Shown here one piece after another: positions 1 through 64,000 of a stretch of DNA of 64,000 bases (positions within the stretch are counted from its first letter, which is position 1; every line of letters begins with the position of its first letter). This DNA comes from Flavobacterium nitratireducens (GTDB taxonomy: Bacteria > Bacteroidota > Bacteroidia > Flavobacteriales > Flavobacteriaceae). The position numbers and the translations under genes are program-made. Under the pieces are notes generated by a model, which saw only the letters and a list, made by a program, of their open reading frames with translations, made no database searches and had not been told where the DNA came from. The stretch covers positions 806,001-870,000 of the forward strand of contig NZ_CP121111.1 in the NCBI RefSeq assembly GCF_029625335.1, written 5' to 3'.

Positions 1-2
1 AT

Positions 3-272
3 TCTTTTTTGATGCTGCCTCCGGAAGCCAATAAGGATATCAATGATTTTCTTGAGGATATGTTCCGAATGTCGTTCATATCATACATGAATGGAGTTGT
101 CGAAAACAATAATGAAGCGGTGGTAAGAGCTGCGATAGATAAGTTTATCGATAAATATGAATTATTGGAGTTTGGGTTTTGTAATGATACACTACGACAA
201 TTGTATTACCGCGAAAAAAAAAGGGTAAAATACTGGAACGATTCCAAACCAAACAATCCAACAACATTTTGA
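3..272 (+). CDS. Prophage protein of unknown function, possibly cut by the left edge
   Basis: The frame is open to the left edge, so the gene may start outside the window; the first ATG is at 12, which would give an 86-residue protein. I do not recognise it. It is mostly helical and charged with a basic C-terminus and shows no signal peptide or membrane segment. It is followed by a strong terminator and then the first phage promoter, so it is the last gene of an upstream prophage transcription unit. Confidence 0.5.
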   Translation, partial: SFLMLPPEANKDINDFLEDMFRMSFISYMNGVVENNNEAVVRAAIDKFIDKYELLEFGFCNDTLRQLYYREKKRVKYWNDSKPNNPTTF

Positions 273-284
273 AATTTCAACAAT

Positions 285-311
285 AAGCCTTGCAGATGCA
301 GGGCTTTTTTT
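285..311 (+). terminator. Rho-independent terminator
   Basis: A 9-bp stem (AAGCCTTGC / GCAGGGCTT, one G-T pair) with a 4-base loop is followed by seven T. It closes the unit ending at 272. The same stem type occurs at 5941, also directly before a phage promoter. Confidence 0.85.
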
Positions 312-348
312 ATGTCACAGCAAAAAAGTAAGAGCCAAACTACTTTTA
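311..348 (+). promoter_or_regulatory. Putative phage promoter 1 (TATGTCACA type)
   Basis: TATGTCACA at 311-319 starts in the T-run of the preceding terminator. Exactly 30 bases after its first base lies TACTTTTA, a close match to the Bacteroidota -7 element TAnnTTTG. The next start codon (368) is 20 bases downstream. The two-box arrangement recurs at 1964, 5967, 13830 and 21507. That it is a phage-specific promoter is my inference. Confidence 0.65.
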
Positions 349-367
349 CAGTAAACCTACACGCTCT

Positions 368-682
368 ATGAAGATACTTGACTTTTTACGAGAAATCCCG
401 AAGCTGTTTGACTGGTATTTTAAACTGCCCCAACTCAAACGTATTTCACTCAATTATATCGTTCTCATCGCCTTACTAATTACGCTATCCTACTACAATG
501 ACAAGCAACATCGAGATAATTATGCTGTGCTTTCTAGCCGAATTGATAGTGTTAATGATTCTCGCGCCAAAGAACAGGAAAAATATACTGCGAAATTGGA
601 ATATTATACGGATAAGTTTAATCATCTCTTGGAAATGCTTTTGCAAAAAAAAGAACAAGACAAAATAAATCAGAAATTATGA
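368..682 (+). CDS. Membrane-anchored coiled-coil protein of the lysis cassette (i-spanin-like or holin-like)
   Basis: This 104-residue protein has a short basic N-terminus, one transmembrane segment (about residues 28-44, rich in I, V and L) and then a charged heptad-like helix to the end. A single N-terminal anchor plus a periplasmic coiled coil is the layout of inner-membrane spanin subunits; with only one segment, a class III holin is also possible. It is the first gene after promoter 1 and overlaps the next gene by 4 bases (ATGA), then come the amidase and a lipoprotein. Assignment to lysis rests on layout and neighbours, not on recognised homology. Confidence 0.55.
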   Translation: MKILDFLREIPKLFDWYFKLPQLKRISLNYIVLIALLITLSYYNDKQHRDNYAVLSSRIDSVNDSRAKEQEKYTAKLEYYTDKFNHLLEMLLQKKEQDKINQKL

Positions 683-888
683 AAACACTTTTTTCTACAA
701 TAGCACTGGTAGCCTTTAGTGCCTTGATGCTTTCGCCTGCCCTGCCTGCTGATTATCCGCCGAAGAAGGTAATTGAACAGCGTAAGGAAATTGTATGCAA
801 GGAGCGAAAACTGAATAATCTAATTACTGTAATTGAATCCGAACTGGATACAATTTCAGAACATAAAACCAATACTTATGGCAAATAG
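679..888 (+). CDS. Small exported protein of the lysis cassette
   Basis: A 69-residue protein starting at the ATGA overlap with the preceding gene. Residues 1-24 look like a Sec signal peptide (basic start, hydrophobic core, likely cleavage after LPA near 23). The mature part is a short charged helix with one Cys. It overlaps the amidase start by 11 bases, so translation is probably coupled. I know no family for it; an accessory lysis factor or small spanin component is a guess from context. Confidence 0.5.
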   Translation: MKTLFSTIALVAFSALMLSPALPADYPPKKVIEQRKEIVCKERKLNNLITVIESELDTISEHKTNTYGK

Positions 889-1408
889 AGCTAAGAATAT
901 CAGATACATTGTGGTGCATTGTCAGGCAGGACACGGAACGCTAAAAAGCATGCAGGATTTTTGGAAAACATCTTTAGGATGGAAATCTCCAGGATATGCC
1001 ACGTGGATAGATTATGATGGTACACGCCATAGGCTTGCGGATTATAATGCGGTTACTAATGGTGTTGCAGGATTTAATAGTCAATGTTTGCATATGAGTT
1101 ATCGTGGTGGTGTGTTACAGGAAAATGTAAAGGTTGCAGCCGATACCAGAACTCAGGCACAAAAGAATGCTATTCTTTTAGAAATCATCGATATGATGCA
1201 CTGGTTGCATGAGAATGGAAACGATTTGCAAAACGTGATGATCTTGGGTCATTATCAGTTTTCGGATGATAAGAACAAAAATGGTGCAATTGAACCTTGG
1301 GAACGTATTAAATCCTGTCCGTCTTTTGATGCGTATGAGGAATATGCTTTCCTGATGGAAAAGGAAAATGTGTTGTATCACAAATTGAAGTTACCTAAAA
1401 ACAGATAA
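878..1408 (+). CDS. Endolysin: T7-lysozyme-type N-acetylmuramoyl-L-alanine amidase
   Basis: A zinc amidase that should cleave the bond between N-acetylmuramic acid and the stem peptide at the end of infection. Three zinc ligands of the Amidase_2/PGRP fold are visible: the His in YIVVHC near residue 14, the His in ILGHYQF, and the Cys in KSCPSFDAY (T7 lysozyme also uses His, His, Cys). I chose ATG 878 over an upstream in-frame start at 833 because the domain begins at once (NIRYIVVH) and the upstream part is coding in the overlapping frame. It has no signal peptide, so it would need a holin. At 176 residues it is one catalytic domain. Confidence 0.85.
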   Translation: MANRAKNIRYIVVHCQAGHGTLKSMQDFWKTSLGWKSPGYATWIDYDGTRHRLADYNAVTNGVAGFNSQCLHMSYRGGVLQENVKVAADTRTQAQKNAILLEIIDMMHWLHENGNDLQNVMILGHYQFSDDKNKNGAIEPWERIKSCPSFDAYEEYAFLMEKENVLYHKLKLPKNR

Positions 1409-1409
1409 G

Positions 1410-1993
1410 ATGAAAAGAGTATTCTTTGATTATGTGTTCAAACTGTTTTTGGTTTGGCTATTGCTTTCTTGTTTTGGATGTGCTTCAAAAAAAAGAATAG
1501 TTCTAGTGAAATAGAACTACATACCAATACGGAGCTTCAAACAAGTGAAGGTGGTGCTACAATTGGTACCAATACCAATGTAGTAACTGAGATTAAAAAA
1601 AGTGTCAGTTCCAGTGGTTCTACAATTGAAAGAAATTATAAACCTGTTGATCCTACCAAGCCATCGAGCGTGACCACTCCGGATGGGAAAAAATATGTTT
1701 TGGATAATGCCGAAATCAATGAGAAGGAAACGACTCATACAAAAAATGAAAGTTCCTCTGAAAATACAGTGGATACTTCATCCAGTTCGGCTAACTATTG
1801 GGGAAAGGATTCATCCTTTATCAAATTGGAAGATATCCATTCGCAAAGCAATAACACAATGAACAGATCAGGTTTTAATTTTTGGTCTTGGTTATGGGTA
1901 TTAGCCCTTATAATTATTGTGATAATTCTAAACTACTTAAACAATCGCTTTAAGTGGGTTTCTTATGTCACAAGCTTTTTCGTTATTAAGTAA
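1410..1993 (+). CDS. Phage lipoprotein with C-terminal membrane segment, frameshifted in an A8 run
   Basis: From ATG 1410 the product begins with a hydrophobic signal and a lipobox (LLSC, Cys about residue 21), then hits a premature stop. The same protein continues in the neighbouring frame (Lys-rich, then Ser/Thr/Asn-rich, with a transmembrane helix about 30 residues from the end) to 1993. The frames meet at eight A, 1487-1494; nine would restore one reading frame of about 194 residues. Position right after the amidase and the lipoprotein signal suggest an outer-membrane spanin-like role, although a C-terminal anchor is unusual for that. Function is inference; the frame break is seen directly. 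Confidence 0.55.
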
Positions 1994-2001
1994 CATCTTC
2001 G
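1964..2001 (+). promoter_or_regulatory. Putative phage promoter 2, inside the end of the lipoprotein gene
   Basis: A perfect TATGTCACA at 1964-1972 is followed at offset 30 by CATCTTCG (1994-2001), a weaker -7 box. It lies 16 bases before the protease start at 2017. Box and spacing match the other four copies, although the first box is within coding sequence. Confidence 0.5.
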
Positions 2002-2016
2002 TAAAAAATATAAGCA

Positions 2017-2889
2017 ATGAAAGTAAATCCTTTATTAATGGACTTGGTTCGCGGAGAATGGCTGATGTCATTTGAGGGCTTAACCGCTTATGCTCCTATT
2101 GCACATAAAATAATTACTGGACAGGAATTAGACTTTTCACAGAATACGAAAAGTTTAGTTACGATTCTAGATTTAAATAATAAAGCAATAAAACCTAATC
2201 AGGATGGAATGATTGAAATTCCAAAAGGTTCGGTGGCAATTATTGATATGGTAGGTCCTATTATGAAATATGGAGACTGGTGTACTTATGGCGCGGATGA
2301 AATTGTAAATGCTTTGCGAATGGCTGATGCTAATCCTAATATCATTGGGATTGTGTTAAATGTAGATGGACCAGGAGGAGCGGTTTCGGCAATAGGTCCT
2401 TTTATCGAATTTGGAAAAACAAAAACAAAGCCTGTAGTGGCATTGATAGATCAATGTTGCTCTTTGCATTATTGGTCTGTGTGTGCGGTAGCTGATTATA
2501 TTATGGCTGATAATAATGTTTCGGCTTCGATAGGTTCTGTAGGTGTAATGACATCATTTGCCGATAACAGAAAATATTTAGAAAACTTAGGCTATGTCTT
2601 CCATGAAATCTATCCAAAGGAAAGCCAACACAAAAACGAAGCTTTTGCAATGGCTTTGAAGGGAGAATATGATTTGATAAAAGAAGAGCATCTATCACCT
2701 ATTGCTATCAAGTTTCAAGGAGCTGTAAAAGCAGCCAGACCCAACCTGCAAGAAGCTACCGGAGTATTAACAGGGAAAACATTTCCTGCTGATAAAGCCG
2801 TGGAATATGGGATGATAGATTCCATTGGTAGCCTTGACCAAGCCATGCAAAGGCTTCATGTAATGAGTGAATTAAACCACTATAAGTAA
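2017..2889 (+). CDS. S49-family (SppA/ClpP-fold) phage prohead protease
   Basis: A 290-residue serine peptidase expected to process scaffold or capsid precursor during head maturation. Visible family marks are the crotonase-like core (SVAIIDMVGPI), the oxyanion-hole glycines (DGPGGAVSAI), the nucleophile region CSLHYWSV (Ser within the motif usually read as SGGY or SAAY), and ASIGSVGVM. It has no signal peptide, unlike cellular SppA, and sits directly before the capsid gene, as in many tailed phages that use an S49 protease in place of the U35 type. The region just before the nucleophile is Cys-rich (DQCC), which is unusual. Confidence 0.8.
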   Translation: MKVNPLLMDLVRGEWLMSFEGLTAYAPIAHKIITGQELDFSQNTKSLVTILDLNNKAIKPNQDGMIEIPKGSVAIIDMVGPIMKYGDWCTYGADEIVNALRMADANPNIIGIVLNVDGPGGAVSAIGPFIEFGKTKTKPVVALIDQCCSLHYWSVCAVADYIMADNNVSASIGSVGVMTSFADNRKYLENLGYVFHEIYPKESQHKNEAFAMALKGEYDLIKEEHLSPIAIKFQGAVKAARPNLQEATGVLTGKTFPADKAVEYGMIDSIGSLDQAMQRLHVMSELNHYK

Positions 2890-2921
2890 ATTAATTAATA
2901 AACCTTTTAAATCTGACATCT

Positions 2922-3527
2922 ATGAAATGGAAATTTATGGCTAGAACAGTTGCTTTTATTACAGCATTGTTAGGCGAAAAAGAACTTCCGATTGATGGCG
3001 AAAAAAAAGCCCTTAATCTGAGTGCCGAGCAGTATCAAAAAATTGAAGCTGCTCTCGGTAAAAAAATGGCTGATGAAGCCATAAATGGTATTGACCAAGA
3101 AATCAAAAACATGGCAACTAACAATCTTGAACTGAAAGCTATTCAGGATGAGATTGACGCCTTAGTTGCCGAAACGAACCTTTCTCCGGAAGAAATTGAG
3201 AAAATTGCAAAAGATAAAAAAGGAGATAAATCCATTTTAGCTACTGTTCAGAATCTTGTTGCAAAACAAAAAGAGCAATCGGAAATGATTGCCAAATTAA
3301 TTCAACAACCTGAAGGAGATAATCCTTTGGCAATAATTAAAGGAGGATCTATGCAAAAAGTAACACATTCGGCTACACACTTATTTGGTTCTGCAAGTGC
3401 TATTGATGCCTTTGACGGACGTAACTGGAACAGAAGAGCGGCAGGTTTAGCGACATCGGCTACTGACTTTACCAGTCAGCCAAATATTGATAAACTGAAT
3501 AACGATATGGATTTGTATTCTCCGTGA
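2922..3527 (+). CDS. Major capsid protein, N-terminal piece (frameshifted)
   Basis: This frame encodes an N-terminal region of about 130 residues rich in Lys/Glu helices (a probable scaffold-like delta domain that the S49 protease could remove), then the start of the mature capsid (NWNRRAAG...). It stops at 3525-3527, while the sequence continues one frame over as LRENPEVIKSLQRD and on into the next entry. One extra base near 3515-3522 would explain the break. A second in-frame ATG lies at 2937. The role is inferred from position after the protease and from the size of the joined protein (about 713 residues). Confidence 0.6.
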   Translation: MKWKFMARTVAFITALLGEKELPIDGEKKALNLSAEQYQKIEAALGKKMADEAINGIDQEIKNMATNNLELKAIQDEIDALVAETNLSPEEIEKIAKDKKGDKSILATVQNLVAKQKEQSEMIAKLIQQPEGDNPLAIIKGGSMQKVTHSATHLFGSASAIDAFDGRNWNRRAAGLATSATDFTSQPNIDKLNNDMDLYSP

Positions 3528-5064
3528 GAATCCGGAAGTAATCAAATCATTGCAGCGTGATACTTTTGGTTTACCTACTTTCTGGCCTAAACGTACTAAA
3601 GTAGATGATAAGGTTTCTGACGGAAACATTGCAACTGCTGAAATTACGCAAGGTCGTAAATTGCCATGGTTGCCTAAAAACAAACAAACGATTCAGGCTG
3701 AAGAAGGACAAATTTTCCCGGTACAAATTGATATCGAGTACGTAGGTTACTATTTGCAAAAAATTGAAGCTTCATGGTTGAATATGATGAATAAAGAAGG
3801 TTCTAAACCTTATAAAGATTCATTTGTAAAATTCCTTGTTTCTGAAATTGACAAAAAAGCTAGAGTTGAAGATCGTGTGGCTACAATCAAAGGGGTGTAT
3901 GTAAAAACTCCGGATGATGCTACTGTAGGCGGAAAATCAATCAACCGTCAAAATGGTTTATTGTATTTAGCACAGCAAGCGCGTGATGTGACTAAAAAAT
4001 ACCGTGCGTTTGACCTAGGTATGCCAACAGAAACGAATATCGTTGACTATGTAGATAACATGATTAAATCATTGCCTCAAGACGTAAGAGAACAGCAAGG
4101 ATTAGTCTTATACTTATCTGATCAATGGTTAAGAGCTTACAAACGCAGATATGAAACATTGTTTGGTTTACATCAAGATTACAAAGGATATCCTGAAACT
4201 CCAAAAGATTACCCTAATGTGAAATTTGAGCGTTTGATTGATATGGCGGGTTCTGATTTTATGTTTATCACTTTTGATGATAATATTGAAATCCTTGAAA
4301 ATGTTCCGGCTGAAAAATCAATGTACCACTTTGAGTACTTGTTAAGAAAAATCTATATCTGGGCTGATTACAAAATGGGTGTTCGTTTCATCCATATTGG
4401 TAACACAGTTAAAGAAGGAGATCCATTAGAATTTGCAGTACAAACTTTATGGTCAAATACGGCTCCTGTATTCCCTAAAGATTTCTATGTACCGGTAAAT
4501 GATGACGAAACAGGAATTGTAAACGTGGCTTACAAAAATCTTTATGTAACTAAAGGTTGGGCTACTGACATTACTGAGTTTAAAGGAACTACTCCCGGTG
4601 CCGTAATTAAAATTAAAGGGGATACTTCGTTATTAGCGACTAAAAACGTAGTGAATAATGCCAAAATTGCATTGACTGATAATAATAAATTTGACCTGAA
4701 ATCAGGAGGTACTTTGACATTATTTGTCAAATCAGACGGAACTGTTAAGGAATTAAGCAGAACTACTGCCCCTGAAACTGTTGCTGCTGCTGAAGTAGAT
4801 TTTACAACAGCTAGTATAGATGCTAATGCAGGTGATACGTTTAACTACACTGGTGCCGGAGCTACTACTTTAACTAATATCCTTAACGGTGTAGAAGGTA
4901 AAACTATTACCATCAATAGAGAAAGCGGTGCATTAACAATTGCTAGTGTTACTGGAGTGATTTCTGTTGCTTCTACTGCGGTATTGGATGCAGAAGGAGA
5001 TACTATCCAATTAACAAAAGTTGACGGTGTTTGGATGGAAACAAGCAGATCAATTACTGCCTAA
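3528..5064 (+). CDS. Major capsid protein, main C-terminal piece (frameshifted)
   Basis: This continues the preceding entry in the +1 frame; no good start codon fits the frame boundary (the first candidate, at 3550, falls inside the conserved text). It forms the bulk of a capsid-like protein, followed after about residue 340 of this piece by a Thr/Ala/Gly-rich beta region with short repeats such as ANAGDTFNYTG, which looks like a surface decoration domain. Codon use is even and GC slightly above neighbours, as expected for a highly expressed structural gene. Identification rests on gene order (protease, capsid, next structural gene) and size. Confidence 0.65.
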
Positions 5065-5098
5065 TAAAATAATTTTTTAATTCTTAAAAAGTACGACA

Positions 5099-5917
5099 AT
5101 GACTTATATAAGACACAATGTAGTGAAGCCTCTGGGGAAATCCCCAGGAGCTGCTGCACCAAAAGACCCTAATGTTACAATAGTAGCTGTAGATGATATT
5201 TTAACTTTTCCTGTAACTGATGGAAAAGGAGTAAACTATGTAGGTAATTTTGTGATGAAAGCTGGAGCGAGAATGTACACTGTGTATATGACTCCATCAA
5301 AAATAAAAGCCGGATACGAATCTGACGGAGATGAGGATTCTATTACTTTCAAACAAAGATTTGAAGGAGAGCATCCTGGTCACGAATTGGAAATTGCCGA
5401 GTTTGTACAAAACTGGACTGGTGTAAATGTTATTATAATTTATGGTTCTTGTTCTGATAATTTCAGAAAAGTGATAGGTACCAAGTGTGCTCCGGTACAA
5501 TTGAAACCATCATTAACTGACGATAATGATTCCAGAAAACATATGCTTGTTTTTGAACAATTTGCTAAATCAGGATATGTAATTGGACACTATACAGGTG
5601 CTTTGGTTTTTGCTGATCCTTTTGCAGTTGTTTCTGCTTCAGCTATAGCAGTAAATTCAACAAATGGTTATATTTATCAACTTCCTGCTGAAGTTGCTGC
5701 TATTGAGTTTTCAGAAATTACTTTGAATCATGGTGATGTTATTACTCTTATTGGAGGTGGTGGTGATACTCCGGCAACTTTGTCTCCAGGCGTTGAGAAT
5801 AAAGATGCAATTTTAAAAGGCTTCTCTGTTTGGATTGCTCTTGAAGGGGCTACTTTAACATTAGAAGTGTTTAAAGCCGGATCGCTTACTTTCTTAATTG
5901 AGAAATCAAGAGGATAG
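5099..5917 (+). CDS. Phage structural protein downstream of the capsid
   Basis: A 272-residue soluble protein without signal peptide or membrane segment. Most of it looks beta-rich (alternating V/I/T stretches) with a Gly-rich turn (GGGGDTP) near residue 220 and a C-terminal beta hairpin. It is in the capsid unit with 34 bases between genes, and a terminator follows. Candidates are a head decoration protein, a minor capsid protein or a tail tube protein. I cannot tell these apart from sequence alone. Confidence 0.5.
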   Translation: MTYIRHNVVKPLGKSPGAAAPKDPNVTIVAVDDILTFPVTDGKGVNYVGNFVMKAGARMYTVYMTPSKIKAGYESDGDEDSITFKQRFEGEHPGHELEIAEFVQNWTGVNVIIIYGSCSDNFRKVIGTKCAPVQLKPSLTDDNDSRKHMLVFEQFAKSGYVIGHYTGALVFADPFAVVSASAIAVNSTNGYIYQLPAEVAAIEFSEITLNHGDVITLIGGGGDTPATLSPGVENKDAILKGFSVWIALEGATLTLEVFKAGSLTFLIEKSRG

Positions 5918-5940
5918 TATTTGAAAAAACAGCTATTAAA

Positions 5941-5967
5941 AAGCCTTGCAAATGCAAGGCTTTTTTT
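5941..5967 (+). terminator. Rho-independent terminator closing the capsid unit
   Basis: A perfect 9-bp stem (AAGCCTTGC / GCAAGGCTT, loop AAAT) followed by a T-run. Nearly the same hairpin as at 285, and again a TATGTCACA box starts in its T-run. Confidence 0.9.
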
Positions 5968-6004
5968 ATGTCACACGGTTTTAGGGAGGTAATTACCAAC
6001 TTTA
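5967..6004 (+). promoter_or_regulatory. Putative phage promoter 3 (TATGTCACA type)
   Basis: TATGTCACA at 5967-5975 and CAACTTTA at 5997-6004, again offset by 30 bases. It precedes the gene starting at 6039 by 35 bases. Confidence 0.65.
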
Positions 6005-6038
6005 CCATCATATCAAAATTAACATAAAGAGATATACC

Positions 6039-6905
6039 ATGAGACAAGATGTTGTAGAGTTCTTCCAGAACTTACCTATTGAAAAATCGGAACAGTTTAA
6101 TAAAGCGTTTGAACTCTACCGAAAATCCCCAAATAAGAATGTGGGCGTAGAACGCTCGATGAATATTCAGGGATATTCGGAGCGCACGCTTGAAAATCTT
6201 TTGTATGACTTGCAAAAAATGCATGGCATTAGTGATGTGGAGAAAGTGAAAGTAATCAGTATTCAGAAAGCAGAGAGCAGTTCTAATACTGATAATGATG
6301 ATTTGGAAAATGAGAAAGCAATTGAAGGAATTGAAAGTGAAATACCTGATGATTCTGATCTAGGTGAAATCATTGTAAATGGTGCTGAAGTTGTGACTGA
6401 TGCTTCATTACCATTGCGTGAGGAATTCTTATTCTTGAATAATCCTGATTGTCCGAATGAGTTGAAAATTTTGGTTGCGGATAAAATGACTGCTTGGAAA
6501 GTGTACACTGAAAACCATGATAAGCTGTTGAAAATTGAAGCGGGAGAATTGGAAGTATCAAAAGAAGAGCAGACAGAAATTGCGAGATTAGCTGCAGAAG
6601 CTTTTGAGGAAAACCAAAAGATTTACAATGAATTGAACGCTTATAAGGAAACTGGAAAGCTTTTAGGTGTTCATCCTCTTTTCAAAACATTGCAAATGCA
6701 ACGTGAAGTTGAGGAAATGGATCAGGCGGCATTAATTGCTTATAAAAATTCGAGTGCAAAATATTTTTCTACAAATAAGAAAGATTTAGCAAAAGCAGAA
6801 GCTAACAAAGACGAAGAGAAAATCGCTGAGATTACTACTCGTGTTGCGGACCGCGAACAAAAGCTTGCTATGGTTAATAAGAAATTAGGCGTGCCTGCTA
6901 AATAG
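6039..6905 (+). CDS. Phage protein of unknown function, coiled-coil rich
   Basis: A 288-residue acidic protein, first in the unit after promoter 3. The N-terminal 70 residues are basic and helical (RQDVVEFFQNLPIEKSEQF...), then comes an acidic low-complexity linker (NTDNDDLENE...), then long charged helices with heptad character to the end (EIARLAAEAFEENQ...; DREQKLAMVNKKL). The layout would suit a scaffold, a connector or a DNA-packaging accessory. I do not recognise a family. The stop is 1 base before the ATG of the next gene, so both are probably co-translated. Confidence 0.55.
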   Translation: MRQDVVEFFQNLPIEKSEQFNKAFELYRKSPNKNVGVERSMNIQGYSERTLENLLYDLQKMHGISDVEKVKVISIQKAESSSNTDNDDLENEKAIEGIESEIPDDSDLGEIIVNGAEVVTDASLPLREEFLFLNNPDCPNELKILVADKMTAWKVYTENHDKLLKIEAGELEVSKEEQTEIARLAAEAFEENQKIYNELNAYKETGKLLGVHPLFKTLQMQREVEEMDQAALIAYKNSSAKYFSTNKKDLAKAEANKDEEKIAEITTRVADREQKLAMVNKKLGVPAK

Positions 6906-6906
6906 T

Positions 6907-7518
6907 ATGGGATTGTTTGATTACAAGGATTTGACCCAACCCCTGCCCCCTCCTGAGGAGGGAAATACTGGGAGTGATAAAAAGGATTCTTTGTATGTTT
7001 CTAAATACCTGGTAAAACATTTTCAAAAAGTGAGTTCGCTTGAAAGCGACTTAATGCGGGTTCCGGCTGAAGAGGAGTTTTTCTTTTTGCAAAGTGATAC
7101 TGCTTTTAATGCTTTCACCTTTATTCCATTTGTGGCGAAACATTTTCCTATCAAGGAGTTGCATGCATCTACTTACAGCATAGGAAGAAAGGTAATTGAA
7201 GCCATGATTGAACTGCATGACAAAGGTTTGATTGAGCGTATCACATTATTGGTTTCGGATAGTATGATTAAGCGAAATCCTGTGGTAATTGACAATCTTA
7301 TGGCGATGGCCACAAGCAGGCCAAATTTGACTGTGATGTATGCGTGGGTTCATGCGAAGGTTTGCCTGATGCAAACACAGGATCATTATTTTATTGTGGA
7401 AGGTTCGGGTAACTGGAGCGAAAATGCCCACTATGAGCAATACACTTTTGCAAACAGCAAAGGTTTGTATGATTTTAGAATGAAGTTGTTTACGGATAGT
7501 AAAATGAAGAAATATTAG
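6907..7518 (+). CDS. Phospholipase D-fold protein with a single HKD-like motif
   Basis: A 203-residue protein with a C-terminal motif of the PLD superfamily: HAK near residue 150, then Asp after seven residues, then GSGNWS, that is HxK-x7-D-x6-GSxN. The central Asp is three residues later than in the usual HxK-x4-D motif. Only one such motif is present, as in Nuc-type nucleases that act as dimers. About residues 60-130 (FFFLQSDTAFNAF..., ASTYSIG..., ITLLVSDS) look like the preceding alpha/beta core. The Pro-rich N-terminus (PLPPPEEGN) comes from a GC-rich palindrome in the DNA. It lies between structural and terminase genes. A nuclease or phosphotransfer role is inference; substrate unknown. 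Confidence 0.6.
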   Translation: MGLFDYKDLTQPLPPPEEGNTGSDKKDSLYVSKYLVKHFQKVSSLESDLMRVPAEEEFFFLQSDTAFNAFTFIPFVAKHFPIKELHASTYSIGRKVIEAMIELHDKGLIERITLLVSDSMIKRNPVVIDNLMAMATSRPNLTVMYAWVHAKVCLMQTQDHYFIVEGSGNWSENAHYEQYTFANSKGLYDFRMKLFTDSKMKKY

Positions 7519-7549
7519 ATTTTAGATTGCAGATTTTAGAATTCAGATT

Positions 7550-7705
7550 ATGATAAGAACAATTCCTATATCGAAAAGGCCTCTTTTTATTATAGTATCC
7601 CAATTTAATGCTGAAATTATTTTATATCAATTGGATGATTTAAGCTGTATTAATAAAGGTTCGGATATTGGAGTTTGGAAAATAAAATATAAAAATAGAC
7701 TATGA
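7550..7705 (+). CDS. Small phage protein, 51 residues
   Basis: An ATG at 7550 opens a 51-residue frame (MIRTIPISKRPLF...) ending in TGA that overlaps the next ATG by 4 bases (ATGA). I recognise no family. Support is the tight coupling with the following two small genes and the fact that it fills an otherwise empty stretch of 340 bases. The preceding 30 bases carry AT-rich heptad-like repeats (GATTTTAGATT, GCAGATTTTAG). Confidence 0.4.
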   Translation: MIRTIPISKRPLFIIVSQFNAEIILYQLDDLSCINKGSDIGVWKIKYKNRL

Positions 7706-7866
7706 TAACATCATTGATTTATTGGGTTGTAAAATTCGTTCTGGGAATTTTGGCGGTGGTTTTTGGTTTCATCATTGGGTTGGTATTGATGGGGATTTCG
7801 TTGCCTACAGGTATATATTATCAATTGGGGCGGTTTTGTTCGTTTGTAGCTAAAAAATTTAAGTGA
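7702..7866 (+). CDS. Small membrane protein, 54 residues
   Basis: This gene starts in the ATGA overlap with the preceding small gene and ends TGATG with the following one. The product has one long hydrophobic stretch, about residues 8-34, then a short aromatic, basic tail ending KKFK. Size and topology would suit a small holin or another inner-membrane phage factor. There is no homology evidence; the chain of start/stop overlaps is the main support. Confidence 0.5.
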   Translation: MITSLIYWVVKFVLGILAVVFGFIIGLVLMGISLPTGIYYQLGRFCSFVAKKFK

Positions 7867-8060
7867 TGGATTCGTTATACTTGCTTTTTGTTATTGCTGT
7901 TCTGGCGTTACTCTGTGCGATTGCCTTGGCTATTTCAGGTGTGCGTGGTGGTGGTAGAAATATTCCTAGTCCTCCAGAACATTTGAGACCGAGTAAAGAG
8001 AAGGCAGATTTAAGATTGCAGAAGCCGATGGCTCCTTTTAATATTAAAAGTAAAATGTAA
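7866..8060 (+). CDS. Small membrane protein, 64 residues
   Basis: The start is ATG 7866, overlapping the previous stop by one base; a GTG one codon earlier is less likely. An N-terminal transmembrane segment (residues 3-24, leucine and alanine rich) is followed by a Gly/Arg turn and a basic, Pro-rich cytoplasmic or periplasmic tail. Like its neighbour it may belong to membrane functions of the phage. Family unknown. Confidence 0.5.
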   Translation: MDSLYLLFVIAVLALLCAIALAISGVRGGGRNIPSPPEHLRPSKEKADLRLQKPMAPFNIKSKM

Positions 8061-8068
8061 TTTTTAGT

Positions 8069-8097
8069 GAGATTGCTTCGCTATCGCTCGCAATGAC
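8069..8097. repeat. REP-like intergenic palindrome
   Basis: A short GC-rich imperfect inverted repeat, with ATTGC at one end and GCAAT at the other around TTCGCTATCGCTC, in an AT-rich gap. Such sequences occur as scattered intergenic repeats in Flavobacteriaceae genomes. It is the only copy I noticed in the window. Confidence 0.4.
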
Positions 8098-8109
8098 CAA
8101 ACAAGCGCA

Positions 8110-8439
8110 ATGACTATGGAATATTTTGATTTACGATTTTCGGAGGAGGAAATTACCTCGATACATGATTTGGCGGCATGCAATTATTCGCCTGAGAAAA
8201 TTGCGCTTTATCTGGACGTGGATAAGAAGGCTTTTATGCGGTTGTGGTATGATCCTAAATCGGAAGTAAGAAAAGCCTATGAGCGCGGGAAATTGGTATC
8301 TGAATTCGTAATCAACAATAAACAAAAAGAACTGGCTGAAAAAGGAAATATTACTGCAGCGCAAATATTTCTAAAAGAGGCTGAAAAGAACAATATAAAC
8401 AACATTAGAAACCGAATCCTTTTTGGCGATGACTATTGA
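8110..8439 (+). CDS. Putative terminase small subunit or HTH DNA-binding protein
   Basis: A 109-residue protein with an N-terminal helix-turn-helix-like stretch (EEITSIHDLAACNYSPEKIALYL...) resembling the homeodomain-like fold of small terminases, then a basic helix (KAYERGKLVSEF) and a second helical segment. The position two genes before the large terminase supports a role in recognising packaging DNA. Translation may begin at 8110 or at the Met two codons later. It overlaps the next gene by 11 bases. Confidence 0.5.
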   Translation: MTMEYFDLRFSEEEITSIHDLAACNYSPEKIALYLDVDKKAFMRLWYDPKSEVRKAYERGKLVSEFVINNKQKELAEKGNITAAQIFLKEAEKNNINNIRNRILFGDDY

Positions 8440-8995
8440 TCAAGTTGACATCAAAGATATTTACGATTTCATGGAAAAAGGAAATCCTAACAATGCCCCT
8501 GAACATATTGTGGCTTATTTAGAGCTGCTGGATATGGTAAGGGGTATGTTTTTACGTATTGATAAGTTTGGGAGTAAAGAGGCTATCATTAAGCATTTGA
8601 TGGTTTCGCCTCAATACAAACTTTCGAGATATAAAGCTTCGCAGGTATGCGATGAAGCTCAGGAGTATTTTTATCGTGATTCGAAGATTTCCAAAGATGC
8701 CTGGCGTAATATCTATGCGGACAAAATTGACAAGATGATCAATTTTGCTATGCTGACAGTTAAAGATGTCAATGATGCGCAAAAAGTGGTGAAAATGTTG
8801 ATTGATGCCGGAGCACTCCGAGCTGTCAATGAACCGGACAAAGAGGAATTACCAAAAGAAATATTTCAGCAGCCGTTTGTGGTGTATACATGGGATACTG
8901 AAGCTTTGGATATGCCAAAGGTTAACCGTCAGAAATTGGCTGAAATGATTGATAAGTTCCCTGAACTGACCGAAAAAGAAAAAGATAAGAATTAA
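8429..8995 (+). CDS. Phage protein upstream of the terminase, possible packaging factor
   Basis: The likely start is ATG 8429, inside the end of the previous gene, giving 188 residues; a TTG two codons earlier is also in frame. The protein is helical and charged. A central region (SPQYKLSRYKASQVCDEAQEYF) looks like a DNA-binding or oligomerisation helix pair, and the C-terminus is Lys/Glu rich. It lies between the HTH gene and the large terminase. I do not recognise a named family. Confidence 0.5.
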   Translation: MTIDQVDIKDIYDFMEKGNPNNAPEHIVAYLELLDMVRGMFLRIDKFGSKEAIIKHLMVSPQYKLSRYKASQVCDEAQEYFYRDSKISKDAWRNIYADKIDKMINFAMLTVKDVNDAQKVVKMLIDAGALRAVNEPDKEELPKEIFQQPFVVYTWDTEALDMPKVNRQKLAEMIDKFPELTEKEKDKN

Positions 8996-9039
8996 ACAGG
9001 AATCTCTCATACCAGGATTTCCATTAAAAGTATTCCCAG

Positions 9040-9882
9040 ATGAGCAGGAGGACCCACGTAAGTCTTAACGATACCGATGTACAAGGCCGTTTTGCTTCTT
9101 GGCTTAAAACGGTCATTTTCCTGATTGCTCCCAAGCATTTGCGATTGATTGCTGGTCGTGCTACTGCAAAAACTGCGGATATCATTGCGGAACGTTCTCA
9201 AAACGTGATGTACGATATGCCTAAAAGCTATCAGGTTCTAGTTTCGGATACTTATACCAATTGTTTGAAAAACATTGTTCCTACCCTGCTGGAAGGATGG
9301 AACCGTAAAGGGTGGAAATACGGAATTCATTATGTGACTGACGAACGCCCTCCCTCCCACTTTATGCTTCCCTACAAACCTGTAGAAACTTACAAGCATA
9401 CAATTTCAATTTTCAATGGCTGTTTTGTCAACTTGGGGTCACTTGATCAACCAGGAGGATTAGCAGGTGGATCTTATCAGCATATGTATGGTGATGAAGC
9501 TCGCTTATTAAAACAGCAAAAACTTAAAAAACTGACTCCTGCTATTCGTGGTGAATATGTAATGTTTGGCCATTCGGTGTATTATCGTGGTACCACATTT
9601 ACTACGGATATGCCAAACATTATTGATGGTGATGATGATTGGATTATGCAGGATGAAAAGAACATGGATTTGGAACAGGTGAAACTGGCTCTTGAAGTGG
9701 GATTGGTGCTGAATGAAATAAAACGTGAAATTCTTTCGTACAAACAGGCAGGAGATTACAAAGCCATCGAAAGACTGCAAGGAAACTTGATGCGATGGAC
9801 GGAAAGATGGATTCGTGTTCGCAAGGATTTGACTGTTCTTTTATGTGGTTTCCTCATTTGTAAATGTGGATATCCTTACTGA
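9040..9882 (+). CDS. Terminase large subunit, ATPase piece (frameshifted)
   Basis: The N-terminal ATPase half of the packaging motor. A Walker A-like motif (AGRATAKT, about residues 38-45) and a Walker B (HMYGDEA, Asp-Glu, near 150) are visible. The frame runs into nonsense after VRKDLTV; the conserved text continues in the next frame as FFYVVSSFVNVDIL. The shift is near 9832-9842 and needs one base removed (or two added). The gene may begin a little upstream: the 45 bases before ATG 9040 encode plausible protein in another frame (IPGFPLKVFPDEQEDPRKS), hinting at a second break. Confidence 0.65.
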   Translation: MSRRTHVSLNDTDVQGRFASWLKTVIFLIAPKHLRLIAGRATAKTADIIAERSQNVMYDMPKSYQVLVSDTYTNCLKNIVPTLLEGWNRKGWKYGIHYVTDERPPSHFMLPYKPVETYKHTISIFNGCFVNLGSLDQPGGLAGGSYQHMYGDEARLLKQQKLKKLTPAIRGEYVMFGHSVYYRGTTFTTDMPNIIDGDDDWIMQDEKNMDLEQVKLALEVGLVLNEIKREILSYKQAGDYKAIERLQGNLMRWTERWIRVRKDLTVLLCGFLICKCGYPY

Positions 9883-10744
9883 AGGTTATTTTGCGGATAG
9901 TTTGAAAGCTCTGGGAATAGAAGAATTTAAGAGTGCCATCCTTTCGCTAAAAATCAATTTGAAGAAAGGGGAAAAATTCTACGGTAATCTTGGTGAGCAT
10001 CATTTTTATGATGATGGGATTCTGAATGATTACTATGACCGCTATCTTTTGACGGATGAAATTGAGGAAAGCAGTTTGGCATTGCGATATATCGACCACA
10101 ATGCGAAACTGGAAGGCGGTATGGACTTTGGTGATATGTGTAGTTTGATCACAGCGCAGCCACGAGGAAACTACTTATATTGCCTAAAAGAGTTCTATAC
10201 ATTGGCTCCGGAAAACGAAATCCAGATGGGGCAAAAGTTCCGTGAATTTTTCAAGCATCACAAAGTAAAGGTTTTGGATTTGTATTATGATCGTTCGGGA
10301 AATCAGAATTCGAAAACCAAACGTGACTGGGCAAATGCCGTGAAAAAAGCGATTGAATTTGAAAACGGGGTATCTACCGGATGGGTAGTAAACTTAATGT
10401 CCGAGAATCAGGCTACGATATACCAGGAGGAGGAATTCCAATTTGCCAAAGCGATGATGGGCGAAACGACAAAAGGGCTTTTGAAATTAAAAATTGATAA
10501 ATTCCAATGCAAGTGCCTTAAGAGTTCGCTTGAATTGACTAAAATAAAAGTAAAAAAAGATACCAAAACCGGTTCTGCTTCCATTCACAAGGATAAATCA
10601 TCGGAAAGTTTGCCTATCCTACTCCGCCCTATGTATTCTACGAACTTTTCGGATGCATTTAAGTATTTGATTTATCGCAGAGCATTGGTGGATTTGGTTA
10701 ACGATCATTCAAGTTATACGGGAATGGACCCGAGTGTGGTGTAG
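9845..10744 (+). CDS. Terminase large subunit, nuclease piece (frameshifted)
   Basis: The C-terminal half of the same protein. The RNase H-like nuclease domain is recognisable from GGMDFGDMCSLITAQ (first acidic residue, Asp) and from VLDLYYDRSGNQNSK (second Asp); a third acidic residue would lie near DFSDAFKYL-like text at the end (NFSDAFKYLIYR). The listed start (GTG 9845) is only where the frame becomes open and is not a true start. The two pieces together give about 565 residues, normal for a large terminase. Confidence 0.65.
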   Translation: MVSSFVNVDILTEGYFADSLKALGIEEFKSAILSLKINLKKGEKFYGNLGEHHFYDDGILNDYYDRYLLTDEIEESSLALRYIDHNAKLEGGMDFGDMCSLITAQPRGNYLYCLKEFYTLAPENEIQMGQKFREFFKHHKVKVLDLYYDRSGNQNSKTKRDWANAVKKAIEFENGVSTGWVVNLMSENQATIYQEEEFQFAKAMMGETTKGLLKLKIDKFQCKCLKSSLELTKIKVKKDTKTGSASIHKDKSSESLPILLRPMYSTNFSDAFKYLIYRRALVDLVNDHSSYTGMDPSVV

Positions 10745-10765
10745 TTGTTTAGAATGAAAATAAAT

Positions 10766-10829
10766 TATATCAAAAATGATATAATTTTATATAAATATTT
10801 TGCAATATATCAAAAATGATATATCTTTG
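10766..10829 (+). promoter_or_regulatory. Promoter with two copies of an 18-bp operator before the XRE gene pair
   Basis: Two identical palindromes, TATATCA-AAAA-TGATATA, lie at 10766-10783 and 10806-10823. A -33 TTG at 10800-10802 and a perfect -7 TATCTTTG at 10822-10829 (19 bases apart) bracket the second copy, so a repressor bound there would block polymerase. The likely ligand is the XRE protein encoded two genes downstream (autoregulation); that link is inference. Confidence 0.7.
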
Positions 10830-10886
10830 ACATATCAAAATAACAATTAGACGCTGGCGGCAACAGCAAAATACGGCAAAAAAAAT

Positions 10887-11159
10887 ATGAAAACTTTAAT
10901 TTTATTAGAAGCTACAACAGAAAGAAATGGAATTTTAGTAAAAAAAACTATCAATGATATCAATTCATGTGAGTTAAGAAAAATATCTATTTCAGGTAGA
11001 GACAACGGATATATTTCATCAGTTAACAAATCAGGTACGGTAATAGCTACTGGATTAAGTTGGAGAGGAAAAGTAGTTAATTCACCAATAGAAATGGGTG
11101 AAGTTTTTAAATTAGTAGAAAATAATTTTGATAAAATTTTAGAAATAATAAATGAGTAA
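10887..11159 (+). CDS. Small protein of unknown function, partner of the XRE regulator
   Basis: A 90-residue protein preceded by the operator-bearing promoter and overlapping the downstream regulator gene by 8 bases. The sequence looks alpha/beta (NSCELRKISISGRDNGY..., EVFKLVENNFDKILEIINE) with no membrane segment. The pairing of a small protein with an XRE-type regulator under a self-controlled promoter resembles toxin-antitoxin or superinfection-immunity modules. No toxin family is recognisable, so this is a context guess. Confidence 0.55.
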   Translation: MKTLILLEATTERNGILVKKTINDINSCELRKISISGRDNGYISSVNKSGTVIATGLSWRGKVVNSPIEMGEVFKLVENNFDKILEIINE

Positions 11160-11457
11160 ACAAAATAATCAAAACGAGCAATGGATGTTGCTCGTTTTAT
11201 TGCTAAAAGAAATTGCAGCTGATAAAAATTTAAGTCAGGAAGAAATAGCTGAAAAAGCAGGATTATTGCAATCCAATGTGAGTAGGTTCTTTTCTTTAAA
11301 GTATAAACCTAATTTAGATACATTCTTGAGTGTCGCTAAAGCTATTAAAGTAAATTTCTTTTTTGAAGATCAAGAATCAAAAACAGATTTAAATATTGTT
11401 TTTGAAAGAGCAATGGAACAACTCGGAAGAAGAATGGATAAATTGCCTAAAAATTAA
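11152..11457 (+). CDS. XRE-family helix-turn-helix regulator
   Basis: A 101-residue protein with a Cro/C1-type HTH at about residues 20-75: LSQEEIAEKAGLLQSNVSRFF is the recognition unit, followed by NLDTFLSVAKAIKV. The C-terminal 30 residues form a short charged tail, perhaps for dimerisation. It probably binds the TATATCA palindromes upstream of its own operon. It could be the prophage repressor, or the antitoxin-like partner of the preceding gene. Confidence 0.8.
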   Translation: MSKQNNQNEQWMLLVLLLKEIAADKNLSQEEIAEKAGLLQSNVSRFFSLKYKPNLDTFLSVAKAIKVNFFFEDQESKTDLNIVFERAMEQLGRRMDKLPKN

Positions 11458-11526
11458 CTTATAAGTGAATTTGAATTAGAAAAACGCTAGTTTTTAGCAA
11501 AAAGAAAAAATAAAAAGAAACGCAAC

Positions 11527-11551
11527 TCCGCCCGCTTGGGCGGATTTTTTT
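11527..11551 (+). terminator. Rho-independent terminator of the XRE operon
   Basis: A GC-rich perfect 7-bp stem (TCCGCCC / GGGCGGA, loop GCTT) and seven T, 69 bases after the regulator stop. Confidence 0.9.
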
Positions 11552-11560
11552 GTAAAAAGA

Positions 11561-11585
11561 AAAACGGCTTGAAATGAGCCGTTTT
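11561..11585 (-). terminator. Terminator of the minus-strand accessory operon
   Basis: AAAACGGCT / AGCCGTTTT with a 7-base loop. It overlaps the stop codon of the methyltransferase-like gene and is followed on the minus strand by a T-rich run. Confidence 0.75.
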
Positions 11586-12234
11586 AATCGTTATTGTAGT
11601 ATAAAATGGTGTAAGTCTTGTTTTTCCAAAATTCGTAGTTTGTGGCTAAGGAAAAGCGGGGTTTATCCATCATTAAAGAGTTATGACAGTGTATTTCTGC
11701 TCTGATTTCGTGAAAGCATAAATTTATAGCGGTCATTTTACAGCAAATCGGGTCAAGGTCTTGACAAACATAATAGTTTCCTTTGGTTATGTGGTTGGCT
11801 GCTAATACCATTCGACCACTACCCGAACAAGGCTCGTTTATGGTTTTACCAAAATCATTATCAATAACAAGTGAAGCCATCATATTACAAATGCTTTTAG
11901 GGGTGAAAAACTGCCCAAAATTGGATTTTTTGTAGTTTCCTGTTAAACATTCGTAATATTCCCCGAGAGGGTCGCACCAATCGCCGTTGGAGGTGTGAAC
12001 GCTATAAATTTTTACAAGTTCGGCAAACAGTCGGCAAAAACTGTCTAACTCTTTGCGGTTGTATTTTTTTATCGTTTCTAAATATAGGGGTTCTTGTGTT
12101 CCTCTGCCCATTGCGCAAATAATAACAGTTAGTAAATCATCAAAAACGCGGTTTAAGTCGTGGCGGTACTCAAAGCCAAAAAATAAGGAGTTAAATTCTT
12201 TTAACTCCTTTGGAACGTCTCTATTTTTTAACAT
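11584..12234 (-). CDS. N6-adenine methyltransferase-fold protein lacking the catalytic NPPY motif
   Basis: A class I SAM-dependent methyltransferase of the HsdM/N6_Mtase type: GQFFTPKSICNMM, then motif I NEPCSGSGRM (SAM binding), then DLDPICCKMTAINL. After motif III (HCHNSLMM) the protein ends within about 30 residues with no NPP[FY], so target-base catalysis is unlikely. I chose ATG 12234 because it lies 25 bases after the radC stop; the frame is open further upstream, into radC. It is about 216 residues, much shorter than HsdM. Such proteins accompany RadC-like genes on Bacteroidota mobile elements. Degenerate enzyme or regulator; function unknown. Confidence 0.65.
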   Translation of the reverse strand: MLKNRDVPKELKEFNSLFFGFEYRHDLNRVFDDLLTVIICAMGRGTQEPLYLETIKKYNRKELDSFCRLFAELVKIYSVHTSNGDWCDPLGEYYECLTGNYKKSNFGQFFTPKSICNMMASLVIDNDFGKTINEPCSGSGRMVLAANHITKGNYYVCQDLDPICCKMTAINLCFHEIRAEIHCHNSLMMDKPRFSLATNYEFWKNKTYTILYYNND

Positions 12235-12259
12235 CTGGGTTTTATTTTTTTGATTTGTT

Positions 12260-12712
12260 TTAAAAAATACCTTCGTCAACAAATGAAAAATAACTTTCAT
12301 CCGTTATGATTAAATGGTCTAATACTTTGATGTCAAGGAATTGCCCCGCCTCTTTTATTTTTCGGGTAATTGATTTATCGGCTTCGCTTGGGGTTAGGGT
12401 TCCGCTTGGGTGGTTGTGTGCGATTATAATTCCGGTAGCTAAAGATTTTAAAGCAGTTGTAAAAATCATTCTTACATCGATTATAGTTCCTGTCATTCCT
12501 CCGCTTGAAACTTTATAAAATCCTACTACTTTATTAGAATTATTAACGCAAAGCATAACAACCTCTTCGCACCAGTCGAAAGTATCTGCATTAAATACAC
12601 GTTTGAAAACTTCGTAAGCATCGCGCGAACTTGTGATTTTTACTAATTCGGATTTCTTTAAATTTTTATCGAAAGAAACTGCAATTTTTATTTCGGGTAT
12701 GTTGTAAGTCAT
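12260..12712 (-). CDS. radC: RadC-like JAB/MPN domain protein
   Basis: A 150-residue protein consisting of one JAB domain. The JAMM metal-binding signature is intact: HNHPSGTLTPSEAD, with an upstream Ser/Gly strand (KVSSGGMTGTIID). It lacks the N-terminal HhH region of chromosomal RadC, like the short versions common on Bacteroidota conjugative elements and phages. Despite the name, a DNA repair role is not established for this family. It lies between two small genes and the methyltransferase-like gene in a minus-strand operon. Confidence 0.85.
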   Translation of the reverse strand: MTYNIPEIKIAVSFDKNLKKSELVKITSSRDAYEVFKRVFNADTFDWCEEVVMLCVNNSNKVVGFYKVSSGGMTGTIIDVRMIFTTALKSLATGIIIAHNHPSGTLTPSEADKSITRKIKEAGQFLDIKVLDHLIITDESYFSFVDEGIF

Positions 12713-12723
12713 GGCTATAAATA

Positions 12724-12951
12724 TTAAAATAGGTATTCTGAATAATCGCTTTGTTGCGGTTGGTTCTCCTGGATAAACAACTCGGCTATTGCTTGGGCTT
12801 TGTTGAATGCTTTCTTTACCTGTGATTTGAAATATTTATAATCTGAATAATTGAAAAGGAAAGAATATCCTTTTTCGTGTAGTAAGGCTTTTACTTGCTC
12901 GGACAATTTAAAAGATGTACTTTTGTGGCTGTTAGATTGTATTTGCGTCAT
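12724..12951 (-). CDS. Small accessory-island protein, 75 residues
   Basis: A short helical protein without membrane segment, Ser/Lys-rich at the start (SHKSTSFKLSEQVKALLHEKGYSF...) and Gln-rich at the end. It ends 11 bases before the radC start and shares its operon. I do not recognise a family. Genes of this size often accompany RadC-like genes on Bacteroidota mobile elements. Confidence 0.55.
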   Translation of the reverse strand: MTQIQSNSHKSTSFKLSEQVKALLHEKGYSFLFNYSDYKYFKSQVKKAFNKAQAIAELFIQENQPQQSDYSEYLF

Positions 12952-13024
12952 GGCTTATATAATTTAAGTGATTTAAACCCTCCGATACTTCGACCTATCA
13001 GAGGGTTTTTTAATTTATTTGGGC

Positions 13025-13453
13025 TTATATTTCGAAGTTCAAAACCTCGTTTTCAGAATCTGCAAGTAAAATATTAAGTTCGTCCTGCATTGTTTTTAAA
13101 ACTTTCTCAATTACGTTTGAGTTTCTGATTTCCATTTTAAAACCTGCTTGATTTTCAAGGCTTATTCTTGCGGTCATTTTGTCGTTTCCTGCGATGAATA
13201 ATTTTAAATCGTTGTCTTTTTCTTTTAAAACGTTGTATCTTTCAGAGAGTGCTTTAAATTGCTCAATTCTTTTAATGCGTTCTTCGGCTGTTGGTGGTAA
13301 CTTAGAAGCAAATTTTTGAATGTTTGCAAATTCGGCTGTTTCTTTGCTTTCTTCGGTAGGTTTTACCGCTTGTGCTAAGGGTAATAATTTTGGGCTTTGG
13401 TTTACTCCGTTGCTCTTTACCTCTTTTTCTTTTTGTACTTTTTGCGTGTTCAT
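13025..13453 (-). CDS. First gene of the minus-strand accessory operon, unknown function
   Basis: A 142-residue protein. The N-terminal 40 residues are disordered and Lys/Glu-rich; the rest is mainly coiled coil (ERIKRIEQFKALSERYNVLKEKDNDLKLF) followed by a short beta region (GNDKMTARISLENQAGFKMEI). A 73-base gap with a small hairpin separates it from the next gene. Its promoter carries an 18-bp palindrome shared with the small HTH gene at 18259. Function unknown. Confidence 0.6.
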   Translation of the reverse strand: MNTQKVQKEKEVKSNGVNQSPKLLPLAQAVKPTEESKETAEFANIQKFASKLPPTAEERIKRIEQFKALSERYNVLKEKDNDLKLFIAGNDKMTARISLENQAGFKMEIRNSNVIEKVLKTMQDELNILLADSENEVLNFEI

Positions 13454-13482
13454 AATCTTATATTTAAGTGATTTTCAATACT

Positions 13483-13513
13483 TAAAGATACAAAATTCCG
13501 TATAAATACGGAA
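13483..13513 (-). promoter_or_regulatory. Promoter and operator of the minus-strand accessory operon
   Basis: On the minus strand a -7 box TATCTTTA (13490-13483) lies 30 bases before the start codon at 13453. Just upstream is a perfect palindrome TTCCGTAT-AA-ATACGGAA (13496-13513), in the spacer where a repressor would block polymerase. The same palindrome, with a different centre, occurs at 18229-18246. Confidence 0.6.
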
Positions 13514-13829
13514 AAATTAGAACAGCTAAAAACAGTTTTTTATACTAAAAAAAGAAATTTAGAACAATTATAAATAGTAAAATTTACCTTTAAAAAAGGA
13601 AGAAAAAAGCATAGTTACAAAAAAACAAAAAAAACACAAGTAACTGAAAACAAACAAACTAACCCCAATAAAAAAGGGTGGTTTGTTGTTTGAATGACTC
13701 GAAAGACCGTCCCGCTCAAAATCGTTTTTCTCTTTACCTCTTACCTCTTTTTTTAGAGATATGAGCGAGCGAGCCGACCGCCGCCCACCAATTATCACTG
13801 CGAAGCATACCTAACCCCTTGTTATTGTT
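13514..13829. other. Non-coding gap between accessory island and portal unit
   Basis: About 316 bases between divergent units. The left part is A-rich, the right part contains a short GC-rich stretch (GAGCGAGCGAGCCGACCGCCGCCC). A 76-codon frame on the minus strand is low-complexity and has no plausible start context, so I do not call it. No hairpin terminator is evident. The gap ends at phage promoter 4. Confidence 0.5.
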
Positions 13830-13867
13830 CATGTCACACCAATATTACTATGGTAATAGTACTATTG
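13830..13867 (+). promoter_or_regulatory. Putative phage promoter 4 (TATGTCACA type)
   Basis: CATGTCACA at 13830-13838 (one mismatch to the box) and TACTATTG at 13860-13867, again at offset 30. It lies 26 bases before the gene at 13893, which opens the portal unit. Confidence 0.6.
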
Positions 13868-13892
13868 TAGTACATAAATAATAGGTAATTAC

Positions 13893-14171
13893 ATGGCACA
13901 AACCATCAAGCTTTACACAGCATTAAAGAAGATGAGGGAAATGACAGAAAAAGGTATTCCTTTCTCATTCTCTTTCATGTCTTATAATGCTAGCAATGGT
14001 ACATCTGATGGGATTAAGCAGGTTACTAAAGCGCAATTGAGAGTTGGGTACAAGGATAACCAAAGCTTAAAAGCCAGTGTCCTGATAGGATATGTCAATG
14101 CAAAGGAGGGTAATAGATGGTTTTACCTACCACTATTATTAAGTTTCAACGGATATAAAGTAATTCCATAA
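13893..14171 (+). CDS. Small phage protein, first gene of the portal unit
   Basis: A 92-residue soluble protein, probably alpha/beta (QTIKLYTALKKMREM..., QLRVGYKDNQSLKASVLIGYVN). It is 5 bases upstream of the portal gene and immediately follows phage promoter 4. It may be a head-tail connector or packaging accessory. No family is recognised. Confidence 0.55.
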   Translation: MAQTIKLYTALKKMREMTEKGIPFSFSFMSYNASNGTSDGIKQVTKAQLRVGYKDNQSLKASVLIGYVNAKEGNRWFYLPLLLSFNGYKVIP

Positions 14172-14176
14172 TAGCT

Positions 14177-15550
14177 ATGAACATAGAATATATTGGCAGA
14201 GATGCTATTGTAGATGCGCCAGACGTTGCGTTCACATACCAAGTTAGCGAAACCCCTCGTGATTTCTATAAATTCAAAGGTGATAGTAATAACCTTGATT
14301 GGGATAGTCATTCAAGTTTTATTGGTGATTACTTGGTGCATCCTTATGGGAACAATAACGATTTGCCTGATATCATTAAGAACACTGTTCAAACAAACTA
14401 CATTGCACCAGGTATAATGAAAAAGAAAACCCAATTGATTTGGGGTTTAGGTCCGCAATTATATACTGAAGATATTCAAGATAATTTATTAAAGCGTACT
14501 TGGGTAAAGGATGCCGAAGTAATGGCTTGGCTTCGCTCATGGAATTACGAGGAATACTTATTAAGAGCTTGTACAGATTTCCAAAACATAGAAGGAGTAT
14601 TCTCGCGATATGAATTAAACAGAGGTGCAAGAATTGGAGATAAAGCATCAATAGCCAGTATCAAACATTTGTATCCGGACAGAACAAGATTAGCAACTCT
14701 TAAGAGTTACAATTCAAGAGAGGCAACTCATGCTCTTGTATCTGACAGGTCTTTCACTAAATCACATAATCAATCTGAGTACAAAGTATATCCTCTATTT
14801 GATTTCCTTAATCCATTTGCTAATGCAAATTCTGTACTGTATTCCAATATGTACAGCTTTTGCACGGACTACTATACTGTTCCTGATTTATACGGTTCCT
14901 TAGAATGGTTGAATAGGTCAACATCAGTTCCTTTAATCTTTAAAGCCTTATCAAAAAACTCGATTAACTTAAAATATCATATTGTTTCCCCTCAAAAATA
15001 TTGGGATAATAAACGAAAAGAAATTCAGGAAAATTGCACTAAATCAGGACAAGTCTATAAGGAGAAAATGCTTTTGGAATACCAAGCAGAATTCTTAAAA
15101 AAGATTTCTGTTGTGTTATCAGGAGAGGAAAATACAGGTAAGTATTTACACACCACAAAAGAATTCACAGTTGAGGGAACTAACCTGCTAGAACATGGTT
15201 GGGAAATTAAAGTAATCGACCAAAACATCAAAGATTTTGTTGAAGCTCAGATAAAAATTTCAGAGCGTGCCGATCATGCATTATCATCAGGATTGAATTT
15301 ACATTCCGCTTTAGGAAATGTATCTGAAACAGGTAAAAATGATTCAGGTTCTGAACAAATCTATGCACTTAAAACATTCTTGCAAACTGGGATTGATATT
15401 CCTGAAATGATAATTATGAAAGCTATTAATTATGCTCTTAGTATCAATTTTCCAAATAAAGAACTCAAACTTGGGTTTTACCATGTAAATCCAGAAAAAG
15501 AACAAAACATTGCTCCAAAAGACCGTTTAATCAATCAAGCTGCAAATTAA
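14177..15550 (+). CDS. Putative phage portal protein
   Basis: A 457-residue protein of the size of Bacteroidota phage portals. Portal-like traits: an N-terminal region facing the capsid (HPYGNNNDLPDIIKNTV...), Trp/Tyr-rich core (LIWGLGPQLYTED; EVMAWLRSWNYEEYLL), a long C-terminal helical part (IKDFVEAQIKISERADHALSSG) and a tail of the type found after the stem (GSEQIYALKTFLQTGIDIPEMIIMKAINYAL). It lies first among connector-sized genes and the terminase is upstream. Portal is the best candidate, but homology is not certain by eye. Confidence 0.6.
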   Translation: MNIEYIGRDAIVDAPDVAFTYQVSETPRDFYKFKGDSNNLDWDSHSSFIGDYLVHPYGNNNDLPDIIKNTVQTNYIAPGIMKKKTQLIWGLGPQLYTEDIQDNLLKRTWVKDAEVMAWLRSWNYEEYLLRACTDFQNIEGVFSRYELNRGARIGDKASIASIKHLYPDRTRLATLKSYNSREATHALVSDRSFTKSHNQSEYKVYPLFDFLNPFANANSVLYSNMYSFCTDYYTVPDLYGSLEWLNRSTSVPLIFKALSKNSINLKYHIVSPQKYWDNKRKEIQENCTKSGQVYKEKMLLEYQAEFLKKISVVLSGEENTGKYLHTTKEFTVEGTNLLEHGWEIKVIDQNIKDFVEAQIKISERADHALSSGLNLHSALGNVSETGKNDSGSEQIYALKTFLQTGIDIPEMIIMKAINYALSINFPNKELKLGFYHVNPEKEQNIAPKDRLINQAAN

Positions 15551-15552
15551 TT

Positions 15553-16545
15553 ATGAAATTACTTTTTCAAACCACGGGAACAGCAGGCAATACAGAACTT
15601 AAAGATTTATTGGGTTTCATTGATGCCGATTTAAAATTCAAGAATCTTATTCCAGATATTATCACGGCTACAAATGATGTGATTGATTTGGTAGGTCTTG
15701 AAGTCTATAATAAAGCGGTTGCTAGTTATAATGAAGGTACAATTTCAGATGAAGATAAGCCTTTCATCTATGCAATACGTTATCCGATAGCGGTAAATGC
15801 TTATCGATTGTATTGTGTATCCAACGATTTGGCTCACACCAACAATGGTCGAAAAATGCGATTAGATGAAAACGAAAAGCAGGCATTTGAATGGTTGCTT
15901 GATCGTGACAATGCAGCATTAGAAAAACGCTATTACCGTGCATTGGATGACTTAATCAAGTTTCTTGACCGTTCAAAAGTTGAGGATGAATTAACCACAA
16001 CACTTTACACTATTTGGACAAATAGTGATGCGTTCAAAGCAACTCATAATTTGTTCATCCGTACAGTTTCCGACTTTGACAAACATTTTACAATCAATTC
16101 CAGATTGTTATTAATAAAATTAGCCCCTGCCCTTTCGGATTGCGAGCAATATGAAATCAGACCCCGAGTTGGTACTGAAAAAATCACCGCATTGAAACAG
16201 GCGCTAAAGGAGAATACAACTATAACCGATGCAACCGACTTAGAGTTGATTCGCCTAATTCAAAAAGCATCGGTTTTGTATTCTTTAGCTTGGGCTATGC
16301 CCCGACTTTCGGTTCATTTATATCCTGAAGGAGTACTGCAGCACGTAACAAGTAACAGCGCAACTACCCGAGGAGCTAAACCAACACTTAAAAATGAAAC
16401 TCAGGAAGCCCGTCAGGCTTTCGAATCAGATTTCAAACTTGTTATTGGTGAAATAGAAAAACTTTTAGCACCGGCACCGGAACAGGATAACGATTGCTCG
16501 ATTATACCTGAAATAAATTTCGGGGATAAACATTTTTCAGCATAA
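15553..16545 (+). CDS. Phage structural or connector protein (DUF6712-like)
   Basis: A 330-residue helical protein, 2 bases after the portal stop. The first part (DLLGFIDADLKFKNLIPDIITATNDVIDLVGLEVYNKAV) and the middle (AIRYPIAVNAYRLYCVSNDLAHTNNGRKMRLDENEKQAFEW) resemble the DUF6712 proteins of Bacteroidota phages, which lie downstream of the portal. An adaptor or completion role in head-tail joining is inferred from this position. No signal peptide or membrane segment. Confidence 0.5.
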   Translation: MKLLFQTTGTAGNTELKDLLGFIDADLKFKNLIPDIITATNDVIDLVGLEVYNKAVASYNEGTISDEDKPFIYAIRYPIAVNAYRLYCVSNDLAHTNNGRKMRLDENEKQAFEWLLDRDNAALEKRYYRALDDLIKFLDRSKVEDELTTTLYTIWTNSDAFKATHNLFIRTVSDFDKHFTINSRLLLIKLAPALSDCEQYEIRPRVGTEKITALKQALKENTTITDATDLELIRLIQKASVLYSLAWAMPRLSVHLYPEGVLQHVTSNSATTRGAKPTLKNETQEARQAFESDFKLVIGEIEKLLAPAPEQDNDCSIIPEINFGDKHFSA

Positions 16546-16560
16546 CTAAAACCAATATAT

Positions 16561-16869
16561 ATGAAAAGATTATTTGTCAAAATCAGCGCCTTTTTTACCT
16601 ATTTAATCAATTTCAGAACGATTAAAAAATTCCAAAAAATTAACGGAAAACTGGAACAAACTCTTGAAGATAGAGAGGTAGACAGAATTATTCTAAAAGG
16701 GAAAATTGTAAAGATGGTTCGAAAATTCCTTCGTGCAGATGCAAAATCAAAATTCATTCCTAAACACATGAGGAATAATACTGAAATCAGAGAAAGAGTT
16801 TTAGCTGAATTTGGCGAACAAATGAACAAACTGGATATAAAAATCAATGATAAACTAGAATTGGTATAA
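16561..16869 (+). CDS. Small basic phage protein
   Basis: A 102-residue Lys/Arg-rich helical protein (IKKFQKINGKLEQTLEDREVDRII...). A hydrophobic stretch near residues 8-18 is too short for a clear membrane anchor. The stop shares bases with the ATG of the next gene (TAATG), so translation is probably coupled. Unknown function; probably structural or an assembly chaperone. Confidence 0.5.
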   Translation: MKRLFVKISAFFTYLINFRTIKKFQKINGKLEQTLEDREVDRIILKGKIVKMVRKFLRADAKSKFIPKHMRNNTEIRERVLAEFGEQMNKLDIKINDKLELV

Positions 16870-17765
16870 TGCACACCGTCTATCTTCCAGAGGCTAATCT
16901 CACACGATATATTCCTGCTGACTTGTCAGAATGTGACAAGTTCCAGTATATCGATATGTGCGAATTGATTTTTAGGTTTCACAATCAGGAAATTGATTAC
17001 CAGGAATTCCGAACTCATGCAGTTTATAAACTCATGGGATTGAAAGCTGCTAAAGCTTCATTGGAGGATGAAGATAAATTTTCAAATGTCTATATGGTTT
17101 CAGAACTCATTGATTCCTTTTTTGAAGAAAATGACGGAGTAAAAACCATTAAACAATATTACATCAATAATCCGGTACCGGAATATGCTCCTGCATTTTC
17201 CACTTATTACGGTCCTTCGGATAGTTTTATGAATATGACCTTTGGCGAATATCGTGATGCTTTGCGTATTTTCCATGATTTCCATGCTACTGGCGATATG
17301 CAGTTGCTTGTATTGCTCACAGCTATTTTTTATCGAAAGAAAAAATCTTTCTTATTCATCAAAAAGCAATCTGCCAATTACGATGGTAACATTAGAGTGC
17401 CTTATAATTCGGCAACTTTGGAAAAACATGCTGAAAATTTCAAGTATGCACCCATTGGTTTTGTTTATGGATTTTATCTGCTCTTTGCCAGTTTCCAAAA
17501 GTATTTGGTAGATGCCAAATTACTATGGTCTGGAAGAGAAATAGACTTGTCTATTCTTTTTGATGGTAGTTCCGCTTCCAATGACAATGACATACCGGGA
17601 ATAGGAATGGATAGTATTGCTTTTACTATGGCCGAAAGTGGCGCATTTGGAAATATTAAAGAAGTAGATAATACCAACTTCTGGCAGATACTTATCAAAA
17701 TGTATGATTCACGCAGAAATGATTTAGAACGACAAAAACAGGAACAAAATGCTACCAATAAATAG
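16869..17765 (+). CDS. Phage protein of the connector-tail block
   Basis: A 298-residue soluble protein rich in aromatic residues and helices (MNMTFGEYRDALRIFHDFHATGDMQLL). It overlaps the next gene by 17 bases. Order (portal, connectors, this gene, small genes, tape measure) fits a tail completion protein or a tail assembly chaperone, but no motif proves either. No membrane segment. Confidence 0.5.
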   Translation: MHTVYLPEANLTRYIPADLSECDKFQYIDMCELIFRFHNQEIDYQEFRTHAVYKLMGLKAAKASLEDEDKFSNVYMVSELIDSFFEENDGVKTIKQYYINNPVPEYAPAFSTYYGPSDSFMNMTFGEYRDALRIFHDFHATGDMQLLVLLTAIFYRKKKSFLFIKKQSANYDGNIRVPYNSATLEKHAENFKYAPIGFVYGFYLLFASFQKYLVDAKLLWSGREIDLSILFDGSSASNDNDIPGIGMDSIAFTMAESGAFGNIKEVDNTNFWQILIKMYDSRRNDLERQKQEQNATNK

Positions 17766-18225
17766 AATTAGAGAATATCAGGCCGAAGTCAAAGCGCAGC
17801 TTAAAGATGAACAGGATAAACCCTTGTTCAATTATATCAATATGATAATTGATAAGCCTAATTTATCCAAATTACTAAAGGAACGTGAAGAGGAAGAAAA
17901 CACCTATCTCATTGCGGTATTGCCTGAATTCCGATTAAAAGGAAGCGAGGACAACACCAAGTGGGTCAACATTCTATCCTTTTTCATCCTCAATAAAACC
18001 GATTATTCAGAACACGATCAGGATTCGTTTCTGAACATATTTGTTGAAACTCAAGTAAAAGCAAAAGCATTTGTCGATAAATTATTATTTGACAAAGCTA
18101 ATCATACCGGAGCAATGTGTGATTTTCTCAATTTATTGGATGAAAATTCTATAGCGGTAAATCCTGTTTGGATGATGGACGGATGCAATGGTTGGGTTGT
18201 GGAAATAAATTTGGATACGCTTTAA
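17749..18225 (+). CDS. Phage protein of the connector-tail block
   Basis: A 158-residue protein with an acidic centre (EREEEENTYLIAVLPEFRLKGSEDN) and a C-terminal beta part with Trp residues (NPVWMMDGCNGWVVEINLDTL). It starts inside the end of the preceding gene. Size, order and the closing beta hairpin would suit a head-tail joining or tail terminator protein; this is inference. No recognised family. Confidence 0.5.
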   Translation: MLPINRIREYQAEVKAQLKDEQDKPLFNYINMIIDKPNLSKLLKEREEEENTYLIAVLPEFRLKGSEDNTKWVNILSFFILNKTDYSEHDQDSFLNIFVETQVKAKAFVDKLLFDKANHTGAMCDFLNLLDENSIAVNPVWMMDGCNGWVVEINLDTL

Positions 18226-18228
18226 TTA

Positions 18229-18246
18229 TTCCGTATATTTACGGAA
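18229..18246 (+). promoter_or_regulatory. 18-bp palindromic operator before the small HTH gene
   Basis: TTCCGTA-TATT-TACGGAA, the same half-sites as at 13496-13513. A -7-like TATATTTA lies within it (18234-18241), and the next start codon is 13 bases downstream. A repressor bound here would directly cover the promoter. Confidence 0.6.
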
Positions 18247-18258
18247 AAATATAAAGCC

Positions 18259-18456
18259 ATGACAACAGAAGAAATCGATGTACTTTTTGAAGAAGTAATC
18301 TCTAAAAAAGCCATTTACACCCAATTAGAAGGGATTAGTGAAGATAAAATTTACAACATCCGTAAAGGGCGTATCAAAGTAACCTTAGGCGATAAGCTTA
18401 ACATCTTGTATCAATTAAAACGAATTGAAATTATAAAAACCAATGAGCCTGCTTGA
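18259..18456 (+). CDS. Small HTH-type protein
   Basis: A 65-residue protein resembling a minimal helix-turn-helix unit: KAIYTQLEGISEDKIYNIRK followed by a helix (TLGDKLNILYQLKRIEII). It stands directly behind the TTCCGTA palindrome, so it may bind that site and the matching operator of the minus-strand accessory operon. It overlaps the next gene by 14 bases. Regulatory role is inference. Confidence 0.55.
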   Translation: MTTEEIDVLFEEVISKKAIYTQLEGISEDKIYNIRKGRIKVTLGDKLNILYQLKRIEIIKTNEPA

Positions 18457-18820
18457 TTCACGCGAACAACTCTCTGACCAAATACTAGAAGGTCGCTTTA
18501 TCCGTAAAGTGAGCCAGACAATGGCGCAGGATTTGGATTTGGCCACAAGCAACTATATGTCAAGTCGTGGGTTTGAGAGTGAAGATTGGTATTCCGGGCG
18601 TGGCTTTGTAGCCACCGAAAACGGTTTGGATTACTCCCATCTTAAAAAACACCGTTTTGTGGATATGAAAACCCGAACTTCAAAAAAAGGAATAAAGCGT
18701 AAGAAAGCCCACCCAGTTCACAACCGAATCATTTGGGGGCATTACAACAATATGATCAAGGAACTACATTTTGGTTTTACTGCTGCCGTCAAGGAAGAGT
18801 TACGAAAGTTAGAAGAATAA
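18443..18820 (+). CDS. Phage morphogenesis-like protein
   Basis: A 125-residue basic protein. Its central part (DWYSGRGFVATENGLDYSHLKKHRFVDMKTRT) and the C-terminal helix (HPVHNRIIWGHYNNMIKELHFGFTAAVKEEL) recall HK97-gp10-like or virion morphogenesis proteins that lie just before the tail genes. It overlaps the preceding HTH gene and is followed by a terminator, so it closes the portal unit. Family assignment is tentative. Confidence 0.5.
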   Translation: MSLLDSREQLSDQILEGRFIRKVSQTMAQDLDLATSNYMSSRGFESEDWYSGRGFVATENGLDYSHLKKHRFVDMKTRTSKKGIKRKKAHPVHNRIIWGHYNNMIKELHFGFTAAVKEELRKLEE

Positions 18821-18825
18821 AAATA

Positions 18826-18848
18826 AATCCCTCCATCGTGAGGGATTT
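18826..18848 (+). terminator. Terminator closing the portal unit
   Basis: Perfect 8-bp stem AATCCCTC / GAGGGATT with a 6-base loop; the T-run is short. Confidence 0.75.
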
Positions 18849-18883
18849 TCTTATATTTACACTCTAACTTTAAAAATCAGACT

Positions 18884-19447
18884 ATGAAAAATTTTTTCTT
18901 TTTATTATTAATCATTCCTGTAATTGGATTTTCTCAAGAATCAAAATTATCCACACCTTCATTGTTTATTGAAAAATCATCCTATGTTCAAATAAATATG
19001 GATGAAAATGAAAAAGCTATTTTTAAATCTGGTCTAGGTGAATCAGTTGAATTTTATCCAAGTGAAATAATTGATTTAAAATCTAATAATAAATTAAATG
19101 GATTAGCGATTGAAAGTACGTACGTTATTGGTAGTCGAGGTATGGCTACTATTTCTGCGAAAGAAACTGCATGGGTGGGTATGGATGAAATATCGGATTT
19201 AATTGTATGGTTTGAAAAATATGTTATACCCAATTTGGATGCAGCTGCTGGGAAAAACAAAACAGTTAAATATATTTTTAATAGTAAAGAAGTTATGTTG
19301 AAATTTGAAATTTATAATGGTACTCAAATTTTTTCAGTGATAATTAATAATACATTGTATAAAGACAAATATTTCTGGACTGAAGCTAAAGTAAAAGACA
19401 TACCTAATGTTTTAAAATCATTAAAGTATTTACAAACAAAATCATAA
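18884..19447 (+). CDS. Exported cargo (moron) protein of unknown function
   Basis: A 187-residue protein with a clear Sec signal peptide (KNFFFLLLIIPVIGFS, cleavage near residue 18). The mature part is beta-rich with no recognised domain. It is flanked by a terminator and has its own AT-rich upstream region (TATATTTA at 18852), so it is expressed apart from the structural genes. Base composition (very A/T rich) differs from the capsid and tail genes. This is typical of a lysogenic conversion gene; the role is unknown. Confidence 0.55.
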   Translation: MKNFFFLLLIIPVIGFSQESKLSTPSLFIEKSSYVQINMDENEKAIFKSGLGESVEFYPSEIIDLKSNNKLNGLAIESTYVIGSRGMATISAKETAWVGMDEISDLIVWFEKYVIPNLDAAAGKNKTVKYIFNSKEVMLKFEIYNGTQIFSVIINNTLYKDKYFWTEAKVKDIPNVLKSLKYLQTKS

Positions 19448-19454
19448 GTTAACA

Positions 19455-19775
19455 ATGAAAAAAATATTATTTCTTTTTTTATTAATTAATTTAATTTCTT
19501 GTGGAAATCCAGAACCTAATCCCTGTTTAATATCTGAAGATTTTATAAAAACAGATTTAAATTATCCTGATGAAGCTGAATTTTCTTCTTTTGATTGTTC
19601 TACTGAAACAAATTCAGATGGAAGTTATACTGTTTTAAGAAAAATAAGTGCTAAAAATGCTTTTGGAGTACAATCTTCTTATGTTTATAAAGTCAAATTA
19701 TCTTTTAATGGTGGGGATGCTTTAGATTCTAATAATTGGAATTTAATTTCAATGCAGTCTGAAGAATATAAATAA
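19455..19775 (+). CDS. Lipoprotein of the prophage cargo operon
   Basis: A 106-residue protein with a lipoprotein signal (KKILFLFLLINLISC, lipobox LISC with Cys at 16). The mature part has four further Cys residues (GNPEPNPC..., FDC...) and a beta-like C-terminus. It lies 7 bases after the preceding exported protein and its stop overlaps the next ATG. A periplasmic or surface role in the lysogen is likely, details unknown. Confidence 0.55.
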   Translation: MKKILFLFLLINLISCGNPEPNPCLISEDFIKTDLNYPDEAEFSSFDCSTETNSDGSYTVLRKISAKNAFGVQSSYVYKVKLSFNGGDALDSNNWNLISMQSEEYK

Positions 19776-19879
19776 TGTATCACAACTACCACTCCCGCCG
19801 ATTACAAGACCCTAACTGGTGGCTATTTGTCTTAATAGTCATTATGGTAATTACCATTATATCCTACTTTATCGAGTAG
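19775..19879 (+). CDS. Micro membrane protein, 34 residues
   Basis: Start ATG overlaps the stop of the lipoprotein gene (TAATG). The product has a basic N-terminus (MYHNYHSRRLQDPN) and one transmembrane helix (WWLFVLIVIMVITIISYF), and the gene ends inside the following terminator. Coupling and a clean hydrophobic helix argue that it is real. It completes the exported cargo operon. Confidence 0.5.
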   Translation: MYHNYHSRRLQDPNWWLFVLIVIMVITIISYFIE

Positions 19880-19890
19880 GATATTTTTTT
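19859..19890 (+). terminator. Terminator of the cargo operon
   Basis: Perfect 9-bp stem ATATCCTAC / GTAGGATAT, loop of 8, then eight T. It overlaps the end of the micro membrane gene. Confidence 0.9.
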
Positions 19891-19906
19891 TGTATGCAAA
19901 TGCACA

Positions 19907-19932
19907 TTGTTTAAAATTAAAATATATCTTTG
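19907..19932 (+). promoter_or_regulatory. Bacteroidota-type promoter
   Basis: TTG at 19907-19909 and a perfect -7 box TATCTTTG at 19925-19932, spacer 15 (a little short). The next start codon is at 19955. Confidence 0.55.
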
Positions 19933-19954
19933 CTTTGCGAAATCAAAATAAACT

Positions 19955-20128
19955 ATGAAACTTATGTTTCTACCTGACAATTTAAATAATTCACCCACAA
20001 CATTGAAGTTCGGAGGAAGACCGGACATCTTCGAGTTTATTCTTGGTTTCGCAGTCTTTGTTGTGGGCTATTTAAAAATATCTCGAAAAAATGCGAAACC
20101 AAGAGAACAAAAAACCATCACACCGTGA
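19955..20128 (+). CDS. Small membrane protein, 57 residues
   Basis: ATG 19955 lies 22 bases after the -7 box. The product has a short N-terminal region (KLMFLPDNLNN...), a single transmembrane segment (FEFILGFAVFVVGYL, about residues 26-40) and a basic tail. The gene overlaps the next one by 38 bases in another frame. Function unknown; a membrane-associated phage factor. Confidence 0.5.
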   Translation: MKLMFLPDNLNNSPTTLKFGGRPDIFEFILGFAVFVVGYLKISRKNAKPREQKTITP

Positions 20129-20372
20129 TGTGATGCCTTCACTGGCAAAATTCGCCCAGGATGCCTACTTCGAATTTGAAGTGGACGAACTACCGGACGA
20201 AATGCAGGAAATTACCAATCTATTAATGGAAACCGAACAGGCAGACCAACAGCATGTAAGGCTTAAAGCCTTAAACTGCCTTAAGTTTATCTCTGATTTT
20301 TCAAAGGCCCTTAAACCTTTTTCTAGAGATGTTATTGTATTGGAAACCAACAAACACATTAAACATGTCTAG
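20091..20372 (+). CDS. Small acidic phage protein
   Basis: A 93-residue protein, acidic and helical (MPSLAKFAQDAYFEFEVDELPDEMQEI...). The start (ATG 20091) lies within the preceding small gene. Unknown function. It belongs to a run of small overlapping genes before the antirepressor. Confidence 0.5.
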   Translation: MRNQENKKPSHRDVMPSLAKFAQDAYFEFEVDELPDEMQEITNLLMETEQADQQHVRLKALNCLKFISDFSKALKPFSRDVIVLETNKHIKHV

Positions 20373-20493
20373 CTTGGTTCCAGTTAAGATAATCTACGCC
20401 AAGGGCATTAGGTTATCAATGAAAAAAAGACTTTCAGAGAAGCTATGGAATTTGTTTGGAAATCCCCTGCCTTTTCTGATTACGAACCTTTAA
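20365..20493 (+). CDS. Micro protein, 42 residues (tentative)
   Basis: ATG 20365 overlaps the preceding stop by 8 bases. The product is basic in the middle (MKKRLSEKLWNLF) with a hydrophobic end. It overlaps the next gene by 49 bases, which weakens the call. It explains the 70-base gap between neighbours. Confidence 0.35.
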   Translation: MSSLVPVKIIYAKGIRLSMKKRLSEKLWNLFGNPLPFLITNL

Positions 20494-20774
20494 AAATGGT
20501 ATTTACCAGCACGGGCAAAGTACTGTTTATGGATAAAAACGCTTTCCACTCCTATTTATCCGGTAATATCTCCCAACAGGAACTCATTGAATTAACCGAA
20601 TGTGATGATCTGTATCGAAATACAGAAGATATAGAACACAATGGTTATGAAATTGAAGCCGGACATCTATGGAAAGCTTCATTAAATGTCCTCACTCTTA
20701 TTGATGATGACAATCATGTAGAAACAAAACTCGATGTCACACGGTTTGAAATAGTTGAACCGTATAATGATTAA
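20445..20774 (+). CDS. Phage protein of unknown function
   Basis: A 109-residue protein, probably alpha/beta (FVWKSPAFSDYEPLKMVFTSTGKVLFMDKNAF...), acidic overall. Last gene before a terminator. I do not recognise a family; it is soluble with no signal. Confidence 0.5.
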   Translation: MEFVWKSPAFSDYEPLKMVFTSTGKVLFMDKNAFHSYLSGNISQQELIELTECDDLYRNTEDIEHNGYEIEAGHLWKASLNVLTLIDDDNHVETKLDVTRFEIVEPYND

Positions 20775-20777
20775 AAA

Positions 20778-20804
20778 AAAAGCCACATAATTGTGGCTTT
20801 TTTT
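20778..20804 (+). terminator. Rho-independent terminator
   Basis: AAAAGCCACA / TGTGGCTTTT stem, loop TAAT, long T-run. Confidence 0.9.
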
Positions 20805-20840
20805 GTTTACAAATGTTAAAATTTAATATTTTATTAACAT

Positions 20841-20875
20841 AACTATCTGATAATCAAATAGTTATTATATATTTG
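20841..20875 (+). promoter_or_regulatory. Promoter with 23-bp near-perfect palindrome before the antirepressor
   Basis: Half-sites AACTATCTGAT and ATCAAATAGTT flank a central A (20841-20863, one mismatch). A perfect -7 box TATATTTG follows at 20868-20875, 31 bases before the start codon at 20907. The palindrome lies in the -33/spacer region, the expected place for a repressor operator. Its ligand is unknown. Confidence 0.6.
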
Positions 20876-20906
20876 TAGCGTAAAACTTATAAACAAACAA
20901 TATTAT

Positions 20907-21461
20907 ATGAGTACACAATTAATTTCAACAATCAACAATGAGAGAATTGTAATTGTAGTCGATGAAGACGGACAAAAATTTGTTCCAATTAAACCAATTT
21001 GCGAAGCTTTGGGAGTAAATTATACTTCTCAATTAGAAAAGTTAGAAAATGATGAATTAATAGATTCAGTTATCCCCCTGAGGGGGACAACTGGAGCTGA
21101 TGGAAAACAGTATCAGATGAAATGTATTCCGTTAGAATTTGTTTTTGGCTGGTTGTTTTCTATTTCCTCTAAAAACGTGAAAGAGGAAGTTCGCGAAGGA
21201 TTAATTCAATATAAAAGAATTTGTCATAAAGCCCTTTATGCTTACTTCACAGAACACGCTTCATTCATTGAAGAAAAAGAAAAAAAATTGAATGAATATG
21301 TAAGTAAAGAAACCGAAGCAAGAAATCAATTTAAAAATGCCGAAAAATTGCTTAAGGAAATCCGAACCGAAATGAATGTTTTCAGAAAAACAACTTTCGA
21401 AGAATGGAAAGCAAATAACAATCAACTATCAATGTACCAGGTACAAGGATTTGAAGAATAA
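20907..21461 (+). CDS. Phage antirepressor, P22_AR_N type
   Basis: A 184-residue protein whose N-terminal 110 residues match the P22 antirepressor N-terminal domain as I know it: ERIVIVVDEDGQKFVPIKPICEALGVNY, then GADGKQYQMKCIPLEFVFGWLF. The C-terminal 60 residues are a charged coiled coil (FIEEKEKKLNEYVSKETEARNQF). Such proteins bind prophage repressors and relieve repression. Its separate promoter with a large palindrome fits tight control. The target repressor could be the XRE protein at 11152 or one outside the window. Confidence 0.8.
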   Translation: MSTQLISTINNERIVIVVDEDGQKFVPIKPICEALGVNYTSQLEKLENDELIDSVIPLRGTTGADGKQYQMKCIPLEFVFGWLFSISSKNVKEEVREGLIQYKRICHKALYAYFTEHASFIEEKEKKLNEYVSKETEARNQFKNAEKLLKEIRTEMNVFRKTTFEEWKANNNQLSMYQVQGFEE

Positions 21462-21481
21462 AAAAACATAAAACAAGCCTT

Positions 21482-21507
21482 AAGCCCTGTATTTACGGGG
21501 CTTTTTT
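21482..21507 (+). terminator. Terminator after the antirepressor
   Basis: AAGCCCTGT / ACGGGGCTT stem with one T-G pair, loop ATTT, then six T. A TATGTCACA box begins in the T-run, as at 311 and 5967. Confidence 0.85.
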
Positions 21508-21544
21508 ATGTCACAATTTTTCCTCTAAACTATTGCCAACTTTA
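21507..21544 (+). promoter_or_regulatory. Putative phage promoter 5 (TATGTCACA type)
   Basis: TATGTCACA at 21507-21515 and CAACTTTA at 21537-21544, offset 30, identical in the second box to promoter 3. It lies 17 bases before the tape measure gene. Confidence 0.65.
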
Positions 21545-21560
21545 CTGAAAATCAGTACTA

Positions 21561-24500
21561 ATGGCAAAGACTATCTCCGATGAAGTAATGAAATTTTCCA
21601 TTGTTATCAATGGAAATGAAGGTCAAAAAGCGCTTTTTGATCTGGAAAAAGCTACCCGAAAACTTAATGAAGAAAATAAGGCTTTAGGACTTCAAAAAAA
21701 GCTGCTTGAAAAACAAGGAAAACAAGAAACCGAAGCTTACAAAAACTTAACTGCAACCATCAAAGCCAATTCTGCTGAAATCACAGCGAATAAGGCAAAG
21801 ATGAAAACACTGCAAGACCAAATCGGAATTACCGGTTTAACTATGGGGCAATTGCAAGCTAAATCTACTATGCTTCGTAATACCCTGCGTAATCTTGTTC
21901 CCGGTTCTGCTGATTATAAAAAATACGAAGCCGATTTAAATCAAGTGAAAGCCCGTATGAATGAACTTAGTGGTAAAGCAAAGGAAACAAAACTTTCTCT
22001 TGGTTCTATGGCTGACGGATTTAACCGATACCAGGGAATGGCGCTGTCGGTAATTGCCACACTTACAGGAGTAGTCTATTCTATCCAAAAAATCATTGAT
22101 ATCAATGGGAAACTCGCAGGTGCGCAATCCAATGTGATGAAAACTACCGGAATGACCCGTAAGGAAGTGGATGAATTAGCCAAATCCTTTGGTTTACTCC
22201 ATACCCGTACTTCCCGTATTAATTTATTAGGGATTGCCGAGCAAGGTGGCCGTATAGGTATTGCTAAAGAAGAAATAGGTCAGTTTGTTGATGTAATGAA
22301 CAAAGCTTCGGTTGCATTAGGAGATTCATTCACCGGAGGTGCTGAGGAAGTCGCTAACAAACTGGGGAAAATAAAATTTCTGTTCGAAGAAACTAAGGAT
22401 TTAGGTGTTGAACAGTCTTACAATTCAATAGGATCTGCAATTAATGACCTTGGAGCAAAGGGAGTAGCTTCGGAGGCTAACATTGCCGATTTCACCACCC
22501 GATTAGGTTCTCTTACCGATGTGTTAAAACCTACTATTCAGGAAACCTTAGCGCTTGGTGCCGCTTTTGAGGAATCAGGTTTAGAATCTGAGGTTTCGGC
22601 TCGTGCCTATGGTATTTTTATGAAGCAAGCCAGTACCGAAAGTGGGAAGTTTGCCAAAGTAATGGGTATTTCCCAAAAGGCAGTCGAAAATATGGTTAAT
22701 ACTAATCCTTTGGAATTTATGCTTAAATTCTCAGAAGGAATGAAAGGCATGGATGCTACCGATGTTGCCAAAACATTGGATTATCTAGGTATCTCTGCCG
22801 ATGGTGCCAATAAGGTTATCGGAGCAATGGGTAATAATACCGCTCGTTTCCGTGAATTGATTGATTTATCAAATAAATCTTTTGCCGATGGAACATCCTT
22901 AATTAATGAATACAATATCAAAAACAATGACCTTGAAGCGATTTTAGAAAGGATATCCAAAACGGTTTCAGGATGGTTTTCTTCTGAAACATTTATAAAA
23001 TGGCTTACCATTGGAGTAAATGTATTAGGAAAATTTATTGGAGCTACTGAAGATGCTGATAATACAGTAGGAAAATGGGCTGATAGAATAATGATTCTTA
23101 TCAAAATGTTAGCCATAGGTATTACAACAATTTTTTCTTATCAAACAGGGTTAAAACTTGTTGCATTTTGGACAACTAAAAGTGCTGAAGCAACCGCTTT
23201 ATCTAACATCGTATTTAAGATTCAATATTTCTGGTTAGTAGCTCAGGAAGTAGCGACTAAAGCGTTAGCATTTACTCAATCATTTTTAACATTTAAAATT
23301 GTTGAAGTTAGAAAAGCATATGTAGCATTAATGGCTGCAATGTCATTAAATCCATGGGGAGCATTAGTAGCAATTATAGGAGCATGTGCAGCTGCATACG
23401 TGGCTTTTTCTGAGAGTACAGTTGAAACCAATAAATCTCTTGATAATCAAATATTAATAAATCAAAAAATCTCTGATCAAATTGGAGAGCAAAAGCAAGA
23501 AGTTACAGATTTAGTTTCAATAATGAAAGATGAAAATGCGACTATTGAACAAAAAAAACAAGCATTATCTCAACTTCAAAAAATTGCAGGTGGTTATTTA
23601 GATACTTTAACTCAAGAAAACATTGCAACAGCAGAAGGGGAACGATTGATAAGAAGATATATAGCGGCTATAGATGAACTTGCAAATGCTCAAGCAATTC
23701 AAGATGTTAAGGCAGAATTAAGAAAAGAAAAATTAAAAAGGGATAATAAAGTATTAGCACTTTCTCTTGAAAAGAACTCAACAAAAAATGAAGGAAGTTC
23801 ATGGGCTGGTGATGATGGTAAATGGTTTGGATTGGGTGGACGTAATAAAATGGAAATTCAAGCAGAAATTGAACAAGCTAAAAGAGAAGCAGAAGATACA
23901 GGTTTTCAACTTACAGCACTTGAAAACACTAAGACAAAGCAAATAGAAAATCTACAAAAAGCCATTACAGATAGAAAAAATAAATTAAACTGGACTAAAA
24001 AAGATTCTAAAGAATTCAATGAACTTACTCAAGAAATAAAAACAGATGAAAAAGCACTTAATATTTTAATTGGATTACCATCTTCTTCTGGACCCAATAG
24101 TCCCAATGATTCTAAATATAAACCTCTAACAAAGGATGATGAAAACGGTACTAAAAATAAAAAAGACCCTAATTCTACTCAGGAAGAAATCAATCGCTTG
24201 AAGTTAGAAAGCACCGCAAATTACAATGAGAAGCTACTAAAACTTACTCGACAGCTTGAAGATGATAAGATTGCAGCCATGCAAGAAGGTTATCAAAAAG
24301 AATTACTAATTGAAAACCAACGTTACCAAAGAGAAATTGACGACTTAGACCGTCAAAAAATCCATACGGAGGAATTGGCAAAACTGGATGAAGATATTGC
24401 TAAAGCCAAAGTAGATAAGGATTTAAAAAAATACAATGCTTTGCTTACCATCCGTAAGGGATGGGATGAAAAAAACGCCGTACTTGATGATAAAATAAAC

Positions 24501-25931
24501 CAAATCAAGGAAGGTAAATTGGCTATTCATAATTTGAAATTAGCCACTATTGAAGAAAAGGCAGCTACCGAAGCAATTAATAAAAAGAAAGAAGCTTTTG
24601 AACGTGAAAAACAACAACGTGAAATCAAGTTCAATGAGGAATTGGCTGCATTGGGCAATAATAAAAGAGCCAAAGCCAAACTTACAGAAGCTCATGAAGA
24701 AGATGAATTAAAACGCCAAGAAGAATTCTTAAGAGATTTACTTAACGATTATAAAAAAATAGTAGGTAAAGAAAACTTTCAGGGAATAGACCTTTCTCTG
24801 CTTACTCCGGAACAAGTAAAACAGTTTGAAGATTACGCTGGCCAAGTAGGTATCAGTTTAACTGAGCTTATCAATAAAATAAATGAATTAAAAGGAAACA
24901 AACAGAATGCAAATGCCGAAGCTTTAGGAGTTGGTGGTGGTCAAGCCGATATTTTCGGGTTTACTCCAGATAACTGGGTTACGCTGTTTGATAATTTAGA
25001 GCAAGGAAAATTGGGTATAAATGAAATGGTTTTTGCTGTTTCGGCTTTAACTAATGCTTATGGAATGTACAGTAAGTTTCTTGAAGTAAATGAAAAGAAA
25101 CAACTAGCCACTTTTGAACGAAACACCAATACTAAAAAAGCCCGCTACAAACAACAGTTAGACTCAGGTAGAATAACCCAGGAACAATACAACAGTTTTG
25201 TTGAAAAAGCAGACAATGATTTAGCAAAGAAAAAAGCCGAAATCGAAAACAAACAAGCCAAAAGACAAAAGGCAATTACGATTTCTCAAATTGCAATGAA
25301 TACCGCAATGGCCATTATGGGTATTTGGGCGCAATTCCCAAAATTTGATTTTGGTGCTACTGCAGCAATTATGTCAGGAGTTGTTGGTGCTTTAGGATTG
25401 GCACAAATTGCTATGGTGGCTAAACAGCCTTTACCATCAGCTTCAGGTTATGAGGATGGTTTGTATCCTGAATACATAAAACGTGAACAGGATGGAAAAG
25501 TTTTCAAATCAAAATATGCAGGTAAAACCCGTTCAGGTTTGGTTAAGGATACTTCTCATTTTCTAGTAGCCGAAAATGGTCCCGAAATGGTAATTGACAA
25601 TAAAGCCTGGACTAAAATGAATCCTGCTGTTAAAGATGCTTTGGTTAATGAACTAAGAGGAATAAAAGGATTTGAACAGGGCTATTACAATGAAAACTTA
25701 AAACGCTATGAAGTTCCTGCCGGTTCTACGGCTACTCCATCCAATAGCACCGATGCCGAATTACTGAAAATGGTTCTTGCTATTGTTCAGGATAATACCG
25801 AAGTCATGCGTGAAATTAAACAATATGGAATTGAAGCTTTTATGACAAACAAAGATTTTAAATCCATGAAAAACATTCGTGAAGGGCTTAAAAAATACGA
25901 TGCCTTAAAAAATAACAATAAAGTATCCTAG
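21561..25931 (+). CDS. Tail tape measure protein
   Basis: At 1456 residues it is by far the longest gene. The N-terminal 150 residues are coiled coil (LEKATRKLNEENKALGLQKKLLEK), followed by a TP901-type core (about 180-470: KTTGMTRKEVDELAKSFG, AFEESGLESEVSARAYGIFMKQ). Several hydrophobic segments lie between about 510 and 625, then long charged coiled coils (about 850-1150) and a hydrophobic, Ala-rich stretch near 1250-1290. This layout sets tail length and later forms part of the DNA channel. It is alone behind its own phage promoter and is followed at once by two tail genes. A long tail with a tape measure implies a sipho- or myovirus. Confidence 0.88.
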   Translation: MAKTISDEVMKFSIVINGNEGQKALFDLEKATRKLNEENKALGLQKKLLEKQGKQETEAYKNLTATIKANSAEITANKAKMKTLQDQIGITGLTMGQLQAKSTMLRNTLRNLVPGSADYKKYEADLNQVKARMNELSGKAKETKLSLGSMADGFNRYQGMALSVIATLTGVVYSIQKIIDINGKLAGAQSNVMKTTGMTRKEVDELAKSFGLLHTRTSRINLLGIAEQGGRIGIAKEEIGQFVDVMNKASVALGDSFTGGAEEVANKLGKIKFLFEETKDLGVEQSYNSIGSAINDLGAKGVASEANIADFTTRLGSLTDVLKPTIQETLALGAAFEESGLESEVSARAYGIFMKQASTESGKFAKVMGISQKAVENMVNTNPLEFMLKFSEGMKGMDATDVAKTLDYLGISADGANKVIGAMGNNTARFRELIDLSNKSFADGTSLINEYNIKNNDLEAILERISKTVSGWFSSETFIKWLTIGVNVLGKFIGATEDADNTVGKWADRIMILIKMLAIGITTIFSYQTGLKLVAFWTTKSAEATALSNIVFKIQYFWLVAQEVATKALAFTQSFLTFKIVEVRKAYVALMAAMSLNPWGALVAIIGACAAAYVAFSESTVETNKSLDNQILINQKISDQIGEQKQEVTDLVSIMKDENATIEQKKQALSQLQKIAGGYLDTLTQENIATAEGERLIRRYIAAIDELANAQAIQDVKAELRKEKLKRDNKVLALSLEKNSTKNEGSSWAGDDGKWFGLGGRNKMEIQAEIEQAKREAEDTGFQLTALENTKTKQIENLQKAITDRKNKLNWTKKDSKEFNELTQEIKTDEKALNILIGLPSSSGPNSPNDSKYKPLTKDDENGTKNKKDPNSTQEEINRLKLESTANYNEKLLKLTRQLEDDKIAAMQEGYQKELLIENQRYQREIDDLDRQKIHTEELAKLDEDIAKAKVDKDLKKYNALLTIRKGWDEKNAVLDDKINQIKEGKLAIHNLKLATIEEKAATEAINKKKEAFEREKQQREIKFNEELAALGNNKRAKAKLTEAHEEDELKRQEEFLRDLLNDYKKIVGKENFQGIDLSLLTPEQVKQFEDYAGQVGISLTELINKINELKGNKQNANAEALGVGGGQADIFGFTPDNWVTLFDNLEQGKLGINEMVFAVSALTNAYGMYSKFLEVNEKKQLATFERNTNTKKARYKQQLDSGRITQEQYNSFVEKADNDLAKKKAEIENKQAKRQKAITISQIAMNTAMAIMGIWAQFPKFDFGATAAIMSGVVGALGLAQIAMVAKQPLPSASGYEDGLYPEYIKREQDGKVFKSKYAGKTRSGLVKDTSHFLVAENGPEMVIDNKAWTKMNPAVKDALVNELRGIKGFEQGYYNENLKRYEVPAGSTATPSNSTDAELLKMVLAIVQDNTEVMREIKQYGIEAFMTNKDFKSMKNIREGLKKYDALKNNNKVS

Positions 25932-25933
25932 CT

Positions 25934-27859
25934 ATGAATTTTACAACTCCATACAATAACACTGACTATTTCTTCACCAAAGAAGAAGATGAAATTGTAT
26001 TTGATTCCCCTTTATCAAATACCTATTTTGAAATGGAAGTAACCATAACTTCTTATGCCTTTTATACGCAAATTCCATCTTCCAAAACATTGAGTTATAA
26101 AATTCCTCTATTTCAAAATAAAGCAACATTCAATCTTGGTGAAATTATTGATCGTTCCATGCCTCGTATCAAAACAATCGAAATGAAACGTTTGTTGCAG
26201 TACAAAGCATCTGAGGTCACAATTGTAATTTTTGAAAAAGACAATGAAACAGATACTGAAATTTCTGTTCACGAAATAGGTCCTGTAAAATTCATCGCAG
26301 GTTTTAAACCTGAAAATGTGGAAAATAATTGTGCTTTTCTTGATGTTTATCAAATAAACAGAAGCGCACGAGAAAATAGTTATGTGTTTTTCAATGCCTT
26401 GTTAACCGTTGGTACTCATTTGTTTGAAGTGTATAAAAATGATACTCTAGTAGATGAATTTTCTTTTACAGTTGTTAGCGATAATATATGTAGTCGCTCA
26501 TTAAAATTGAGTGATTATGAAACCAAACAAGGGGATATTATTAAAATCAAGATGCCAAATAATCCTAGTTTGGTAAAGACTTATATTGTTTTTCCAAGCT
26601 CCACATCATACAGCAATTATATTGCTTTTGAGGATGAATACAAATTAAAAACTATTGTCGAATTTACAGGTGAATACCGTTTTCCAGTAGAATTTACAAC
26701 GAAGTTTAACCAAATCCATCAAGGACTTAGAAAGATTAACAATAAGGTCAGTTCTACTAAAGAACTAAGCTTTATAATCAATACAGGTTTCATGCTTCAG
26801 GAGGAAGAATTCATAATCGAAAGTCTTTTGAACTCTTTAAAAGCGTGGTTAATTATAGGTGAAAAAGAAGCTATCGAATTAACTACCAATCCAAAGAAAT
26901 TTGTAAAACAAGACCCAACCACTGAATTGTATTACTATGATGTAGAGTTTTTTGTAAATCCTACTAAAACGAAACCTTTACGTTTACTTTTAGATCAGGA
27001 TTTAGAGGATATTGCTTTTAATGTAAATGCTATTTTACCTCCTATTAATTTAACAGCTTCGGGAACTACTGCATCCACTACTCGATTACAATGGGAAATA
27101 GATCCTGACGAAACCGAGGAAATTGTTTTCTTCGAAATTATTAAAGATGGGGAATATTTTGGGGCAACCAGTAATTTGTATTTTGATGTTACCGGATTGG
27201 ATTTAGCTACTAATTACGACTTTACTGTAAAAGCACGCAGCAATGTAGGTGCTTTGTCACTAGCCAGTAATATTGTAACGGTATCGACTTATACTTCATT
27301 CGATACTACGCCTCCGAGTGTTCCTTTATACCTGACAAGTACTAATATTACTTACACAACAATTACATTAGGATGGAACGCTTCTGTAGATGACAAAGCG
27401 GGAGATATCACATACAGTATTTATAAAGATGGAGTAAAAATTGGAGAAACTACCAATACTAGTTTTGTAGTTTCTGGATTAAGCCAGGATACAAGCTATG
27501 ATTTCTATATTACTGCTACTGATGTATCTGGGAATACTTCAGATACTACCGGAACAATCAGTCGCTCTACTCAACAGAGTACTCTTAAACCGTTTTACAT
27601 GACCTATTACGGAGTGTACACAGGTGGTGTAGATTGTGATGCTGTTAAAAATACACTTCGTTTCCATGACGGAGCAGGAACGTATCCTGAGGTAGGAGAT
27701 ACGGTATTTAGTGATCCTGATACCGTTTTTACATATACAAGCTCTGAATTACTAAAATTTGGATTGCCTGAAAATAAAACAATTTCTATTTATGGTGTAA
27801 ATGGACAGGTTCTATCAGTAGGAACTTGTACAACTGGTGGAAAAACTAAAATAACTTAA
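25934..27859 (+). CDS. Tail protein with two fibronectin type III domains
   Basis: A 641-residue protein, 2 bases after the tape measure stop. Residues 1-370 form a beta-rich phage part; then two FN3 domains can be read (about 375-460 and 470-550) with the typical pattern: TTTRLQWE..., FDVTGLDLATNYDFTVKARS and TTITLGWNASVD..., FVVSGLSQDTSYDFYITATD. FN3 domains in phages often mediate weak binding to cell surface sugars. A short C-terminal beta domain follows (MTYYGVYTGGVDCDA). It is likely a distal tail or baseplate protein. Confidence 0.7.
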   Translation: MNFTTPYNNTDYFFTKEEDEIVFDSPLSNTYFEMEVTITSYAFYTQIPSSKTLSYKIPLFQNKATFNLGEIIDRSMPRIKTIEMKRLLQYKASEVTIVIFEKDNETDTEISVHEIGPVKFIAGFKPENVENNCAFLDVYQINRSARENSYVFFNALLTVGTHLFEVYKNDTLVDEFSFTVVSDNICSRSLKLSDYETKQGDIIKIKMPNNPSLVKTYIVFPSSTSYSNYIAFEDEYKLKTIVEFTGEYRFPVEFTTKFNQIHQGLRKINNKVSSTKELSFIINTGFMLQEEEFIIESLLNSLKAWLIIGEKEAIELTTNPKKFVKQDPTTELYYYDVEFFVNPTKTKPLRLLLDQDLEDIAFNVNAILPPINLTASGTTASTTRLQWEIDPDETEEIVFFEIIKDGEYFGATSNLYFDVTGLDLATNYDFTVKARSNVGALSLASNIVTVSTYTSFDTTPPSVPLYLTSTNITYTTITLGWNASVDDKAGDITYSIYKDGVKIGETTNTSFVVSGLSQDTSYDFYITATDVSGNTSDTTGTISRSTQQSTLKPFYMTYYGVYTGGVDCDAVKNTLRFHDGAGTYPEVGDTVFSDPDTVFTYTSSELLKFGLPENKTISIYGVNGQVLSVGTCTTGGKTKIT

Positions 27860-27863
27860 TATC

Positions 27864-29669
27864 ATGCACAAGATAATTCACGAAACATTTGAATTGGATT
27901 TATCCAATACTTCAATTTCATTAAATGATGACAATTCTTGGTTCTCAGATTCATTCAATACGAAATACTCTTTTCCATTTACAATGGATTTATCCGATGA
28001 AATTAAAGTTATTTTTGAGGATTTACTAGATTATCGCTCAAAAGAAATAGTTGTTGAATATCAAGTCACTTATGTATTTAACGACATTAAAGAAGCTGCA
28101 ATTCTAAAAGCTACAGGAGTAGATGATTCAATAGAATTTGAACTTAAATATGGTCTTGATAATTTCCCTAACTTCAACAAAAAACTCAATCAATTAGGCT
28201 TACAAATTTTCAACACTTCAGATATATATGCTCACGCAAAAACAATAATTAGCCAAACATGGCCTGCGGTAAATTATAATTTTCCGCAAATACAAGTTGA
28301 CAAGTTTGACAACACTAATCAAATGTGGACGTTTTTCGAAAAAGTATTAAATAAATACGTTGATGGCGATTTTGTAACGAATACAGTTGTGGATGATATT
28401 CCTCATAATAAAAATATCATGCAGCCAATGCCTTATTTTCTCCATATAATGAAGCAAGGATTTACTGATGCTGGTTATGAATTAAAAGGTGATGTACTAG
28501 AAATTCCTGCATTAAAAAAGAAACTTTTGTATATAGATACAGAATATTACAAATTATTAGAACAGGCCAATATTTCAACAATTGTTCTAGGTACAGATTT
28601 GGTAAACTCGCAAGGAAGATTAGCAAATTTCAATAAGAGTATCACTTTACCTCAATCTGGACGATATCAGATAGCAGGTAACGTAAATATTTATGGGCTT
28701 TGGAAAACATGGACATGGGCTACAATAAAATATAGAGATAAAGTATTATGGCAAGCTTACAAGTTCGAAAGGAAAAACCATTCTGGGTATATATATACCT
28801 ATGATGTTGATGTTACTTTTGATACTATTAATGATGGTGGTGTTCATGAAGTTATTTTTGAAAGTGAGCAATATAAAGATGATGATTCAGCGATTTGCGA
28901 TTTACAAACATCCTCTTTATATTTTTTTGATAATGCAGGTGTCGCTTCTCCCAATGTTATCCAAAACAACACAGTTGATTTGAACAAATTAGTTCCTGAT
29001 ATTACTTTTGGAAATTTTGTTACTACGGTTAAAAATTGGTATAACTTAGATATTACAACTAAGGGAAAAGAAATTTGGATGAACTATATTTCTAAGGAAC
29101 TAAATTATGAAGAAGCCATCGATTTTAGTGAATTCCAAACAAAACCTAAACGAGAAACTAATGATGGATTATCATTTCTTTTACAATTTTCAGACCCAAC
29201 CGATGAAAAAAACAAGCATAAACCTTATTTTTTTAATACAGATGGGAACAGTACTTCAGGCTATGTTACCGATGATCAAACACAAGAAATTACAATTCAA
29301 GCATTTCCATTTCTAAATGAATTTTATAATGGAGTGTGGACGGCTCATGCTATTGAGTCAGAACCGAATAAGATTTATGCTGTTCTTTATGATGGATTAG
29401 ATTCAAGTGGTGTAAATACTACCTCAGATCCAGCACCAATGCTATTGCCTGAGGTAGCGGAAAACCATTATAAAGATTGGTTTAATTTTCGATTAACTTC
29501 TATCAACTTCAAATGGAATTTTACTTGCTTCATTGAATCACTTAATAAAGTGAGTTCAAAAAGTAAAATATTTTCTTATGGCAGGTACTTTATTTTAAAA
29601 TCACTTAATAAAACGCAAATCGCAAAAGATGAATTTGAAGTTGAAGTAGATGGCCACACATTAAAATAA
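27864..29669 (+). CDS. Tail or baseplate protein
   Basis: A 601-residue beta-rich protein without signal or membrane segment. It is the last structural gene. The N-terminus (TFELDLSNTSISLNDDNSWF) and repeated beta segments suggest a baseplate hub or tail tip component. Receptor-binding genes that would normally follow are missing, because the integrase comes next; host specificity may rest on this protein and the FN3 protein. The stop overlaps the convergent integrase stop by 9 bases, with no terminator between them. Confidence 0.55.
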   Translation: MHKIIHETFELDLSNTSISLNDDNSWFSDSFNTKYSFPFTMDLSDEIKVIFEDLLDYRSKEIVVEYQVTYVFNDIKEAAILKATGVDDSIEFELKYGLDNFPNFNKKLNQLGLQIFNTSDIYAHAKTIISQTWPAVNYNFPQIQVDKFDNTNQMWTFFEKVLNKYVDGDFVTNTVVDDIPHNKNIMQPMPYFLHIMKQGFTDAGYELKGDVLEIPALKKKLLYIDTEYYKLLEQANISTIVLGTDLVNSQGRLANFNKSITLPQSGRYQIAGNVNIYGLWKTWTWATIKYRDKVLWQAYKFERKNHSGYIYTYDVDVTFDTINDGGVHEVIFESEQYKDDDSAICDLQTSSLYFFDNAGVASPNVIQNNTVDLNKLVPDITFGNFVTTVKNWYNLDITTKGKEIWMNYISKELNYEEAIDFSEFQTKPKRETNDGLSFLLQFSDPTDEKNKHKPYFFNTDGNSTSGYVTDDQTQEITIQAFPFLNEFYNGVWTAHAIESEPNKIYAVLYDGLDSSGVNTTSDPAPMLLPEVAENHYKDWFNFRLTSINFKWNFTCFIESLNKVSSKSKIFSYGRYFILKSLNKTQIAKDEFEVEVDGHTLK

Positions 29670-29960
29670 ATTGTCTAAAAGAAAAACCTCTTTATTGGCA
29701 TCAGCCTGAACTATATGAACGTATATCATCGTTTGGCTGATGTCACTATGTCCAAGTAGTTTTTGCAATTTTTCTACTTGACCGCCTGCTCTTAGAAAAG
29801 AGGTTGCAAATGTATGTCTGGCCACGTGAAATGTTACCTTTTTATGTATTTTCAAAATGAGCATTATTTTTTTTAGTTCATCATTAATATGTTGGTCGGC
29901 GTATTTCTTCTCAAACAATAAAGGTTCATGCTCTACAATTTCACGCGCTTTAATATTCAT
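29661..29960 (-). CDS. Prophage tyrosine recombinase, catalytic C-terminal piece (frameshifted)
   Basis: This piece carries the catalytic core end: HVARHTFATSFLRAGG (His-x-x-Arg), LLGHSDISQTMIYVHI (Tyr nucleophile, with the conserved Gly-His before it). The codons before its ATG continue the upstream piece in this frame (TQKDQSVAMNIKARE), so ATG 29960 is not a true start. Together with the next entry it gives a normal integrase of about 395 residues. The break is a six-base A run on the coding strand (T at 29984-29989 on the plus strand); seven A would restore the frame. Confidence 0.8.
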   Translation of the reverse strand: MNIKAREIVEHEPLLFEKKYADQHINDELKKIMLILKIHKKVTFHVARHTFATSFLRAGGQVEKLQKLLGHSDISQTMIYVHIVQADANKEVFLLDNLF

Positions 29961-29962
29961 AG

Positions 29963-30847
29963 CTACTGACTGATCCTTTTGTGTTTTTTGGAAATAAAAG
30001 TAACATAGTTATCCATAAAATTAGAACGGGTCAAACTTTGAACATCTGATATTCTCAAACCTGTCATACAACTAAAAAGAAAATACCCTAAAATCAGTCG
30101 ATGTGAGTCGGCAATATAAGGACTGAAATAATATCCTGCACATCGTTTTAGTTCATTTGTAGAAAGACTGGTTCTGTTACCTTTTGTACTGCCAACCTGA
30201 ATTTCGTCAATGTTTAATGCTAATTTAATTCCTGATTTTTGAGCCAATCCCAGAAACTTTTTAACTGCTGCTACATTTGCTGCTACAGTTGTACTAGCAT
30301 TACCTAATCCTCTAAGATGCTTTCGGAATTTGTCCAACCAGTTTTGGTCGATTTCCATAAAAGTAATGTCATTGTCAAAAGCTTCAATTTTTTTCAAAAC
30401 AGAAAGGTATCTTTTATAGGAACCAATTTCCATCATTACCTTCTCTTCTTCTAACATCATTTTGTAAAAGGCAGTAAGTCGAATTCGGGGCATATTACTT
30501 AGGAATTCTTTTTTAAGAGTTTCCAAAGTAAGTACCCTATCCGATAAACGATACGAAGTTTTTATCTGAGTGATTTTGGACTGGATATTATCTAAGATAA
30601 GATTGATATCAATATTTTCCTGATTAATTGGCTTAAGGCGTTGTTTGCTTTTATCCCAATGATCAATATTGATATCCAAATTCAAAGCAATTCTTTCTTT
30701 TTTGGAATTGCTTCGTAAAGTTAAAACTAAAGGGGTTTTTCCGTTAGCTTTTTTATATTCTCTAAAGGTGAATGATTCATTCATTGGCACGATAATTTTT
30801 TTCGTGGCCAATAGCGTGTCCAATTTGTATTGAAATGTAGAATTCAT
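29963..30847 (-). CDS. Prophage tyrosine recombinase, N-terminal piece (frameshifted)
   Basis: Arm-binding and SAM-like core-binding domains of a Bacteroidota integrase: FTFREYKKANGKTPLVLTLRS near the N-terminus, FYKMMLEEEKVMMEIGSYKRYLSVLKKIEAF in the middle, then the first catalytic Arg in TGLRISDVQSL. I chose the internal ATG at 30847 over the upstream GTG at 30886 because that stretch is hydrophobic and lies in the hairpin downstream of the tRNA. It continues in the preceding entry. Integrase next to the tRNA-Arg 3' end marks the right prophage boundary. Confidence 0.8.
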   Translation of the reverse strand: MNSTFQYKLDTLLATKKIIVPMNESFTFREYKKANGKTPLVLTLRSNSKKERIALNLDINIDHWDKSKQRLKPINQENIDINLILDNIQSKITQIKTSYRLSDRVLTLETLKKEFLSNMPRIRLTAFYKMMLEEEKVMMEIGSYKRYLSVLKKIEAFDNDITFMEIDQNWLDKFRKHLRGLGNASTTVAANVAAVKKFLGLAQKSGIKLALNIDEIQVGSTKGNRTSLSTNELKRCAGYYFSPYIADSHRLILGYFLFSCMTGLRISDVQSLTRSNFMDNYVTFISKKHKRISQ

Positions 30848-30870
30848 TAAGAAGTAAAAAATTAGGTAAA

Positions 30871-30916
30871 AAATTAAAAAGCGCACTATACTTGACTTTA
30901 CAGTCTGTATGTGCGC
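30871..30916 (-). terminator. Terminator of the tRNA operon
   Basis: On the minus strand AAAAGCGCAC pairs with GTGCGCTTTT around a 24-base loop whose edges (ATAC / GTAT) extend the stem past a one-base bulge; a T-rich run follows. It separates the tRNAs from the integrase gene. Confidence 0.75.
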
Positions 30917-30944
30917 TTTTGTTTTCTGCCTAAAAGGCTTCTTG

Positions 30945-31018
<74 letters not shown>

Positions 31019-31049
31019 ATTTTTTTTAAAACTTATGGTGAAGTTTTCG

Positions 31050-31124
31050 TCGGGGTGGCAGGATTCGAACCTGCGGCCTCCTGCTCCCAAAGCAGGCGCG
31101 ATAACCGGGCTACGCTACACCCCG
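31050..31124 (-). tRNA. tRNA-Pro (anticodon TGG)
   Basis: Acceptor CGGGGTG / CACCCCG, anticodon stem CCTGC / GCAGG with loop TTTGGGA, T-loop TTCGAAT, discriminator A. No encoded CCA. Confidence 0.95.
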
Positions 31125-31140
31125 AGTAGCAAATTATAAG

Positions 31141-31224
31141 CGGAGAGACAGGGACTCGAACCCTGGCGACGGTTACCCGTCGACAGATTAGCAATCTGCT
31201 CCATTACCACTCTGGCACCTCTCC
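31141..31224 (-). tRNA. tRNA-Ser (anticodon GCT)
   Basis: An 84-base class II tRNA with a long variable arm (GTCGACGGGTAACCGTCG), anticodon GCT in CAGATTGCTAATCTG, acceptor GGAGAGG / TCTCTCC and discriminator G, typical of tRNA-Ser. Confidence 0.95.
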
Positions 31225-31256
31225 AAGCTCAAAGAACGTGTCTCGTTTTGCGGTTG

Positions 31257-31287
31257 CAAATGTAACACATCATCCCATTACTCACAA
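31257..31287 (-). promoter_or_regulatory. Promoter of the tRNA operon
   Basis: On the minus strand a -33 TTG (31287-31285) and a perfect -7 TACATTTG (31264-31257) lie 20 bases apart, 33 bases before the tRNA-Ser. Confidence 0.75.
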
Positions 31288-31469
31288 CTATTTTTGTGCT
31301 TTTTTTCAATATTTTTTTCGAATTTTTTAAAAAACTCTAACAATCAACCAGATACAAAATAATATTTTAAAACATTTTTTTCGAAAACAGAATCAAGAAC
31401 TGAAAATACAAATTTTAGGCAAAAAAGACTAAATTTGCTTCAACAATACATTCAAATCAAATTAAGAGC

Positions 31470-32648
31470 ATGAACAAAAAAGTAGTAATAGTAGCCGCTG
31501 CAAGAACCCCTATTGGGAGTTTCATGGGTGGATTAGCCAATGTAACAGCACCTCAACTGGGTGCCACTGCCATCAAAGGCGCAATGGATAAAATAAAGCT
31601 AGATCCTACTCTGGTAGACGAAGTATTGATGGGCAATGTGATTCAGGCAGGTGTAGGTCAAGCACCAGCACGTCAGGCTGCTCTATTTGCCGGTTTACAA
31701 AACACAGTACCTTGTACTACGATTAATAAAGTTTGTGCTTCTGGAATGAAAGCAGTTATGCTGGGTGCTCAAGCCATCCAATCGGGCGATGCTCAGGTAG
31801 TAATTGCTGGAGGAATGGAAAATATGAGTTTAATTCCACATTATACCCATTTGCGTAGCGGAACAAAATTTGGCCCTACTACCCTAGTTGACGGAATGCA
31901 AAGGGATGGTTTAGTCGATGCCTACGACAATCAAGCTATGGGTGTCTACGCCGATCTTTGTGCTAAAGAATACAATATTAGCCGTGAAGAACAAGATCAA
32001 TTTGCAATTGAATCTTATCGCCGTTCGGCTCAGGCTTGGGAATCAGGTAAGTTTGATACCGAAGTCGTTCCTGTAGAGGTGCCACAACGCCGTGGCGAAC
32101 CAATTGTAATTTCAAAAGACGAAGAATATACGAATGTTAAGTTAGATAAAATTCCTTCATTGAATGCTGTTTTCACAAAAGACGGAACGGTTACTGCTGC
32201 TAATGCTTCTACAATCAATGATGGAGCAGCAGCCTTAATCCTTATGAGTGAAGAAAAAGCAGCCGAACTACATCTTAAACCTTTGGCTTATATAAAATCC
32301 TATGCTGATGCGGCTCAAGAACCAAAGTGGTTTACTACGAGTCCTGCTAAAGCCTTACCAAAAGCCTTAGACAAAGCAGGTATTAGCCTTGATGCTGTTG
32401 ATTTTTTCGAATTCAACGAAGCCTTTTCGGTGGTAGGTTTAGCCAATATCAAAATCCTAGGTTTGGATAGCAATAAAGTAAACATCAACGGAGGTGCTGT
32501 ATCTTTAGGACATCCTCTGGGTTGTTCTGGTGCCAGAATTCTGGTTACTTTGCTTAATGTTTTGGAGCAAAATAATGCCAAAATAGGAGCTGCTGCTATC
32601 TGTAATGGTGGTGGAGGCGCTTCAGCGATTGTTATTGAAAGAATCTAA
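31470..32648 (+). CDS. Acetyl-CoA C-acetyltransferase (thiolase)
   Basis: A 392-residue thiolase that condenses or cleaves acetyl-CoA units (acetoacetyl-CoA). All catalytic motifs are present: nucleophilic Cys in NKVCASGMKAVM near residue 88, NEAF near 315, His in GHPLGCSGARI near 350 and Cys in CNGGGGASA near 380. The length is standard. A perfect -7 box TAAATTTG lies at 31430-31437. The NlpC/P60 gene follows after 11 bases and may be co-transcribed. Biosynthetic (type II) rather than fatty-acid-degrading thiolase is likely by similarity to AtoB/PhaA, but context does not decide it. Confidence 0.92.
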   Translation: MNKKVVIVAAARTPIGSFMGGLANVTAPQLGATAIKGAMDKIKLDPTLVDEVLMGNVIQAGVGQAPARQAALFAGLQNTVPCTTINKVCASGMKAVMLGAQAIQSGDAQVVIAGGMENMSLIPHYTHLRSGTKFGPTTLVDGMQRDGLVDAYDNQAMGVYADLCAKEYNISREEQDQFAIESYRRSAQAWESGKFDTEVVPVEVPQRRGEPIVISKDEEYTNVKLDKIPSLNAVFTKDGTVTAANASTINDGAAALILMSEEKAAELHLKPLAYIKSYADAAQEPKWFTTSPAKALPKALDKAGISLDAVDFFEFNEAFSVVGLANIKILGLDSNKVNINGGAVSLGHPLGCSGARILVTLLNVLEQNNAKIGAAAICNGGGGASAIVIERI

Positions 32649-32659
32649 AAAAGGAATTA

Positions 32660-33421
32660 ATGTTCGGAATCTGTAATTTAGCCATAATCCCACTTCGATT
32701 TGAACCTAGTGACAAAAGCGAAATTGTTTCTCAGGTGCTATTTGGTGAACACTTTAAAATACTAGAAAAACGCAATCAATGGTCTCGTATTAAATTACAA
32801 TACGACGACTACGAAGGATGGGTAGATTCGAAACAATATCAATTGATTTCAGAAACAAATTACGAACAATTAACTAAAGAAACGATTATCTTAAATGCTG
32901 ATTTAATCGAATACATTACAGCTCCTAACAATTTATTGATTCCCATTCCGCTAGGAGCTTCACTATCGTTTTTAAACAATAACGAAATCAACACTCAAAA
33001 CTACGAATTTGAAGGCAATCGTGTCAACGGCATAAAAGACAAGAAACACCTCATCAATACCGCATATATGTACCTAAATGCTCCTTATTTATGGGGCGGA
33101 AAAACACCTTTTGGGATTGACTGCTCTGGATTTACCCAAATGGTGTACAAATTAAACGGATACAAATTACTAAGAGATGCTTCCCAACAAGCTACTCAAG
33201 GTGAAGCCTTGAGCTTTATTGAAGAAAGCGAACCAGGAGATTTGGCTTTCTTTGATAATGAGGAAGGAAATATCATTCACGTGGGAATAATTATGGAAAA
33301 TAATTATATCATCCATGCCAGTGGAAAAGTTCGTATTGACCGAATTGACCATTTAGGTATTTTTAATAATGAAACGAACAGACATACACATAAATTGAGA
33401 GTGATTAAGAAGATTGTTTAA
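32660..33421 (+). CDS. NlpC/P60 peptidoglycan hydrolase with SH3 domain
   Basis: A 253-residue endopeptidase. An SH3-like region at about 5-60 (QVLFGEHFKILEKRNQWSRIKLQYDDYEGWV) and possibly a second one precede the catalytic domain: DCSGFTQMVYKLNG with the Cys near residue 155, HVGIIMENNYIIHASG with the His. It should cut D-Glu-gamma-mDAP bonds in the stem peptide, as YkfC/YgjT-type enzymes do. No signal peptide is evident, so it may act on imported muropeptides in recycling. Confidence 0.88.
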   Translation: MFGICNLAIIPLRFEPSDKSEIVSQVLFGEHFKILEKRNQWSRIKLQYDDYEGWVDSKQYQLISETNYEQLTKETIILNADLIEYITAPNNLLIPIPLGASLSFLNNNEINTQNYEFEGNRVNGIKDKKHLINTAYMYLNAPYLWGGKTPFGIDCSGFTQMVYKLNGYKLLRDASQQATQGEALSFIEESEPGDLAFFDNEEGNIIHVGIIMENNYIIHASGKVRIDRIDHLGIFNNETNRHTHKLRVIKKIV

Positions 33422-33471
33422 ATATTTTCTTTTTTGCTTGATCAAAAAAGAAACAAAAAAATCAAGTCTGC

Positions 33472-33595
33472 ACTTCCTCGTCGGTCAAATTAGTTTTCGA
33501 ATACTAAAAGAAAAGAACTCGTCCCGAAGTGTCGGGACTCAAACAGCTTTTCTTTTTGCGTATTCTTCAAACATTTGACACTCGACTGCGGAAGT
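33472..33595. repeat. Long imperfect intergenic palindrome
   Basis: Complementary blocks are nested around the hairpin GTCCCGA-AGTG-TCGGGAC (33521-33538): ACTTCC with GGAAGT, GTCAAAT with ATTTGAC, GAATAC with GTATTC, AAGAAAAG with CTTTTCTT. Together they can fold into a hairpin of about 124 bases. A smaller pair, CTTGAT / ATCAAG, lies just to the left (33438-33465). It sits between convergent genes and may serve as a terminator or be a mobile palindrome. Confidence 0.65.
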
Positions 33596-33641
33596 TAAGG
33601 ACAAAAACAGAGCAAACAATAACGAATTATTCTAACATTCG

Positions 33642-34298
33642 TTACTTACAATCCCATTTTTCATTAGATAATTTATCCTTTAAACCCGATTTCAAATTGT
33701 AATGCCACCATTCGGAATCGAAAGAATTAAATCCATTTTCAAGCATTACTCTTTTCAATAAGTAACGATTATCTTTTACTTTTTGTGACAAATCTTCATA
33801 GTTATGTCCTGCCTCGGGGCCAAAAAAATCGAAAGAAGTACCCATTTTTAGCTCTTTTCCGGATTTTTTTACCAAAGTAATATCAACCGCTCCTCCTCTA
33901 TTGTGTATGGAACCTTTAGCGGGATCGGCAACATATTCAGGATTAGAAACTATTGCCCACATTCTTTTTTGAATATCAAGAGGTCGGTAGCAATCATACA
34001 ATTTAATTCGTAAACCCTCTTTCATAAAAGCTTCGTTTGCCTTAATCAAAGCCTTAACCGTTTTGTAACGCAAATAACATTCGGCACAATCGTATACTTT
34101 GGCTTTAAGGAAATTATCTTCGGTAGCATATTTCATATCGTAGACAAAATCAGAACTATACACTTTTAAGTTAACAAAAGTAGTATCACTAACCTCACTT
34201 CTATCCTGATTACTTTTTAAAACGGGAATTTGGGATTGACAAGAAAAGAATACGAATAAAAAGAAAAATGCGGTTATTATTCTATACGTTGAAATCAT
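33642..34298 (-). CDS. D-alanyl-D-alanine dipeptidase (VanX/DdpX family, M15D), lipoprotein
   Basis: A 218-residue zinc dipeptidase that hydrolyses D-Ala-D-Ala. The zinc motifs are SIHNRGGAVDI (SxHxxGxAxD) near residue 130 and EWWHYN near 200. The N-terminus is a lipoprotein signal with Cys about 20 (FFSCQSQ), so the enzyme is probably anchored in the periplasm or outer membrane. It most likely recycles cell wall D-Ala-D-Ala; vancomycin resistance is not implied without VanH/VanA partners. Confidence 0.88.
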   Translation of the reverse strand: MISTYRIITAFFFLFVFFSCQSQIPVLKSNQDRSEVSDTTFVNLKVYSSDFVYDMKYATEDNFLKAKVYDCAECYLRYKTVKALIKANEAFMKEGLRIKLYDCYRPLDIQKRMWAIVSNPEYVADPAKGSIHNRGGAVDITLVKKSGKELKMGTSFDFFGPEAGHNYEDLSQKVKDNRYLLKRVMLENGFNSFDSEWWHYNLKSGLKDKLSNEKWDCK

Positions 34299-34542
34299 TT
34301 TTTTAAATTTTAAGAGGAATGGGATACCAACAAATATAAGAAACAGACTTAAAATAAGACTAATTATTATACTCCTGTCATTTTAAAATAGTATTCGATG
34401 AAAAATCCAACTCGGAATTCGTTAAAAAAAACTTTTTCTATGGTTTTACTTTCAACGATTAAATTTAAAAATGTACTTTTATTTTTTTATTACCCAAATA
34501 CATTAAAAACATTCTCCATTAAAACTAAAAAACAACTTAAAA

Positions 34543-34992
34543 ATGATTGTAGATTCATTACACAATGCTGCTAAATACTATAGTTTACATCCTGCTTTTG
34601 AAAAAGCATTTCAATTTTTAAAAGAAAACGACTTAGCTAATTTAGCCGATGGCGTTACACAATACACAGATGATTTAAAAATTATAGTCAACTCTGGAAA
34701 TGGAAATTCAAAAGAACAAAGTTTAGCTTTTTTTGAATGTCACGAAAAAAACATCGATATCCAAGTTTGCGTAGCCGGTCCAGAAACCTATGCTTGGAAA
34801 CCTTTAGAAAAATGTGAAAACCCCAATGGCGCTTATAGCGACGAAAAAGACGTTCGTTTTTTCTTCGATCAACCGGATATGTTTTTTGAATTGTTGCCAG
34901 GACAATTTACCATCCTTTTCCCAACTGATGTGCACGCAGCCATGATTAGTAACGGAAAGATTAAAAAAATTATCATTAAGGTAAAAATCTAA
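34543..34992 (+). CDS. YhcH/YjgK/YiaL family protein
   Basis: A 149-residue cupin-like protein of the DUF386 family. Visible marks are the mid-region ACEVH-like text (FFECHEKNIDIQVCVAGPETYAW) and the C-terminal FTILFPTDVHAAMI, with a conserved His that binds metal in known structures. Family members are linked to sialic acid and other sugar acid metabolism. The enzymatic role here is not settled by the neighbours. It has a long AT-rich leader of 240 bases upstream. Confidence 0.85.
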   Translation: MIVDSLHNAAKYYSLHPAFEKAFQFLKENDLANLADGVTQYTDDLKIIVNSGNGNSKEQSLAFFECHEKNIDIQVCVAGPETYAWKPLEKCENPNGAYSDEKDVRFFFDQPDMFFELLPGQFTILFPTDVHAAMISNGKIKKIIIKVKI

Positions 34993-35013
34993 AAAAATAA
35001 AAATAATTACAGC

Positions 35014-35039
35014 AAAACTACTTTTCGGAGTAGTTTTTG
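35014..35039 (+). terminator. Rho-independent terminator
   Basis: AAAACTACT / AGTAGTTTT stem, loop TTTCGG, then T-rich. Confidence 0.8.
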
Positions 35040-35121
35040 TTGTTTTAAGAAGCTTTAGAGTAGACTTTTATTCCAAAAAATAATTATTACATTTGAAATT
35101 ATTGCAAAAAATCATACAACA

Positions 35122-37644
35122 ATGCTACATATAAGAACTGTATTTATTATTGCTTTCTTTTGTTTTTTTCAACTTAGTCAGGCACAAAAACCACAAAAAC
35201 CCAATGCTGTTGAAATTTACAATCAAATTCAGAAATTAAATTTCTTAGGAAGCGTTCTTTATATCGCTGCTCATCCCGATGACGAAAATACGCGTTTGAT
35301 TTCCTATTTTTCGAATGAAATAAAAGCCCGAACAGCCTATCTTTCCTTGACACGTGGCGATGGTGGTCAAAACTTAATAGGCCCGGAACTCCGTGAATTA
35401 TTAGGAATGATTCGTACACAAGAATTACTTGAAGCGCGAAAAATTGATGGTGGCGAACAATTTTTTAGTCGCGCTAATGATTTTGGTTTTTCAAAAAATC
35501 CAGATGAAACTTTTGAAATTTGGGATAAGGAAAAAGTCTTAGCCGACGTTATTTGGACCATACGCAAATTCCAGCCTGATGTAATTATCAATCGTTTTGA
35601 CCATCGTTCGCCAGGAACTACACACGGACATCATACTGCATCGGCCTTATTAAGTGTGGAAGCTTTTGGACTTTCTAATAATCCTGAACGATTTCCTGAA
35701 CAATTGCAATTTTACAGTATTTGGCAACCTAAACGCGTATTCTTTAATCCGTCTATTTGGTTTTATGGCAGTCAGGAAAAATTTGATGCCGCCGACAAAA
35801 CCAATTTTATTAGTCTAGAAACAGGGGTTTACTATCCTAATTTAGGAGTTTCAAATCAAGAAATTGCCGCTTTGAGTCGAAGTGCTCACAAATCACAAGG
35901 TTTTGGTAGTACAGGAAGTCGTGGTAAAGACATGGAATACCTCGAATTTATAAATGGTGAACCTATAAAAGACAAAACCAATATTTTTGAAGGAATTGAC
36001 ACAAGCTGGAATCGTGTCGAAGGTGGAAAATCCATTGGAAAACTAATTAATTCGATTCAAGAACGCTTTGATTTTTCTAACCCATCGGCTTCAATACCCG
36101 CATTGCTTAAGGCTTACCAAATGATTGATGCATTAGAGGAAAAACATTGGAAACCTATAAAATTAAACGAAATAAAAAATACCATCGCTGCATGTGCTGG
36201 ATTGTATCTGGAAGCAGTAGCTACTGAAAATCAAACAACTCCAGGTACAGCGCTAAAAATCAAAATTGAAGCAGTGAATCGCAGTAGTATTCCAATGGAG
36301 TTACAAAGCATCAAAAATATTTCCAATAATAACAGCACTCCTATTACTACCATTTTAGCAAACAACGCTACTCAAAATCTGTCGGTTACTATTGAATTAC
36401 CAAATGATATGCCCTATACACAACCTAATTGGTTAAAAGAAAAACCAAGCACGGGAATGTATCAGGTGTCAGAGCAAAAAAACATTGGTGTAGCCGATAT
36501 TATTAGAGATGCTAAGCTAGAATTTGAACTTGTAATTAACGGAATTACAATGACTTTTGAGCGTCCTATTGTTTACAAATTTAATGATAATGTAAAAGGG
36601 GAAATGTATAATTATCTAGATGTAGTTCCAGAAGTAAGCTCCCGAATTATCGATCAGATTTCATTTTTCAATGATGGAAATACCAAAAAAATGGCTGTTA
36701 TAGTCAAAGCTGGTAAAGACAACATCAAAGGAGAAGTACGTTTAGAACTCAATCCAGACTGGAGTGTTTTTCCTGATCATATCCCTTTTAGCTTGGATAA
36801 AAAAGATAGCGAAAAAACGGTTTTTTTTGAAGTAACACCTCCCAAAGAAGCTTCGGAAACCAATGTAAAAAGTGTGGTTAGCTTAAATGAAAAAAAATAT
36901 GATAAAGAACAAGTAATTATCAATTATGAACATATTAGCAAACAACATGTGTTAGTTCCCGCTGAGGCCAAATTTAAAAAACTGGATCTAAAAATTACCA
37001 ATGAAAAAATTGGTTATATCATGGGAGCAGGTGACAATGTACCCGAGTGTTTGAGCCAAATGGGGTATAAAGTAAGTATCATTACTCCAGAGGAAATCAA
37101 TTCGCGCTATTTAAATAATTTTGATGTGATTATTACCGGAATACGCGCCTATAATACCTTGCCACTATTAAAAACAAAGCAACATTTGCTTTTAGAGTTT
37201 GTTAAAAGAGGTAAAACATTAATCGTACAATACAATACTCCAGATAAAAATATTCCAGCGAATATCGCACCTTACCCTTTAAAAATTTCGAATGATAGAG
37301 TAACCGATGAAAATTCGGCAGTTGAATTTTTAGCACCAAATCATCCCGTATTAAATTATCCTAACCCTATAACTGCTAAGGATTTTAAAGGCTGGACACA
37401 AGAACAAGGTTTGTATTATCCTAACGAATTTGATGCTGCCTTTACTCCTATTATTGCCTCAAACGACAAAGGAGAAACTCCCAAAAAAGGAGCCCTATTA
37501 GTAGCTAATTATGGAAAAGGAAACTATATTTATACAGGACTAAGTTTATTTAGAGAATTACCCGAAGGCGTATCTGGCGCTTATCGATTAATTGCGAATA
37601 TGATAGCCCTAAAATCCGTTGAAACAACCGAAACTCAACCTTAA
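35122..37644 (+). CDS. PIG-L family deacetylase, exported
   Basis: An 840-residue protein with a signal peptide (cleavage near residue 21, SQA). The N-terminal 260 residues form a PIG-L/LmbE domain: AHPDDENTRLISYF with the zinc-binding HPDDE motif near residue 52, and THGHHTASA further on. These enzymes remove N-acetyl groups from GlcNAc-type substrates. The remaining 550 residues are beta-rich with a glutamine amidotransferase-like Rossmann section near the end (KIGYIMGAGDNVPECLSQMGYKV). It is followed closely by a membrane micropeptide and an SSS transporter, suggesting sugar scavenging. Confidence 0.85.
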   Translation: MLHIRTVFIIAFFCFFQLSQAQKPQKPNAVEIYNQIQKLNFLGSVLYIAAHPDDENTRLISYFSNEIKARTAYLSLTRGDGGQNLIGPELRELLGMIRTQELLEARKIDGGEQFFSRANDFGFSKNPDETFEIWDKEKVLADVIWTIRKFQPDVIINRFDHRSPGTTHGHHTASALLSVEAFGLSNNPERFPEQLQFYSIWQPKRVFFNPSIWFYGSQEKFDAADKTNFISLETGVYYPNLGVSNQEIAALSRSAHKSQGFGSTGSRGKDMEYLEFINGEPIKDKTNIFEGIDTSWNRVEGGKSIGKLINSIQERFDFSNPSASIPALLKAYQMIDALEEKHWKPIKLNEIKNTIAACAGLYLEAVATENQTTPGTALKIKIEAVNRSSIPMELQSIKNISNNNSTPITTILANNATQNLSVTIELPNDMPYTQPNWLKEKPSTGMYQVSEQKNIGVADIIRDAKLEFELVINGITMTFERPIVYKFNDNVKGEMYNYLDVVPEVSSRIIDQISFFNDGNTKKMAVIVKAGKDNIKGEVRLELNPDWSVFPDHIPFSLDKKDSEKTVFFEVTPPKEASETNVKSVVSLNEKKYDKEQVIINYEHISKQHVLVPAEAKFKKLDLKITNEKIGYIMGAGDNVPECLSQMGYKVSIITPEEINSRYLNNFDVIITGIRAYNTLPLLKTKQHLLLEFVKRGKTLIVQYNTPDKNIPANIAPYPLKISNDRVTDENSAVEFLAPNHPVLNYPNPITAKDFKGWTQEQGLYYPNEFDAAFTPIIASNDKGETPKKGALLVANYGKGNYIYTGLSLFRELPEGVSGAYRLIANMIALKSVETTETQP

Positions 37645-37656
37645 AACAATATTGTA

Positions 37657-37773
37657 ATGAATTCAGAAAATCCAGAAAAAGAAAAAAAGTGGAAAACAGA
37701 TTACACCTTGGTACTGGTTACTAATATTGCCTATGTGTTGTTTTTTTATTTAATAATGAAATTATACTCTTAA
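37657..37773 (+). CDS. Membrane micropeptide between deacetylase and transporter, 38 residues
   Basis: ATG 37657 lies 12 bases after the deacetylase stop, and the stop is 3 bases before the transporter start. The product has a charged N-terminus (MNSENPEKEKKWKTDY) and one transmembrane helix (LVLVTNIAYVLFFYLIMKL). Its size, place and topology suggest a small subunit of the SSS transporter, comparable to the small partners of some solute symporters. That role is inference. Confidence 0.6.
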   Translation: MNSENPEKEKKWKTDYTLVLVTNIAYVLFFYLIMKLYS

Positions 37774-37776
37774 CTC

Positions 37777-39498
37777 ATGCAATTATTTGATTGGATTGTA
37801 CTTATTATTACGTTGCTTTTCATCGTAATTTATGGAGCCCTAAAAACTAGAGGCAGTAAAAATGTCGAAGACTTTATTTTAGGAAACAACGAAACACCTT
37901 GGTATGTTGTAGGACTTTCGGTAATGGCCACACAAGCGAGTGCCATTACATTCTTATCCACACCGGGTCAAGCCTATCATGACGGAATGGGATTTGTTCA
38001 GTTTTATTTTGGATTACCTATAGCAATGATTGTTATTTGTATCACCTTTATTCCTATTTATCATAAATACAAAGTTTTTACCGCTTATGAATACCTTGAG
38101 AAACGTTTTGATATAAAAACACGTTCCTTAGCAGCTATTCTTTTCTTGTTACAAAGAGGTCTTGGAACAGGACTTACTATTTATGCACCTGCTATTATTT
38201 TATCGGCATTATTAGGATGGAATTTAACCTATATGAACATCATCATAGGGATTCTAGTTATCATTTACACCGTTTCAGGTGGAACAAAAGCAGTAAACGT
38301 GACTCAAAAACAACAGATGTTTGTAATCATGTCAGGAATGTTTATCACTTTTTTTCTCATTCTCCGCTTTTTACCTAATGATATGACTTTCAGCAATGCA
38401 CTTCATATTGCTGGAGCAAATGGCAAAATGAATATTGTTGATTTTTCTACTGATCCCGAAGAAAAATATACTTTTTGGAGTGGAATTACGGGAGGTTTTT
38501 TCTTAGCCTTAGCCTATTTTGGTACCGATCAATCTCAGGTAGGTCGTTATTTGTCGGGAAAATCAGTTCGCGAAAGCCAAATGGGATTAATCATGAATGG
38601 TTTGCTAAAAGTACCTATGCAGTTCTTTATTTTATTGACTGGAGTTATGGTATTTGTTTTTTTCCAATTCAATCCGGTACCATTAAATTTTAATCCAAAT
38701 AACAAAGCGATTATTGAAAAATCGGCATTTAAAGAAGAATATCACAATTTAGAAAAACAATTAGAAACCCTTTCTGAAGACAAAAAAGTAATTAATCTTT
38801 TGTATATCGACCAATTAAATCAGGATTATGACAATCCTATTTTACGAAAAGAATTAGTCGCTATTTCGAGCAAAGAAAAAGATTTGAGAGATCGTGCTAA
38901 AGAGATTATTCATAAAGTAGATAAAGGAAGTGAAACCAATGATAAAGATTATGTTTTTTTCCATTTTATTCTGCATTATTTACCTAAAGGATTAATTGGT
39001 TTACTTTTGGCTGTAATAATCTCTGCTGCCATGTCATCGACTGCCTCTGGCCTCAACGCACTAGCATCGACAACGGCAATAGATATTTACAAAAGAAATT
39101 TAAAAGAAACCAAAACCGAAAAGCATTATTTGAATGCTACTAAATTCTTCACCTTCTTTTGGGGAGTTATAGCTATTCTTTTTGCCTGTGTGGGCACGTT
39201 ATTTGAAAATCTAATCCAATTAGTAAATATCGTAGGTTCTATCTTTTACGGAACGGTTCTAGGGATATTTTTGGTTGGTTTCTATTTTAAATTTGTAAAA
39301 GCCAAAGCGATTTTCTACAGTGCTTTTATTACCCAATTAACCATTTTTATCATCTATTATTTTGCCATTTTTATCTATCCAAGTGGTGAAGAAAAATTGG
39401 GGTATTTATGGCTCAATTTTATTGGGGCAATGATGACAATAGTATTTTCATCCATTTTGCAAACCACTGTATTTAATGAACAAAATACTGAAGAGTAA
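37777..39498 (+). CDS. Sodium:solute symporter (SSS family)
   Basis: A 573-residue membrane protein with about 13-14 helices and the SSS core: ETPWYVVGLSVMATQASAITFLSTPGQAY in the first core helix, FTAYEYLEKRFDIKTRSLAA, GTKAVNVTQKQQMFV and later AMSSTASGLNALASTTAIDIYKR. The latter contains the Ser/Thr of the sodium site. An extra hydrophilic loop of about 90 residues (around 305-395) interrupts the later helices. The gene follows the deacetylase and micropeptide with minimal spacing, so it probably imports the deacetylated sugar or a related product. Confidence 0.9.
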   Translation: MQLFDWIVLIITLLFIVIYGALKTRGSKNVEDFILGNNETPWYVVGLSVMATQASAITFLSTPGQAYHDGMGFVQFYFGLPIAMIVICITFIPIYHKYKVFTAYEYLEKRFDIKTRSLAAILFLLQRGLGTGLTIYAPAIILSALLGWNLTYMNIIIGILVIIYTVSGGTKAVNVTQKQQMFVIMSGMFITFFLILRFLPNDMTFSNALHIAGANGKMNIVDFSTDPEEKYTFWSGITGGFFLALAYFGTDQSQVGRYLSGKSVRESQMGLIMNGLLKVPMQFFILLTGVMVFVFFQFNPVPLNFNPNNKAIIEKSAFKEEYHNLEKQLETLSEDKKVINLLYIDQLNQDYDNPILRKELVAISSKEKDLRDRAKEIIHKVDKGSETNDKDYVFFHFILHYLPKGLIGLLLAVIISAAMSSTASGLNALASTTAIDIYKRNLKETKTEKHYLNATKFFTFFWGVIAILFACVGTLFENLIQLVNIVGSIFYGTVLGIFLVGFYFKFVKAKAIFYSAFITQLTIFIIYYFAIFIYPSGEEKLGYLWLNFIGAMMTIVFSSILQTTVFNEQNTEE

Positions 39499-39501
39499 AA
39501 A

Positions 39502-39538
39502 AAATCCCATCTCGTTTTATAAAACTAAGATGGGATTT
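39502..39538. terminator. Bidirectional terminator between convergent genes
   Basis: AAATCCCATCT / AGATGGGATTT, perfect 11-bp stem with a 15-base loop, A-rich on the left and T-rich on the right. Confidence 0.8.
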
Positions 39539-39628
39539 AACTTTAAAATAATTTCCGATTGAGTGTAGTTTAGAACAAGATCTTATACCATTTCTACTGC
39601 TCTCAATATGGTAAAAAGGAATAAAAGC

Positions 39629-40471
39629 TTATCTACTCCACTCGTCGATACTCGCTTTGTTCATCTCAACATATTCTTTATTACCCGCAGCCTCTGCGGC
39701 CGAAATAGACCATTTAGCGGTTTCTATAGCCCCTTTTTTATCTCCTTGCTTAGCTTGGATTAACGATTTCAATCGTAAATAATAAAATGGAACTGATTTA
39801 GACAACTCAACTGCTTTGTCTATGTATTCTCTTCCTTTAACGATATCACTATTGGATTGATAGAAATATTGAGCTGCAGTGTAGTATTCTTCAGGAGTGG
39901 GACCTGCCAATGTTTTTTCGATACTAGCAATTGCAATTTTTTTTGTTGGTACTTCAAATTTTAAAGACACATACGAATTCTCCCAAGCAATATCTAAAGT
40001 AGCCGAACTTGTCTCTAAATTATTAATTGCAATAGTAAAAGTTTCAACGGGTTTGCTCAAAGTTTGATCTTGAACTGTCGCTTTTAAAGCCACTTTTGAC
40101 TCATCATATTCTTTTGGCGTTCCCCAATTATCAATAGCGGTATAGAAAATTATATCCCAACTTTGCACATTAGGAACCGAAAACAAAGCATATTTCCCTT
40201 TCTTCAAAGTCTTTCCATTAATGACTACATCATCGCCAAAAGTAATTATGGTGTTTTCATTAGCACCTGTACGCCATAATTGTCCAAAAGGAACTAAATT
40301 CCCCAATACAGATCGTCCTCTAGCTGATGGTCTGGAATACACAATTTCTACATCGGTTAATCCTACAACTTGTTTGATAACCGCTTTTGGACTCATTTCT
40401 GGAATTCTAACCTGAGCTTTACTACTCAATTGAAAAACCACAAGTACTAAAACAAACAATACTCTCTTCAT
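39629..40471 (-). CDS. DUF2911 domain protein, exported
   Basis: A 280-residue protein with signal peptide (cleavage near SKA, residue 19). The DUF2911 domain spans about 25-170: MSPKAVIKQVVGLTDVEIVYSRPSARGR and FGQLWRTGANENTIITF are hallmark segments. The last 90 residues are TPR-like helices (EEYYTAAQYFYQSNSDIVKGREYIDKAVEL). Function unknown in the family; common and often duplicated in Bacteroidota. It is convergent with the transporter gene. Confidence 0.88.
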   Translation of the reverse strand: MKRVLFVLVLVVFQLSSKAQVRIPEMSPKAVIKQVVGLTDVEIVYSRPSARGRSVLGNLVPFGQLWRTGANENTIITFGDDVVINGKTLKKGKYALFSVPNVQSWDIIFYTAIDNWGTPKEYDESKVALKATVQDQTLSKPVETFTIAINNLETSSATLDIAWENSYVSLKFEVPTKKIAIASIEKTLAGPTPEEYYTAAQYFYQSNSDIVKGREYIDKAVELSKSVPFYYLRLKSLIQAKQGDKKGAIETAKWSISAAEAAGNKEYVEMNKASIDEWSR

Positions 40472-40523
40472 AATTCTGCTTTTATTAATCTTTAAAATTA
40501 CATTTTCTAGTTAGTAACTGCTG

Positions 40524-41198
40524 TTAATTTTTGCATAATTTACAATCTATTTCTTTAATGATGGAATAGTTTAATTCATCAAAATGATTTACAACGATAT
40601 CTGCTTTGGATAAATCCTGATCTTTAGAATGTTCACTGTTGTATCCAATACACAAAATCCCTGCCGCTTTGGCTGCAATAATTCCATTTGTACTATCCTC
40701 AATAACAATACAATTTTCTTTTGGAGCTATCGATAAACTAGCCGCATGTTCAAAAATCGCAGGATGTGGTTTAGAATTTGGAAAATCTTCACCACTAACT
40801 TTATGCGTAAAATATTCATGTAATTTAAAACGATTAAATATGCGTTCTATTGTTACTTTAGAAGCTGAAGATGCTAAAATTAACTGCACCGAATTTTGAT
40901 GCAAATCTTCAATCAAATTGCGAACTCCAGCCAATAATTCTAAATCTTCTTTCGTATCAAAAGCATCATTAAAAATGCTTCGTTTTCTTAGAATCAAATC
41001 TTCAACATCCTGTTCTAACTGAAAAATATCTTTTAGTTTTTGGAAAATATTTCGAGTTGAATTTCCTGTAAAAGATGTATACAATTCTTCACTAACTTCA
41101 ATGTTTAATTCTTTGAATTGTTTGTAATAAGCATAACGGTGTACTGGTTCGGTATCGACAATTACACCATCCATGTCGAAAATTACAGTTTGTATCAT
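40524..41198 (-). CDS. HAD-superfamily phosphatase (beta-phosphoglucomutase-like)
   Basis: A 224-residue protein of the HAD subclass with an alpha-helical cap. Motif I FDMDGVIVDTEP (nucleophile and acid Asp) is at residues 8-19, motif II is LILASSAS near 105, and motifs III/IV are KPHPAIFEHAA and VIEDSTNGIIAAKAAGI. The substrate is probably a sugar phosphate. It ends with a Cys-containing tail (DCKLCKN). The upstream 60 bases hold short TAACTTC-type repeats. Confidence 0.87.
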   Translation of the reverse strand: MIQTVIFDMDGVIVDTEPVHRYAYYKQFKELNIEVSEELYTSFTGNSTRNIFQKLKDIFQLEQDVEDLILRKRSIFNDAFDTKEDLELLAGVRNLIEDLHQNSVQLILASSASKVTIERIFNRFKLHEYFTHKVSGEDFPNSKPHPAIFEHAASLSIAPKENCIVIEDSTNGIIAAKAAGILCIGYNSEHSKDQDLSKADIVVNHFDELNYSIIKEIDCKLCKN

Positions 41199-41220
41199 TT
41201 TTTTATATTTTGTTTTTATT

Positions 41221-41280
41221 TGTTTAAGGTTTAAAGTTCAAGGTTATACGCCTAACTCCTGACTTCTAACTTCTAACTTA
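41221..41280. repeat. Short intergenic stretch with TAACTTC repeats
   Basis: CTCCTGACTTCTAACTTCTAACTTAC follows a related AAGGTTTAAAGTTCAAGGTT stretch. It belongs to the same class of heptamer repeats seen at 51868-51945 and 54240-54312. Confidence 0.4.
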
Positions 41281-41991
41281 CTTTAAAAGATCACGAATAA
41301 CCGTTTCAGCAGCGTGTAAACCAAACAAGGCTGGCATATAGCTATTGGTTCCGTAAAAAGATTTTTTGAAATTAGTCCCATCAGTCATTTTTACACTTGT
41401 TTCATCTGGTTTTTCCATAGAGAAAACCGCTTTTACTCCTTTTTTTACGCCCATTTTTCTCAAACGCTTACGTACCACTTTAGCTAAGGGACAAACATCC
41501 GTTTTGCTGATATCTTTTACAGTCACTTTACCAGCTTGCATTTTTCCACCCGCTCCCATGTTAGTGATAATTTTTACTTTCTTTTTCTTGCAGCCAACAA
41601 TCAAATTCAATTTAGGAGTAATACTATCGATACAATCCAAAACATAATCCATATCTTCTGAAACCAATTCGAAAGCACGCTCTGGCGAAAGAAATTCTTT
41701 TACACGTGTTAAATTCAATTCAGGATTTATATCCATCAAACGATCTCCTACAATAGTTACTTTTGGTTCACCCACTGTAGAATGCAAAGCAGGCAATTGA
41801 CGGTTAATATTTGTAATATCCACTACATCCCCGTCTACAATAATCATATTTCCCACACCTGCACGGGCTAAAAATTCGGCAGCAAAAGAGCCTACACCAC
41901 CCAATCCTACCACCATGACTTTTGCATTTTGTAATTTCTCTAATCCTTCTTTTTTAAATAAAAGCTCCGCTCTTTCGGTCCACTGTGCCAT
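41278..41991 (-). CDS. tcdA: tRNA threonylcarbamoyladenosine dehydratase (TcdA/CsdL)
   Basis: A 237-residue E1-like enzyme that cyclises t6A at position 37 of ANN-decoding tRNAs to ct6A with ATP. The nucleotide-binding motif VVGLGGVGSFAAEFLARAG is near residue 27, followed by VDGDVVDITNINRQLPAL and the adenylation-site text CIDSITPKLNLI. The conserved Cys-containing crossover (TDVCPLAKVVRKRLR) is also present. Slightly short compared with the E. coli protein (268), as usual for this phylum. Confidence 0.9.
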   Translation of the reverse strand: MAQWTERAELLFKKEGLEKLQNAKVMVVGLGGVGSFAAEFLARAGVGNMIIVDGDVVDITNINRQLPALHSTVGEPKVTIVGDRLMDINPELNLTRVKEFLSPERAFELVSEDMDYVLDCIDSITPKLNLIVGCKKKKVKIITNMGAGGKMQAGKVTVKDISKTDVCPLAKVVRKRLRKMGVKKGVKAVFSMEKPDETSVKMTDGTNFKKSFYGTNSYMPALFGLHAAETVIRDLLK

Positions 41992-42018
41992 AATTAAAAC
42001 GTATAAATGTTTATTTGG

Positions 42019-42672
42019 TTATTTAGTATTTCTAAAAACAGAATCAACATTTTTAGTAATTATTTGTTGTAATTCTGTTATTGTTATTTTTTTATATTTT
42101 GCCGCTAAGGCATACACCTCCTCAATGCCTTCTTCTACCATATCTGTTTCTAAGAAAAAGCGATCCTCTGGGACACTTAGAAAAACAGCTTCTAACTCAG
42201 GATTTCGCAATAAATTTTTCCCAAAAGAAAGGTAAAATCCATTATCCAATAATTGCTTAGCTAATTGTTCTTTTTTGGCAAAACCATGAATAATAACCGC
42301 TGTAGATATTCCTAGTCGTTTTTTCATTTCCATCAATTCCTGAAAAGCCAGAACACAATGAATTACAACAGGTTTTTGGTATTTTTCGGCAATCAATAAT
42401 TGTCTTTCTAAGACGTTTAATTGAATATCAAAAGACGTTTCACTACGTTTGTCCAATCCGCATTCTCCAACTGCTAAACAAGCTGGTGAAGCCGCTTTTT
42501 CTTCTAGAATTTGAAAATCACTTTCTAATCTATTTTCATCAATAAATAAAGGATGGATTCCAATTGAATAGTTAGTCAAATTAGCATCAAACTCTTGTGG
42601 GTATTGATTAACTAATTCTAAAATATCAGCATTATTAGTATATTGATGCGTATGTAAATTAAAGTACTTCAT
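42019..42672 (-). CDS. TatD-family metal-dependent hydrolase
   Basis: A 217-residue TIM-barrel hydrolase. Metal ligands: HTHQYTNN at the N-terminus (the second His pair is HTH), Glu in VGECGLDKRS near residue 90, His in VVIHCVLA and His in IHGFAKK, and the final Asp in FLETDM. It is probably a DNase/RNase or a quality-control hydrolase; the family is broad. Stop and start share a base with the DUF1684 gene upstream, so the two form an operon. Confidence 0.85.
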   Translation of the reverse strand: MKYFNLHTHQYTNNADILELVNQYPQEFDANLTNYSIGIHPLFIDENRLESDFQILEEKAASPACLAVGECGLDKRSETSFDIQLNVLERQLLIAEKYQKPVVIHCVLAFQELMEMKKRLGISTAVIIHGFAKKEQLAKQLLDNGFYLSFGKNLLRNPELEAVFLSVPEDRFFLETDMVEEGIEEVYALAAKYKKITITELQQIITKNVDSVFRNTK

Positions 42673-43274
42673 TAATCATTAAATTTTTTAACACCGGCAC
42701 GAATGGCTACTTTTAAGTCATTTTCCATTGGCACCTTTGGACATGAATAATGATGACTATAAGCACAATACGGATTGTATGAAGTATTAAAGTCAATCAC
42801 AATCGTATTGCCTTTAGGGATTTTTACATCGATATATTTTCCTCCTATGTAACTTTCTTTTCCTGATGTTTTATCAAAAAAAGGTAAAAACAAATCGTAT
42901 TTGTACTTAGGGTCTTTAATTAAATCTAAACTTTGATACAAATTCAATTGGCACTTTTGTCCGTCGATTTCGAAATGAGCTTCTCCATATTTTACATAAA
43001 AAGGTTGTCTTGCGGTAGAAGTAGCCATTTTGAATGGTTTTTCATTGGGAGTCCTTACAAATTTAGCCACAACAAAATACTTAGCACTAATAGGATAAAA
43101 ATCCAAACCTTTAAAATTTGCCAAATCATTTGGCTCTAACGGACTTGTTTTGGGGTCGGCATATTCTTTATTTAATGTTTTCTGGTATTTTTTAGCAGCA
43201 GCTAAATCAAATTTTTCTTGGCTAAAGCCAAAAAAGCTTTGCAATAAAATAGTAAATAATAGAATATACCTCAT
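42672..43274 (-). CDS. DUF1684 domain protein, exported
   Basis: The ATG at 43274 puts the start directly at a signal peptide (RYILLFTILLQSFFGFS, cleavage near 19); an upstream in-frame ATG at 43292 is less likely. The DUF1684 body includes GLDFYPISAKYFVVAKF, RQPFYVKYGEAHFEIDGQ and the C-terminal FNTSYNPYCAYSHHYSCPKVP with conserved Cys and His. Function unknown. About 200 residues, normal for the family. Confidence 0.88.
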   Translation of the reverse strand: MRYILLFTILLQSFFGFSQEKFDLAAAKKYQKTLNKEYADPKTSPLEPNDLANFKGLDFYPISAKYFVVAKFVRTPNEKPFKMATSTARQPFYVKYGEAHFEIDGQKCQLNLYQSLDLIKDPKYKYDLFLPFFDKTSGKESYIGGKYIDVKIPKGNTIVIDFNTSYNPYCAYSHHYSCPKVPMENDLKVAIRAGVKKFND

Positions 43275-43369
43275 CTTCAATTTTTTATGCAAAAATAGCT
43301 TAAAAGTTAGAAAGCCGCAAAGGCTAAACAGATATTATTAAAACAGATTTTCGTTTTTAAAACTAAAAC

Positions 43370-43425
43370 TTTAGTTAAATAACTATAAAAATAGTTGTTT
43401 AACTAAAAATATAGTTATATATTTG
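43370..43425 (+). promoter_or_regulatory. Promoter and long palindromic operator of the blaI-blaR1 operon
   Basis: TTTAGTTAAATAACTAT (43370-43386), AAAA, then ATAGTTGTTTAACTAAA (43391-43407): a 17-bp inverted repeat with one mismatch. It overlaps the -33 TTG (43395-43397); the -7 TATATTTG is at 43418-43425, spacer 20. A further half site ATAGTTAT follows. The site suits autorepression by the BlaI dimer. Confidence 0.75.
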
Positions 43426-43443
43426 TATTCAAATAAAGTAACT

Positions 43444-43839
43444 ATGGAAAAGCTAACGAACAAAGAAGAAGAAATCATGCAAATTTTATGGAAGTTGGAA
43501 AAGGCTTTTGTAAAAGAAGTAATGGCTGAAATCACAGATGAAAAGCCTCACTACAACACGCTTTCTACTATTATTCGCAATCTGGAAGAAAAAGGATACG
43601 TATCGTATAATGCCTTTGGGAAAACCCATCAATACTTCCCTATTGTAAAAATGGAAGATTACAGAAAGAAATTCATAAAAACAGCCATTGATACCTATTT
43701 CGATAGTTCCTACAAAAATATGGTTAGCTTTTTTGCTAAAGAAGAAAAAATATCAGCTGATGAATTACGCGAAATTTTAGCAATGATTGAAAAAAAGAAT
43801 GATTATGGAAAATGTATTCCTTTACCTCATCAAAGCTAG
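43444..43839 (+). CDS. BlaI/MecI-family transcriptional repressor
   Basis: A 131-residue winged-helix repressor. ATG 43444 fits the family start (KLTNKEEEIMQILWKLEKAFVKEVMAE); an upstream GTG-like extension would be in the promoter. The recognition helix is YNTLSTIIRNLEEKGYVSY, and the C-terminal dimer region follows. In related systems the repressor is released when the M56 sensor is activated. It overlaps the blaR1-like gene by 35 bases, a bit more than usual. Confidence 0.9.
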   Translation: MEKLTNKEEEIMQILWKLEKAFVKEVMAEITDEKPHYNTLSTIIRNLEEKGYVSYNAFGKTHQYFPIVKMEDYRKKFIKTAIDTYFDSSYKNMVSFFAKEEKISADELREILAMIEKKNDYGKCIPLPHQS

Positions 43840-45490
43840 TGGTTTAATTACTGTATTTTATCTGGCTTACATTTTACTGCTTAGAAAAGAAACTTTCTTT
43901 ACTGGAAATCGATGGTTTTTACTTTTAGGGTTATTTACATCTGCCATTTTACCCTTATTTTTTATTACCAAAATCATTTGGGTCGAACCAACAACAAATT
44001 CGTTTGACTGGTCCAATATTCCAATAACAACAGTTGAAAATAATCCAGAACCCGAAATTAATTGGTCTTTAATTGCTATTGTTATTTACTTTTTAGGAAG
44101 TATAGTATTATTTACAAAACTACTTTTTGATTTTTATAGCTTATCCAAAGTGTTTAAGGGAAAAGTCAACATACCACAAGGAAAATTCAAATTGATTGAC
44201 GTGACCGAAAACATTGCTCCTTTCTCCTTTTTTAAATCTATTGTGTATAATTCAACTTTGTATACTCCAACCGAATTAGAAAATATATTGGAACATGAAA
44301 AAGTACACAGCAGCCAGAACCACAGCATTGATGTACTCCTTTCAAGATTGTTTTGTATTGCTTTTTGGTTCAATCCATTGATTTGGTTGTACAAAAAAGC
44401 AATAATCCAAAACCTGGAATTCATTGCCGATAACGAAGCTGCAAAAAACACTTTTGATAAAAAAGCCTACCAGTTAACCCTGTTGAAAATTACCACACAG
44501 GAAAATTGTGTGGCCATTACCAATCATTTCTATCAATCCTTAATCAAAAAAAGAATTATTATGATGAACAAAAACCAATCTAAAAAATGGAATTCCTGGA
44601 AGTACATTACAGTATTTCCGGCACTTGTAGCCTTTGTGCTTTTATTTCAAATTGAAGTTGTTGCACAGGAGAAAGAAACTCCAAAACAAGAGAATAAAAC
44701 AAAATCAGAATCTATTGATTTAAAATCATTTAAAATTGAAAAGGATTTAAAATCCTTAGCTAAAGGCAAAGAAATCATCATCAACGGAAAAAAATCAACT
44801 CAAGAAGAACTAGATCAATTAAAACCCTATGAAATTGAAAAGATAGATGTTTCAACTATTTCAGGTAAAAAAACAATTCTTGTAACTACAAAAAACACAA
44901 ACAACAAAAACAGCACTGACAAAATTATTGTAAAAGCTACTGAAAATACTACTCTTGCTCAATTAGATGATAACAAAAAGATTCGTTCGATATTAAAACA
45001 AGATTTAGAAAACGAACCTCTCATTATTCTTAATGGTTACAAAACCCCTCCAGGTTTTAAAATTGAAGATATCCCTACAGACCAAATTGCAAAAATAGAT
45101 GTATTAAAAGGAATTCATGCAATTACAAAATATGGCAAAAAAGGAGAAAATGATGTTATTGAAATCACAACAAAAGAAAAAAACACTAAAAAAGAATTTG
45201 AATTATCTAATGATAATAAAGTCATAGGATATAAAACAATTCCAGATCAGGAAATTAGCGGGTGGAAAAATAAAGCAACAGATACTCTAGATGTAAAAAA
45301 AATTATTACCACTCCTGATACTGACATCGATAAAGCCCTAATTTTTATAGATGGTAAAAAAACAAAAAAATCGATAAAGGATTTAAATATGAAAAATATT
45401 GAGAGTATAGAAGTATTAAAAGGGAAAAATGCTATAGATAAATACGGCAACAAAGGAAAAAATGGTGTTATAGAAATTAAAACTAAATAA
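43805..45490 (+). CDS. BlaR1-like M56 metallopeptidase with plug-domain-like repeats
   Basis: A 561-residue membrane protein. It has four transmembrane segments; the zinc site HEKVH lies near residue 165 with Glu in NLEFIADNEA about 45 residues on. After the last helix (about 270) there is no penicillin-binding sensor domain. Instead three related segments of about 50 residues each follow: EIIINGKKSTQEEL..., LIILNGYKTPPGFKIEDI..., LIFIDGKKTKKSIKDL..., two of them ending in IEVLKGKNAIDKYGNKGK-type text. These resemble TonB-receptor plug segments. The usual partner is BlaI, encoded just upstream. The signal sensed is unknown. Confidence 0.85.
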   Translation: MENVFLYLIKASGLITVFYLAYILLLRKETFFTGNRWFLLLGLFTSAILPLFFITKIIWVEPTTNSFDWSNIPITTVENNPEPEINWSLIAIVIYFLGSIVLFTKLLFDFYSLSKVFKGKVNIPQGKFKLIDVTENIAPFSFFKSIVYNSTLYTPTELENILEHEKVHSSQNHSIDVLLSRLFCIAFWFNPLIWLYKKAIIQNLEFIADNEAAKNTFDKKAYQLTLLKITTQENCVAITNHFYQSLIKKRIIMMNKNQSKKWNSWKYITVFPALVAFVLLFQIEVVAQEKETPKQENKTKSESIDLKSFKIEKDLKSLAKGKEIIINGKKSTQEELDQLKPYEIEKIDVSTISGKKTILVTTKNTNNKNSTDKIIVKATENTTLAQLDDNKKIRSILKQDLENEPLIILNGYKTPPGFKIEDIPTDQIAKIDVLKGIHAITKYGKKGENDVIEITTKEKNTKKEFELSNDNKVIGYKTIPDQEISGWKNKATDTLDVKKIITTPDTDIDKALIFIDGKKTKKSIKDLNMKNIESIEVLKGKNAIDKYGNKGKNGVIEIKTK

Positions 45491-45500
45491 TTAAAAATTG

Positions 45501-45536
45501 AAAAAGACGGTTCTTCAACAAGACCGTCTTTTTTAT
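45501..45536 (+). terminator. Terminator of the blaI-blaR1 operon
   Basis: AAGACGGT / ACCGTCTT stem, 11-base loop, A-rich before and T-rich after. Confidence 0.85.
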
Positions 45537-45556
45537 ATCTTTGAGAAAAAGCACTT

Positions 45557-45700
45557 ATGTTTAAAATCTTAGCCAAAATCAACAAACTGTGTTTGCCTAG
45601 TTTCACCAAACAAGGACTTGATTTAGCTAAAGCCAAAAAGTGGCAATTGGCTATTATTGCTTATCGTTATTATGTTACTATTCGAGCAGTAGATCAATAA
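45557..45700 (+). CDS. Small conserved flavobacterial protein (often named SsrA-binding-like), 47 residues
   Basis: ATG 45557 opens a 47-residue basic protein (FKILAKINKLCLPSFTKQGLDLAKAKKWQLAIIAYRYYVT...). Very similar short proteins are known to me from Flavobacterium annotations, where they carry the doubtful name SsrA-binding protein. Its end overlaps the convergent apt gene by 7 bases. The text shows no membrane anchor and no catalytic motif. Confidence 0.6.
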   Translation: MFKILAKINKLCLPSFTKQGLDLAKAKKWQLAIIAYRYYVTIRAVDQ

Positions 45701-46206
45701 GTCAAAGCAGCAAAAATGTCATAGCCGTTTAACTTTTGTCTTCCATTTAGAAACGTTAGTTCCATCAGGAAATTCAATTGAACAATTTCGCCACCCAACT
45801 TTTCTACTAATTCACAAACCGCCTTTGCTGTTCCACCTGTTGCTAATACATCATCATGAATTAAAACCTTATCCCCTTTTTGAATGGCATCCTTATGAAT
45901 TTCTAAAGTGTCTGTTCCGTATTCTAAGTCATAAGAAGCCGAAATGGTTTCATAAGGCAATTTATTCGGTTTGCGTACTGGTACAAATCCCGCTTTTAAT
46001 TCATGAGCCAACAACATTCCGAATAAAAATCCGCGACTTTCAGCTCCAACTACCTTATTTATTTGTTGTCCTTTTAAGGATTTCACCAATATCCTAACAC
46101 ATTCTTGGGTAGCTTCGGCATTATTTAATAATGGTGTTATATCTTTAAACAAAATTCCTTCTTTTGGAAAACCTTGAATATCACGAATATAGTTTTCTAA
46201 CTTCAT
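45694..46206 (-). CDS. apt: Adenine phosphoribosyltransferase
   Basis: A 170-residue type I phosphoribosyltransferase that makes AMP from adenine and PRPP in purine salvage. The start is ATG 46206 (KLENYIRDIQGFPKEGILFKDITPLL, the family N-terminus); an upstream extension is not part of the protein. The PRPP loop VLIHDDVLATGGTAKA lies near residue 120 and the purine-binding region at VGAESRGFLFG. Standard length. Confidence 0.93.
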   Translation of the reverse strand: MKLENYIRDIQGFPKEGILFKDITPLLNNAEATQECVRILVKSLKGQQINKVVGAESRGFLFGMLLAHELKAGFVPVRKPNKLPYETISASYDLEYGTDTLEIHKDAIQKGDKVLIHDDVLATGGTAKAVCELVEKLGGEIVQLNFLMELTFLNGRQKLNGYDIFAALTY

Positions 46207-46299
46207 TTTTTTTAGTATTAATTGAATTTTATGCTTGCAAGTTACACATTTATCCCTATATTTGCACCCGCAATCACGCTTTACAAAGCTACTGCAAAA

Positions 46300-46373
46300 G
46301 GCCTCGTGGCGCAACTGAATAGCGCATCTGATTACGGCTCAGAAGGTTACAGGTTTGAATCCTGTCGAGGTCA
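46300..46373 (+). tRNA. tRNA-Arg (anticodon ACG)
   Basis: Acceptor GGCCTCG / CGAGGTC, D-arm GCGCAACTGAATAGCGC, anticodon stem TCTGA / TCAGA with loop TTACGGC, T-arm ACAGGTTTGAATCCTGT, discriminator A. No encoded CCA. It is a single gene followed by a terminator. Confidence 0.95.
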
Positions 46374-46410
46374 CAACATAAGACAAAGAATGAGTCTTCA
46401 AAGACAAGAA

Positions 46411-46438
46411 AACCTCGGGATTACCGAGGTTTTTTTAT
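46411..46438 (+). terminator. Terminator after tRNA-Arg(ACG)
   Basis: AACCTCGG / CCGAGGTT perfect stem, loop GATTA, eight T. Confidence 0.9.
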
Positions 46439-46514
46439 GTTTAAAAATTCCCTAATATTGCCATTTAATACCATTTCTATTACCCCTATTGTTACCCCCT
46501 TTGTAATATTACTT

Positions 46515-46808
46515 CTAATTTATAGTTTTAAAAAAATTGTTTCTGGAAAGATATTTATTGTAAATAGGTTCGATTCCCTCAATAAATTGTTTATTTTTCA
46601 TCCATACCAAAACATCAACCTCTAATTTAAACTCTTCCGTTTTACTAAAAACATTTTTTATTTTTAACGCAATTGTTCTAGGAACACCACTTGTAATTAA
46701 CCTAATCACTATTTTGTCCTGTGTTCCAAGTTCAAGATGTATAGGCAATGCTAATGTTAATTTATATAACTCTCTTTCTTCTTCATTCAATATTTCTTCT
46801 AATATGTC
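46515..46808 (-). pseudogene. Remnant of a gene truncated by the IS3 element
   Basis: About 97 codons of C-terminal protein (ERELYKLTLALPIHLELGTQDKIVIRLITSGVPRTIALKI...) remain in frame up to the left end of the insertion sequence, without a start codon. I do not recognise it with certainty. The right flank of the insertion sequence holds nothing that could be the missing N-terminal part, so a deletion next to the element is likely. Confidence 0.5.
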
Positions 46809-46866
46809 ACTGGACGTGCTAACTTAGCCATCACATAAAGTTAAGAAATAATCTTAATTTTAACCT

Positions 46867-47166
46867 ATGAAACAAGTCCGCATAATTTATGACAAAGCTT
46901 TTAAAGAAAAAGCCGTTCAATTGAGTTATGAGAGAACAAATGTATCAGAACTCGCCAGAGAGTTGGGAATCACAGCACCACAGTTGTATAAATGGCGTAA
47001 AGAGTTCGAGGAATTTGGAGAAGGAAGTTTTCCTGGGAAAGGAAATTTAAAACTCACTCCCGAGCAAGAAAAAATTCACGAACTAAAGAAAAGACTCAAA
47101 GATGCCGAGTTAGAACGTGATATATTAAAAAAAGCAATCGGCATTTTTTCCAAGAGCGGTCGATGA
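46867..47166 (+). CDS. IS3 transposase OrfA
   Basis: A 99-residue HTH protein (AFKEKAVQLSYERTNVSELARELGITAPQLYKWRKEFEEFGEG) with a leucine-zipper-like C-terminal helix (ELKKRLKDAELERDILKKAI). Near its end, A-rich TTA AAA AAA GCA contains a run of A fit for -1 frameshifting. Reading -1 there gives a path into orfB, the usual way to make the full OrfAB transposase. The stop overlaps the orfB start. Confidence 0.88.
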   Translation: MKQVRIIYDKAFKEKAVQLSYERTNVSELARELGITAPQLYKWRKEFEEFGEGSFPGKGNLKLTPEQEKIHELKKRLKDAELERDILKKAIGIFSKSGR

Positions 47167-48041
47167 TTTATAGTTTCATAAAAAGCAATGAACAACTATT
47201 CCCGATCGAAAAAATGTGCAAAGTTCTAAAAGTGAGCAGCGGAAGTTATTACCGATGGAAAAAACAAGCAGTCACAGCAAGACAACAACTAAAAATTGCC
47301 ATAAAAGAACAGATAACATTGATTTATTTTGGAGCCAAACAAAGATATGGAAGTCCTAGAATAACATTGGAACTGCAGTATTTAGGTTATAAAGTTTCAC
47401 GAATTACAGTTGCAAAATATATGAAAGAACTTGGCTTACGAAGCAAATTAAGCAAGAAGTTCAAAGTTACAACCAACTCAAATCATAATTATTTAGTTGT
47501 CGAAAATGTATTAAACAGAGAGTTTATTGTAAAAATGCCTTCAAAAGTTTGGGTTTCGGATATTACATATATCCAAATTAAAGAGGGTTTTGTATACCTG
47601 ACCACTATTATGGATTTATACGACAGAAAAATTATCGGTTGGAGTTTGAGTGACGGAATGAGTACAGAAGAAACTACGCTTGGAGCTTGGAAAATGGCGG
47701 TTAAAAACCGAGATATTGATCAAGGTTTGATTTTTCATTCTGACAGAGGTGTTCAATATGCCAGTAAAAAGTTTGTAAATGTTCTTGATTCCTATAAAAA
47801 AATAACCCGCAGTATGAGTCGTAAAGGAAATTGCTGGGATAATGCTGTGGCGGAAAGCTTCTTCAAATCTTTGAAAACGGAATTAATTTAGGGGAACAAA
47901 CTGATTTCTAAAGAACAGATGAAACTGGAAATCTTTGAATATATTGAAATTTGGTACAACAGAAAAAGGAGACATTCCACTTTGAATTATGCAACAATTG
48001 AAGAATTTAACAATCAAATAAATTACAAAAATGTAGCTTAA
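47163..48041 (+). CDS. IS3 transposase OrfB, interrupted by an in-frame amber stop
   Basis: The DDE integrase core is complete: first Asp in VWVSDITYIQI, second in IFHSDRGVQYAS, Glu in CWDNAVAESFF. After SLKTELI a TAG at 47889-47891 stops translation, yet the same frame continues with GNKLISKEQMKLEIFEYIEIW and WYNRKRRHSTLNY, which are conserved family text. Normally this spot is Tyr in ELVYGN-like text, so TAT or TAC has become TAG. The truncated product lacks about 50 C-terminal residues and is probably inactive unless the stop is suppressed. Confidence 0.8.
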
Positions 48042-48052
48042 CTAAATGTGCA

Positions 48053-48184
48053 GTTTTTGTTTGCATATCCATTTAAACATATTTACTGTTTTTGGTTGGT
48101 TAACAGTTAACTAAAATACTACTTTTAAATTTAGTGCAAACATTCAAAATAAACTATTATAGAGATTTACCTCTTAAATAAAAA
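48053..48184. other. AT-rich spacer between IS3 and the next gene
   Basis: About 130 bases with no open frame, no tRNA and no continuation of the gene truncated on the other side of the IS. Confidence 0.4.
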
Positions 48185-48208
48185 AAACTCCAGATTGCTC
48201 TGGAGTTT
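48185..48208 (-). terminator. Terminator of the cysteine synthase-like gene
   Basis: AAACTCCAGA / TCTGGAGTTT, loop of 4, T-run on the minus strand. Confidence 0.85.
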
Positions 48209-48233
48209 AGTATAATCGAAAATAGAAAAAAAT

Positions 48234-49274
48234 CTATTTAATCATTTCAATTTTTTGTACTTCTTCTTCATTGATACTATCAAAGAATCCTTGTTCATTC
48301 ATCCAGTCGTCACTGAATACTTTACTCATATAACGTGAACCATGATCTGGGAAAATGGCAATCACATTACTGTTTTCATCAAACTCACCTTCTTCTGCAT
48401 ATTGTTTAATTGCTTGTAAAACGGCTCCTGAAGTATAACCTACAAACAAACCTTCTTTTCTTGTAATTTCTCTCGCCGAGTGTGCACTTTCTTCATCTGT
48501 AACTTTCATAAACTTGTCGATTACATCAAAATCAGTAGCTGAAGGAATTAAATTTTTACCTAAACCTTCAATGCGGTATGGGTAAATTTCTTTTGCATCA
48601 AATTCTCTGGTTTCATGGTATTTTTTCAATACCGACCCGAAAGCATCAACACCTAAAATTTTAATATTAGGATTTTGTTCTTTCAAATATTTAGCAGTCC
48701 CTGAGATTGTTCCTCCTGTTCCGCTACAGGCTACAAGATGGGTAATTTTACCATTGGTTTGTTTCCAAATTTCCGGACCAGTAGAGTTGTAATGTGCATC
48801 AATATTTAACTCATTAAAATATTGATTAATATAAACAGATCCTTTTGTTTCTTCGTGTAATCTTTTAGCAACACTGTAGTAAGAACGCTCATCATCTGCC
48901 GAAACGTGAGCAGGACAAACATATACTTTAGCGCCCATGCTTCGAAGCATGTCTATTTTATCTTTAGATGATTTAGAACTTACGGCTAAAATGCAATTAT
49001 ACCCTTTGATAATACTCACCATGGCCAAACTAAATCCAGTATTACCAGAAGTTGTTTCGATAATGGTGTCCCCAGGAGATAAAATACCTTTTTTTTCTGC
49101 TTCTTCAATAATGTATAAAGCGATCCTATCTTTAGAGGAATGTCCCGGATTAAAAGCTTCTACCTTAGCATAGAAATTACCTTCTAAATGTTCGGTGACT
49201 TTGTTTATCTTGATAAGAGGTGTATTACCTATCAGTTCTAAAACATTATTATAAGCATTTATTTCTTCTTTCAT
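48234..49274 (-). CDS. PLP-dependent cysteine synthase family protein
   Basis: A 346-residue fold type II enzyme. I chose ATG 49274 ([24 protein letters not shown]) over an in-frame ATG six codons upstream. The PLP lysine is in [13 protein letters not shown], the substrate loop in [12 protein letters not shown], the phosphate loop in [16 protein letters not shown], and the C-terminal Ser in [10 protein letters not shown]. It resembles both O-acetylserine sulfhydrylase and the catalytic core of cystathionine beta-synthase. It has no CBS domains. Role in cysteine synthesis or transsulfuration; which one is not decided. Confidence 0.88.
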
Positions 49275-49343
49275 AAAAAAATAGTTAATCAAGATTAAGT
49301 TTTATTTAACCTGGATACGCAGCAAATTTAACAAAAAAACTAA

Positions 49344-51404
49344 TTAGTTTTCAATTTTTTCCAAATCTAGTAAAAAACTAAATTCTTTTGCTAATTCTTT
49401 GAGTGCTTCAAACCTTCCTGAAGCCCCTCCATGACCTGCATCCATGTTCGTATCCAAGAACAAAACAGTATCGTCATTTTTAAATGTTCTTAGCTTAGCA
49501 ACCCATTTTGCTGGTTCCCAATACTGTACTTGTGAATCATGCAAGCCAGTTGAAACATACATATTTGGATAAGCTTGTTTTTTTATATTATCGTAAGGCG
49601 AATACGATCTCATGTACTGATAATATTTTTTAACATTTGGATTTCCCCATTCGTCGTATTCTCCAGTTGTCAATGGTATACTTTCGTCAAGCATTGTAGT
49701 CATAACATCTACAAATGGCACTTGAGCGATGACTCCATTGTACATCTCTGGTGCTTCGTTGATAATTACCCCCATCAGTAATCCACCTGCCGAACCTCCT
49801 TCGGCATATAAATGAGCTGGCGAAGTATAGTTACATTCAATCAAATACTTGGAACAATCAATAAAATCCGTAAATGTATTTTTTTTATGAAGTAATTTTC
49901 CATCTTCATACCATTGTCTTCCCAAATCTTCTCCACCACGAATATGCGCTATTGCATAAATAAAACCTCTATCTAACAATGACAAGCGTGTAGAAGAAAA
50001 ATAAGCATCCATTGAATGTCCATAAGATCCATAAGCATATAGCAACAGTGGATTATTTCCGTTTTTCTCTATTTCTTTGCGGTAAACCATCGAAATAGGC
50101 ACTTTAGTACCGTCTTTGGCAGTAGCCCAAACACGTTCTTCTATGTAATTATTTTTATCAAAAGTACCACCTAAAACTTCTTGTTCTTTTTTAACCTCCT
50201 TTTCTTTGGTACGCATATTAAAATCAATAATCGAAGAAGGCGTTGCCATTGACTGGTAACTGTAACGCAAAATTTCCGTATCAAAATCAACGTTTGTAGA
50301 AGTATAAGCCGTATAGGTTTCACTGCCAAAAGGCAAATAATACTCTTCCTTACCATCCCAAGACATTATTCGGATTTTATTTAAGCCTCCTGTTCTTTCT
50401 TCAAGTACCAAATAATTGGAAAAAATTTCAATATCTTCTAGCAAAACATCTTCACGATGTCCAATAATTTCTACCCAATTTTCTACAGAAGTAGCCTCCT
50501 CAGGGGTTTTCATTAATTTGAAATTTTCAGCCTTATCTTTATTCGTTACTATATAAAAACTGTCTTTATAATGATTGATGCTATATTCTACACCTCTTTT
50601 TCGTTTTTGAAAAATCTTGAATTTCCCATCCGGATTATCTGCATTCAAAATACGATATTCAGTAGTCAATGTACTTCCTGATTCGATAGCCAGATATTTA
50701 CGCGATTTTGATTTGGCAATATCTACGCTAAAAGTGTCGTCTTTTTCAAAATAAACTAAGACATCCTCTTCTTGTTTCGTTCCTAATTTATGTTTAAAAA
50801 TAGAATCGGAACGCAAAGTAACCTCATCTTGTTTCGAGTAAAAAATAGTTTTATTGTCGTTAGCCCAAACAGCCGAACCGGTAACTTTTTCAATTTTATC
50901 TGCTAAAATCTCATTGGTTTCTAAATTCTTGACCTGAATCGTATAAATTCTTCTCCCAATAACATCTGTACTAAAAAGAGCCAACTTATTATCCGGACTA
51001 ATACTCATAGCTCCTAACTTGAAGTAAGATTGTCCTTCGGCCAAAACATTACAGTCAAAAAGAATTTCTTCGGCTGCTGTAAGACTTCCTTTTTTCGGGA
51101 ATAAATAGGATAATTTTTTTCCCGTTTCATAGCGGGTAATATAATAATAGCCATTGTACAAATAAGGAACTGATTCGTCCTGTTCCTTGATTCTGGCTTT
51201 CATTTCTTCAAATAATTTAGCTTGGAAATCCTTTGTATGAGCAGTCATTTTTTGATAATACTCATTTTCTTGGTTAAGGTATTCAATGACTTCAGGATTT
51301 TCGCGGTCATTTAACCAAAAATAATTATCGATTCTAAGATCTCCAAATTTCTCTAATTCGGTAGGTATGATTTTAGCAACAGGCGGTTGTAATTTTTCTA
51401 TCAT
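49344..51404 (-). CDS. ptrB: Oligopeptidase B (S9A prolyl oligopeptidase family)
   Basis: A 686-residue serine peptidase that cuts after basic residues in short peptides. The seven-bladed propeller occupies about 75-400, the hydrolase domain is at the C-terminus with Ser in GGSAGGLLMG, Asp in LHDSQV and His in MDAGHGGASGR. No signal peptide, hence cytoplasmic. The N-terminal text (YFWLNDRENPEVIEYLNQENEYYQK) is characteristic for oligopeptidase B. Good full-length gene. Confidence 0.92.
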   Translation of the reverse strand: MIEKLQPPVAKIIPTELEKFGDLRIDNYFWLNDRENPEVIEYLNQENEYYQKMTAHTKDFQAKLFEEMKARIKEQDESVPYLYNGYYYITRYETGKKLSYLFPKKGSLTAAEEILFDCNVLAEGQSYFKLGAMSISPDNKLALFSTDVIGRRIYTIQVKNLETNEILADKIEKVTGSAVWANDNKTIFYSKQDEVTLRSDSIFKHKLGTKQEEDVLVYFEKDDTFSVDIAKSKSRKYLAIESGSTLTTEYRILNADNPDGKFKIFQKRKRGVEYSINHYKDSFYIVTNKDKAENFKLMKTPEEATSVENWVEIIGHREDVLLEDIEIFSNYLVLEERTGGLNKIRIMSWDGKEEYYLPFGSETYTAYTSTNVDFDTEILRYSYQSMATPSSIIDFNMRTKEKEVKKEQEVLGGTFDKNNYIEERVWATAKDGTKVPISMVYRKEIEKNGNNPLLLYAYGSYGHSMDAYFSSTRLSLLDRGFIYAIAHIRGGEDLGRQWYEDGKLLHKKNTFTDFIDCSKYLIECNYTSPAHLYAEGGSAGGLLMGVIINEAPEMYNGVIAQVPFVDVMTTMLDESIPLTTGEYDEWGNPNVKKYYQYMRSYSPYDNIKKQAYPNMYVSTGLHDSQVQYWEPAKWVAKLRTFKNDDTVLFLDTNMDAGHGGASGRFEALKELAKEFSFLLDLEKIEN

Positions 51405-51496
51405 TTAGTAATTCTCAACATTTATATAATAGCTGATGCAAAAGTAGGCGAAACAGTAAGTAATACGAACCTCTTTTTCATCAATTTTAACATTGT

Positions 51497-51504
51497 TATC
51501 TTTG
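51497..51504 (+). promoter_or_regulatory. -7 promoter box of ybaB
   Basis: Perfect TATCTTTG, 42 bases before the start codon; the -33 TTG is not clear. Confidence 0.5.
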
Positions 51505-51546
51505 TAAAAATACTAATTTCGTAGACTAATTTTAAAAAAAACAAAA

Positions 51547-51867
51547 ATGGATTTAATGGGAATGATGGGTAAATTAAAAGAAACCCAAAACAAAATTGAA
51601 GCAACTAAAAAACGTTTAGATACCGTTCTTGTTGACGAACAAAGTACTGACGGACTATTAAAAGTAACAATCACAGCTAACAGAACAATTAAATCGATCT
51701 CAATTGCTGATGAATTATTAGAAGATAAAGAGCAACTAGAAGACTATATGATTTTAGTCTTGAACAAAGCCATTGAAAAAGCAACCAAAGTGAATGAAGC
51801 CGAACTAGATGCTGTTGCCAAAATGGATATGCCAATGATTCCGGGGATGGACAATTTGTTTAAATAA
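51547..51867 (+). CDS. YbaB/EbfC family nucleoid-associated protein
   Basis: A 106-residue protein with the YbaB fold: N-terminal coiled coil ([17 protein letters not shown]), the beta segment [16 protein letters not shown] and the C-terminal Met/Pro-rich tail ([11 protein letters not shown]). It binds DNA as a dimer and may affect gene expression. In many bacteria it follows dnaX and precedes recR; here it stands alone, convergent with a threonine aldolase gene. Confidence 0.92.
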
Positions 51868-51945
51868 GAAATTAGAGGTTAGAAATTAGAAGTGCATACT
51901 TCCTCATTCTAACCTCTAACCTCTAACCTCTAACCTCTAACTTCA
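51868..51945. repeat. Heptamer repeat (CTCTAAC) array in an intergenic hairpin
   Basis: Four or five direct copies of CTCTAAC at about 51908-51940 face inverted partners (TTAGAGGTTAGAAATTAG) at 51871-51888. The gap joins the 3' ends of two convergent genes, so it may fold as a bidirectional terminator. The same heptamer appears at 54292-54311. Confidence 0.65.
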
Positions 51946-51947
51946 AT

Positions 51948-52967
51948 CTACATTTTCGCCAAAGTCTCTAATACGTAGGTATGCATTACTTCTCGATAAT
52001 CCAAGTGTGTTACCATACGTAACTTTCGATTTCCGATAGCATTAATAGAGATGTTTTTCTGTTTCAATTTTTCGATAAAAACGGAATCACTATATTCTGG
52101 AATCAAGGAAAAAATCAAGATATTCGTTTCCACTGGCTCAACAGCCGCAACCCATTCTTTTTTCTTCAATACATTGGCTAATTCTTTGGCGCGTCTGTGA
52201 TCCTCTGTTAATAATTTGATGTTATTTTCTAAGGCGTACAATGCTCCAGCTGCTAAATAACCAGATTGTCGCATAGCTCCGCCTAAAACCTTTCTGATTC
52301 GCAATGCGCGCTTAATCGTTTCTTTATCCCCTAATAAAACGGAACCAACTGGAGCACCTAATCCTTTTGAAAAACAAACCGAAATGGTATCAAATAATTT
52401 TCCGAAATCTTTTGGATTTTGTCTCTTAGCAACCAAAGCATTCCAAATGCGTGCTCCATCTAGATGTAATTTTAAGCCATGCTCATCGCAAACCTCCTTT
52501 ATCTTTTCCAATTCTTCCATTTCATAACAAGCTCCTCCTCCTAAATTGGTTGTATTCTCCAAACAAACCAATGAAGTTTTTGGGCTATGAAAAAAATCCG
52601 GATCATTAATTTCCGCTGAAACTTGCTCCGCAGTAATCATTCCTCTCTTACCTTCTATCAATCGACAAGAAACGCCACTATTAAAGGAAACACCTCCTGC
52701 TTCAAAATGAAAAATATGAGCAAATTTATCCGCAATCAACTGATCACTAGGTTGGGTATGTAATTTAATAGCCGTTTGATTCGCCATCGTTCCTGATGGA
52801 AAAAACAAGCCGGCTTCCATTCCAAAAATAGCGGCTACCCGGTCTTCAAGTTCATTTACTGTGGGATCTTCCTTGTACACATCGTCACCCACATCGGCAT
52901 TGAACATATATTGTAACATTTCGTAGGACGGTTTTGTTACAGTATCACTTACTAAATTTATTTGCAT
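51948..52967 (-). CDS. ltaE: Low-specificity L-threonine aldolase
   Basis: A 339-residue fold type I PLP enzyme cleaving threonine to glycine and acetaldehyde. N-terminal NLVSDTVTKPSYEML, FFPSGTMANQTAIK, the aspartate of LHLDGARIWNA and the PLP lysine in SVCFSKGLGAPVGS are all clear. Normal length. Confidence 0.92.
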   Translation of the reverse strand: MQINLVSDTVTKPSYEMLQYMFNADVGDDVYKEDPTVNELEDRVAAIFGMEAGLFFPSGTMANQTAIKLHTQPSDQLIADKFAHIFHFEAGGVSFNSGVSCRLIEGKRGMITAEQVSAEINDPDFFHSPKTSLVCLENTTNLGGGACYEMEELEKIKEVCDEHGLKLHLDGARIWNALVAKRQNPKDFGKLFDTISVCFSKGLGAPVGSVLLGDKETIKRALRIRKVLGGAMRQSGYLAAGALYALENNIKLLTEDHRRAKELANVLKKKEWVAAVEPVETNILIFSLIPEYSDSVFIEKLKQKNISINAIGNRKLRMVTHLDYREVMHTYVLETLAKM

Positions 52968-53019
52968 TATTATATTTTTTATAAAGACTTAATTGGCTTC
53001 AGTCCTACTTATTTTTTAC

Positions 53020-53027
53020 TATTTTTG
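53020..53027 (+). promoter_or_regulatory. -7 promoter box of prfB
   Basis: TATTTTTG, 21 bases before the prfB ATG. A -33 TTG at 52993 is 24 bases away, a little far. Confidence 0.45.
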
Positions 53028-53048
53028 TGCCACAAAATTACATAATTT

Positions 53049-54146
53049 ATGACAACTACCGAACAAATTAAAGGTATTGTAGAACGCCTTGGTGCGTTGA
53101 GGAGGTATCTTTGACGTTGATGCTAAACTTATCGAAATTGCTAACGAAGAAGAGAAAACCTTTGCTCCAGATTTTTGGAACAACGCTAAGGAAGCCGAAC
53201 TTATTGTAAAGAACCTTCGAAACAAAAAAAATGGATTGAAGACTACGACAAAGCCGTTGCTCTTAACGACGAATTACAGCTAGCTTACGAATTTTACAAA
53301 GAAGGCGAACTTTCCGCTGAAGAACTTGACGAACAATACGCGCTTACCGAAAAACATATTGAAAGCATCGAATTCAAAAACATGCTTTCGGATGAAGGAG
53401 ACAGTTTAAGTGCTGTTTTACAAATTACAGCCGGAGCTGGAGGAACCGAAAGTTGCGACTGGGCTTCGATGTTAATGCGTATGTACATGATGTGGGGCGA
53501 AAAATACGGTTTCAAAATCAAAGAACTGAATTATCAGGAAGGTGATGTGGCAGGAATTAAAACCGTGACTCTGGAATTTGAAGGCGATTACTCTTTTGGT
53601 TACCTAAAAGGCGAAAATGGGGTACATCGTTTGGTGCGTATTTCTCCTTTTGATAGTAATGCCAAACGACACACTTCTTTTGCTTCCGTTTATGTTTATC
53701 CTTTGGTGGATGATAGTATCGAAATTGACATTAACCCTGCTGATATCGAAATTACTACTTCCCGTTCCAGTGGTGCCGGAGGACAAAACGTAAATAAGGT
53801 AGAGACCAAAGTACAATTGTACCACAAACCAACAGGAATCCAGATTCAGTGTTCGGAAACCCGTTCGCAACAGGACAACAGACAACGTGCGATGCAAATG
53901 CTTCGTTCGCAGTTGTACGAAATCGAATTGAAAAAGAAACAAGCGCAACGTGCCGATATCGAAGCCGGAAAAATGAAAATCGAATGGGGTTCTCAAATCC
54001 GAAATTACGTGATGCAACCTTATAAATTAGTCAAAGACGTTCGCACCGGTTATGAAACCAGCAATGTCGACAGCGTGATGAATGGCGAAATTGACGAATT
54101 CCTAAAAGCCTATCTGATGATGATGGGACAGAAGGAAGAAGAGTAG
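53049..54146 (+). CDS. prfB: Peptide chain release factor 2 with programmed +1 frameshift, plus a second unexplained frameshift
   Basis: Reading from ATG 53049 gives 21 codons, then TGA at 53112-53114. The recoding site is textbook: AGGAGG, then TAT CTT TGA C, with the Shine-Dalgarno-like element three bases before CTT. A +1 shift leads on with [15 protein letters not shown] second break occurs at eight A (53224-53231); nine would give [14 protein letters not shown] and join the long frame ending at 54146. The GGQ motif is in [18 protein letters not shown] and the SPF motif in [16 protein letters not shown]2 decodes UGA and UAA. Loss is unlikely to be tolerated, so the second break is probably a sequencing error. 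Confidence 0.9.
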
Positions 54147-54318
54147 TTTTTAGTGATCAGTGATCAGAAAGCAGATTTTAGAAAGCAGAAGGCAGATTGA
54201 AGATTTCAGAAATCTGCCTTCTGTTTTCTATTTTCTCTTCTCTTTTTTTCTAACGTCTCACCCATAACTCACAACACACAATTCATAACTTCTAACCTCT
54301 AACCTCTAACTTAAAAAA
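54147..54318. repeat. Intergenic repeats between prfB and pentapeptide gene
   Basis: Contains GATCAGTGATCAG, an inverted pair GAAGGCAGATT...AATCTGCCTTC (54187-54220), then T-rich sequence and CTCTAAC repeats at 54292-54311, as near ybaB. The hairpin may terminate prfB transcription. Confidence 0.5.
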
Positions 54319-54888
54319 ATGCCCGAGTATTTCTTCGACCAACATTACAACAACATCCTCTACGGTCAGGAAAGTCTCAACCTAAAAGAATTTGAATCCT
54401 GTACGTTTACAAATTGCAATTTTTCTGAATGCAATTTTATAGGCGTTATTTTTATTCATTGCGAGTTCAACAACTGTATTTTTGACAATGCAAAAATCAA
54501 TCATACGGCTTTTAGAACCGTACATTTTAACCATTGCCAAATCAAGGAAGTCAATTTTGCTATGAGTGACAAACTCATTTTCGAAATGCACTTTAATCAC
54601 TGCGTATTAGATTTTTATAAATTTTACGCCTTAAAACTCAAAGGCATTACTTTTAATAATTCCAGCCTAATTGCGGTCGATTTTATGGCTACCAACTTAA
54701 CTGGAGCCCAATTCTACAACTGCGATTTGTACCGCTCCGAATTTGAAAAAGCCATTGCCAACAAAGTCGATTTTAGCAGCAGCTACAACTACACCATCGA
54801 CCCTACCAAAACGCAATTGAAAAAAGCAAAATTCGCTCTCGAAGGATTAAAAGGTCTGCTTTATAAGCACGGAATTATTGTGGAGTAA
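54319..54888 (+). CDS. Pentapeptide repeat protein
   Basis: A 189-residue protein with repeated five-residue units of the form A(D/N)LxX, here mostly with Cys/Asn/Phe: CTFTNCNFSECNFIGVIF, FNNCIFDNAKINHTAF, LTGAQFYNCDLYRSEFEKA. The resulting quadrilateral beta helix should occupy most of the protein. About ten Cys residues are regular in the helix, more than usual. Some family members protect gyrase from quinolones; no evidence of that here. Confidence 0.85.
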   Translation: MPEYFFDQHYNNILYGQESLNLKEFESCTFTNCNFSECNFIGVIFIHCEFNNCIFDNAKINHTAFRTVHFNHCQIKEVNFAMSDKLIFEMHFNHCVLDFYKFYALKLKGITFNNSSLIAVDFMATNLTGAQFYNCDLYRSEFEKAIANKVDFSSSYNYTIDPTKTQLKKAKFALEGLKGLLYKHGIIVE

Positions 54889-55197
54889 ATTGTTTTTCTG
54901 GAGCATTACTTCTTCGTTTCCATAACAACTTCCCTCCTGCTCTCACCTTTTTCTCTCCGTTATACTTCGAGCATATCAGATCCAAGAAATTGTTAATTTA
55001 AAATTCAGAGCAAATTATATTACTTTTTTTCTAAATATTTTTTTATCGAAAAATCATAAATAAAAAAGACAAAAAAACAATTCATAAAACATTTTTCCAT
55101 TCCTTAATTTTGGATTAAATTAACAACTGAGTCTCTTAAGAACTGAACATTTTTGAGTACTTTTGTGGCACTTTTTAAAAATGTAATCCCTTTACAA
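54889..55197. other. AT-rich leader of ccsBA
   Basis: About 310 bases with no gene. Only a -7 box TACTTTTG at 55158-55165 stands out, 33 bases before the ATG. No convincing hairpin. Confidence 0.5.
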
Positions 55198-58100
55198 ATG
55201 GATAAAAAAATAGTCGCTTTTTTATTTTCTACCCGCTTAATGGCTTTTCTATTTCTGGCATTTGCAATCGCAATGGCAACCGGAACTTTCATCGAAAGTA
55301 AATACAACACCGATACCGCCCGTATTTGGGTATATAACACTTGGTGGTTCGAGGGAATTATGGTGTTTTTTATGATTAACTTCATAGGGAATATTAAGCG
55401 TTACCAATTACTAAAAAAAGAAAAATGGGCTACTCTTCTACTCCATTTGGCTTTTATTTTGATTCTTTTAGGAGCTTTCATCACGCGTTACATCAGTTTT
55501 GAAGGGGTGATGCCTATTCGCGAAGGCGCTACAGAAAGTCAATTTTATTCGGATAAGACCTTTCTAACCATTTTTGTAGATGGTGAATACAAGGGCAAAA
55601 TGAAACGTCGTGTTTATGAAAAACCAATTCTACTTTCGCCTGTAACCAATAATAATTTTTCGGTTTCTGGACAATTTGCCGATACCCCTTTTGAAGTGAA
55701 TTACAAAAATTTCATCATGGGCGCTAAGGAATATATTAAGCCTGATGCTAATGGTACTTTGTACATGAAATTAGTCGAAGCCGGTTCTGGTGGGCGTGAA
55801 GAGCATTTCTTAAAAGAAGGCGAAGTACAAAACATTCACAATGTACTTTTTGCTTTAAATAAGCCTACAGATGGTGCTATCAATATTAATTTTGATGGAA
55901 AAGACTATACTATTCAAACTCCATTTGAAGGAAACTTTATGCGCATGGCTGATAAGCTACAAGGAAGTGTAAGCAAAGACAAAATACAACCTTTGATGAT
56001 GCGTTCGTTATACAGCATTGGCGATATTCGAATTGTTTTTCCTGATCCTGCCACTAGAGGAGTAATTGATTATGAATCGAATAATGATTTTAAAGCTAAA
56101 AACCACGAAGATGCGCTGGTAGTTACCGTAAATGCCGAAGGACAGCAAAAAGAAGTAACACTACTAGGTTCAAAAGGAAAAACAGGCGAACCTAAAACAG
56201 TGAAAATTGGCAACATCGAATATTCGCTATTTTTCGGAAGTAAAGCGTACATTTTGCCTTTCAAAATCAAATTGAATGATTTCATTGCTCAAAAATACCC
56301 TGGAACAGAAAAAAGTTATTCTTCTTTTGAAAGTCAGGTAACGGTTCAGGATTCGGCTGAAAAGCCATTTGACGCCCGTATTTATATGAACCATGTTTTA
56401 GACCATAAAGGCTATCGTTTTTTCCAATCTTCTTTTGATCCTGATGAAAAAGGAACCGTTCTTTCCGTAAACCACGATTTTTGGGGAACTTACATTACGT
56501 ACGCTGGTTATTTTATTTTATTCTTTTCGCTAATGGCTATCATGTTTACCAAACATTCCCGTTTTGCTGATTTAAAACGCAAATTAGACGTAGTAAAAGA
56601 GAAAAAAGAAAAATTGATTCCCTTTTTACTTTTATTGTTAAGCTTAAATGGTTTTGCACAAACGCAGAAACACGACCATGACCATGAAGGTCACGACCAC
56701 AATCATGAACCTACAGAACAAGCGCATAATCATAATCACACGCATACTACAGAATCTACAAAAACGGGAAAAATGCCCGCAAGAGTAGCTCCTACCGAAA
56801 AGCAATTAGATTCTTTGATTACTAAATACAAAGTTTCCGAAAAACATGCAGCTAGTTTTGGTAGATTGATTATTCAAGATGCGGGTGGAAGAATGAAACC
56901 TATTAATACTTTCTCGTCAGAATTGTTACGAAAAGTAAGCCATGCTAACGAATACAAAGGTTTGAATTCGGACCAAGTATTCTTATCGATGTCACAATAT
57001 GCCCAACTTTGGATTGAGGTTCCCTTGATTTATATTAAAAGCGGAAATGACAGTATCCGTAAAATCATTGGGATTGATTCTAAAGCCAAATATGCGCCTT
57101 TTATTGCCTTTTTTGACGGAGAAGGAAATTATAAATTATCACCTTATTTAGAAGCCGCATATCAGGCTGCTAATCCAAATCAATTTGAAAAAGATTTCGT
57201 TGAAACGGATAAAAAAGTGAATTTGATGGAATCGGCATTAAGTGGATCTATTTTGAAGATTTTCCCAATTCCGAACGATCCAAACAACAAATGGATTTCA
57301 CTGAACGAAGTAGAAAAATCAGGTTTAAAAGGCATGGATTCTACTTATACTAAAAGTGTACTCCCCTTATATTTTGGTTCATTGACGAATGCTGCTACCT
57401 CTGGTGATTATAAAAATGCCGATGAACTATTAGAAAGCATTCACGGTTTCCAAAAGAAATTTGGCTCTAAAGTAATGCCAACAGACCAAAAGGTAGACAT
57501 GGAAATTTTATATAATAAATATGATGTTTTCCAAAAATTACCCTATTGGTATTTAACAGCAGCCATCTTAATGTTATTGTTTACCATTTTAAAAATATTC
57601 AAAGAGGGCAAAGTATTGAATTATTTGGTAAACGGAATGCACATCATCATCGGATTATTATTTGCCTTACATACGGCTGGACTTATTGCGCGCTGGTACA
57701 TTTCGGGTCACGCTCCTTGGAGTAATGCTTATGAGTCGATTGTTTATGTTTCCTGGGCCACGATGTTCTTTGGTTTGGCTTTCGACATAAAATCTAAATT
57801 AACCGTGGCTTCATCAGCCTTCGTTACAGCGATGATTTTGATGGCAGCTTATATGAACTGGATTGACCCCGAAATTGCTAATCTACAGCCAGTATTGAAC
57901 TCCTATTGGTTAATGATTCACGTAGCCGTGATTGTAGCGAGTTATGGCCCGTTTGCATTAGGATTTATACTTGGTTTTGTTTCGTTGTTATTGATCTTTT
58001 TTACTAACGAAAAGAATAAAATCAAAATGGATTTGAACATTCAAGAAATCACCTATATCAACGAAATGGCTTTAACTATTGGATTGATTATGTTAACCAT

Positions 58101-58449
58101 TGGGAACTTCTTGGGTGGACAATGGGCTAATGAGAGCTGGGGACGTTATTGGGGTTGGGACCCAAAAGAAACTTGGGCTTTAATCAGTATTATGGTGTAT
58201 GCTTTTGTAATTCACGCCCGTTTTGTACCTTCTCTTAGAGGGAAATGGGTTTTCAATTTGATGAGTATGTTTGCTTTTATTTCTATTTTATTTACCTATT
58301 ACGGAGTAAACTTCCATTTAGTAGGTTTGCATTCTTATGCTAGTGGAGAAGCGCATTCATTAAACTGGATTTATTATTCCATGGGAACAATTGCATTAAT
58401 TGGTGCCGTTACTTATCCAAAATACAAAAAATATTACAAGAAGAAATAA
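55198..58449 (+). CDS. Fused cytochrome c biogenesis protein CcsBA (ResB-CcsA)
   Basis: A 1083-residue membrane protein for System II heme attachment to c-type cytochromes. ATG 55198 starts at a basic first helix (DKKIVAFLFSTRLMAFLF). The N-terminal half is ResB-like with the large soluble domain (about 100-420); a helix at about 430-450 follows. Around 480-520 there is a His-rich stretch (HDHDHEGHDHNHE and HNHNHTHT). The C-terminal third is CcsA with the tryptophan-rich heme motif WGRYWGWDPKETWAL near 980. Fusion of the two proteins is normal in Bacteroidota; it exports heme and ligates it in the periplasm. Confidence 0.92.
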   Translation: MDKKIVAFLFSTRLMAFLFLAFAIAMATGTFIESKYNTDTARIWVYNTWWFEGIMVFFMINFIGNIKRYQLLKKEKWATLLLHLAFILILLGAFITRYISFEGVMPIREGATESQFYSDKTFLTIFVDGEYKGKMKRRVYEKPILLSPVTNNNFSVSGQFADTPFEVNYKNFIMGAKEYIKPDANGTLYMKLVEAGSGGREEHFLKEGEVQNIHNVLFALNKPTDGAININFDGKDYTIQTPFEGNFMRMADKLQGSVSKDKIQPLMMRSLYSIGDIRIVFPDPATRGVIDYESNNDFKAKNHEDALVVTVNAEGQQKEVTLLGSKGKTGEPKTVKIGNIEYSLFFGSKAYILPFKIKLNDFIAQKYPGTEKSYSSFESQVTVQDSAEKPFDARIYMNHVLDHKGYRFFQSSFDPDEKGTVLSVNHDFWGTYITYAGYFILFFSLMAIMFTKHSRFADLKRKLDVVKEKKEKLIPFLLLLLSLNGFAQTQKHDHDHEGHDHNHEPTEQAHNHNHTHTTESTKTGKMPARVAPTEKQLDSLITKYKVSEKHAASFGRLIIQDAGGRMKPINTFSSELLRKVSHANEYKGLNSDQVFLSMSQYAQLWIEVPLIYIKSGNDSIRKIIGIDSKAKYAPFIAFFDGEGNYKLSPYLEAAYQAANPNQFEKDFVETDKKVNLMESALSGSILKIFPIPNDPNNKWISLNEVEKSGLKGMDSTYTKSVLPLYFGSLTNAATSGDYKNADELLESIHGFQKKFGSKVMPTDQKVDMEILYNKYDVFQKLPYWYLTAAILMLLFTILKIFKEGKVLNYLVNGMHIIIGLLFALHTAGLIARWYISGHAPWSNAYESIVYVSWATMFFGLAFDIKSKLTVASSAFVTAMILMAAYMNWIDPEIANLQPVLNSYWLMIHVAVIVASYGPFALGFILGFVSLLLIFFTNEKNKIKMDLNIQEITYINEMALTIGLIMLTIGNFLGGQWANESWGRYWGWDPKETWALISIMVYAFVIHARFVPSLRGKWVFNLMSMFAFISILFTYYGVNFHLVGLHSYASGEAHSLNWIYYSMGTIALIGAVTYPKYKKYYKKK

Positions 58450-58476
58450 CTAAAATGCTATTTAGTTTTGGTACTA

Positions 58477-58514
58477 CAACAAAAAAATCCTTCTATATGA
58501 AGGATTTTTTGTTG
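58477..58514. terminator. Bidirectional terminator
   Basis: CAACAAAAAAATCCTTC pairs with GAAGGATTTTTTGTTG around TATAT, between the convergent ccsBA gene and aminotransferase pseudogene. Confidence 0.85.
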
Positions 58515-58541
58515 CACTAAATTGTAGCGTTAAAGAAAGAA

Positions 58542-60074
58542 TTAAATCTTAAACCAATTCTGAGCAATTTCGCTTTCTACTAATTTATTACTGATGTGAA
58601 CATATTCGTTTTTAGAAGGATTATAGGTATAATCGGCTGCCCATTTTTTAAAGTTGTTAGCCACTTCTTTTATAGAGTCACAAATAAATTCAATTTCTTC
58701 ATTAGTCATAATTGGGTGAATAGACATACATATCCATCCTGGTCTTTCAATTAGGCATCCTTCTAATATTTTTAATTCAATAGATTTAGAAGTAGTTTGA
58801 TCCACATTTAAAAGATAATGACCATAGGTACCCGCACATGAACAACCTCCTCTAGTTTGAATTCCAAAACAGTCGTTCAGTAATTTCACTACTAAATTAT
58901 AATGTGCGTCTTCTATATGTAAAGAAATTACCCCTAATCTATCGGTATGATTTGGAGCTAAAATTTTTAAATTAGCAATAGTAGCTAATTTCTTAAAAAT
59001 AATATCCGTCAATTCATGCTCTCTATCTAAGATATTTTGCACACCCATTTTCTCTTTTAATTCAATAGAAAGTGCAATTTTGATTGCTTGTAAAAACCCT
59101 GGAGTACCTCCATCCTCACGAGTTTCAATATCATCAATATAATCGTGATCGCCCCAAGGATTTGTATAACTCACAGTTCCTCCTACTGGATTATCAGGAA
59201 CTAAGTTTTTGTATAACTTTTTGTTGAAAATTAATACTCCTGAAGTACCTGGCCCACCTAAAAATTTGTGAGGGGAAAAGGTAATTGCATCTAAATATTC
59301 GTCTTCATTTTCAGGATGCATATTAATTTTCACATACGGAGCAGAACATGCAAAATCAACAAAGCACAAACCATTGTTTTGATGCATGATTTTAGCAATT
59401 TGGTGGTAATTAGTTCTAATACCCGTTACATTTGAACAACCCGTTACAGCGGCAATTTTAATAGGTACCTATTGGTATTCCTCAAGTAAATTTTGTAGCG
59501 CTTCTAAGCTAGGCAAACCTTCTGGATTAGATGGAATTACCACTACTTTAGCAATTGTTTCTAACCAGGAAGTTTGGTTCGAATGATGCTCCATGTGGGA
59601 TACAAATACAATAGGGCGTTTTTCTTCTGGAACCTTAGTATGTTCTTTTAGATTTTCATTCAACTTAATCCCATGTATACGTTAAAATTTATTAATGGCC
59701 CCAGTCATTCCTGAACCCTCTGTAATTAAAACATCGTCCTTAGAAGCATTAACATGTTTTTTAATAATTTCTCTTGCATCATGATAGGCATGAGTCATTA
59801 CACTCCCAGTAATAGAAGTTTCGGTATGTGTATTGGCTACATAAGGTCCTATTTCATTTAATAACTTCTCTTCGATAGGTCGATACAATCTTCCACTTGC
59901 GATCCAGTCGGCATAGATTATTTTTTTCTTACCGTATGGAGAATCAAAATACTGATTAAGACCTACTACATTGTTCCTGAAGGGTTCAAAATAAGCTTCC
60001 AATTGCGTCGCTTTTGTTTTTGAACTAAAAGTATTTTTTTGAATATCATTTAATTTACTCTTAAAATCAAAGAA
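58542..60074 (-). pseudogene. Class V aminotransferase (cysteine desulfurase-like), broken by two in-frame stops
   Basis: One reading frame encodes a full-length (about 500 residues) SufS/CsdA-like PLP enzyme: GKKKIIYADWIASGR..., VANTHTETSITGSVMTHAY..., HMEHHSNQTSWLE, the PLP lysine in ITFSPHKFLGGPGTSG, and a C-terminal Cys-rich loop (TRGGCSCAGTYG). The frame is cut by TAA after INKF (near 59683) and TAG after LLEEYQ (59469). Neither is at a homopolymer, and all three parts share one frame. The N-terminus has no ATG or GTG before the next upstream stop. Most likely a decayed gene in this strain, though read-through or sequence error cannot be excluded. Confidence 0.8.
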
Positions 60075-60080
60075 TTAATA

Positions 60081-60114
60081 AAAACCACTTTGATGATACA
60101 ATCAAAGTGGTTTT
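60081..60114. terminator. Strong hairpin terminator after dsbD
   Basis: Perfect 14-bp stem AAAACCACTTTGAT / ATCAAAGTGGTTTT with loop GATACA; serves the minus-strand dsbD. Confidence 0.9.
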
Positions 60115-60139
60115 AAATAAAACAAAAAACTAATGGAAT

Positions 60140-62107
60140 TTATTTTTTAAATTTTGCAATACCATCTTGCAACCAAGTATGATATGTTGCTACATCTGGA
60201 GTATAACCTACTGGTTCAATCAATGTATTTTCTTGATGATCCATTAAAACATAAAACGGTTGCGAATTAGCCTTGTATTTTAAAGTTTGTAATTCACTCC
60301 ATTTTTGTCCAATGTATTTTAATTGTTTACCCGGTTGTAATTTTGACTCCGCGATTTCATTTGCTTCTAATGGACGTTTGTCATCAACATACAAGGAAAT
60401 CAATACCACCTTATTTTTAAGGATTTCTATAATTTCTGGTTCAGGCCAAACATTTTGTTCCATTTTTCTACAATTTACGCAAGCCCAACCTGTAAAATCT
60501 AACATTACTGGTTTGCCCACTTTTTTGGCATAAGCCAAACCTTTATCATAGTCATCAAAAGCTAAAATGTCGTGAGGTGCCAATAAATGTGCTCCTTCAG
60601 GAATTTCGGCAACTGCTGCTGTCCCTCCTCCCGCTTTAGAATAACCTACTCCATATGGTGATTCGCTATACTCCTGCGGTGGTGGAAAAGCACTAATTAA
60701 ATTTAAAGGTGCTCCCCAAAGTCCTGGTATCATATAGATTGTAAATGATAAAACAACTAATCCCAAACTTAATCTACCAACAGAGATATGGGTTAATGGA
60801 GAATCATGTGGCAATTGTATTTTCCCAAAAAGATAAAACGCCAATGCTCCAAAAACAGCAATCCAAATTGCTAGGAAAACTTCTCTTTCTAATAAATGTG
60901 ACTGCAATACTAAATCAGCTTGTGAAAGGAATTTGAAAGCTAAAGCTAATTCTAAAAATCCTAAAACCACTTTTACTGTATTTAACCATCCTCCTGATTT
61001 AGGTAACGAATTTAACCATCCTGGAAAAGCAGCAAAAAGTGCAAAAGGCAATGCAATGGCTAATGAAAAACCAAACATTCCAATAATCGGGGCAATTCCT
61101 CCTTTAGAAGCGGCTTCAACTAACAAAGTTCCTACAATAGGTCCTGTGCATGAAAAAGATACAATTGCTAAAGCCAAAGCCATAAAAAAGATACCAATCA
61201 TACCTCCTCTATCTGCTTGAGAATCTACTTTATTAGCCCATGAATTAGGCAACATAATTTCAAAAGCACCCAAAAATGACACTGCAAACACCACTAATAG
61301 GATAAAGAAAATAATATTAAACCAAACATTAGTAGCTAAAGCATTTAATGCATCTGCACCAAAAATACTAGTTACGGCTGTACCTAATAAAACATAAATA
61401 AATATGATACAGATACCGTAAATAATAGCATTTCTAATACCTATTGCTTTGTTCTTACTTTGTTTCGTAAAGAAACTTACCGTCATAGGTATCATTGGGA
61501 ACACACATGGTGTTAACAAAGCAGCAAAACCAGATAAGAAAGCAATGAAAAAGATAGACCAAATTCCCTTTGGCGTTGAATCATCAGCTGTTTTAGCATC
61601 ATTAACATCTGTTGTTTTCGCAACTTCTGAAGCTACAGCTTGATCCGCTGAAGTTGCTTTAGTAAGGTCATATGACAATTCAGCTTCTTTTGGATCTAAA
61701 CTTTCCGTTCCATTACTGGCTACATATTCTAAGTAAGTGATAATCGATTTTACATCGCCTTGCGTTTCTATTCTCTGTTTAAAAACAGCCTCTTTTTCAA
61801 AAGATTTTAGCGATAATTTAAAAAAGGGATCTTTACTAGTATTTCCACCTTCTTCTACAGTATTCCCTACAATTTTAAAATTACCTGCACTATCATCATA
61901 GGTAAAACTGGTAGCTGTAGGTCCTCCTTCAGGAACTTCCTGAGAATAAATATGCCAACCTGATTCAATTGTAGCCTTAGTTACTAAATCATATTCGGTA
62001 GCAGAAACTTTTTCAACAGTGGTTTTCCATTTTACAGGTTCTGAATTTTGTGAATTTCCAATAAATGTATAAACGAATGCAACTAATGCAAAAAGGATTT
62101 TTTTCAT
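60140..62107 (-). CDS. dsbD: Thiol:disulfide interchange protein DsbD
   Basis: A 655-residue protein that moves electrons from cytoplasmic thioredoxin to the periplasm. Signal peptide 1-19, an nDsbD-like domain about 22-140, then the transmembrane part (about 185-470) with LTPCVFPMIPMTVSFF and SFSCTGPIVGTL, which carry the redox Cys pair, and a C-terminal thioredoxin domain with GWACVNCRKME near 535. Note that the nDsbD-like domain lacks the usual Cys pair: where the separate gene downstream has CDDSRCLPP, this one has SNGTESLDP. The separate nDsbD-like gene is 8 bases upstream in the same operon. Confidence 0.9.
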   Translation of the reverse strand: MKKILFALVAFVYTFIGNSQNSEPVKWKTTVEKVSATEYDLVTKATIESGWHIYSQEVPEGGPTATSFTYDDSAGNFKIVGNTVEEGGNTSKDPFFKLSLKSFEKEAVFKQRIETQGDVKSIITYLEYVASNGTESLDPKEAELSYDLTKATSADQAVASEVAKTTDVNDAKTADDSTPKGIWSIFFIAFLSGFAALLTPCVFPMIPMTVSFFTKQSKNKAIGIRNAIIYGICIIFIYVLLGTAVTSIFGADALNALATNVWFNIIFFILLVVFAVSFLGAFEIMLPNSWANKVDSQADRGGMIGIFFMALALAIVSFSCTGPIVGTLLVEAASKGGIAPIIGMFGFSLAIALPFALFAAFPGWLNSLPKSGGWLNTVKVVLGFLELALAFKFLSQADLVLQSHLLEREVFLAIWIAVFGALAFYLFGKIQLPHDSPLTHISVGRLSLGLVVLSFTIYMIPGLWGAPLNLISAFPPPQEYSESPYGVGYSKAGGGTAAVAEIPEGAHLLAPHDILAFDDYDKGLAYAKKVGKPVMLDFTGWACVNCRKMEQNVWPEPEIIEILKNKVVLISLYVDDKRPLEANEIAESKLQPGKQLKYIGQKWSELQTLKYKANSQPFYVLMDHQENTLIEPVGYTPDVATYHTWLQDGIAKFKK

Positions 62108-62115
62108 CTACTATT

Positions 62116-62562
62116 TTATTTTATACTGAATTCTAAATCTTCTTCAGTAGGAGGCAAACATCTTGAATCGTCACAAACCATATATTCTACAGTAGCTTTA
62201 ACTTTAAATGGTGCTTTACCTTTTAATTTGATACGTTGTTTAAAAGCAGCTTTATTTTCGAAATATTTAATTTGCATTTCAAAAATAGGATCTTGTACTG
62301 TATGTCCTTTATCTTCTGATGTAATCCCTTTTTTAAGATAATTTGGATTACCCGCAAAAACAAATTTCGTAGGTTTTGGTCCATTCTCTGGAATCGTTTG
62401 AGAATATAAATGCCATCCTGGTTTTATTGTCGCAGTAGCTACTAATTCGTATTCTGTTGCTGATATTTTATTGACTGATGTTGTCCATTTAACTGGTTTC
62501 AATACTTGAGATTGCCCAATAAAAGCAATCATAAGAGCGAAAAATAATATAACTCTTTTCAT
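62116..62562 (-). CDS. Stand-alone nDsbD-like periplasmic protein
   Basis: A 148-residue exported protein (signal KRVILFFALMIAFIGQS) homologous to the N-terminal domain of the adjacent DsbD: both share KPVKWTTSVNKISATEYELVATATI-like text, GWHLYSQTIPENGP and FKQRI. It keeps the redox Cys pair in MVCDDSRCLPPTEEDLEF. It presumably takes electrons from DsbD and passes them to periplasmic partners. It lies between the M16 peptidase and dsbD genes, spaced by 8 bases on each side, so all three are probably one operon. Confidence 0.85.
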   Translation of the reverse strand: MKRVILFFALMIAFIGQSQVLKPVKWTTSVNKISATEYELVATATIKPGWHLYSQTIPENGPKPTKFVFAGNPNYLKKGITSEDKGHTVQDPIFEMQIKYFENKAAFKQRIKLKGKAPFKVKATVEYMVCDDSRCLPPTEEDLEFSIK

Positions 62563-62570
62563 GTTTGTAA

Positions 62571-64000
62571 TTAATTTAGATTATTGATTTTAGGTTTAAA
62601 TACTATTTGATAGGTTTTATTTCCGCTAAGAATCTTCTTAGCCATTTCTTGAATATCTTTATCAGTCATACTATTTACGATGTCTACGAAATTTTTTGGA
62701 TCGTCGATATTTTGATTGTATCTAAAATATCTTGTCAACAATTGCATATCATAACTATTGTTATTTTTCTCTTGCTCGCGTTCTTTGATAAAGTTTACTC
62801 TTGTTTTATTTAAATCACTCGCATTAATTGTGCCATTAGCTATTTTTTGCAATTCTTCTTTTACGATAAGCACTAATTTATCTGCCATGTCAGGATTACA
62901 GTCAAATGAAAAACTTACATAACCCATTGCATCTGGTTCTCTAACAAAACTAGCATAAGCTCTAGGACTATAAGCTCCACCTTCTGCTTCTCTAACTGTT
63001 TCCGTAACTCTAAGTTGTAACATATCCCCTAAAACATCCGTGAAAATTTCATTTTTGATGGTGTAAGGTAGATAATTTTTATAAAAAATATTAACTGAAG
63101 CTTTTGGATCCTCCATTGCAATGTAAATATCTCTATTTATGTTATCTGAAACCCATTGTGCATAATTTTTCTTGAACGTTTCTTTTGTATTTTTTGTTGG
63201 AATACTAGCTATATACTTCTCCAAAAGAACTTTTAAATCCGACTCTTTAACATCTCCTACAATAAAAAACTCAAAATCAGATGCATCGGCAAATCTATTA
63301 TTGTAAACTTTTTGGATTTTGTCAAATGAAATAGTATCTACAAACGCTTTATCAAAAATACGTTTCTTAGGATTGTTTTTTCCGTAAATAGAAAGAATCA
63401 AACTATCTCTCATTTTTTCACCAATATCAGCACTTCTTTTAATCAAATTATCATTTAAGTTATTAACAAGTACTTTATAAGCATCAGCATCAAAACGTGG
63501 TTTTACAAAGTTAAGATGAACCATTTGCAACATAGTCTCGACATCTTTAGTGCTTGAACCTCCTGAAAGCGATTCACTAAACTCTCCTAAATTTAATTTT
63601 AGGTTAGCCATTTTACCCGCTAAAACTTTTGACAAATCAGTTGCATTGTAATTACCTAATCCTGACATCTGAATTAAATTAGTCATTACCGAAGCCGATG
63701 GTAAATCTTCATTATTTAAAAGTGAAGTACCTCCATAACTCATCGCATTTAGGGATACGACATTCTTTTTCTTGTCGGCAAATTTGTAATGTACTTTTAT
63801 GCCATTGCTTAAAACAAAAGTGGTAGCTCCTACTTTTTTATCATTTTCAATCTTACTGATAGTTCCTGTTTTAATATCCAAATCAGACACTAAGGTTTTT
63901 CCATCAAATGCTTCTGTATATGGTTCTAAAGAAGAATTATTTTCAACATTGTTAATAATATTGTTAGCTTTTTCTTCTGTTAAATTGTCTTGACCCTCTA
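62571..64000 (-). CDS. M16-family peptidase, cut by the right edge (C-terminal part)
   Basis: At least 476 residues; the frame runs out of the window, so the N-terminus is missing. The visible part corresponds to the last domains of an insulinase/pitrilysin-type peptidase: ETVREAEGGAYSPRAYASF, FEFFIVGDVKESDLKVLLEKYIASIP and NNNSYDMQLLTRYF. The zinc motif HxxEH is not in this part and should be in the missing N-terminal half. Probably periplasmic, as in other Bacteroidota M16 homologues. Confidence 0.85.
   Translation of the reverse strand, partial: EGQDNLTEEKANNIINNVENNSSLEPYTEAFDGKTLVSDLDIKTGTISKIENDKKVGATTFVLSNGIKVHYKFADKKKNVVSLNAMSYGGTSLLNNEDLPSASVMTNLIQMSGLGNYNATDLSKVLAGKMANLKLNLGEFSESLSGGSSTKDVETMLQMVHLNFVKPRFDADAYKVLVNNLNDNLIKRSADIGEKMRDSLILSIYGKNNPKKRIFDKAFVDTISFDKIQKVYNNRFADASDFEFFIVGDVKESDLKVLLEKYIASIPTKNTKETFKKNYAQWVSDNINRDIYIAMEDPKASVNIFYKNYLPYTIKNEIFTDVLGDMLQLRVTETVREAEGGAYSPRAYASFVREPDAMGYVSFSFDCNPDMADKLVLIVKEELQKIANGTINASDLNKTRVNFIKEREQEKNNNSYDMQLLTRYFRYNQNIDDPKNFVDIVNSMTDKDIQEMAKKILSGNKTYQIVFKPKINNLN

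Follow-up and report, generated by a model that had tools for sequence, protein, structure and literature searches.

A putative late-gene promoter element and its probable activator, LateR, in a Flavobacterium prophage

What reads a two-box element that recurs five times, always in the same geometry, in a prophage of Flavobacterium nitratireducens? The prophage belongs to a Duneviridae-like temperate phage, and in the window (the whole stretch of 64,000 nucleotides analysed here, positions 806,001 to 870,000 of contig NZ_CP121111.1) the word TATGTCACA, or in one case CATGTCACA, precedes a TAnnTTTG-like octamer by exactly 30 bases. We favor the possibility that the five sites are late promoters and that a phage protein, LateR, activates them together with host polymerase carrying the main sigma factor; judging from sequence comparison, we give this reading a probability of about two in three.

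Five two-box sites and the units that they head

The first boxes, the second boxes, the 30-base offset and the start-codon distances reported in the first-pass annotation all agree with the window sequence, the next ATG after the five octamers lying at 368, 2017, 6039, 13893 and 21561. By inspection, the boxes at 311, 5967 and 21507 each begin in a T-run that follows a GC-rich inverted repeat; three of the five had been described as starting in the T-run of a terminator. The features are:

1..272, + strand: 3' part of lateR, which starts 271 bases left of the window (whole gene L024:13730-14272, C1:805730-806272)
311..319, + strand: upstream box of the putative lysis-unit promoter, TATGTCACA, 38 bases after the lateR stop
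341..348, + strand: -7 box, lysis unit, TACTTTTA; predicted start near 353
368..1408, + strand: lysis unit; 368-682 function not assigned, 833-1408 endolysin-like (phrog_18908, phrog_21433)
1964..1972, + strand: upstream box of the putative protease/capsid promoter, TATGTCACA, within the 3' end of ORF 1454-1993
1994..2001, + strand: -7 box, protease unit, CATCTTCG, weakest of the five; predicted start near 2006
2017..5917, + strand: protease, capsid-region ORFs and next gene (PF01343, phrog_53, phrog_21862, phrog_19897)
5967..5975, + strand: upstream box, 6039 unit, TATGTCACA
5997..6004, + strand: -7 box, 6039 unit, CAACTTTA; predicted start near 6009
6039..6905, + strand: first gene of the 6039 unit, function not assigned (phrog_21662)
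13830..13838, + strand: upstream box, portal unit, CATGTCACA
13860..13867, + strand: -7 box, portal unit, TACTATTG; predicted start near 13872
13893..15550, + strand: portal unit; small gene 13893-14171, portal 14177-15550
21507..21515, + strand: upstream box, tape-measure unit, TATGTCACA
21537..21544, + strand: -7 box, tape-measure unit, CAACTTTA; predicted start near 21549
21561..29669, + strand: tape measure 21561-25931, then tail genes (phrog_25337, phrog_19217, phrog_19879)

The word is not enriched in the window, where TATGTCACA with at most one mismatch was found 12 times (14.1 expected); the significance of the sites comes from their fixed offset and from relatives. The exact word occurs four times on the + strand and not once on the - strand, counts that carry no separate chance estimate. 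In the whole host genome the pattern TGTCACA-N21-NAnnTTTR occurs four times, three of them in this prophage, and the reversed control pattern has no occurrence.

Conservation and divergence of the box in relatives

That these sites form a late regulon of the phage, marked by a conserved upstream box, had been proposed from the window alone, and a search for the motif in relatives had been named in advance as a possible refutation. The motif proved to be conserved: of the TGTCACA sites found elsewhere than in the window, 57 are distinct (near-copies and stretches of fewer than 38 letters excluded), and in 48 of these the best -7-like octamer, with up to 27 offsets allowed, lies at the window's offset. 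Spacing and strand lend the proposal further support. Across 20 loci of TGTCACA phages (417 kb; L034 and L069 among them are the same phage by portal identity) the late strand carries 68 copies of the word and the other strand six, and an octamer stands at offset 28 from TGTCACA in 47 of those 68 (the next best offset accounts for 7). In 35 loci of phages with other boxes (741 kb), TGTCACA is found 8 and 12 times on the two strands, and no copy has the octamer at that offset. Location is also kept, laban6-1 and 6H having boxes at the place corresponding to the protease/capsid box, and relatives having them at the same place before the portal and tape-measure units; no box was found in the segment leading up to the annotated tape measure of 6H and Ingeline. 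The 6039..6905 gene is itself kept in the relatives compared, with homologues in laban6-1, 6H, Ingeline and BT-TP2.

TGTCACA is only one among several lineage-specific words. Other lineages keep the sites and the spacing with TGTTACA, TGTAACA, TGTCTTAAA or TGTCCTTTT, and a TAnnTTTG-like -7 box, strongest at its G and TT, occupies a fixed offset in every box class examined. Several words occur among phages of the one host genus Flavobacterium, which argues that the word follows the phage; the same word recurs across other genera.

When aligned, the 57 sites display a single asymmetric box and a spacer without conserved letters, and TTG at -33 is absent from the letters after the box. According to PMC9723704, Flavobacterium sigma-A promoters likewise have a TAnnTTTG-like box shortly 5' of the start codon; the prophage sites differ in lacking a conserved -33 TTG and in carrying a phage-specific word just upstream. 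The same source places the mapped -7 box of F. psychrophilum at -12 to -5. If this applies here, the first box would span about -42 to -34, so that the earlier suggestion that it replaces the -33 TTG holds in that no TTG is conserved and is refined in that the box would abut or slightly overlap the -33 element.

LateR and the other possible readers

LateR, whose stop lies at window position 272, is a phage protein that has neither an annotation nor a Pfam family. A C-terminal helix-turn-helix is predicted, for which no solved structure matched and no confident structural relative was found. The final residues of the window copy deviate from the family. LateR homologues are present in 38 of 40 further records and are rare in genomes (9/397 at family, 4/395 at class and 5/299 at genus level, G000 included each time); none was found in L052, despite its TGTCCTTT site, or in L114. 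Of 56 phages, 43 have a box that starts no more than 150 nt beyond the lateR stop, and in 35 the distance is at most 20 nt.

LateR is probably the switch that reads the late boxes. Our reasoning for this is that the box words change together with its predicted DNA-binding residue: (i) among 44 nonredundant phages no other LateR column is as strongly associated with box position 4 as recognition-helix residue 158 (0.66, next 0.38); (ii) this residue is aliphatic in 14 of 18 rows with T or A at that position versus none of 35 with C, its four changes all falling in T/A lineages; and (iii) box position 4, predicted beforehand, was correct for four fresh phages, all of which carry C, the letter seen more often. 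The sister phages L061 and L062 differ in both respects, L061 pairing R with TGTCACA and L062 pairing Q with TGTTACA. The one known exception to the rule is L038, with K at residue 158 yet T in the box. A post hoc simulation gave 56 of 17,260, and a sign test on independent pairs had no power.

A second phage protein deserves to be weighed as reader. A LuxR-type (GerE) protein is encoded by the second gene of the early operon (L024:727-1305) and was detected in 24 of 25 early regions; if it read the late promoters, LateR would have another or a helper role. It has a clear GerE-type helix-turn-helix, a class that often activates from adjacent to -35, and its GerE-domain columns L137, T146 and K166 track the whole box class at 0.71, 0.65 and 0.58, with 0.70 for the best LateR column (34 phages). 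For box position 4, however, its best column reaches only 0.44 and lies outside the helix-turn-helix, whereas column 158 of LateR is again best at 0.60 on the same 32 phages having both regulators. Moreover, L014/L016 (box CGCCTTGC) and L116 (TGTAACA) have the LuxR-type stretch EGSFNVFRT-LYQKLGN in common bar one residue, while many positions of the LateR recognition helix are different between them. The LuxR-type gene is early and distant from the late sites, and BLAST did not find the protein in BT-TP2; we consider this assignment unlikely, if worth keeping in mind.

It is a good deal less probable that the two boxes serve as the -35 and -10 of an alternative sigma factor encoded by the phage. 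PMC3426412 gives TGTCACA as the -35 consensus for ECF41 sigma factors, and Ingeline has a LuxR-type protein whose helix-turn-helix matches, at 2.3e-4, a PHROG family that bears the name sigma factor. The likeness to ECF41 is confined to one box class, though, other classes having other words. ECF41 promoters in that source have a spacer of 16 +/- 1 and CGTC; the prophage sites have a spacer of 21 and a second box that stays TAnnTTTG-like while the first word varies between lineages. No sigma-factor Pfam family appeared among the 40 prophage ORFs scanned. The first-pass annotation had offered an activator or an alternate sigma factor; the sigma-A-like -7 box, the lack of a sigma family in those ORFs and a candidate with a covarying recognition helix favor the former. 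We give slightly less credence still to use of the sites by a host regulator or by housekeeping polymerase alone, with the box as a host operator. The -7 box is of host type, and boxes often follow a terminator T-run, where some other role is conceivable, but the diversity of words within Flavobacterium phages, the recurrence of an identical word in other genera and the presence in this prophage of three of the host genome's four two-box patterns speak against it.

Under the LateR reading, the -7 box would be read by the RNA polymerase of the host carrying its main sigma factor, and the C-terminal helix-turn-helix of LateR would bind the single asymmetric box that stands in for a -33 element. 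Another surface, perhaps the N-terminal mixed alpha/beta domain, may recruit or stabilise polymerase. Because lateR lies directly 5' of the first late promoter, the late units would switch on once LateR has accumulated. Recognition helix and box word would have diverged jointly between phage lineages.

Precedents and implications

Several late units here have an upstream element in common, as would be expected under a phage-encoded late activator. Activators of other temperate phages, such as Mu C, likewise serve a number of late promoters scattered along the genome. The site bound by Mu C is a dyad, however, and the box here and in relatives is single and asymmetric. The T4 MotA/AsiA middle promoters (PMC6755090) are alike in that a phage box replaces the -35 at a fixed distance from a host -10-type element. 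MotA is also a two-domain activator with a C-terminal DNA-binding domain, that of LateR being predicted only. According to that source the MotA box is centred at -30 and the DNA-binding domain of MotA is a double wing; the prophage box would centre near -38, and for LateR a helix-turn-helix with no confident structural relative is predicted. Searches of open-licence PMC papers (without preprints) turned up no account of Duneviridae late promoters or of a LateR-family activator.

More broadly, it is close to an even call, tilting slightly against, whether a Bacteroidota phage family has a modular late-gene lock and key, in which a small activator, belonging to a new protein family, diverges together with a single-word box that often begins at the activator's stop codon. 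One recognition-helix position would then largely tell TGTC from TGTT or TGTA, and differing words would insulate the late genes of coexisting prophages. If true, this would put a name to what turns on the late genes in one group of flavobacterial and Bacteroides phages and would assign a function to a conserved hypothetical protein that Pfam does not cover. The phages would also offer a natural set of matched pairs of protein and DNA for reading and testing recognition rules, as well as orthogonal promoter-activator pairs for Bacteroidota.

Probable two-box promoters in the prophage and its relatives

Judged by its genes, the element is a temperate siphophage related to Duneviridae; its portal is 61% identical to that of Flavobacterium phage laban6-1, 44% to 6H and 39% to Cellulophaga phage Ingeline, and homologues extend over most of its late region. 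The left end lies outside the window, and the early region is in record L024. The first-pass annotation had placed an upstream box, with a -7-like octamer 30 bases on, before five units, and each coordinate held when we re-read the window sequence:

311, lysis unit
1964, protease/capsid unit
5967, 6039 unit
13830, portal unit (first gene portal-small)
21507, tape measure unit

Allowing one mismatch, the upstream word is not over-represented in the window (12 found, 14.1 expected), so the case for promoters rests on the fixed 30-base second box, strand, gene context and relatives. The pattern TGTCACA-N21-NAnnTTTR occurs four times in the 2.99-Mb host genome, three of them inside this prophage; its reversed control pattern has 0 occurrences there.

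Conservation in relatives, which the annotation had named as a check, was borne out: laban6-1 has TGTCACA and a -7-like octamer, at equal offset, at all five corresponding units. Comparable words stand upstream of the lysis, protease, 6039 and portal-small homologues of 6H (ATGTCTTAAA), of gp01, gp29, gp42 and gp47 of Ingeline (GTCCTTTTAA) and of gp9, gp13 and gp40 of BT-TP2 (GTCCTTTT); neither 6H nor Ingeline showed a box in the stretch upstream of its annotated tape measure. Our sample was 113 portal-bearing loci plus the named phages, window included, and upstream stretches were read for homologues of tape-measure (68 loci), portal-small (96), 6039 (50), protease (28) and lysis (2) genes. 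Other words found were TGTTACA, TGTAACA, TGTAACGC, CGCCTTGC, TGTCAGCAC, TGTCCTCTTAA, TGTCCATTTA, TTGGCAC and GTGAGGCA; no box was evident in the stretches read for a small number of loci, among them L114, L115, L117 and L119. A motif-free count of recurrent 9-mers put the same words in the top five for many loci, not all.

With the window and near-copies left out and offsets measured from the T of TGT, the best -7-like octamer lay at +28 in 48/57 TGTCACA, 14/17 TGTTACA, 22/24 TGTAACR and 11/11 GTCC sites; for TGTCTTAA (n=10) it lay at +27 in seven and +28 in three. The spacer is almost without conserved letters, no -33 TTG follows the upstream box in the aligned sites of relatives, and TGTCACA is specific to strand and to box class.

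The word goes with the phage. Among Flavobacterium-named records, laban6-1, L029, L035 and L042 have TGTCACA, and others have TGTCTTAAA (6H), TGTTACA (L032, tape measure) or CGTTACA (L038); TGTCACA recurs in L034, a MAG named Winogradskyella. A host factor reading the box fails to account for differing words within Flavobacterium and a word common to another genus. Because of this distribution we favor a phage-encoded reader, which would explain why the word tracks the phage.

Placing the -7 box at -12 to -5, as mapped in F. psychrophilum (PMC9723704), would put the upstream word at -42 to -34 and transcript starts near 353, 2006, 6009, 13872 and 21549, giving leaders of 11-30 bases. In the most likely mechanism, an activator bound to the upstream word as a single asymmetric unit would compensate for the absent -33 contact.

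LateR and a LuxR-type protein as candidate readers

Two regulator-like families stood out in 25 early regions. One, a LuxR/GerE-type protein with a conserved cysteine-rich stretch (L024:727-1305), is the near-universal second early gene (24/25). The other, LateR, is an unannotated protein of ~180 residues found in 21/25 by BLAST; profile search detected it in three of the remaining four records, and in BT-TP2 only with a profile that included BT-TP2. The profile matches 38/40 records at E 0.01 (L052 and L114 without match) and, at E 0.001, 9/397 family, 4/395 class and 5/299 genus genomes, the host genome being included in each set and some matches being partial. All listed homologues with names are hypothetical proteins, and the window LateR, which matches no Pfam family, falls in phrog_21888, a function-unknown family. 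In 43/56 phages a box with an acceptable octamer begins no more than 150 nt after the lateR stop, and in 35/56 no more than 20 nt after it; in the window 38 bases separate the stop from TATGTCACA. Nine of the 56 showed no box, several having little sequence beyond the gene.

An AlphaFold model of the L002 homologue (43 sequences, pLDDT 87.6, pTM 0.84) predicts that the N-terminal domain is mixed alpha/beta and is followed by a long helix and then a C-terminal helix-turn-helix, which includes helix 153-166; the C-domain modelled alone gave the same predicted helices (pLDDT 83.1, pTM 0.70). A structure-library search found no match to E 0.001.

Across 44 nonredundant phages, we scored each LateR column for association with box position 4 (C or T/A). 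By far the highest score was that of column 158, which is part of the predicted recognition helix (0.66; next column 0.38), with R/K/Q in 31/31 phages with C, and aliphatic residues in 10 and Q in 3 of those with T/A. Basic or amide side chains commonly contact a C:G pair and aliphatic ones the thymine methyl, and the pattern fits this ordinary recognition chemistry. Traced over a 53-phage portal tree, the box letter changes six times and the residue-158 class four times, aliphatic residues being limited to T/A rows (14/18 against 0/35 C rows). Four gains placed randomly by branch length were equally confined in 56/17,260 trials, for a column noticed before it was tested; a sign test on independent pairs was without power. 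The sister phages L061 and L062 differ in both box (TGTCACA, TGTTACA) and residue 158 (R, Q); L038, with K and CGTTACA, is a counterexample.

The LuxR-type protein was compared in phages having both regulators. For box position 4 (n=32), LateR column 158 scored 0.60 against 0.44 for the best LuxR column, D89, which is outside the LuxR HTH. For whole box class (n=34) the two were equal (LateR R172 0.70; LuxR L137 0.71 and T146 0.65, both in the GerE domain), and much of that association is driven by deep phylogeny. The sharpest single contrast is between L014/L016 (CGCCTTGC) and L116 (TGTAACA), whose LuxR recognition helices are alike over EGSFNVFRT-LYQKLGN except at one residue, whereas their LateR helices differ at many. 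Because of this contrast and the better fit at position 4, LateR is preferred, not proven, as the box reader on these sequence comparisons.

Additional features of the prophage and promoters

A palindrome, GTAATTAC (in other phages GCAATTGC), lies at 5989-5996, next to the 6039-unit -7 box, and recurs at 13885-13892, 5' of the portal-small start codon, as well as in corresponding stretches of relatives. Of the upstream stretches, 33/96 of portal-small and 27/50 of 6039 contain it, where shuffling predicts 0.36 and 0.24; nine loci have it at both sites, with an identical word in 9/9, L026 and L103 being one phage. This palindrome may be a second operator that co-diverges and is recognized by a different reader.

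In 16/31 distinct TGTAACR and 12/81 TGTCACA sites (e.g., portal-small and protease sites of L040, L041, L107 and L113), the start codon is 40-41 bases downstream of the T of TGT. These probably give leaderless mRNAs, since transcription would begin at or beside the ATG; in F. psychrophilum 5.5% are leaderless (PMC9723704). By eye, the tape-measure -7 box is often followed toward the ATG by an imperfect inverted repeat of type ATTTTnnnnAAAAT (stretch 21537-21560 and tape-measure sites of relatives). At the portal-small and 6039 sites of L106 and L108 and the 6039 site of L105, the upstream word and the start codon are separated by a GGCAAC...GTTGCC hairpin with T-run, so that a terminator-like element overlaps the promoter.

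A P22_AR_N/Ant-type antirepressor-like gene (20907-21461) is immediately 5' of the tape-measure promoter. Arg, Pro and Ser tRNA genes (30944-31224) beside the integrase ORFs (29661-30886) likely mark the integration region. Relative to laban6-1, a capsid-region protein (2922-5064), a terminase-like protein (9040-10744) and the integrase are each two ORFs, and the LateR end (1-272) diverges from its family, as would be expected of either a decaying prophage or assembly indel errors.

Relation to known systems

In T4 the MotA box substitutes for the -35 element (PMC6755090). Here too a phage box stands where that element would, but box position and the predicted LateR fold differ, and we therefore do not class the system with MotA. 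The ECF41 -35 consensus is TGTCACA (PMC3426412); the match is to the word only, spacer and -10 element being different here. Searches of open-licence PMC papers listed no account of these promoters or of LateR function, and the main text of the F. psychrophilum transcriptome paper (PMC9723704) has no word starting phage or prophage. Phage-encoded activation of late promoters is already known; the LateR protein family, the promoter class and its co-diverging word are, as far as seen in open-licence PMC papers, new.
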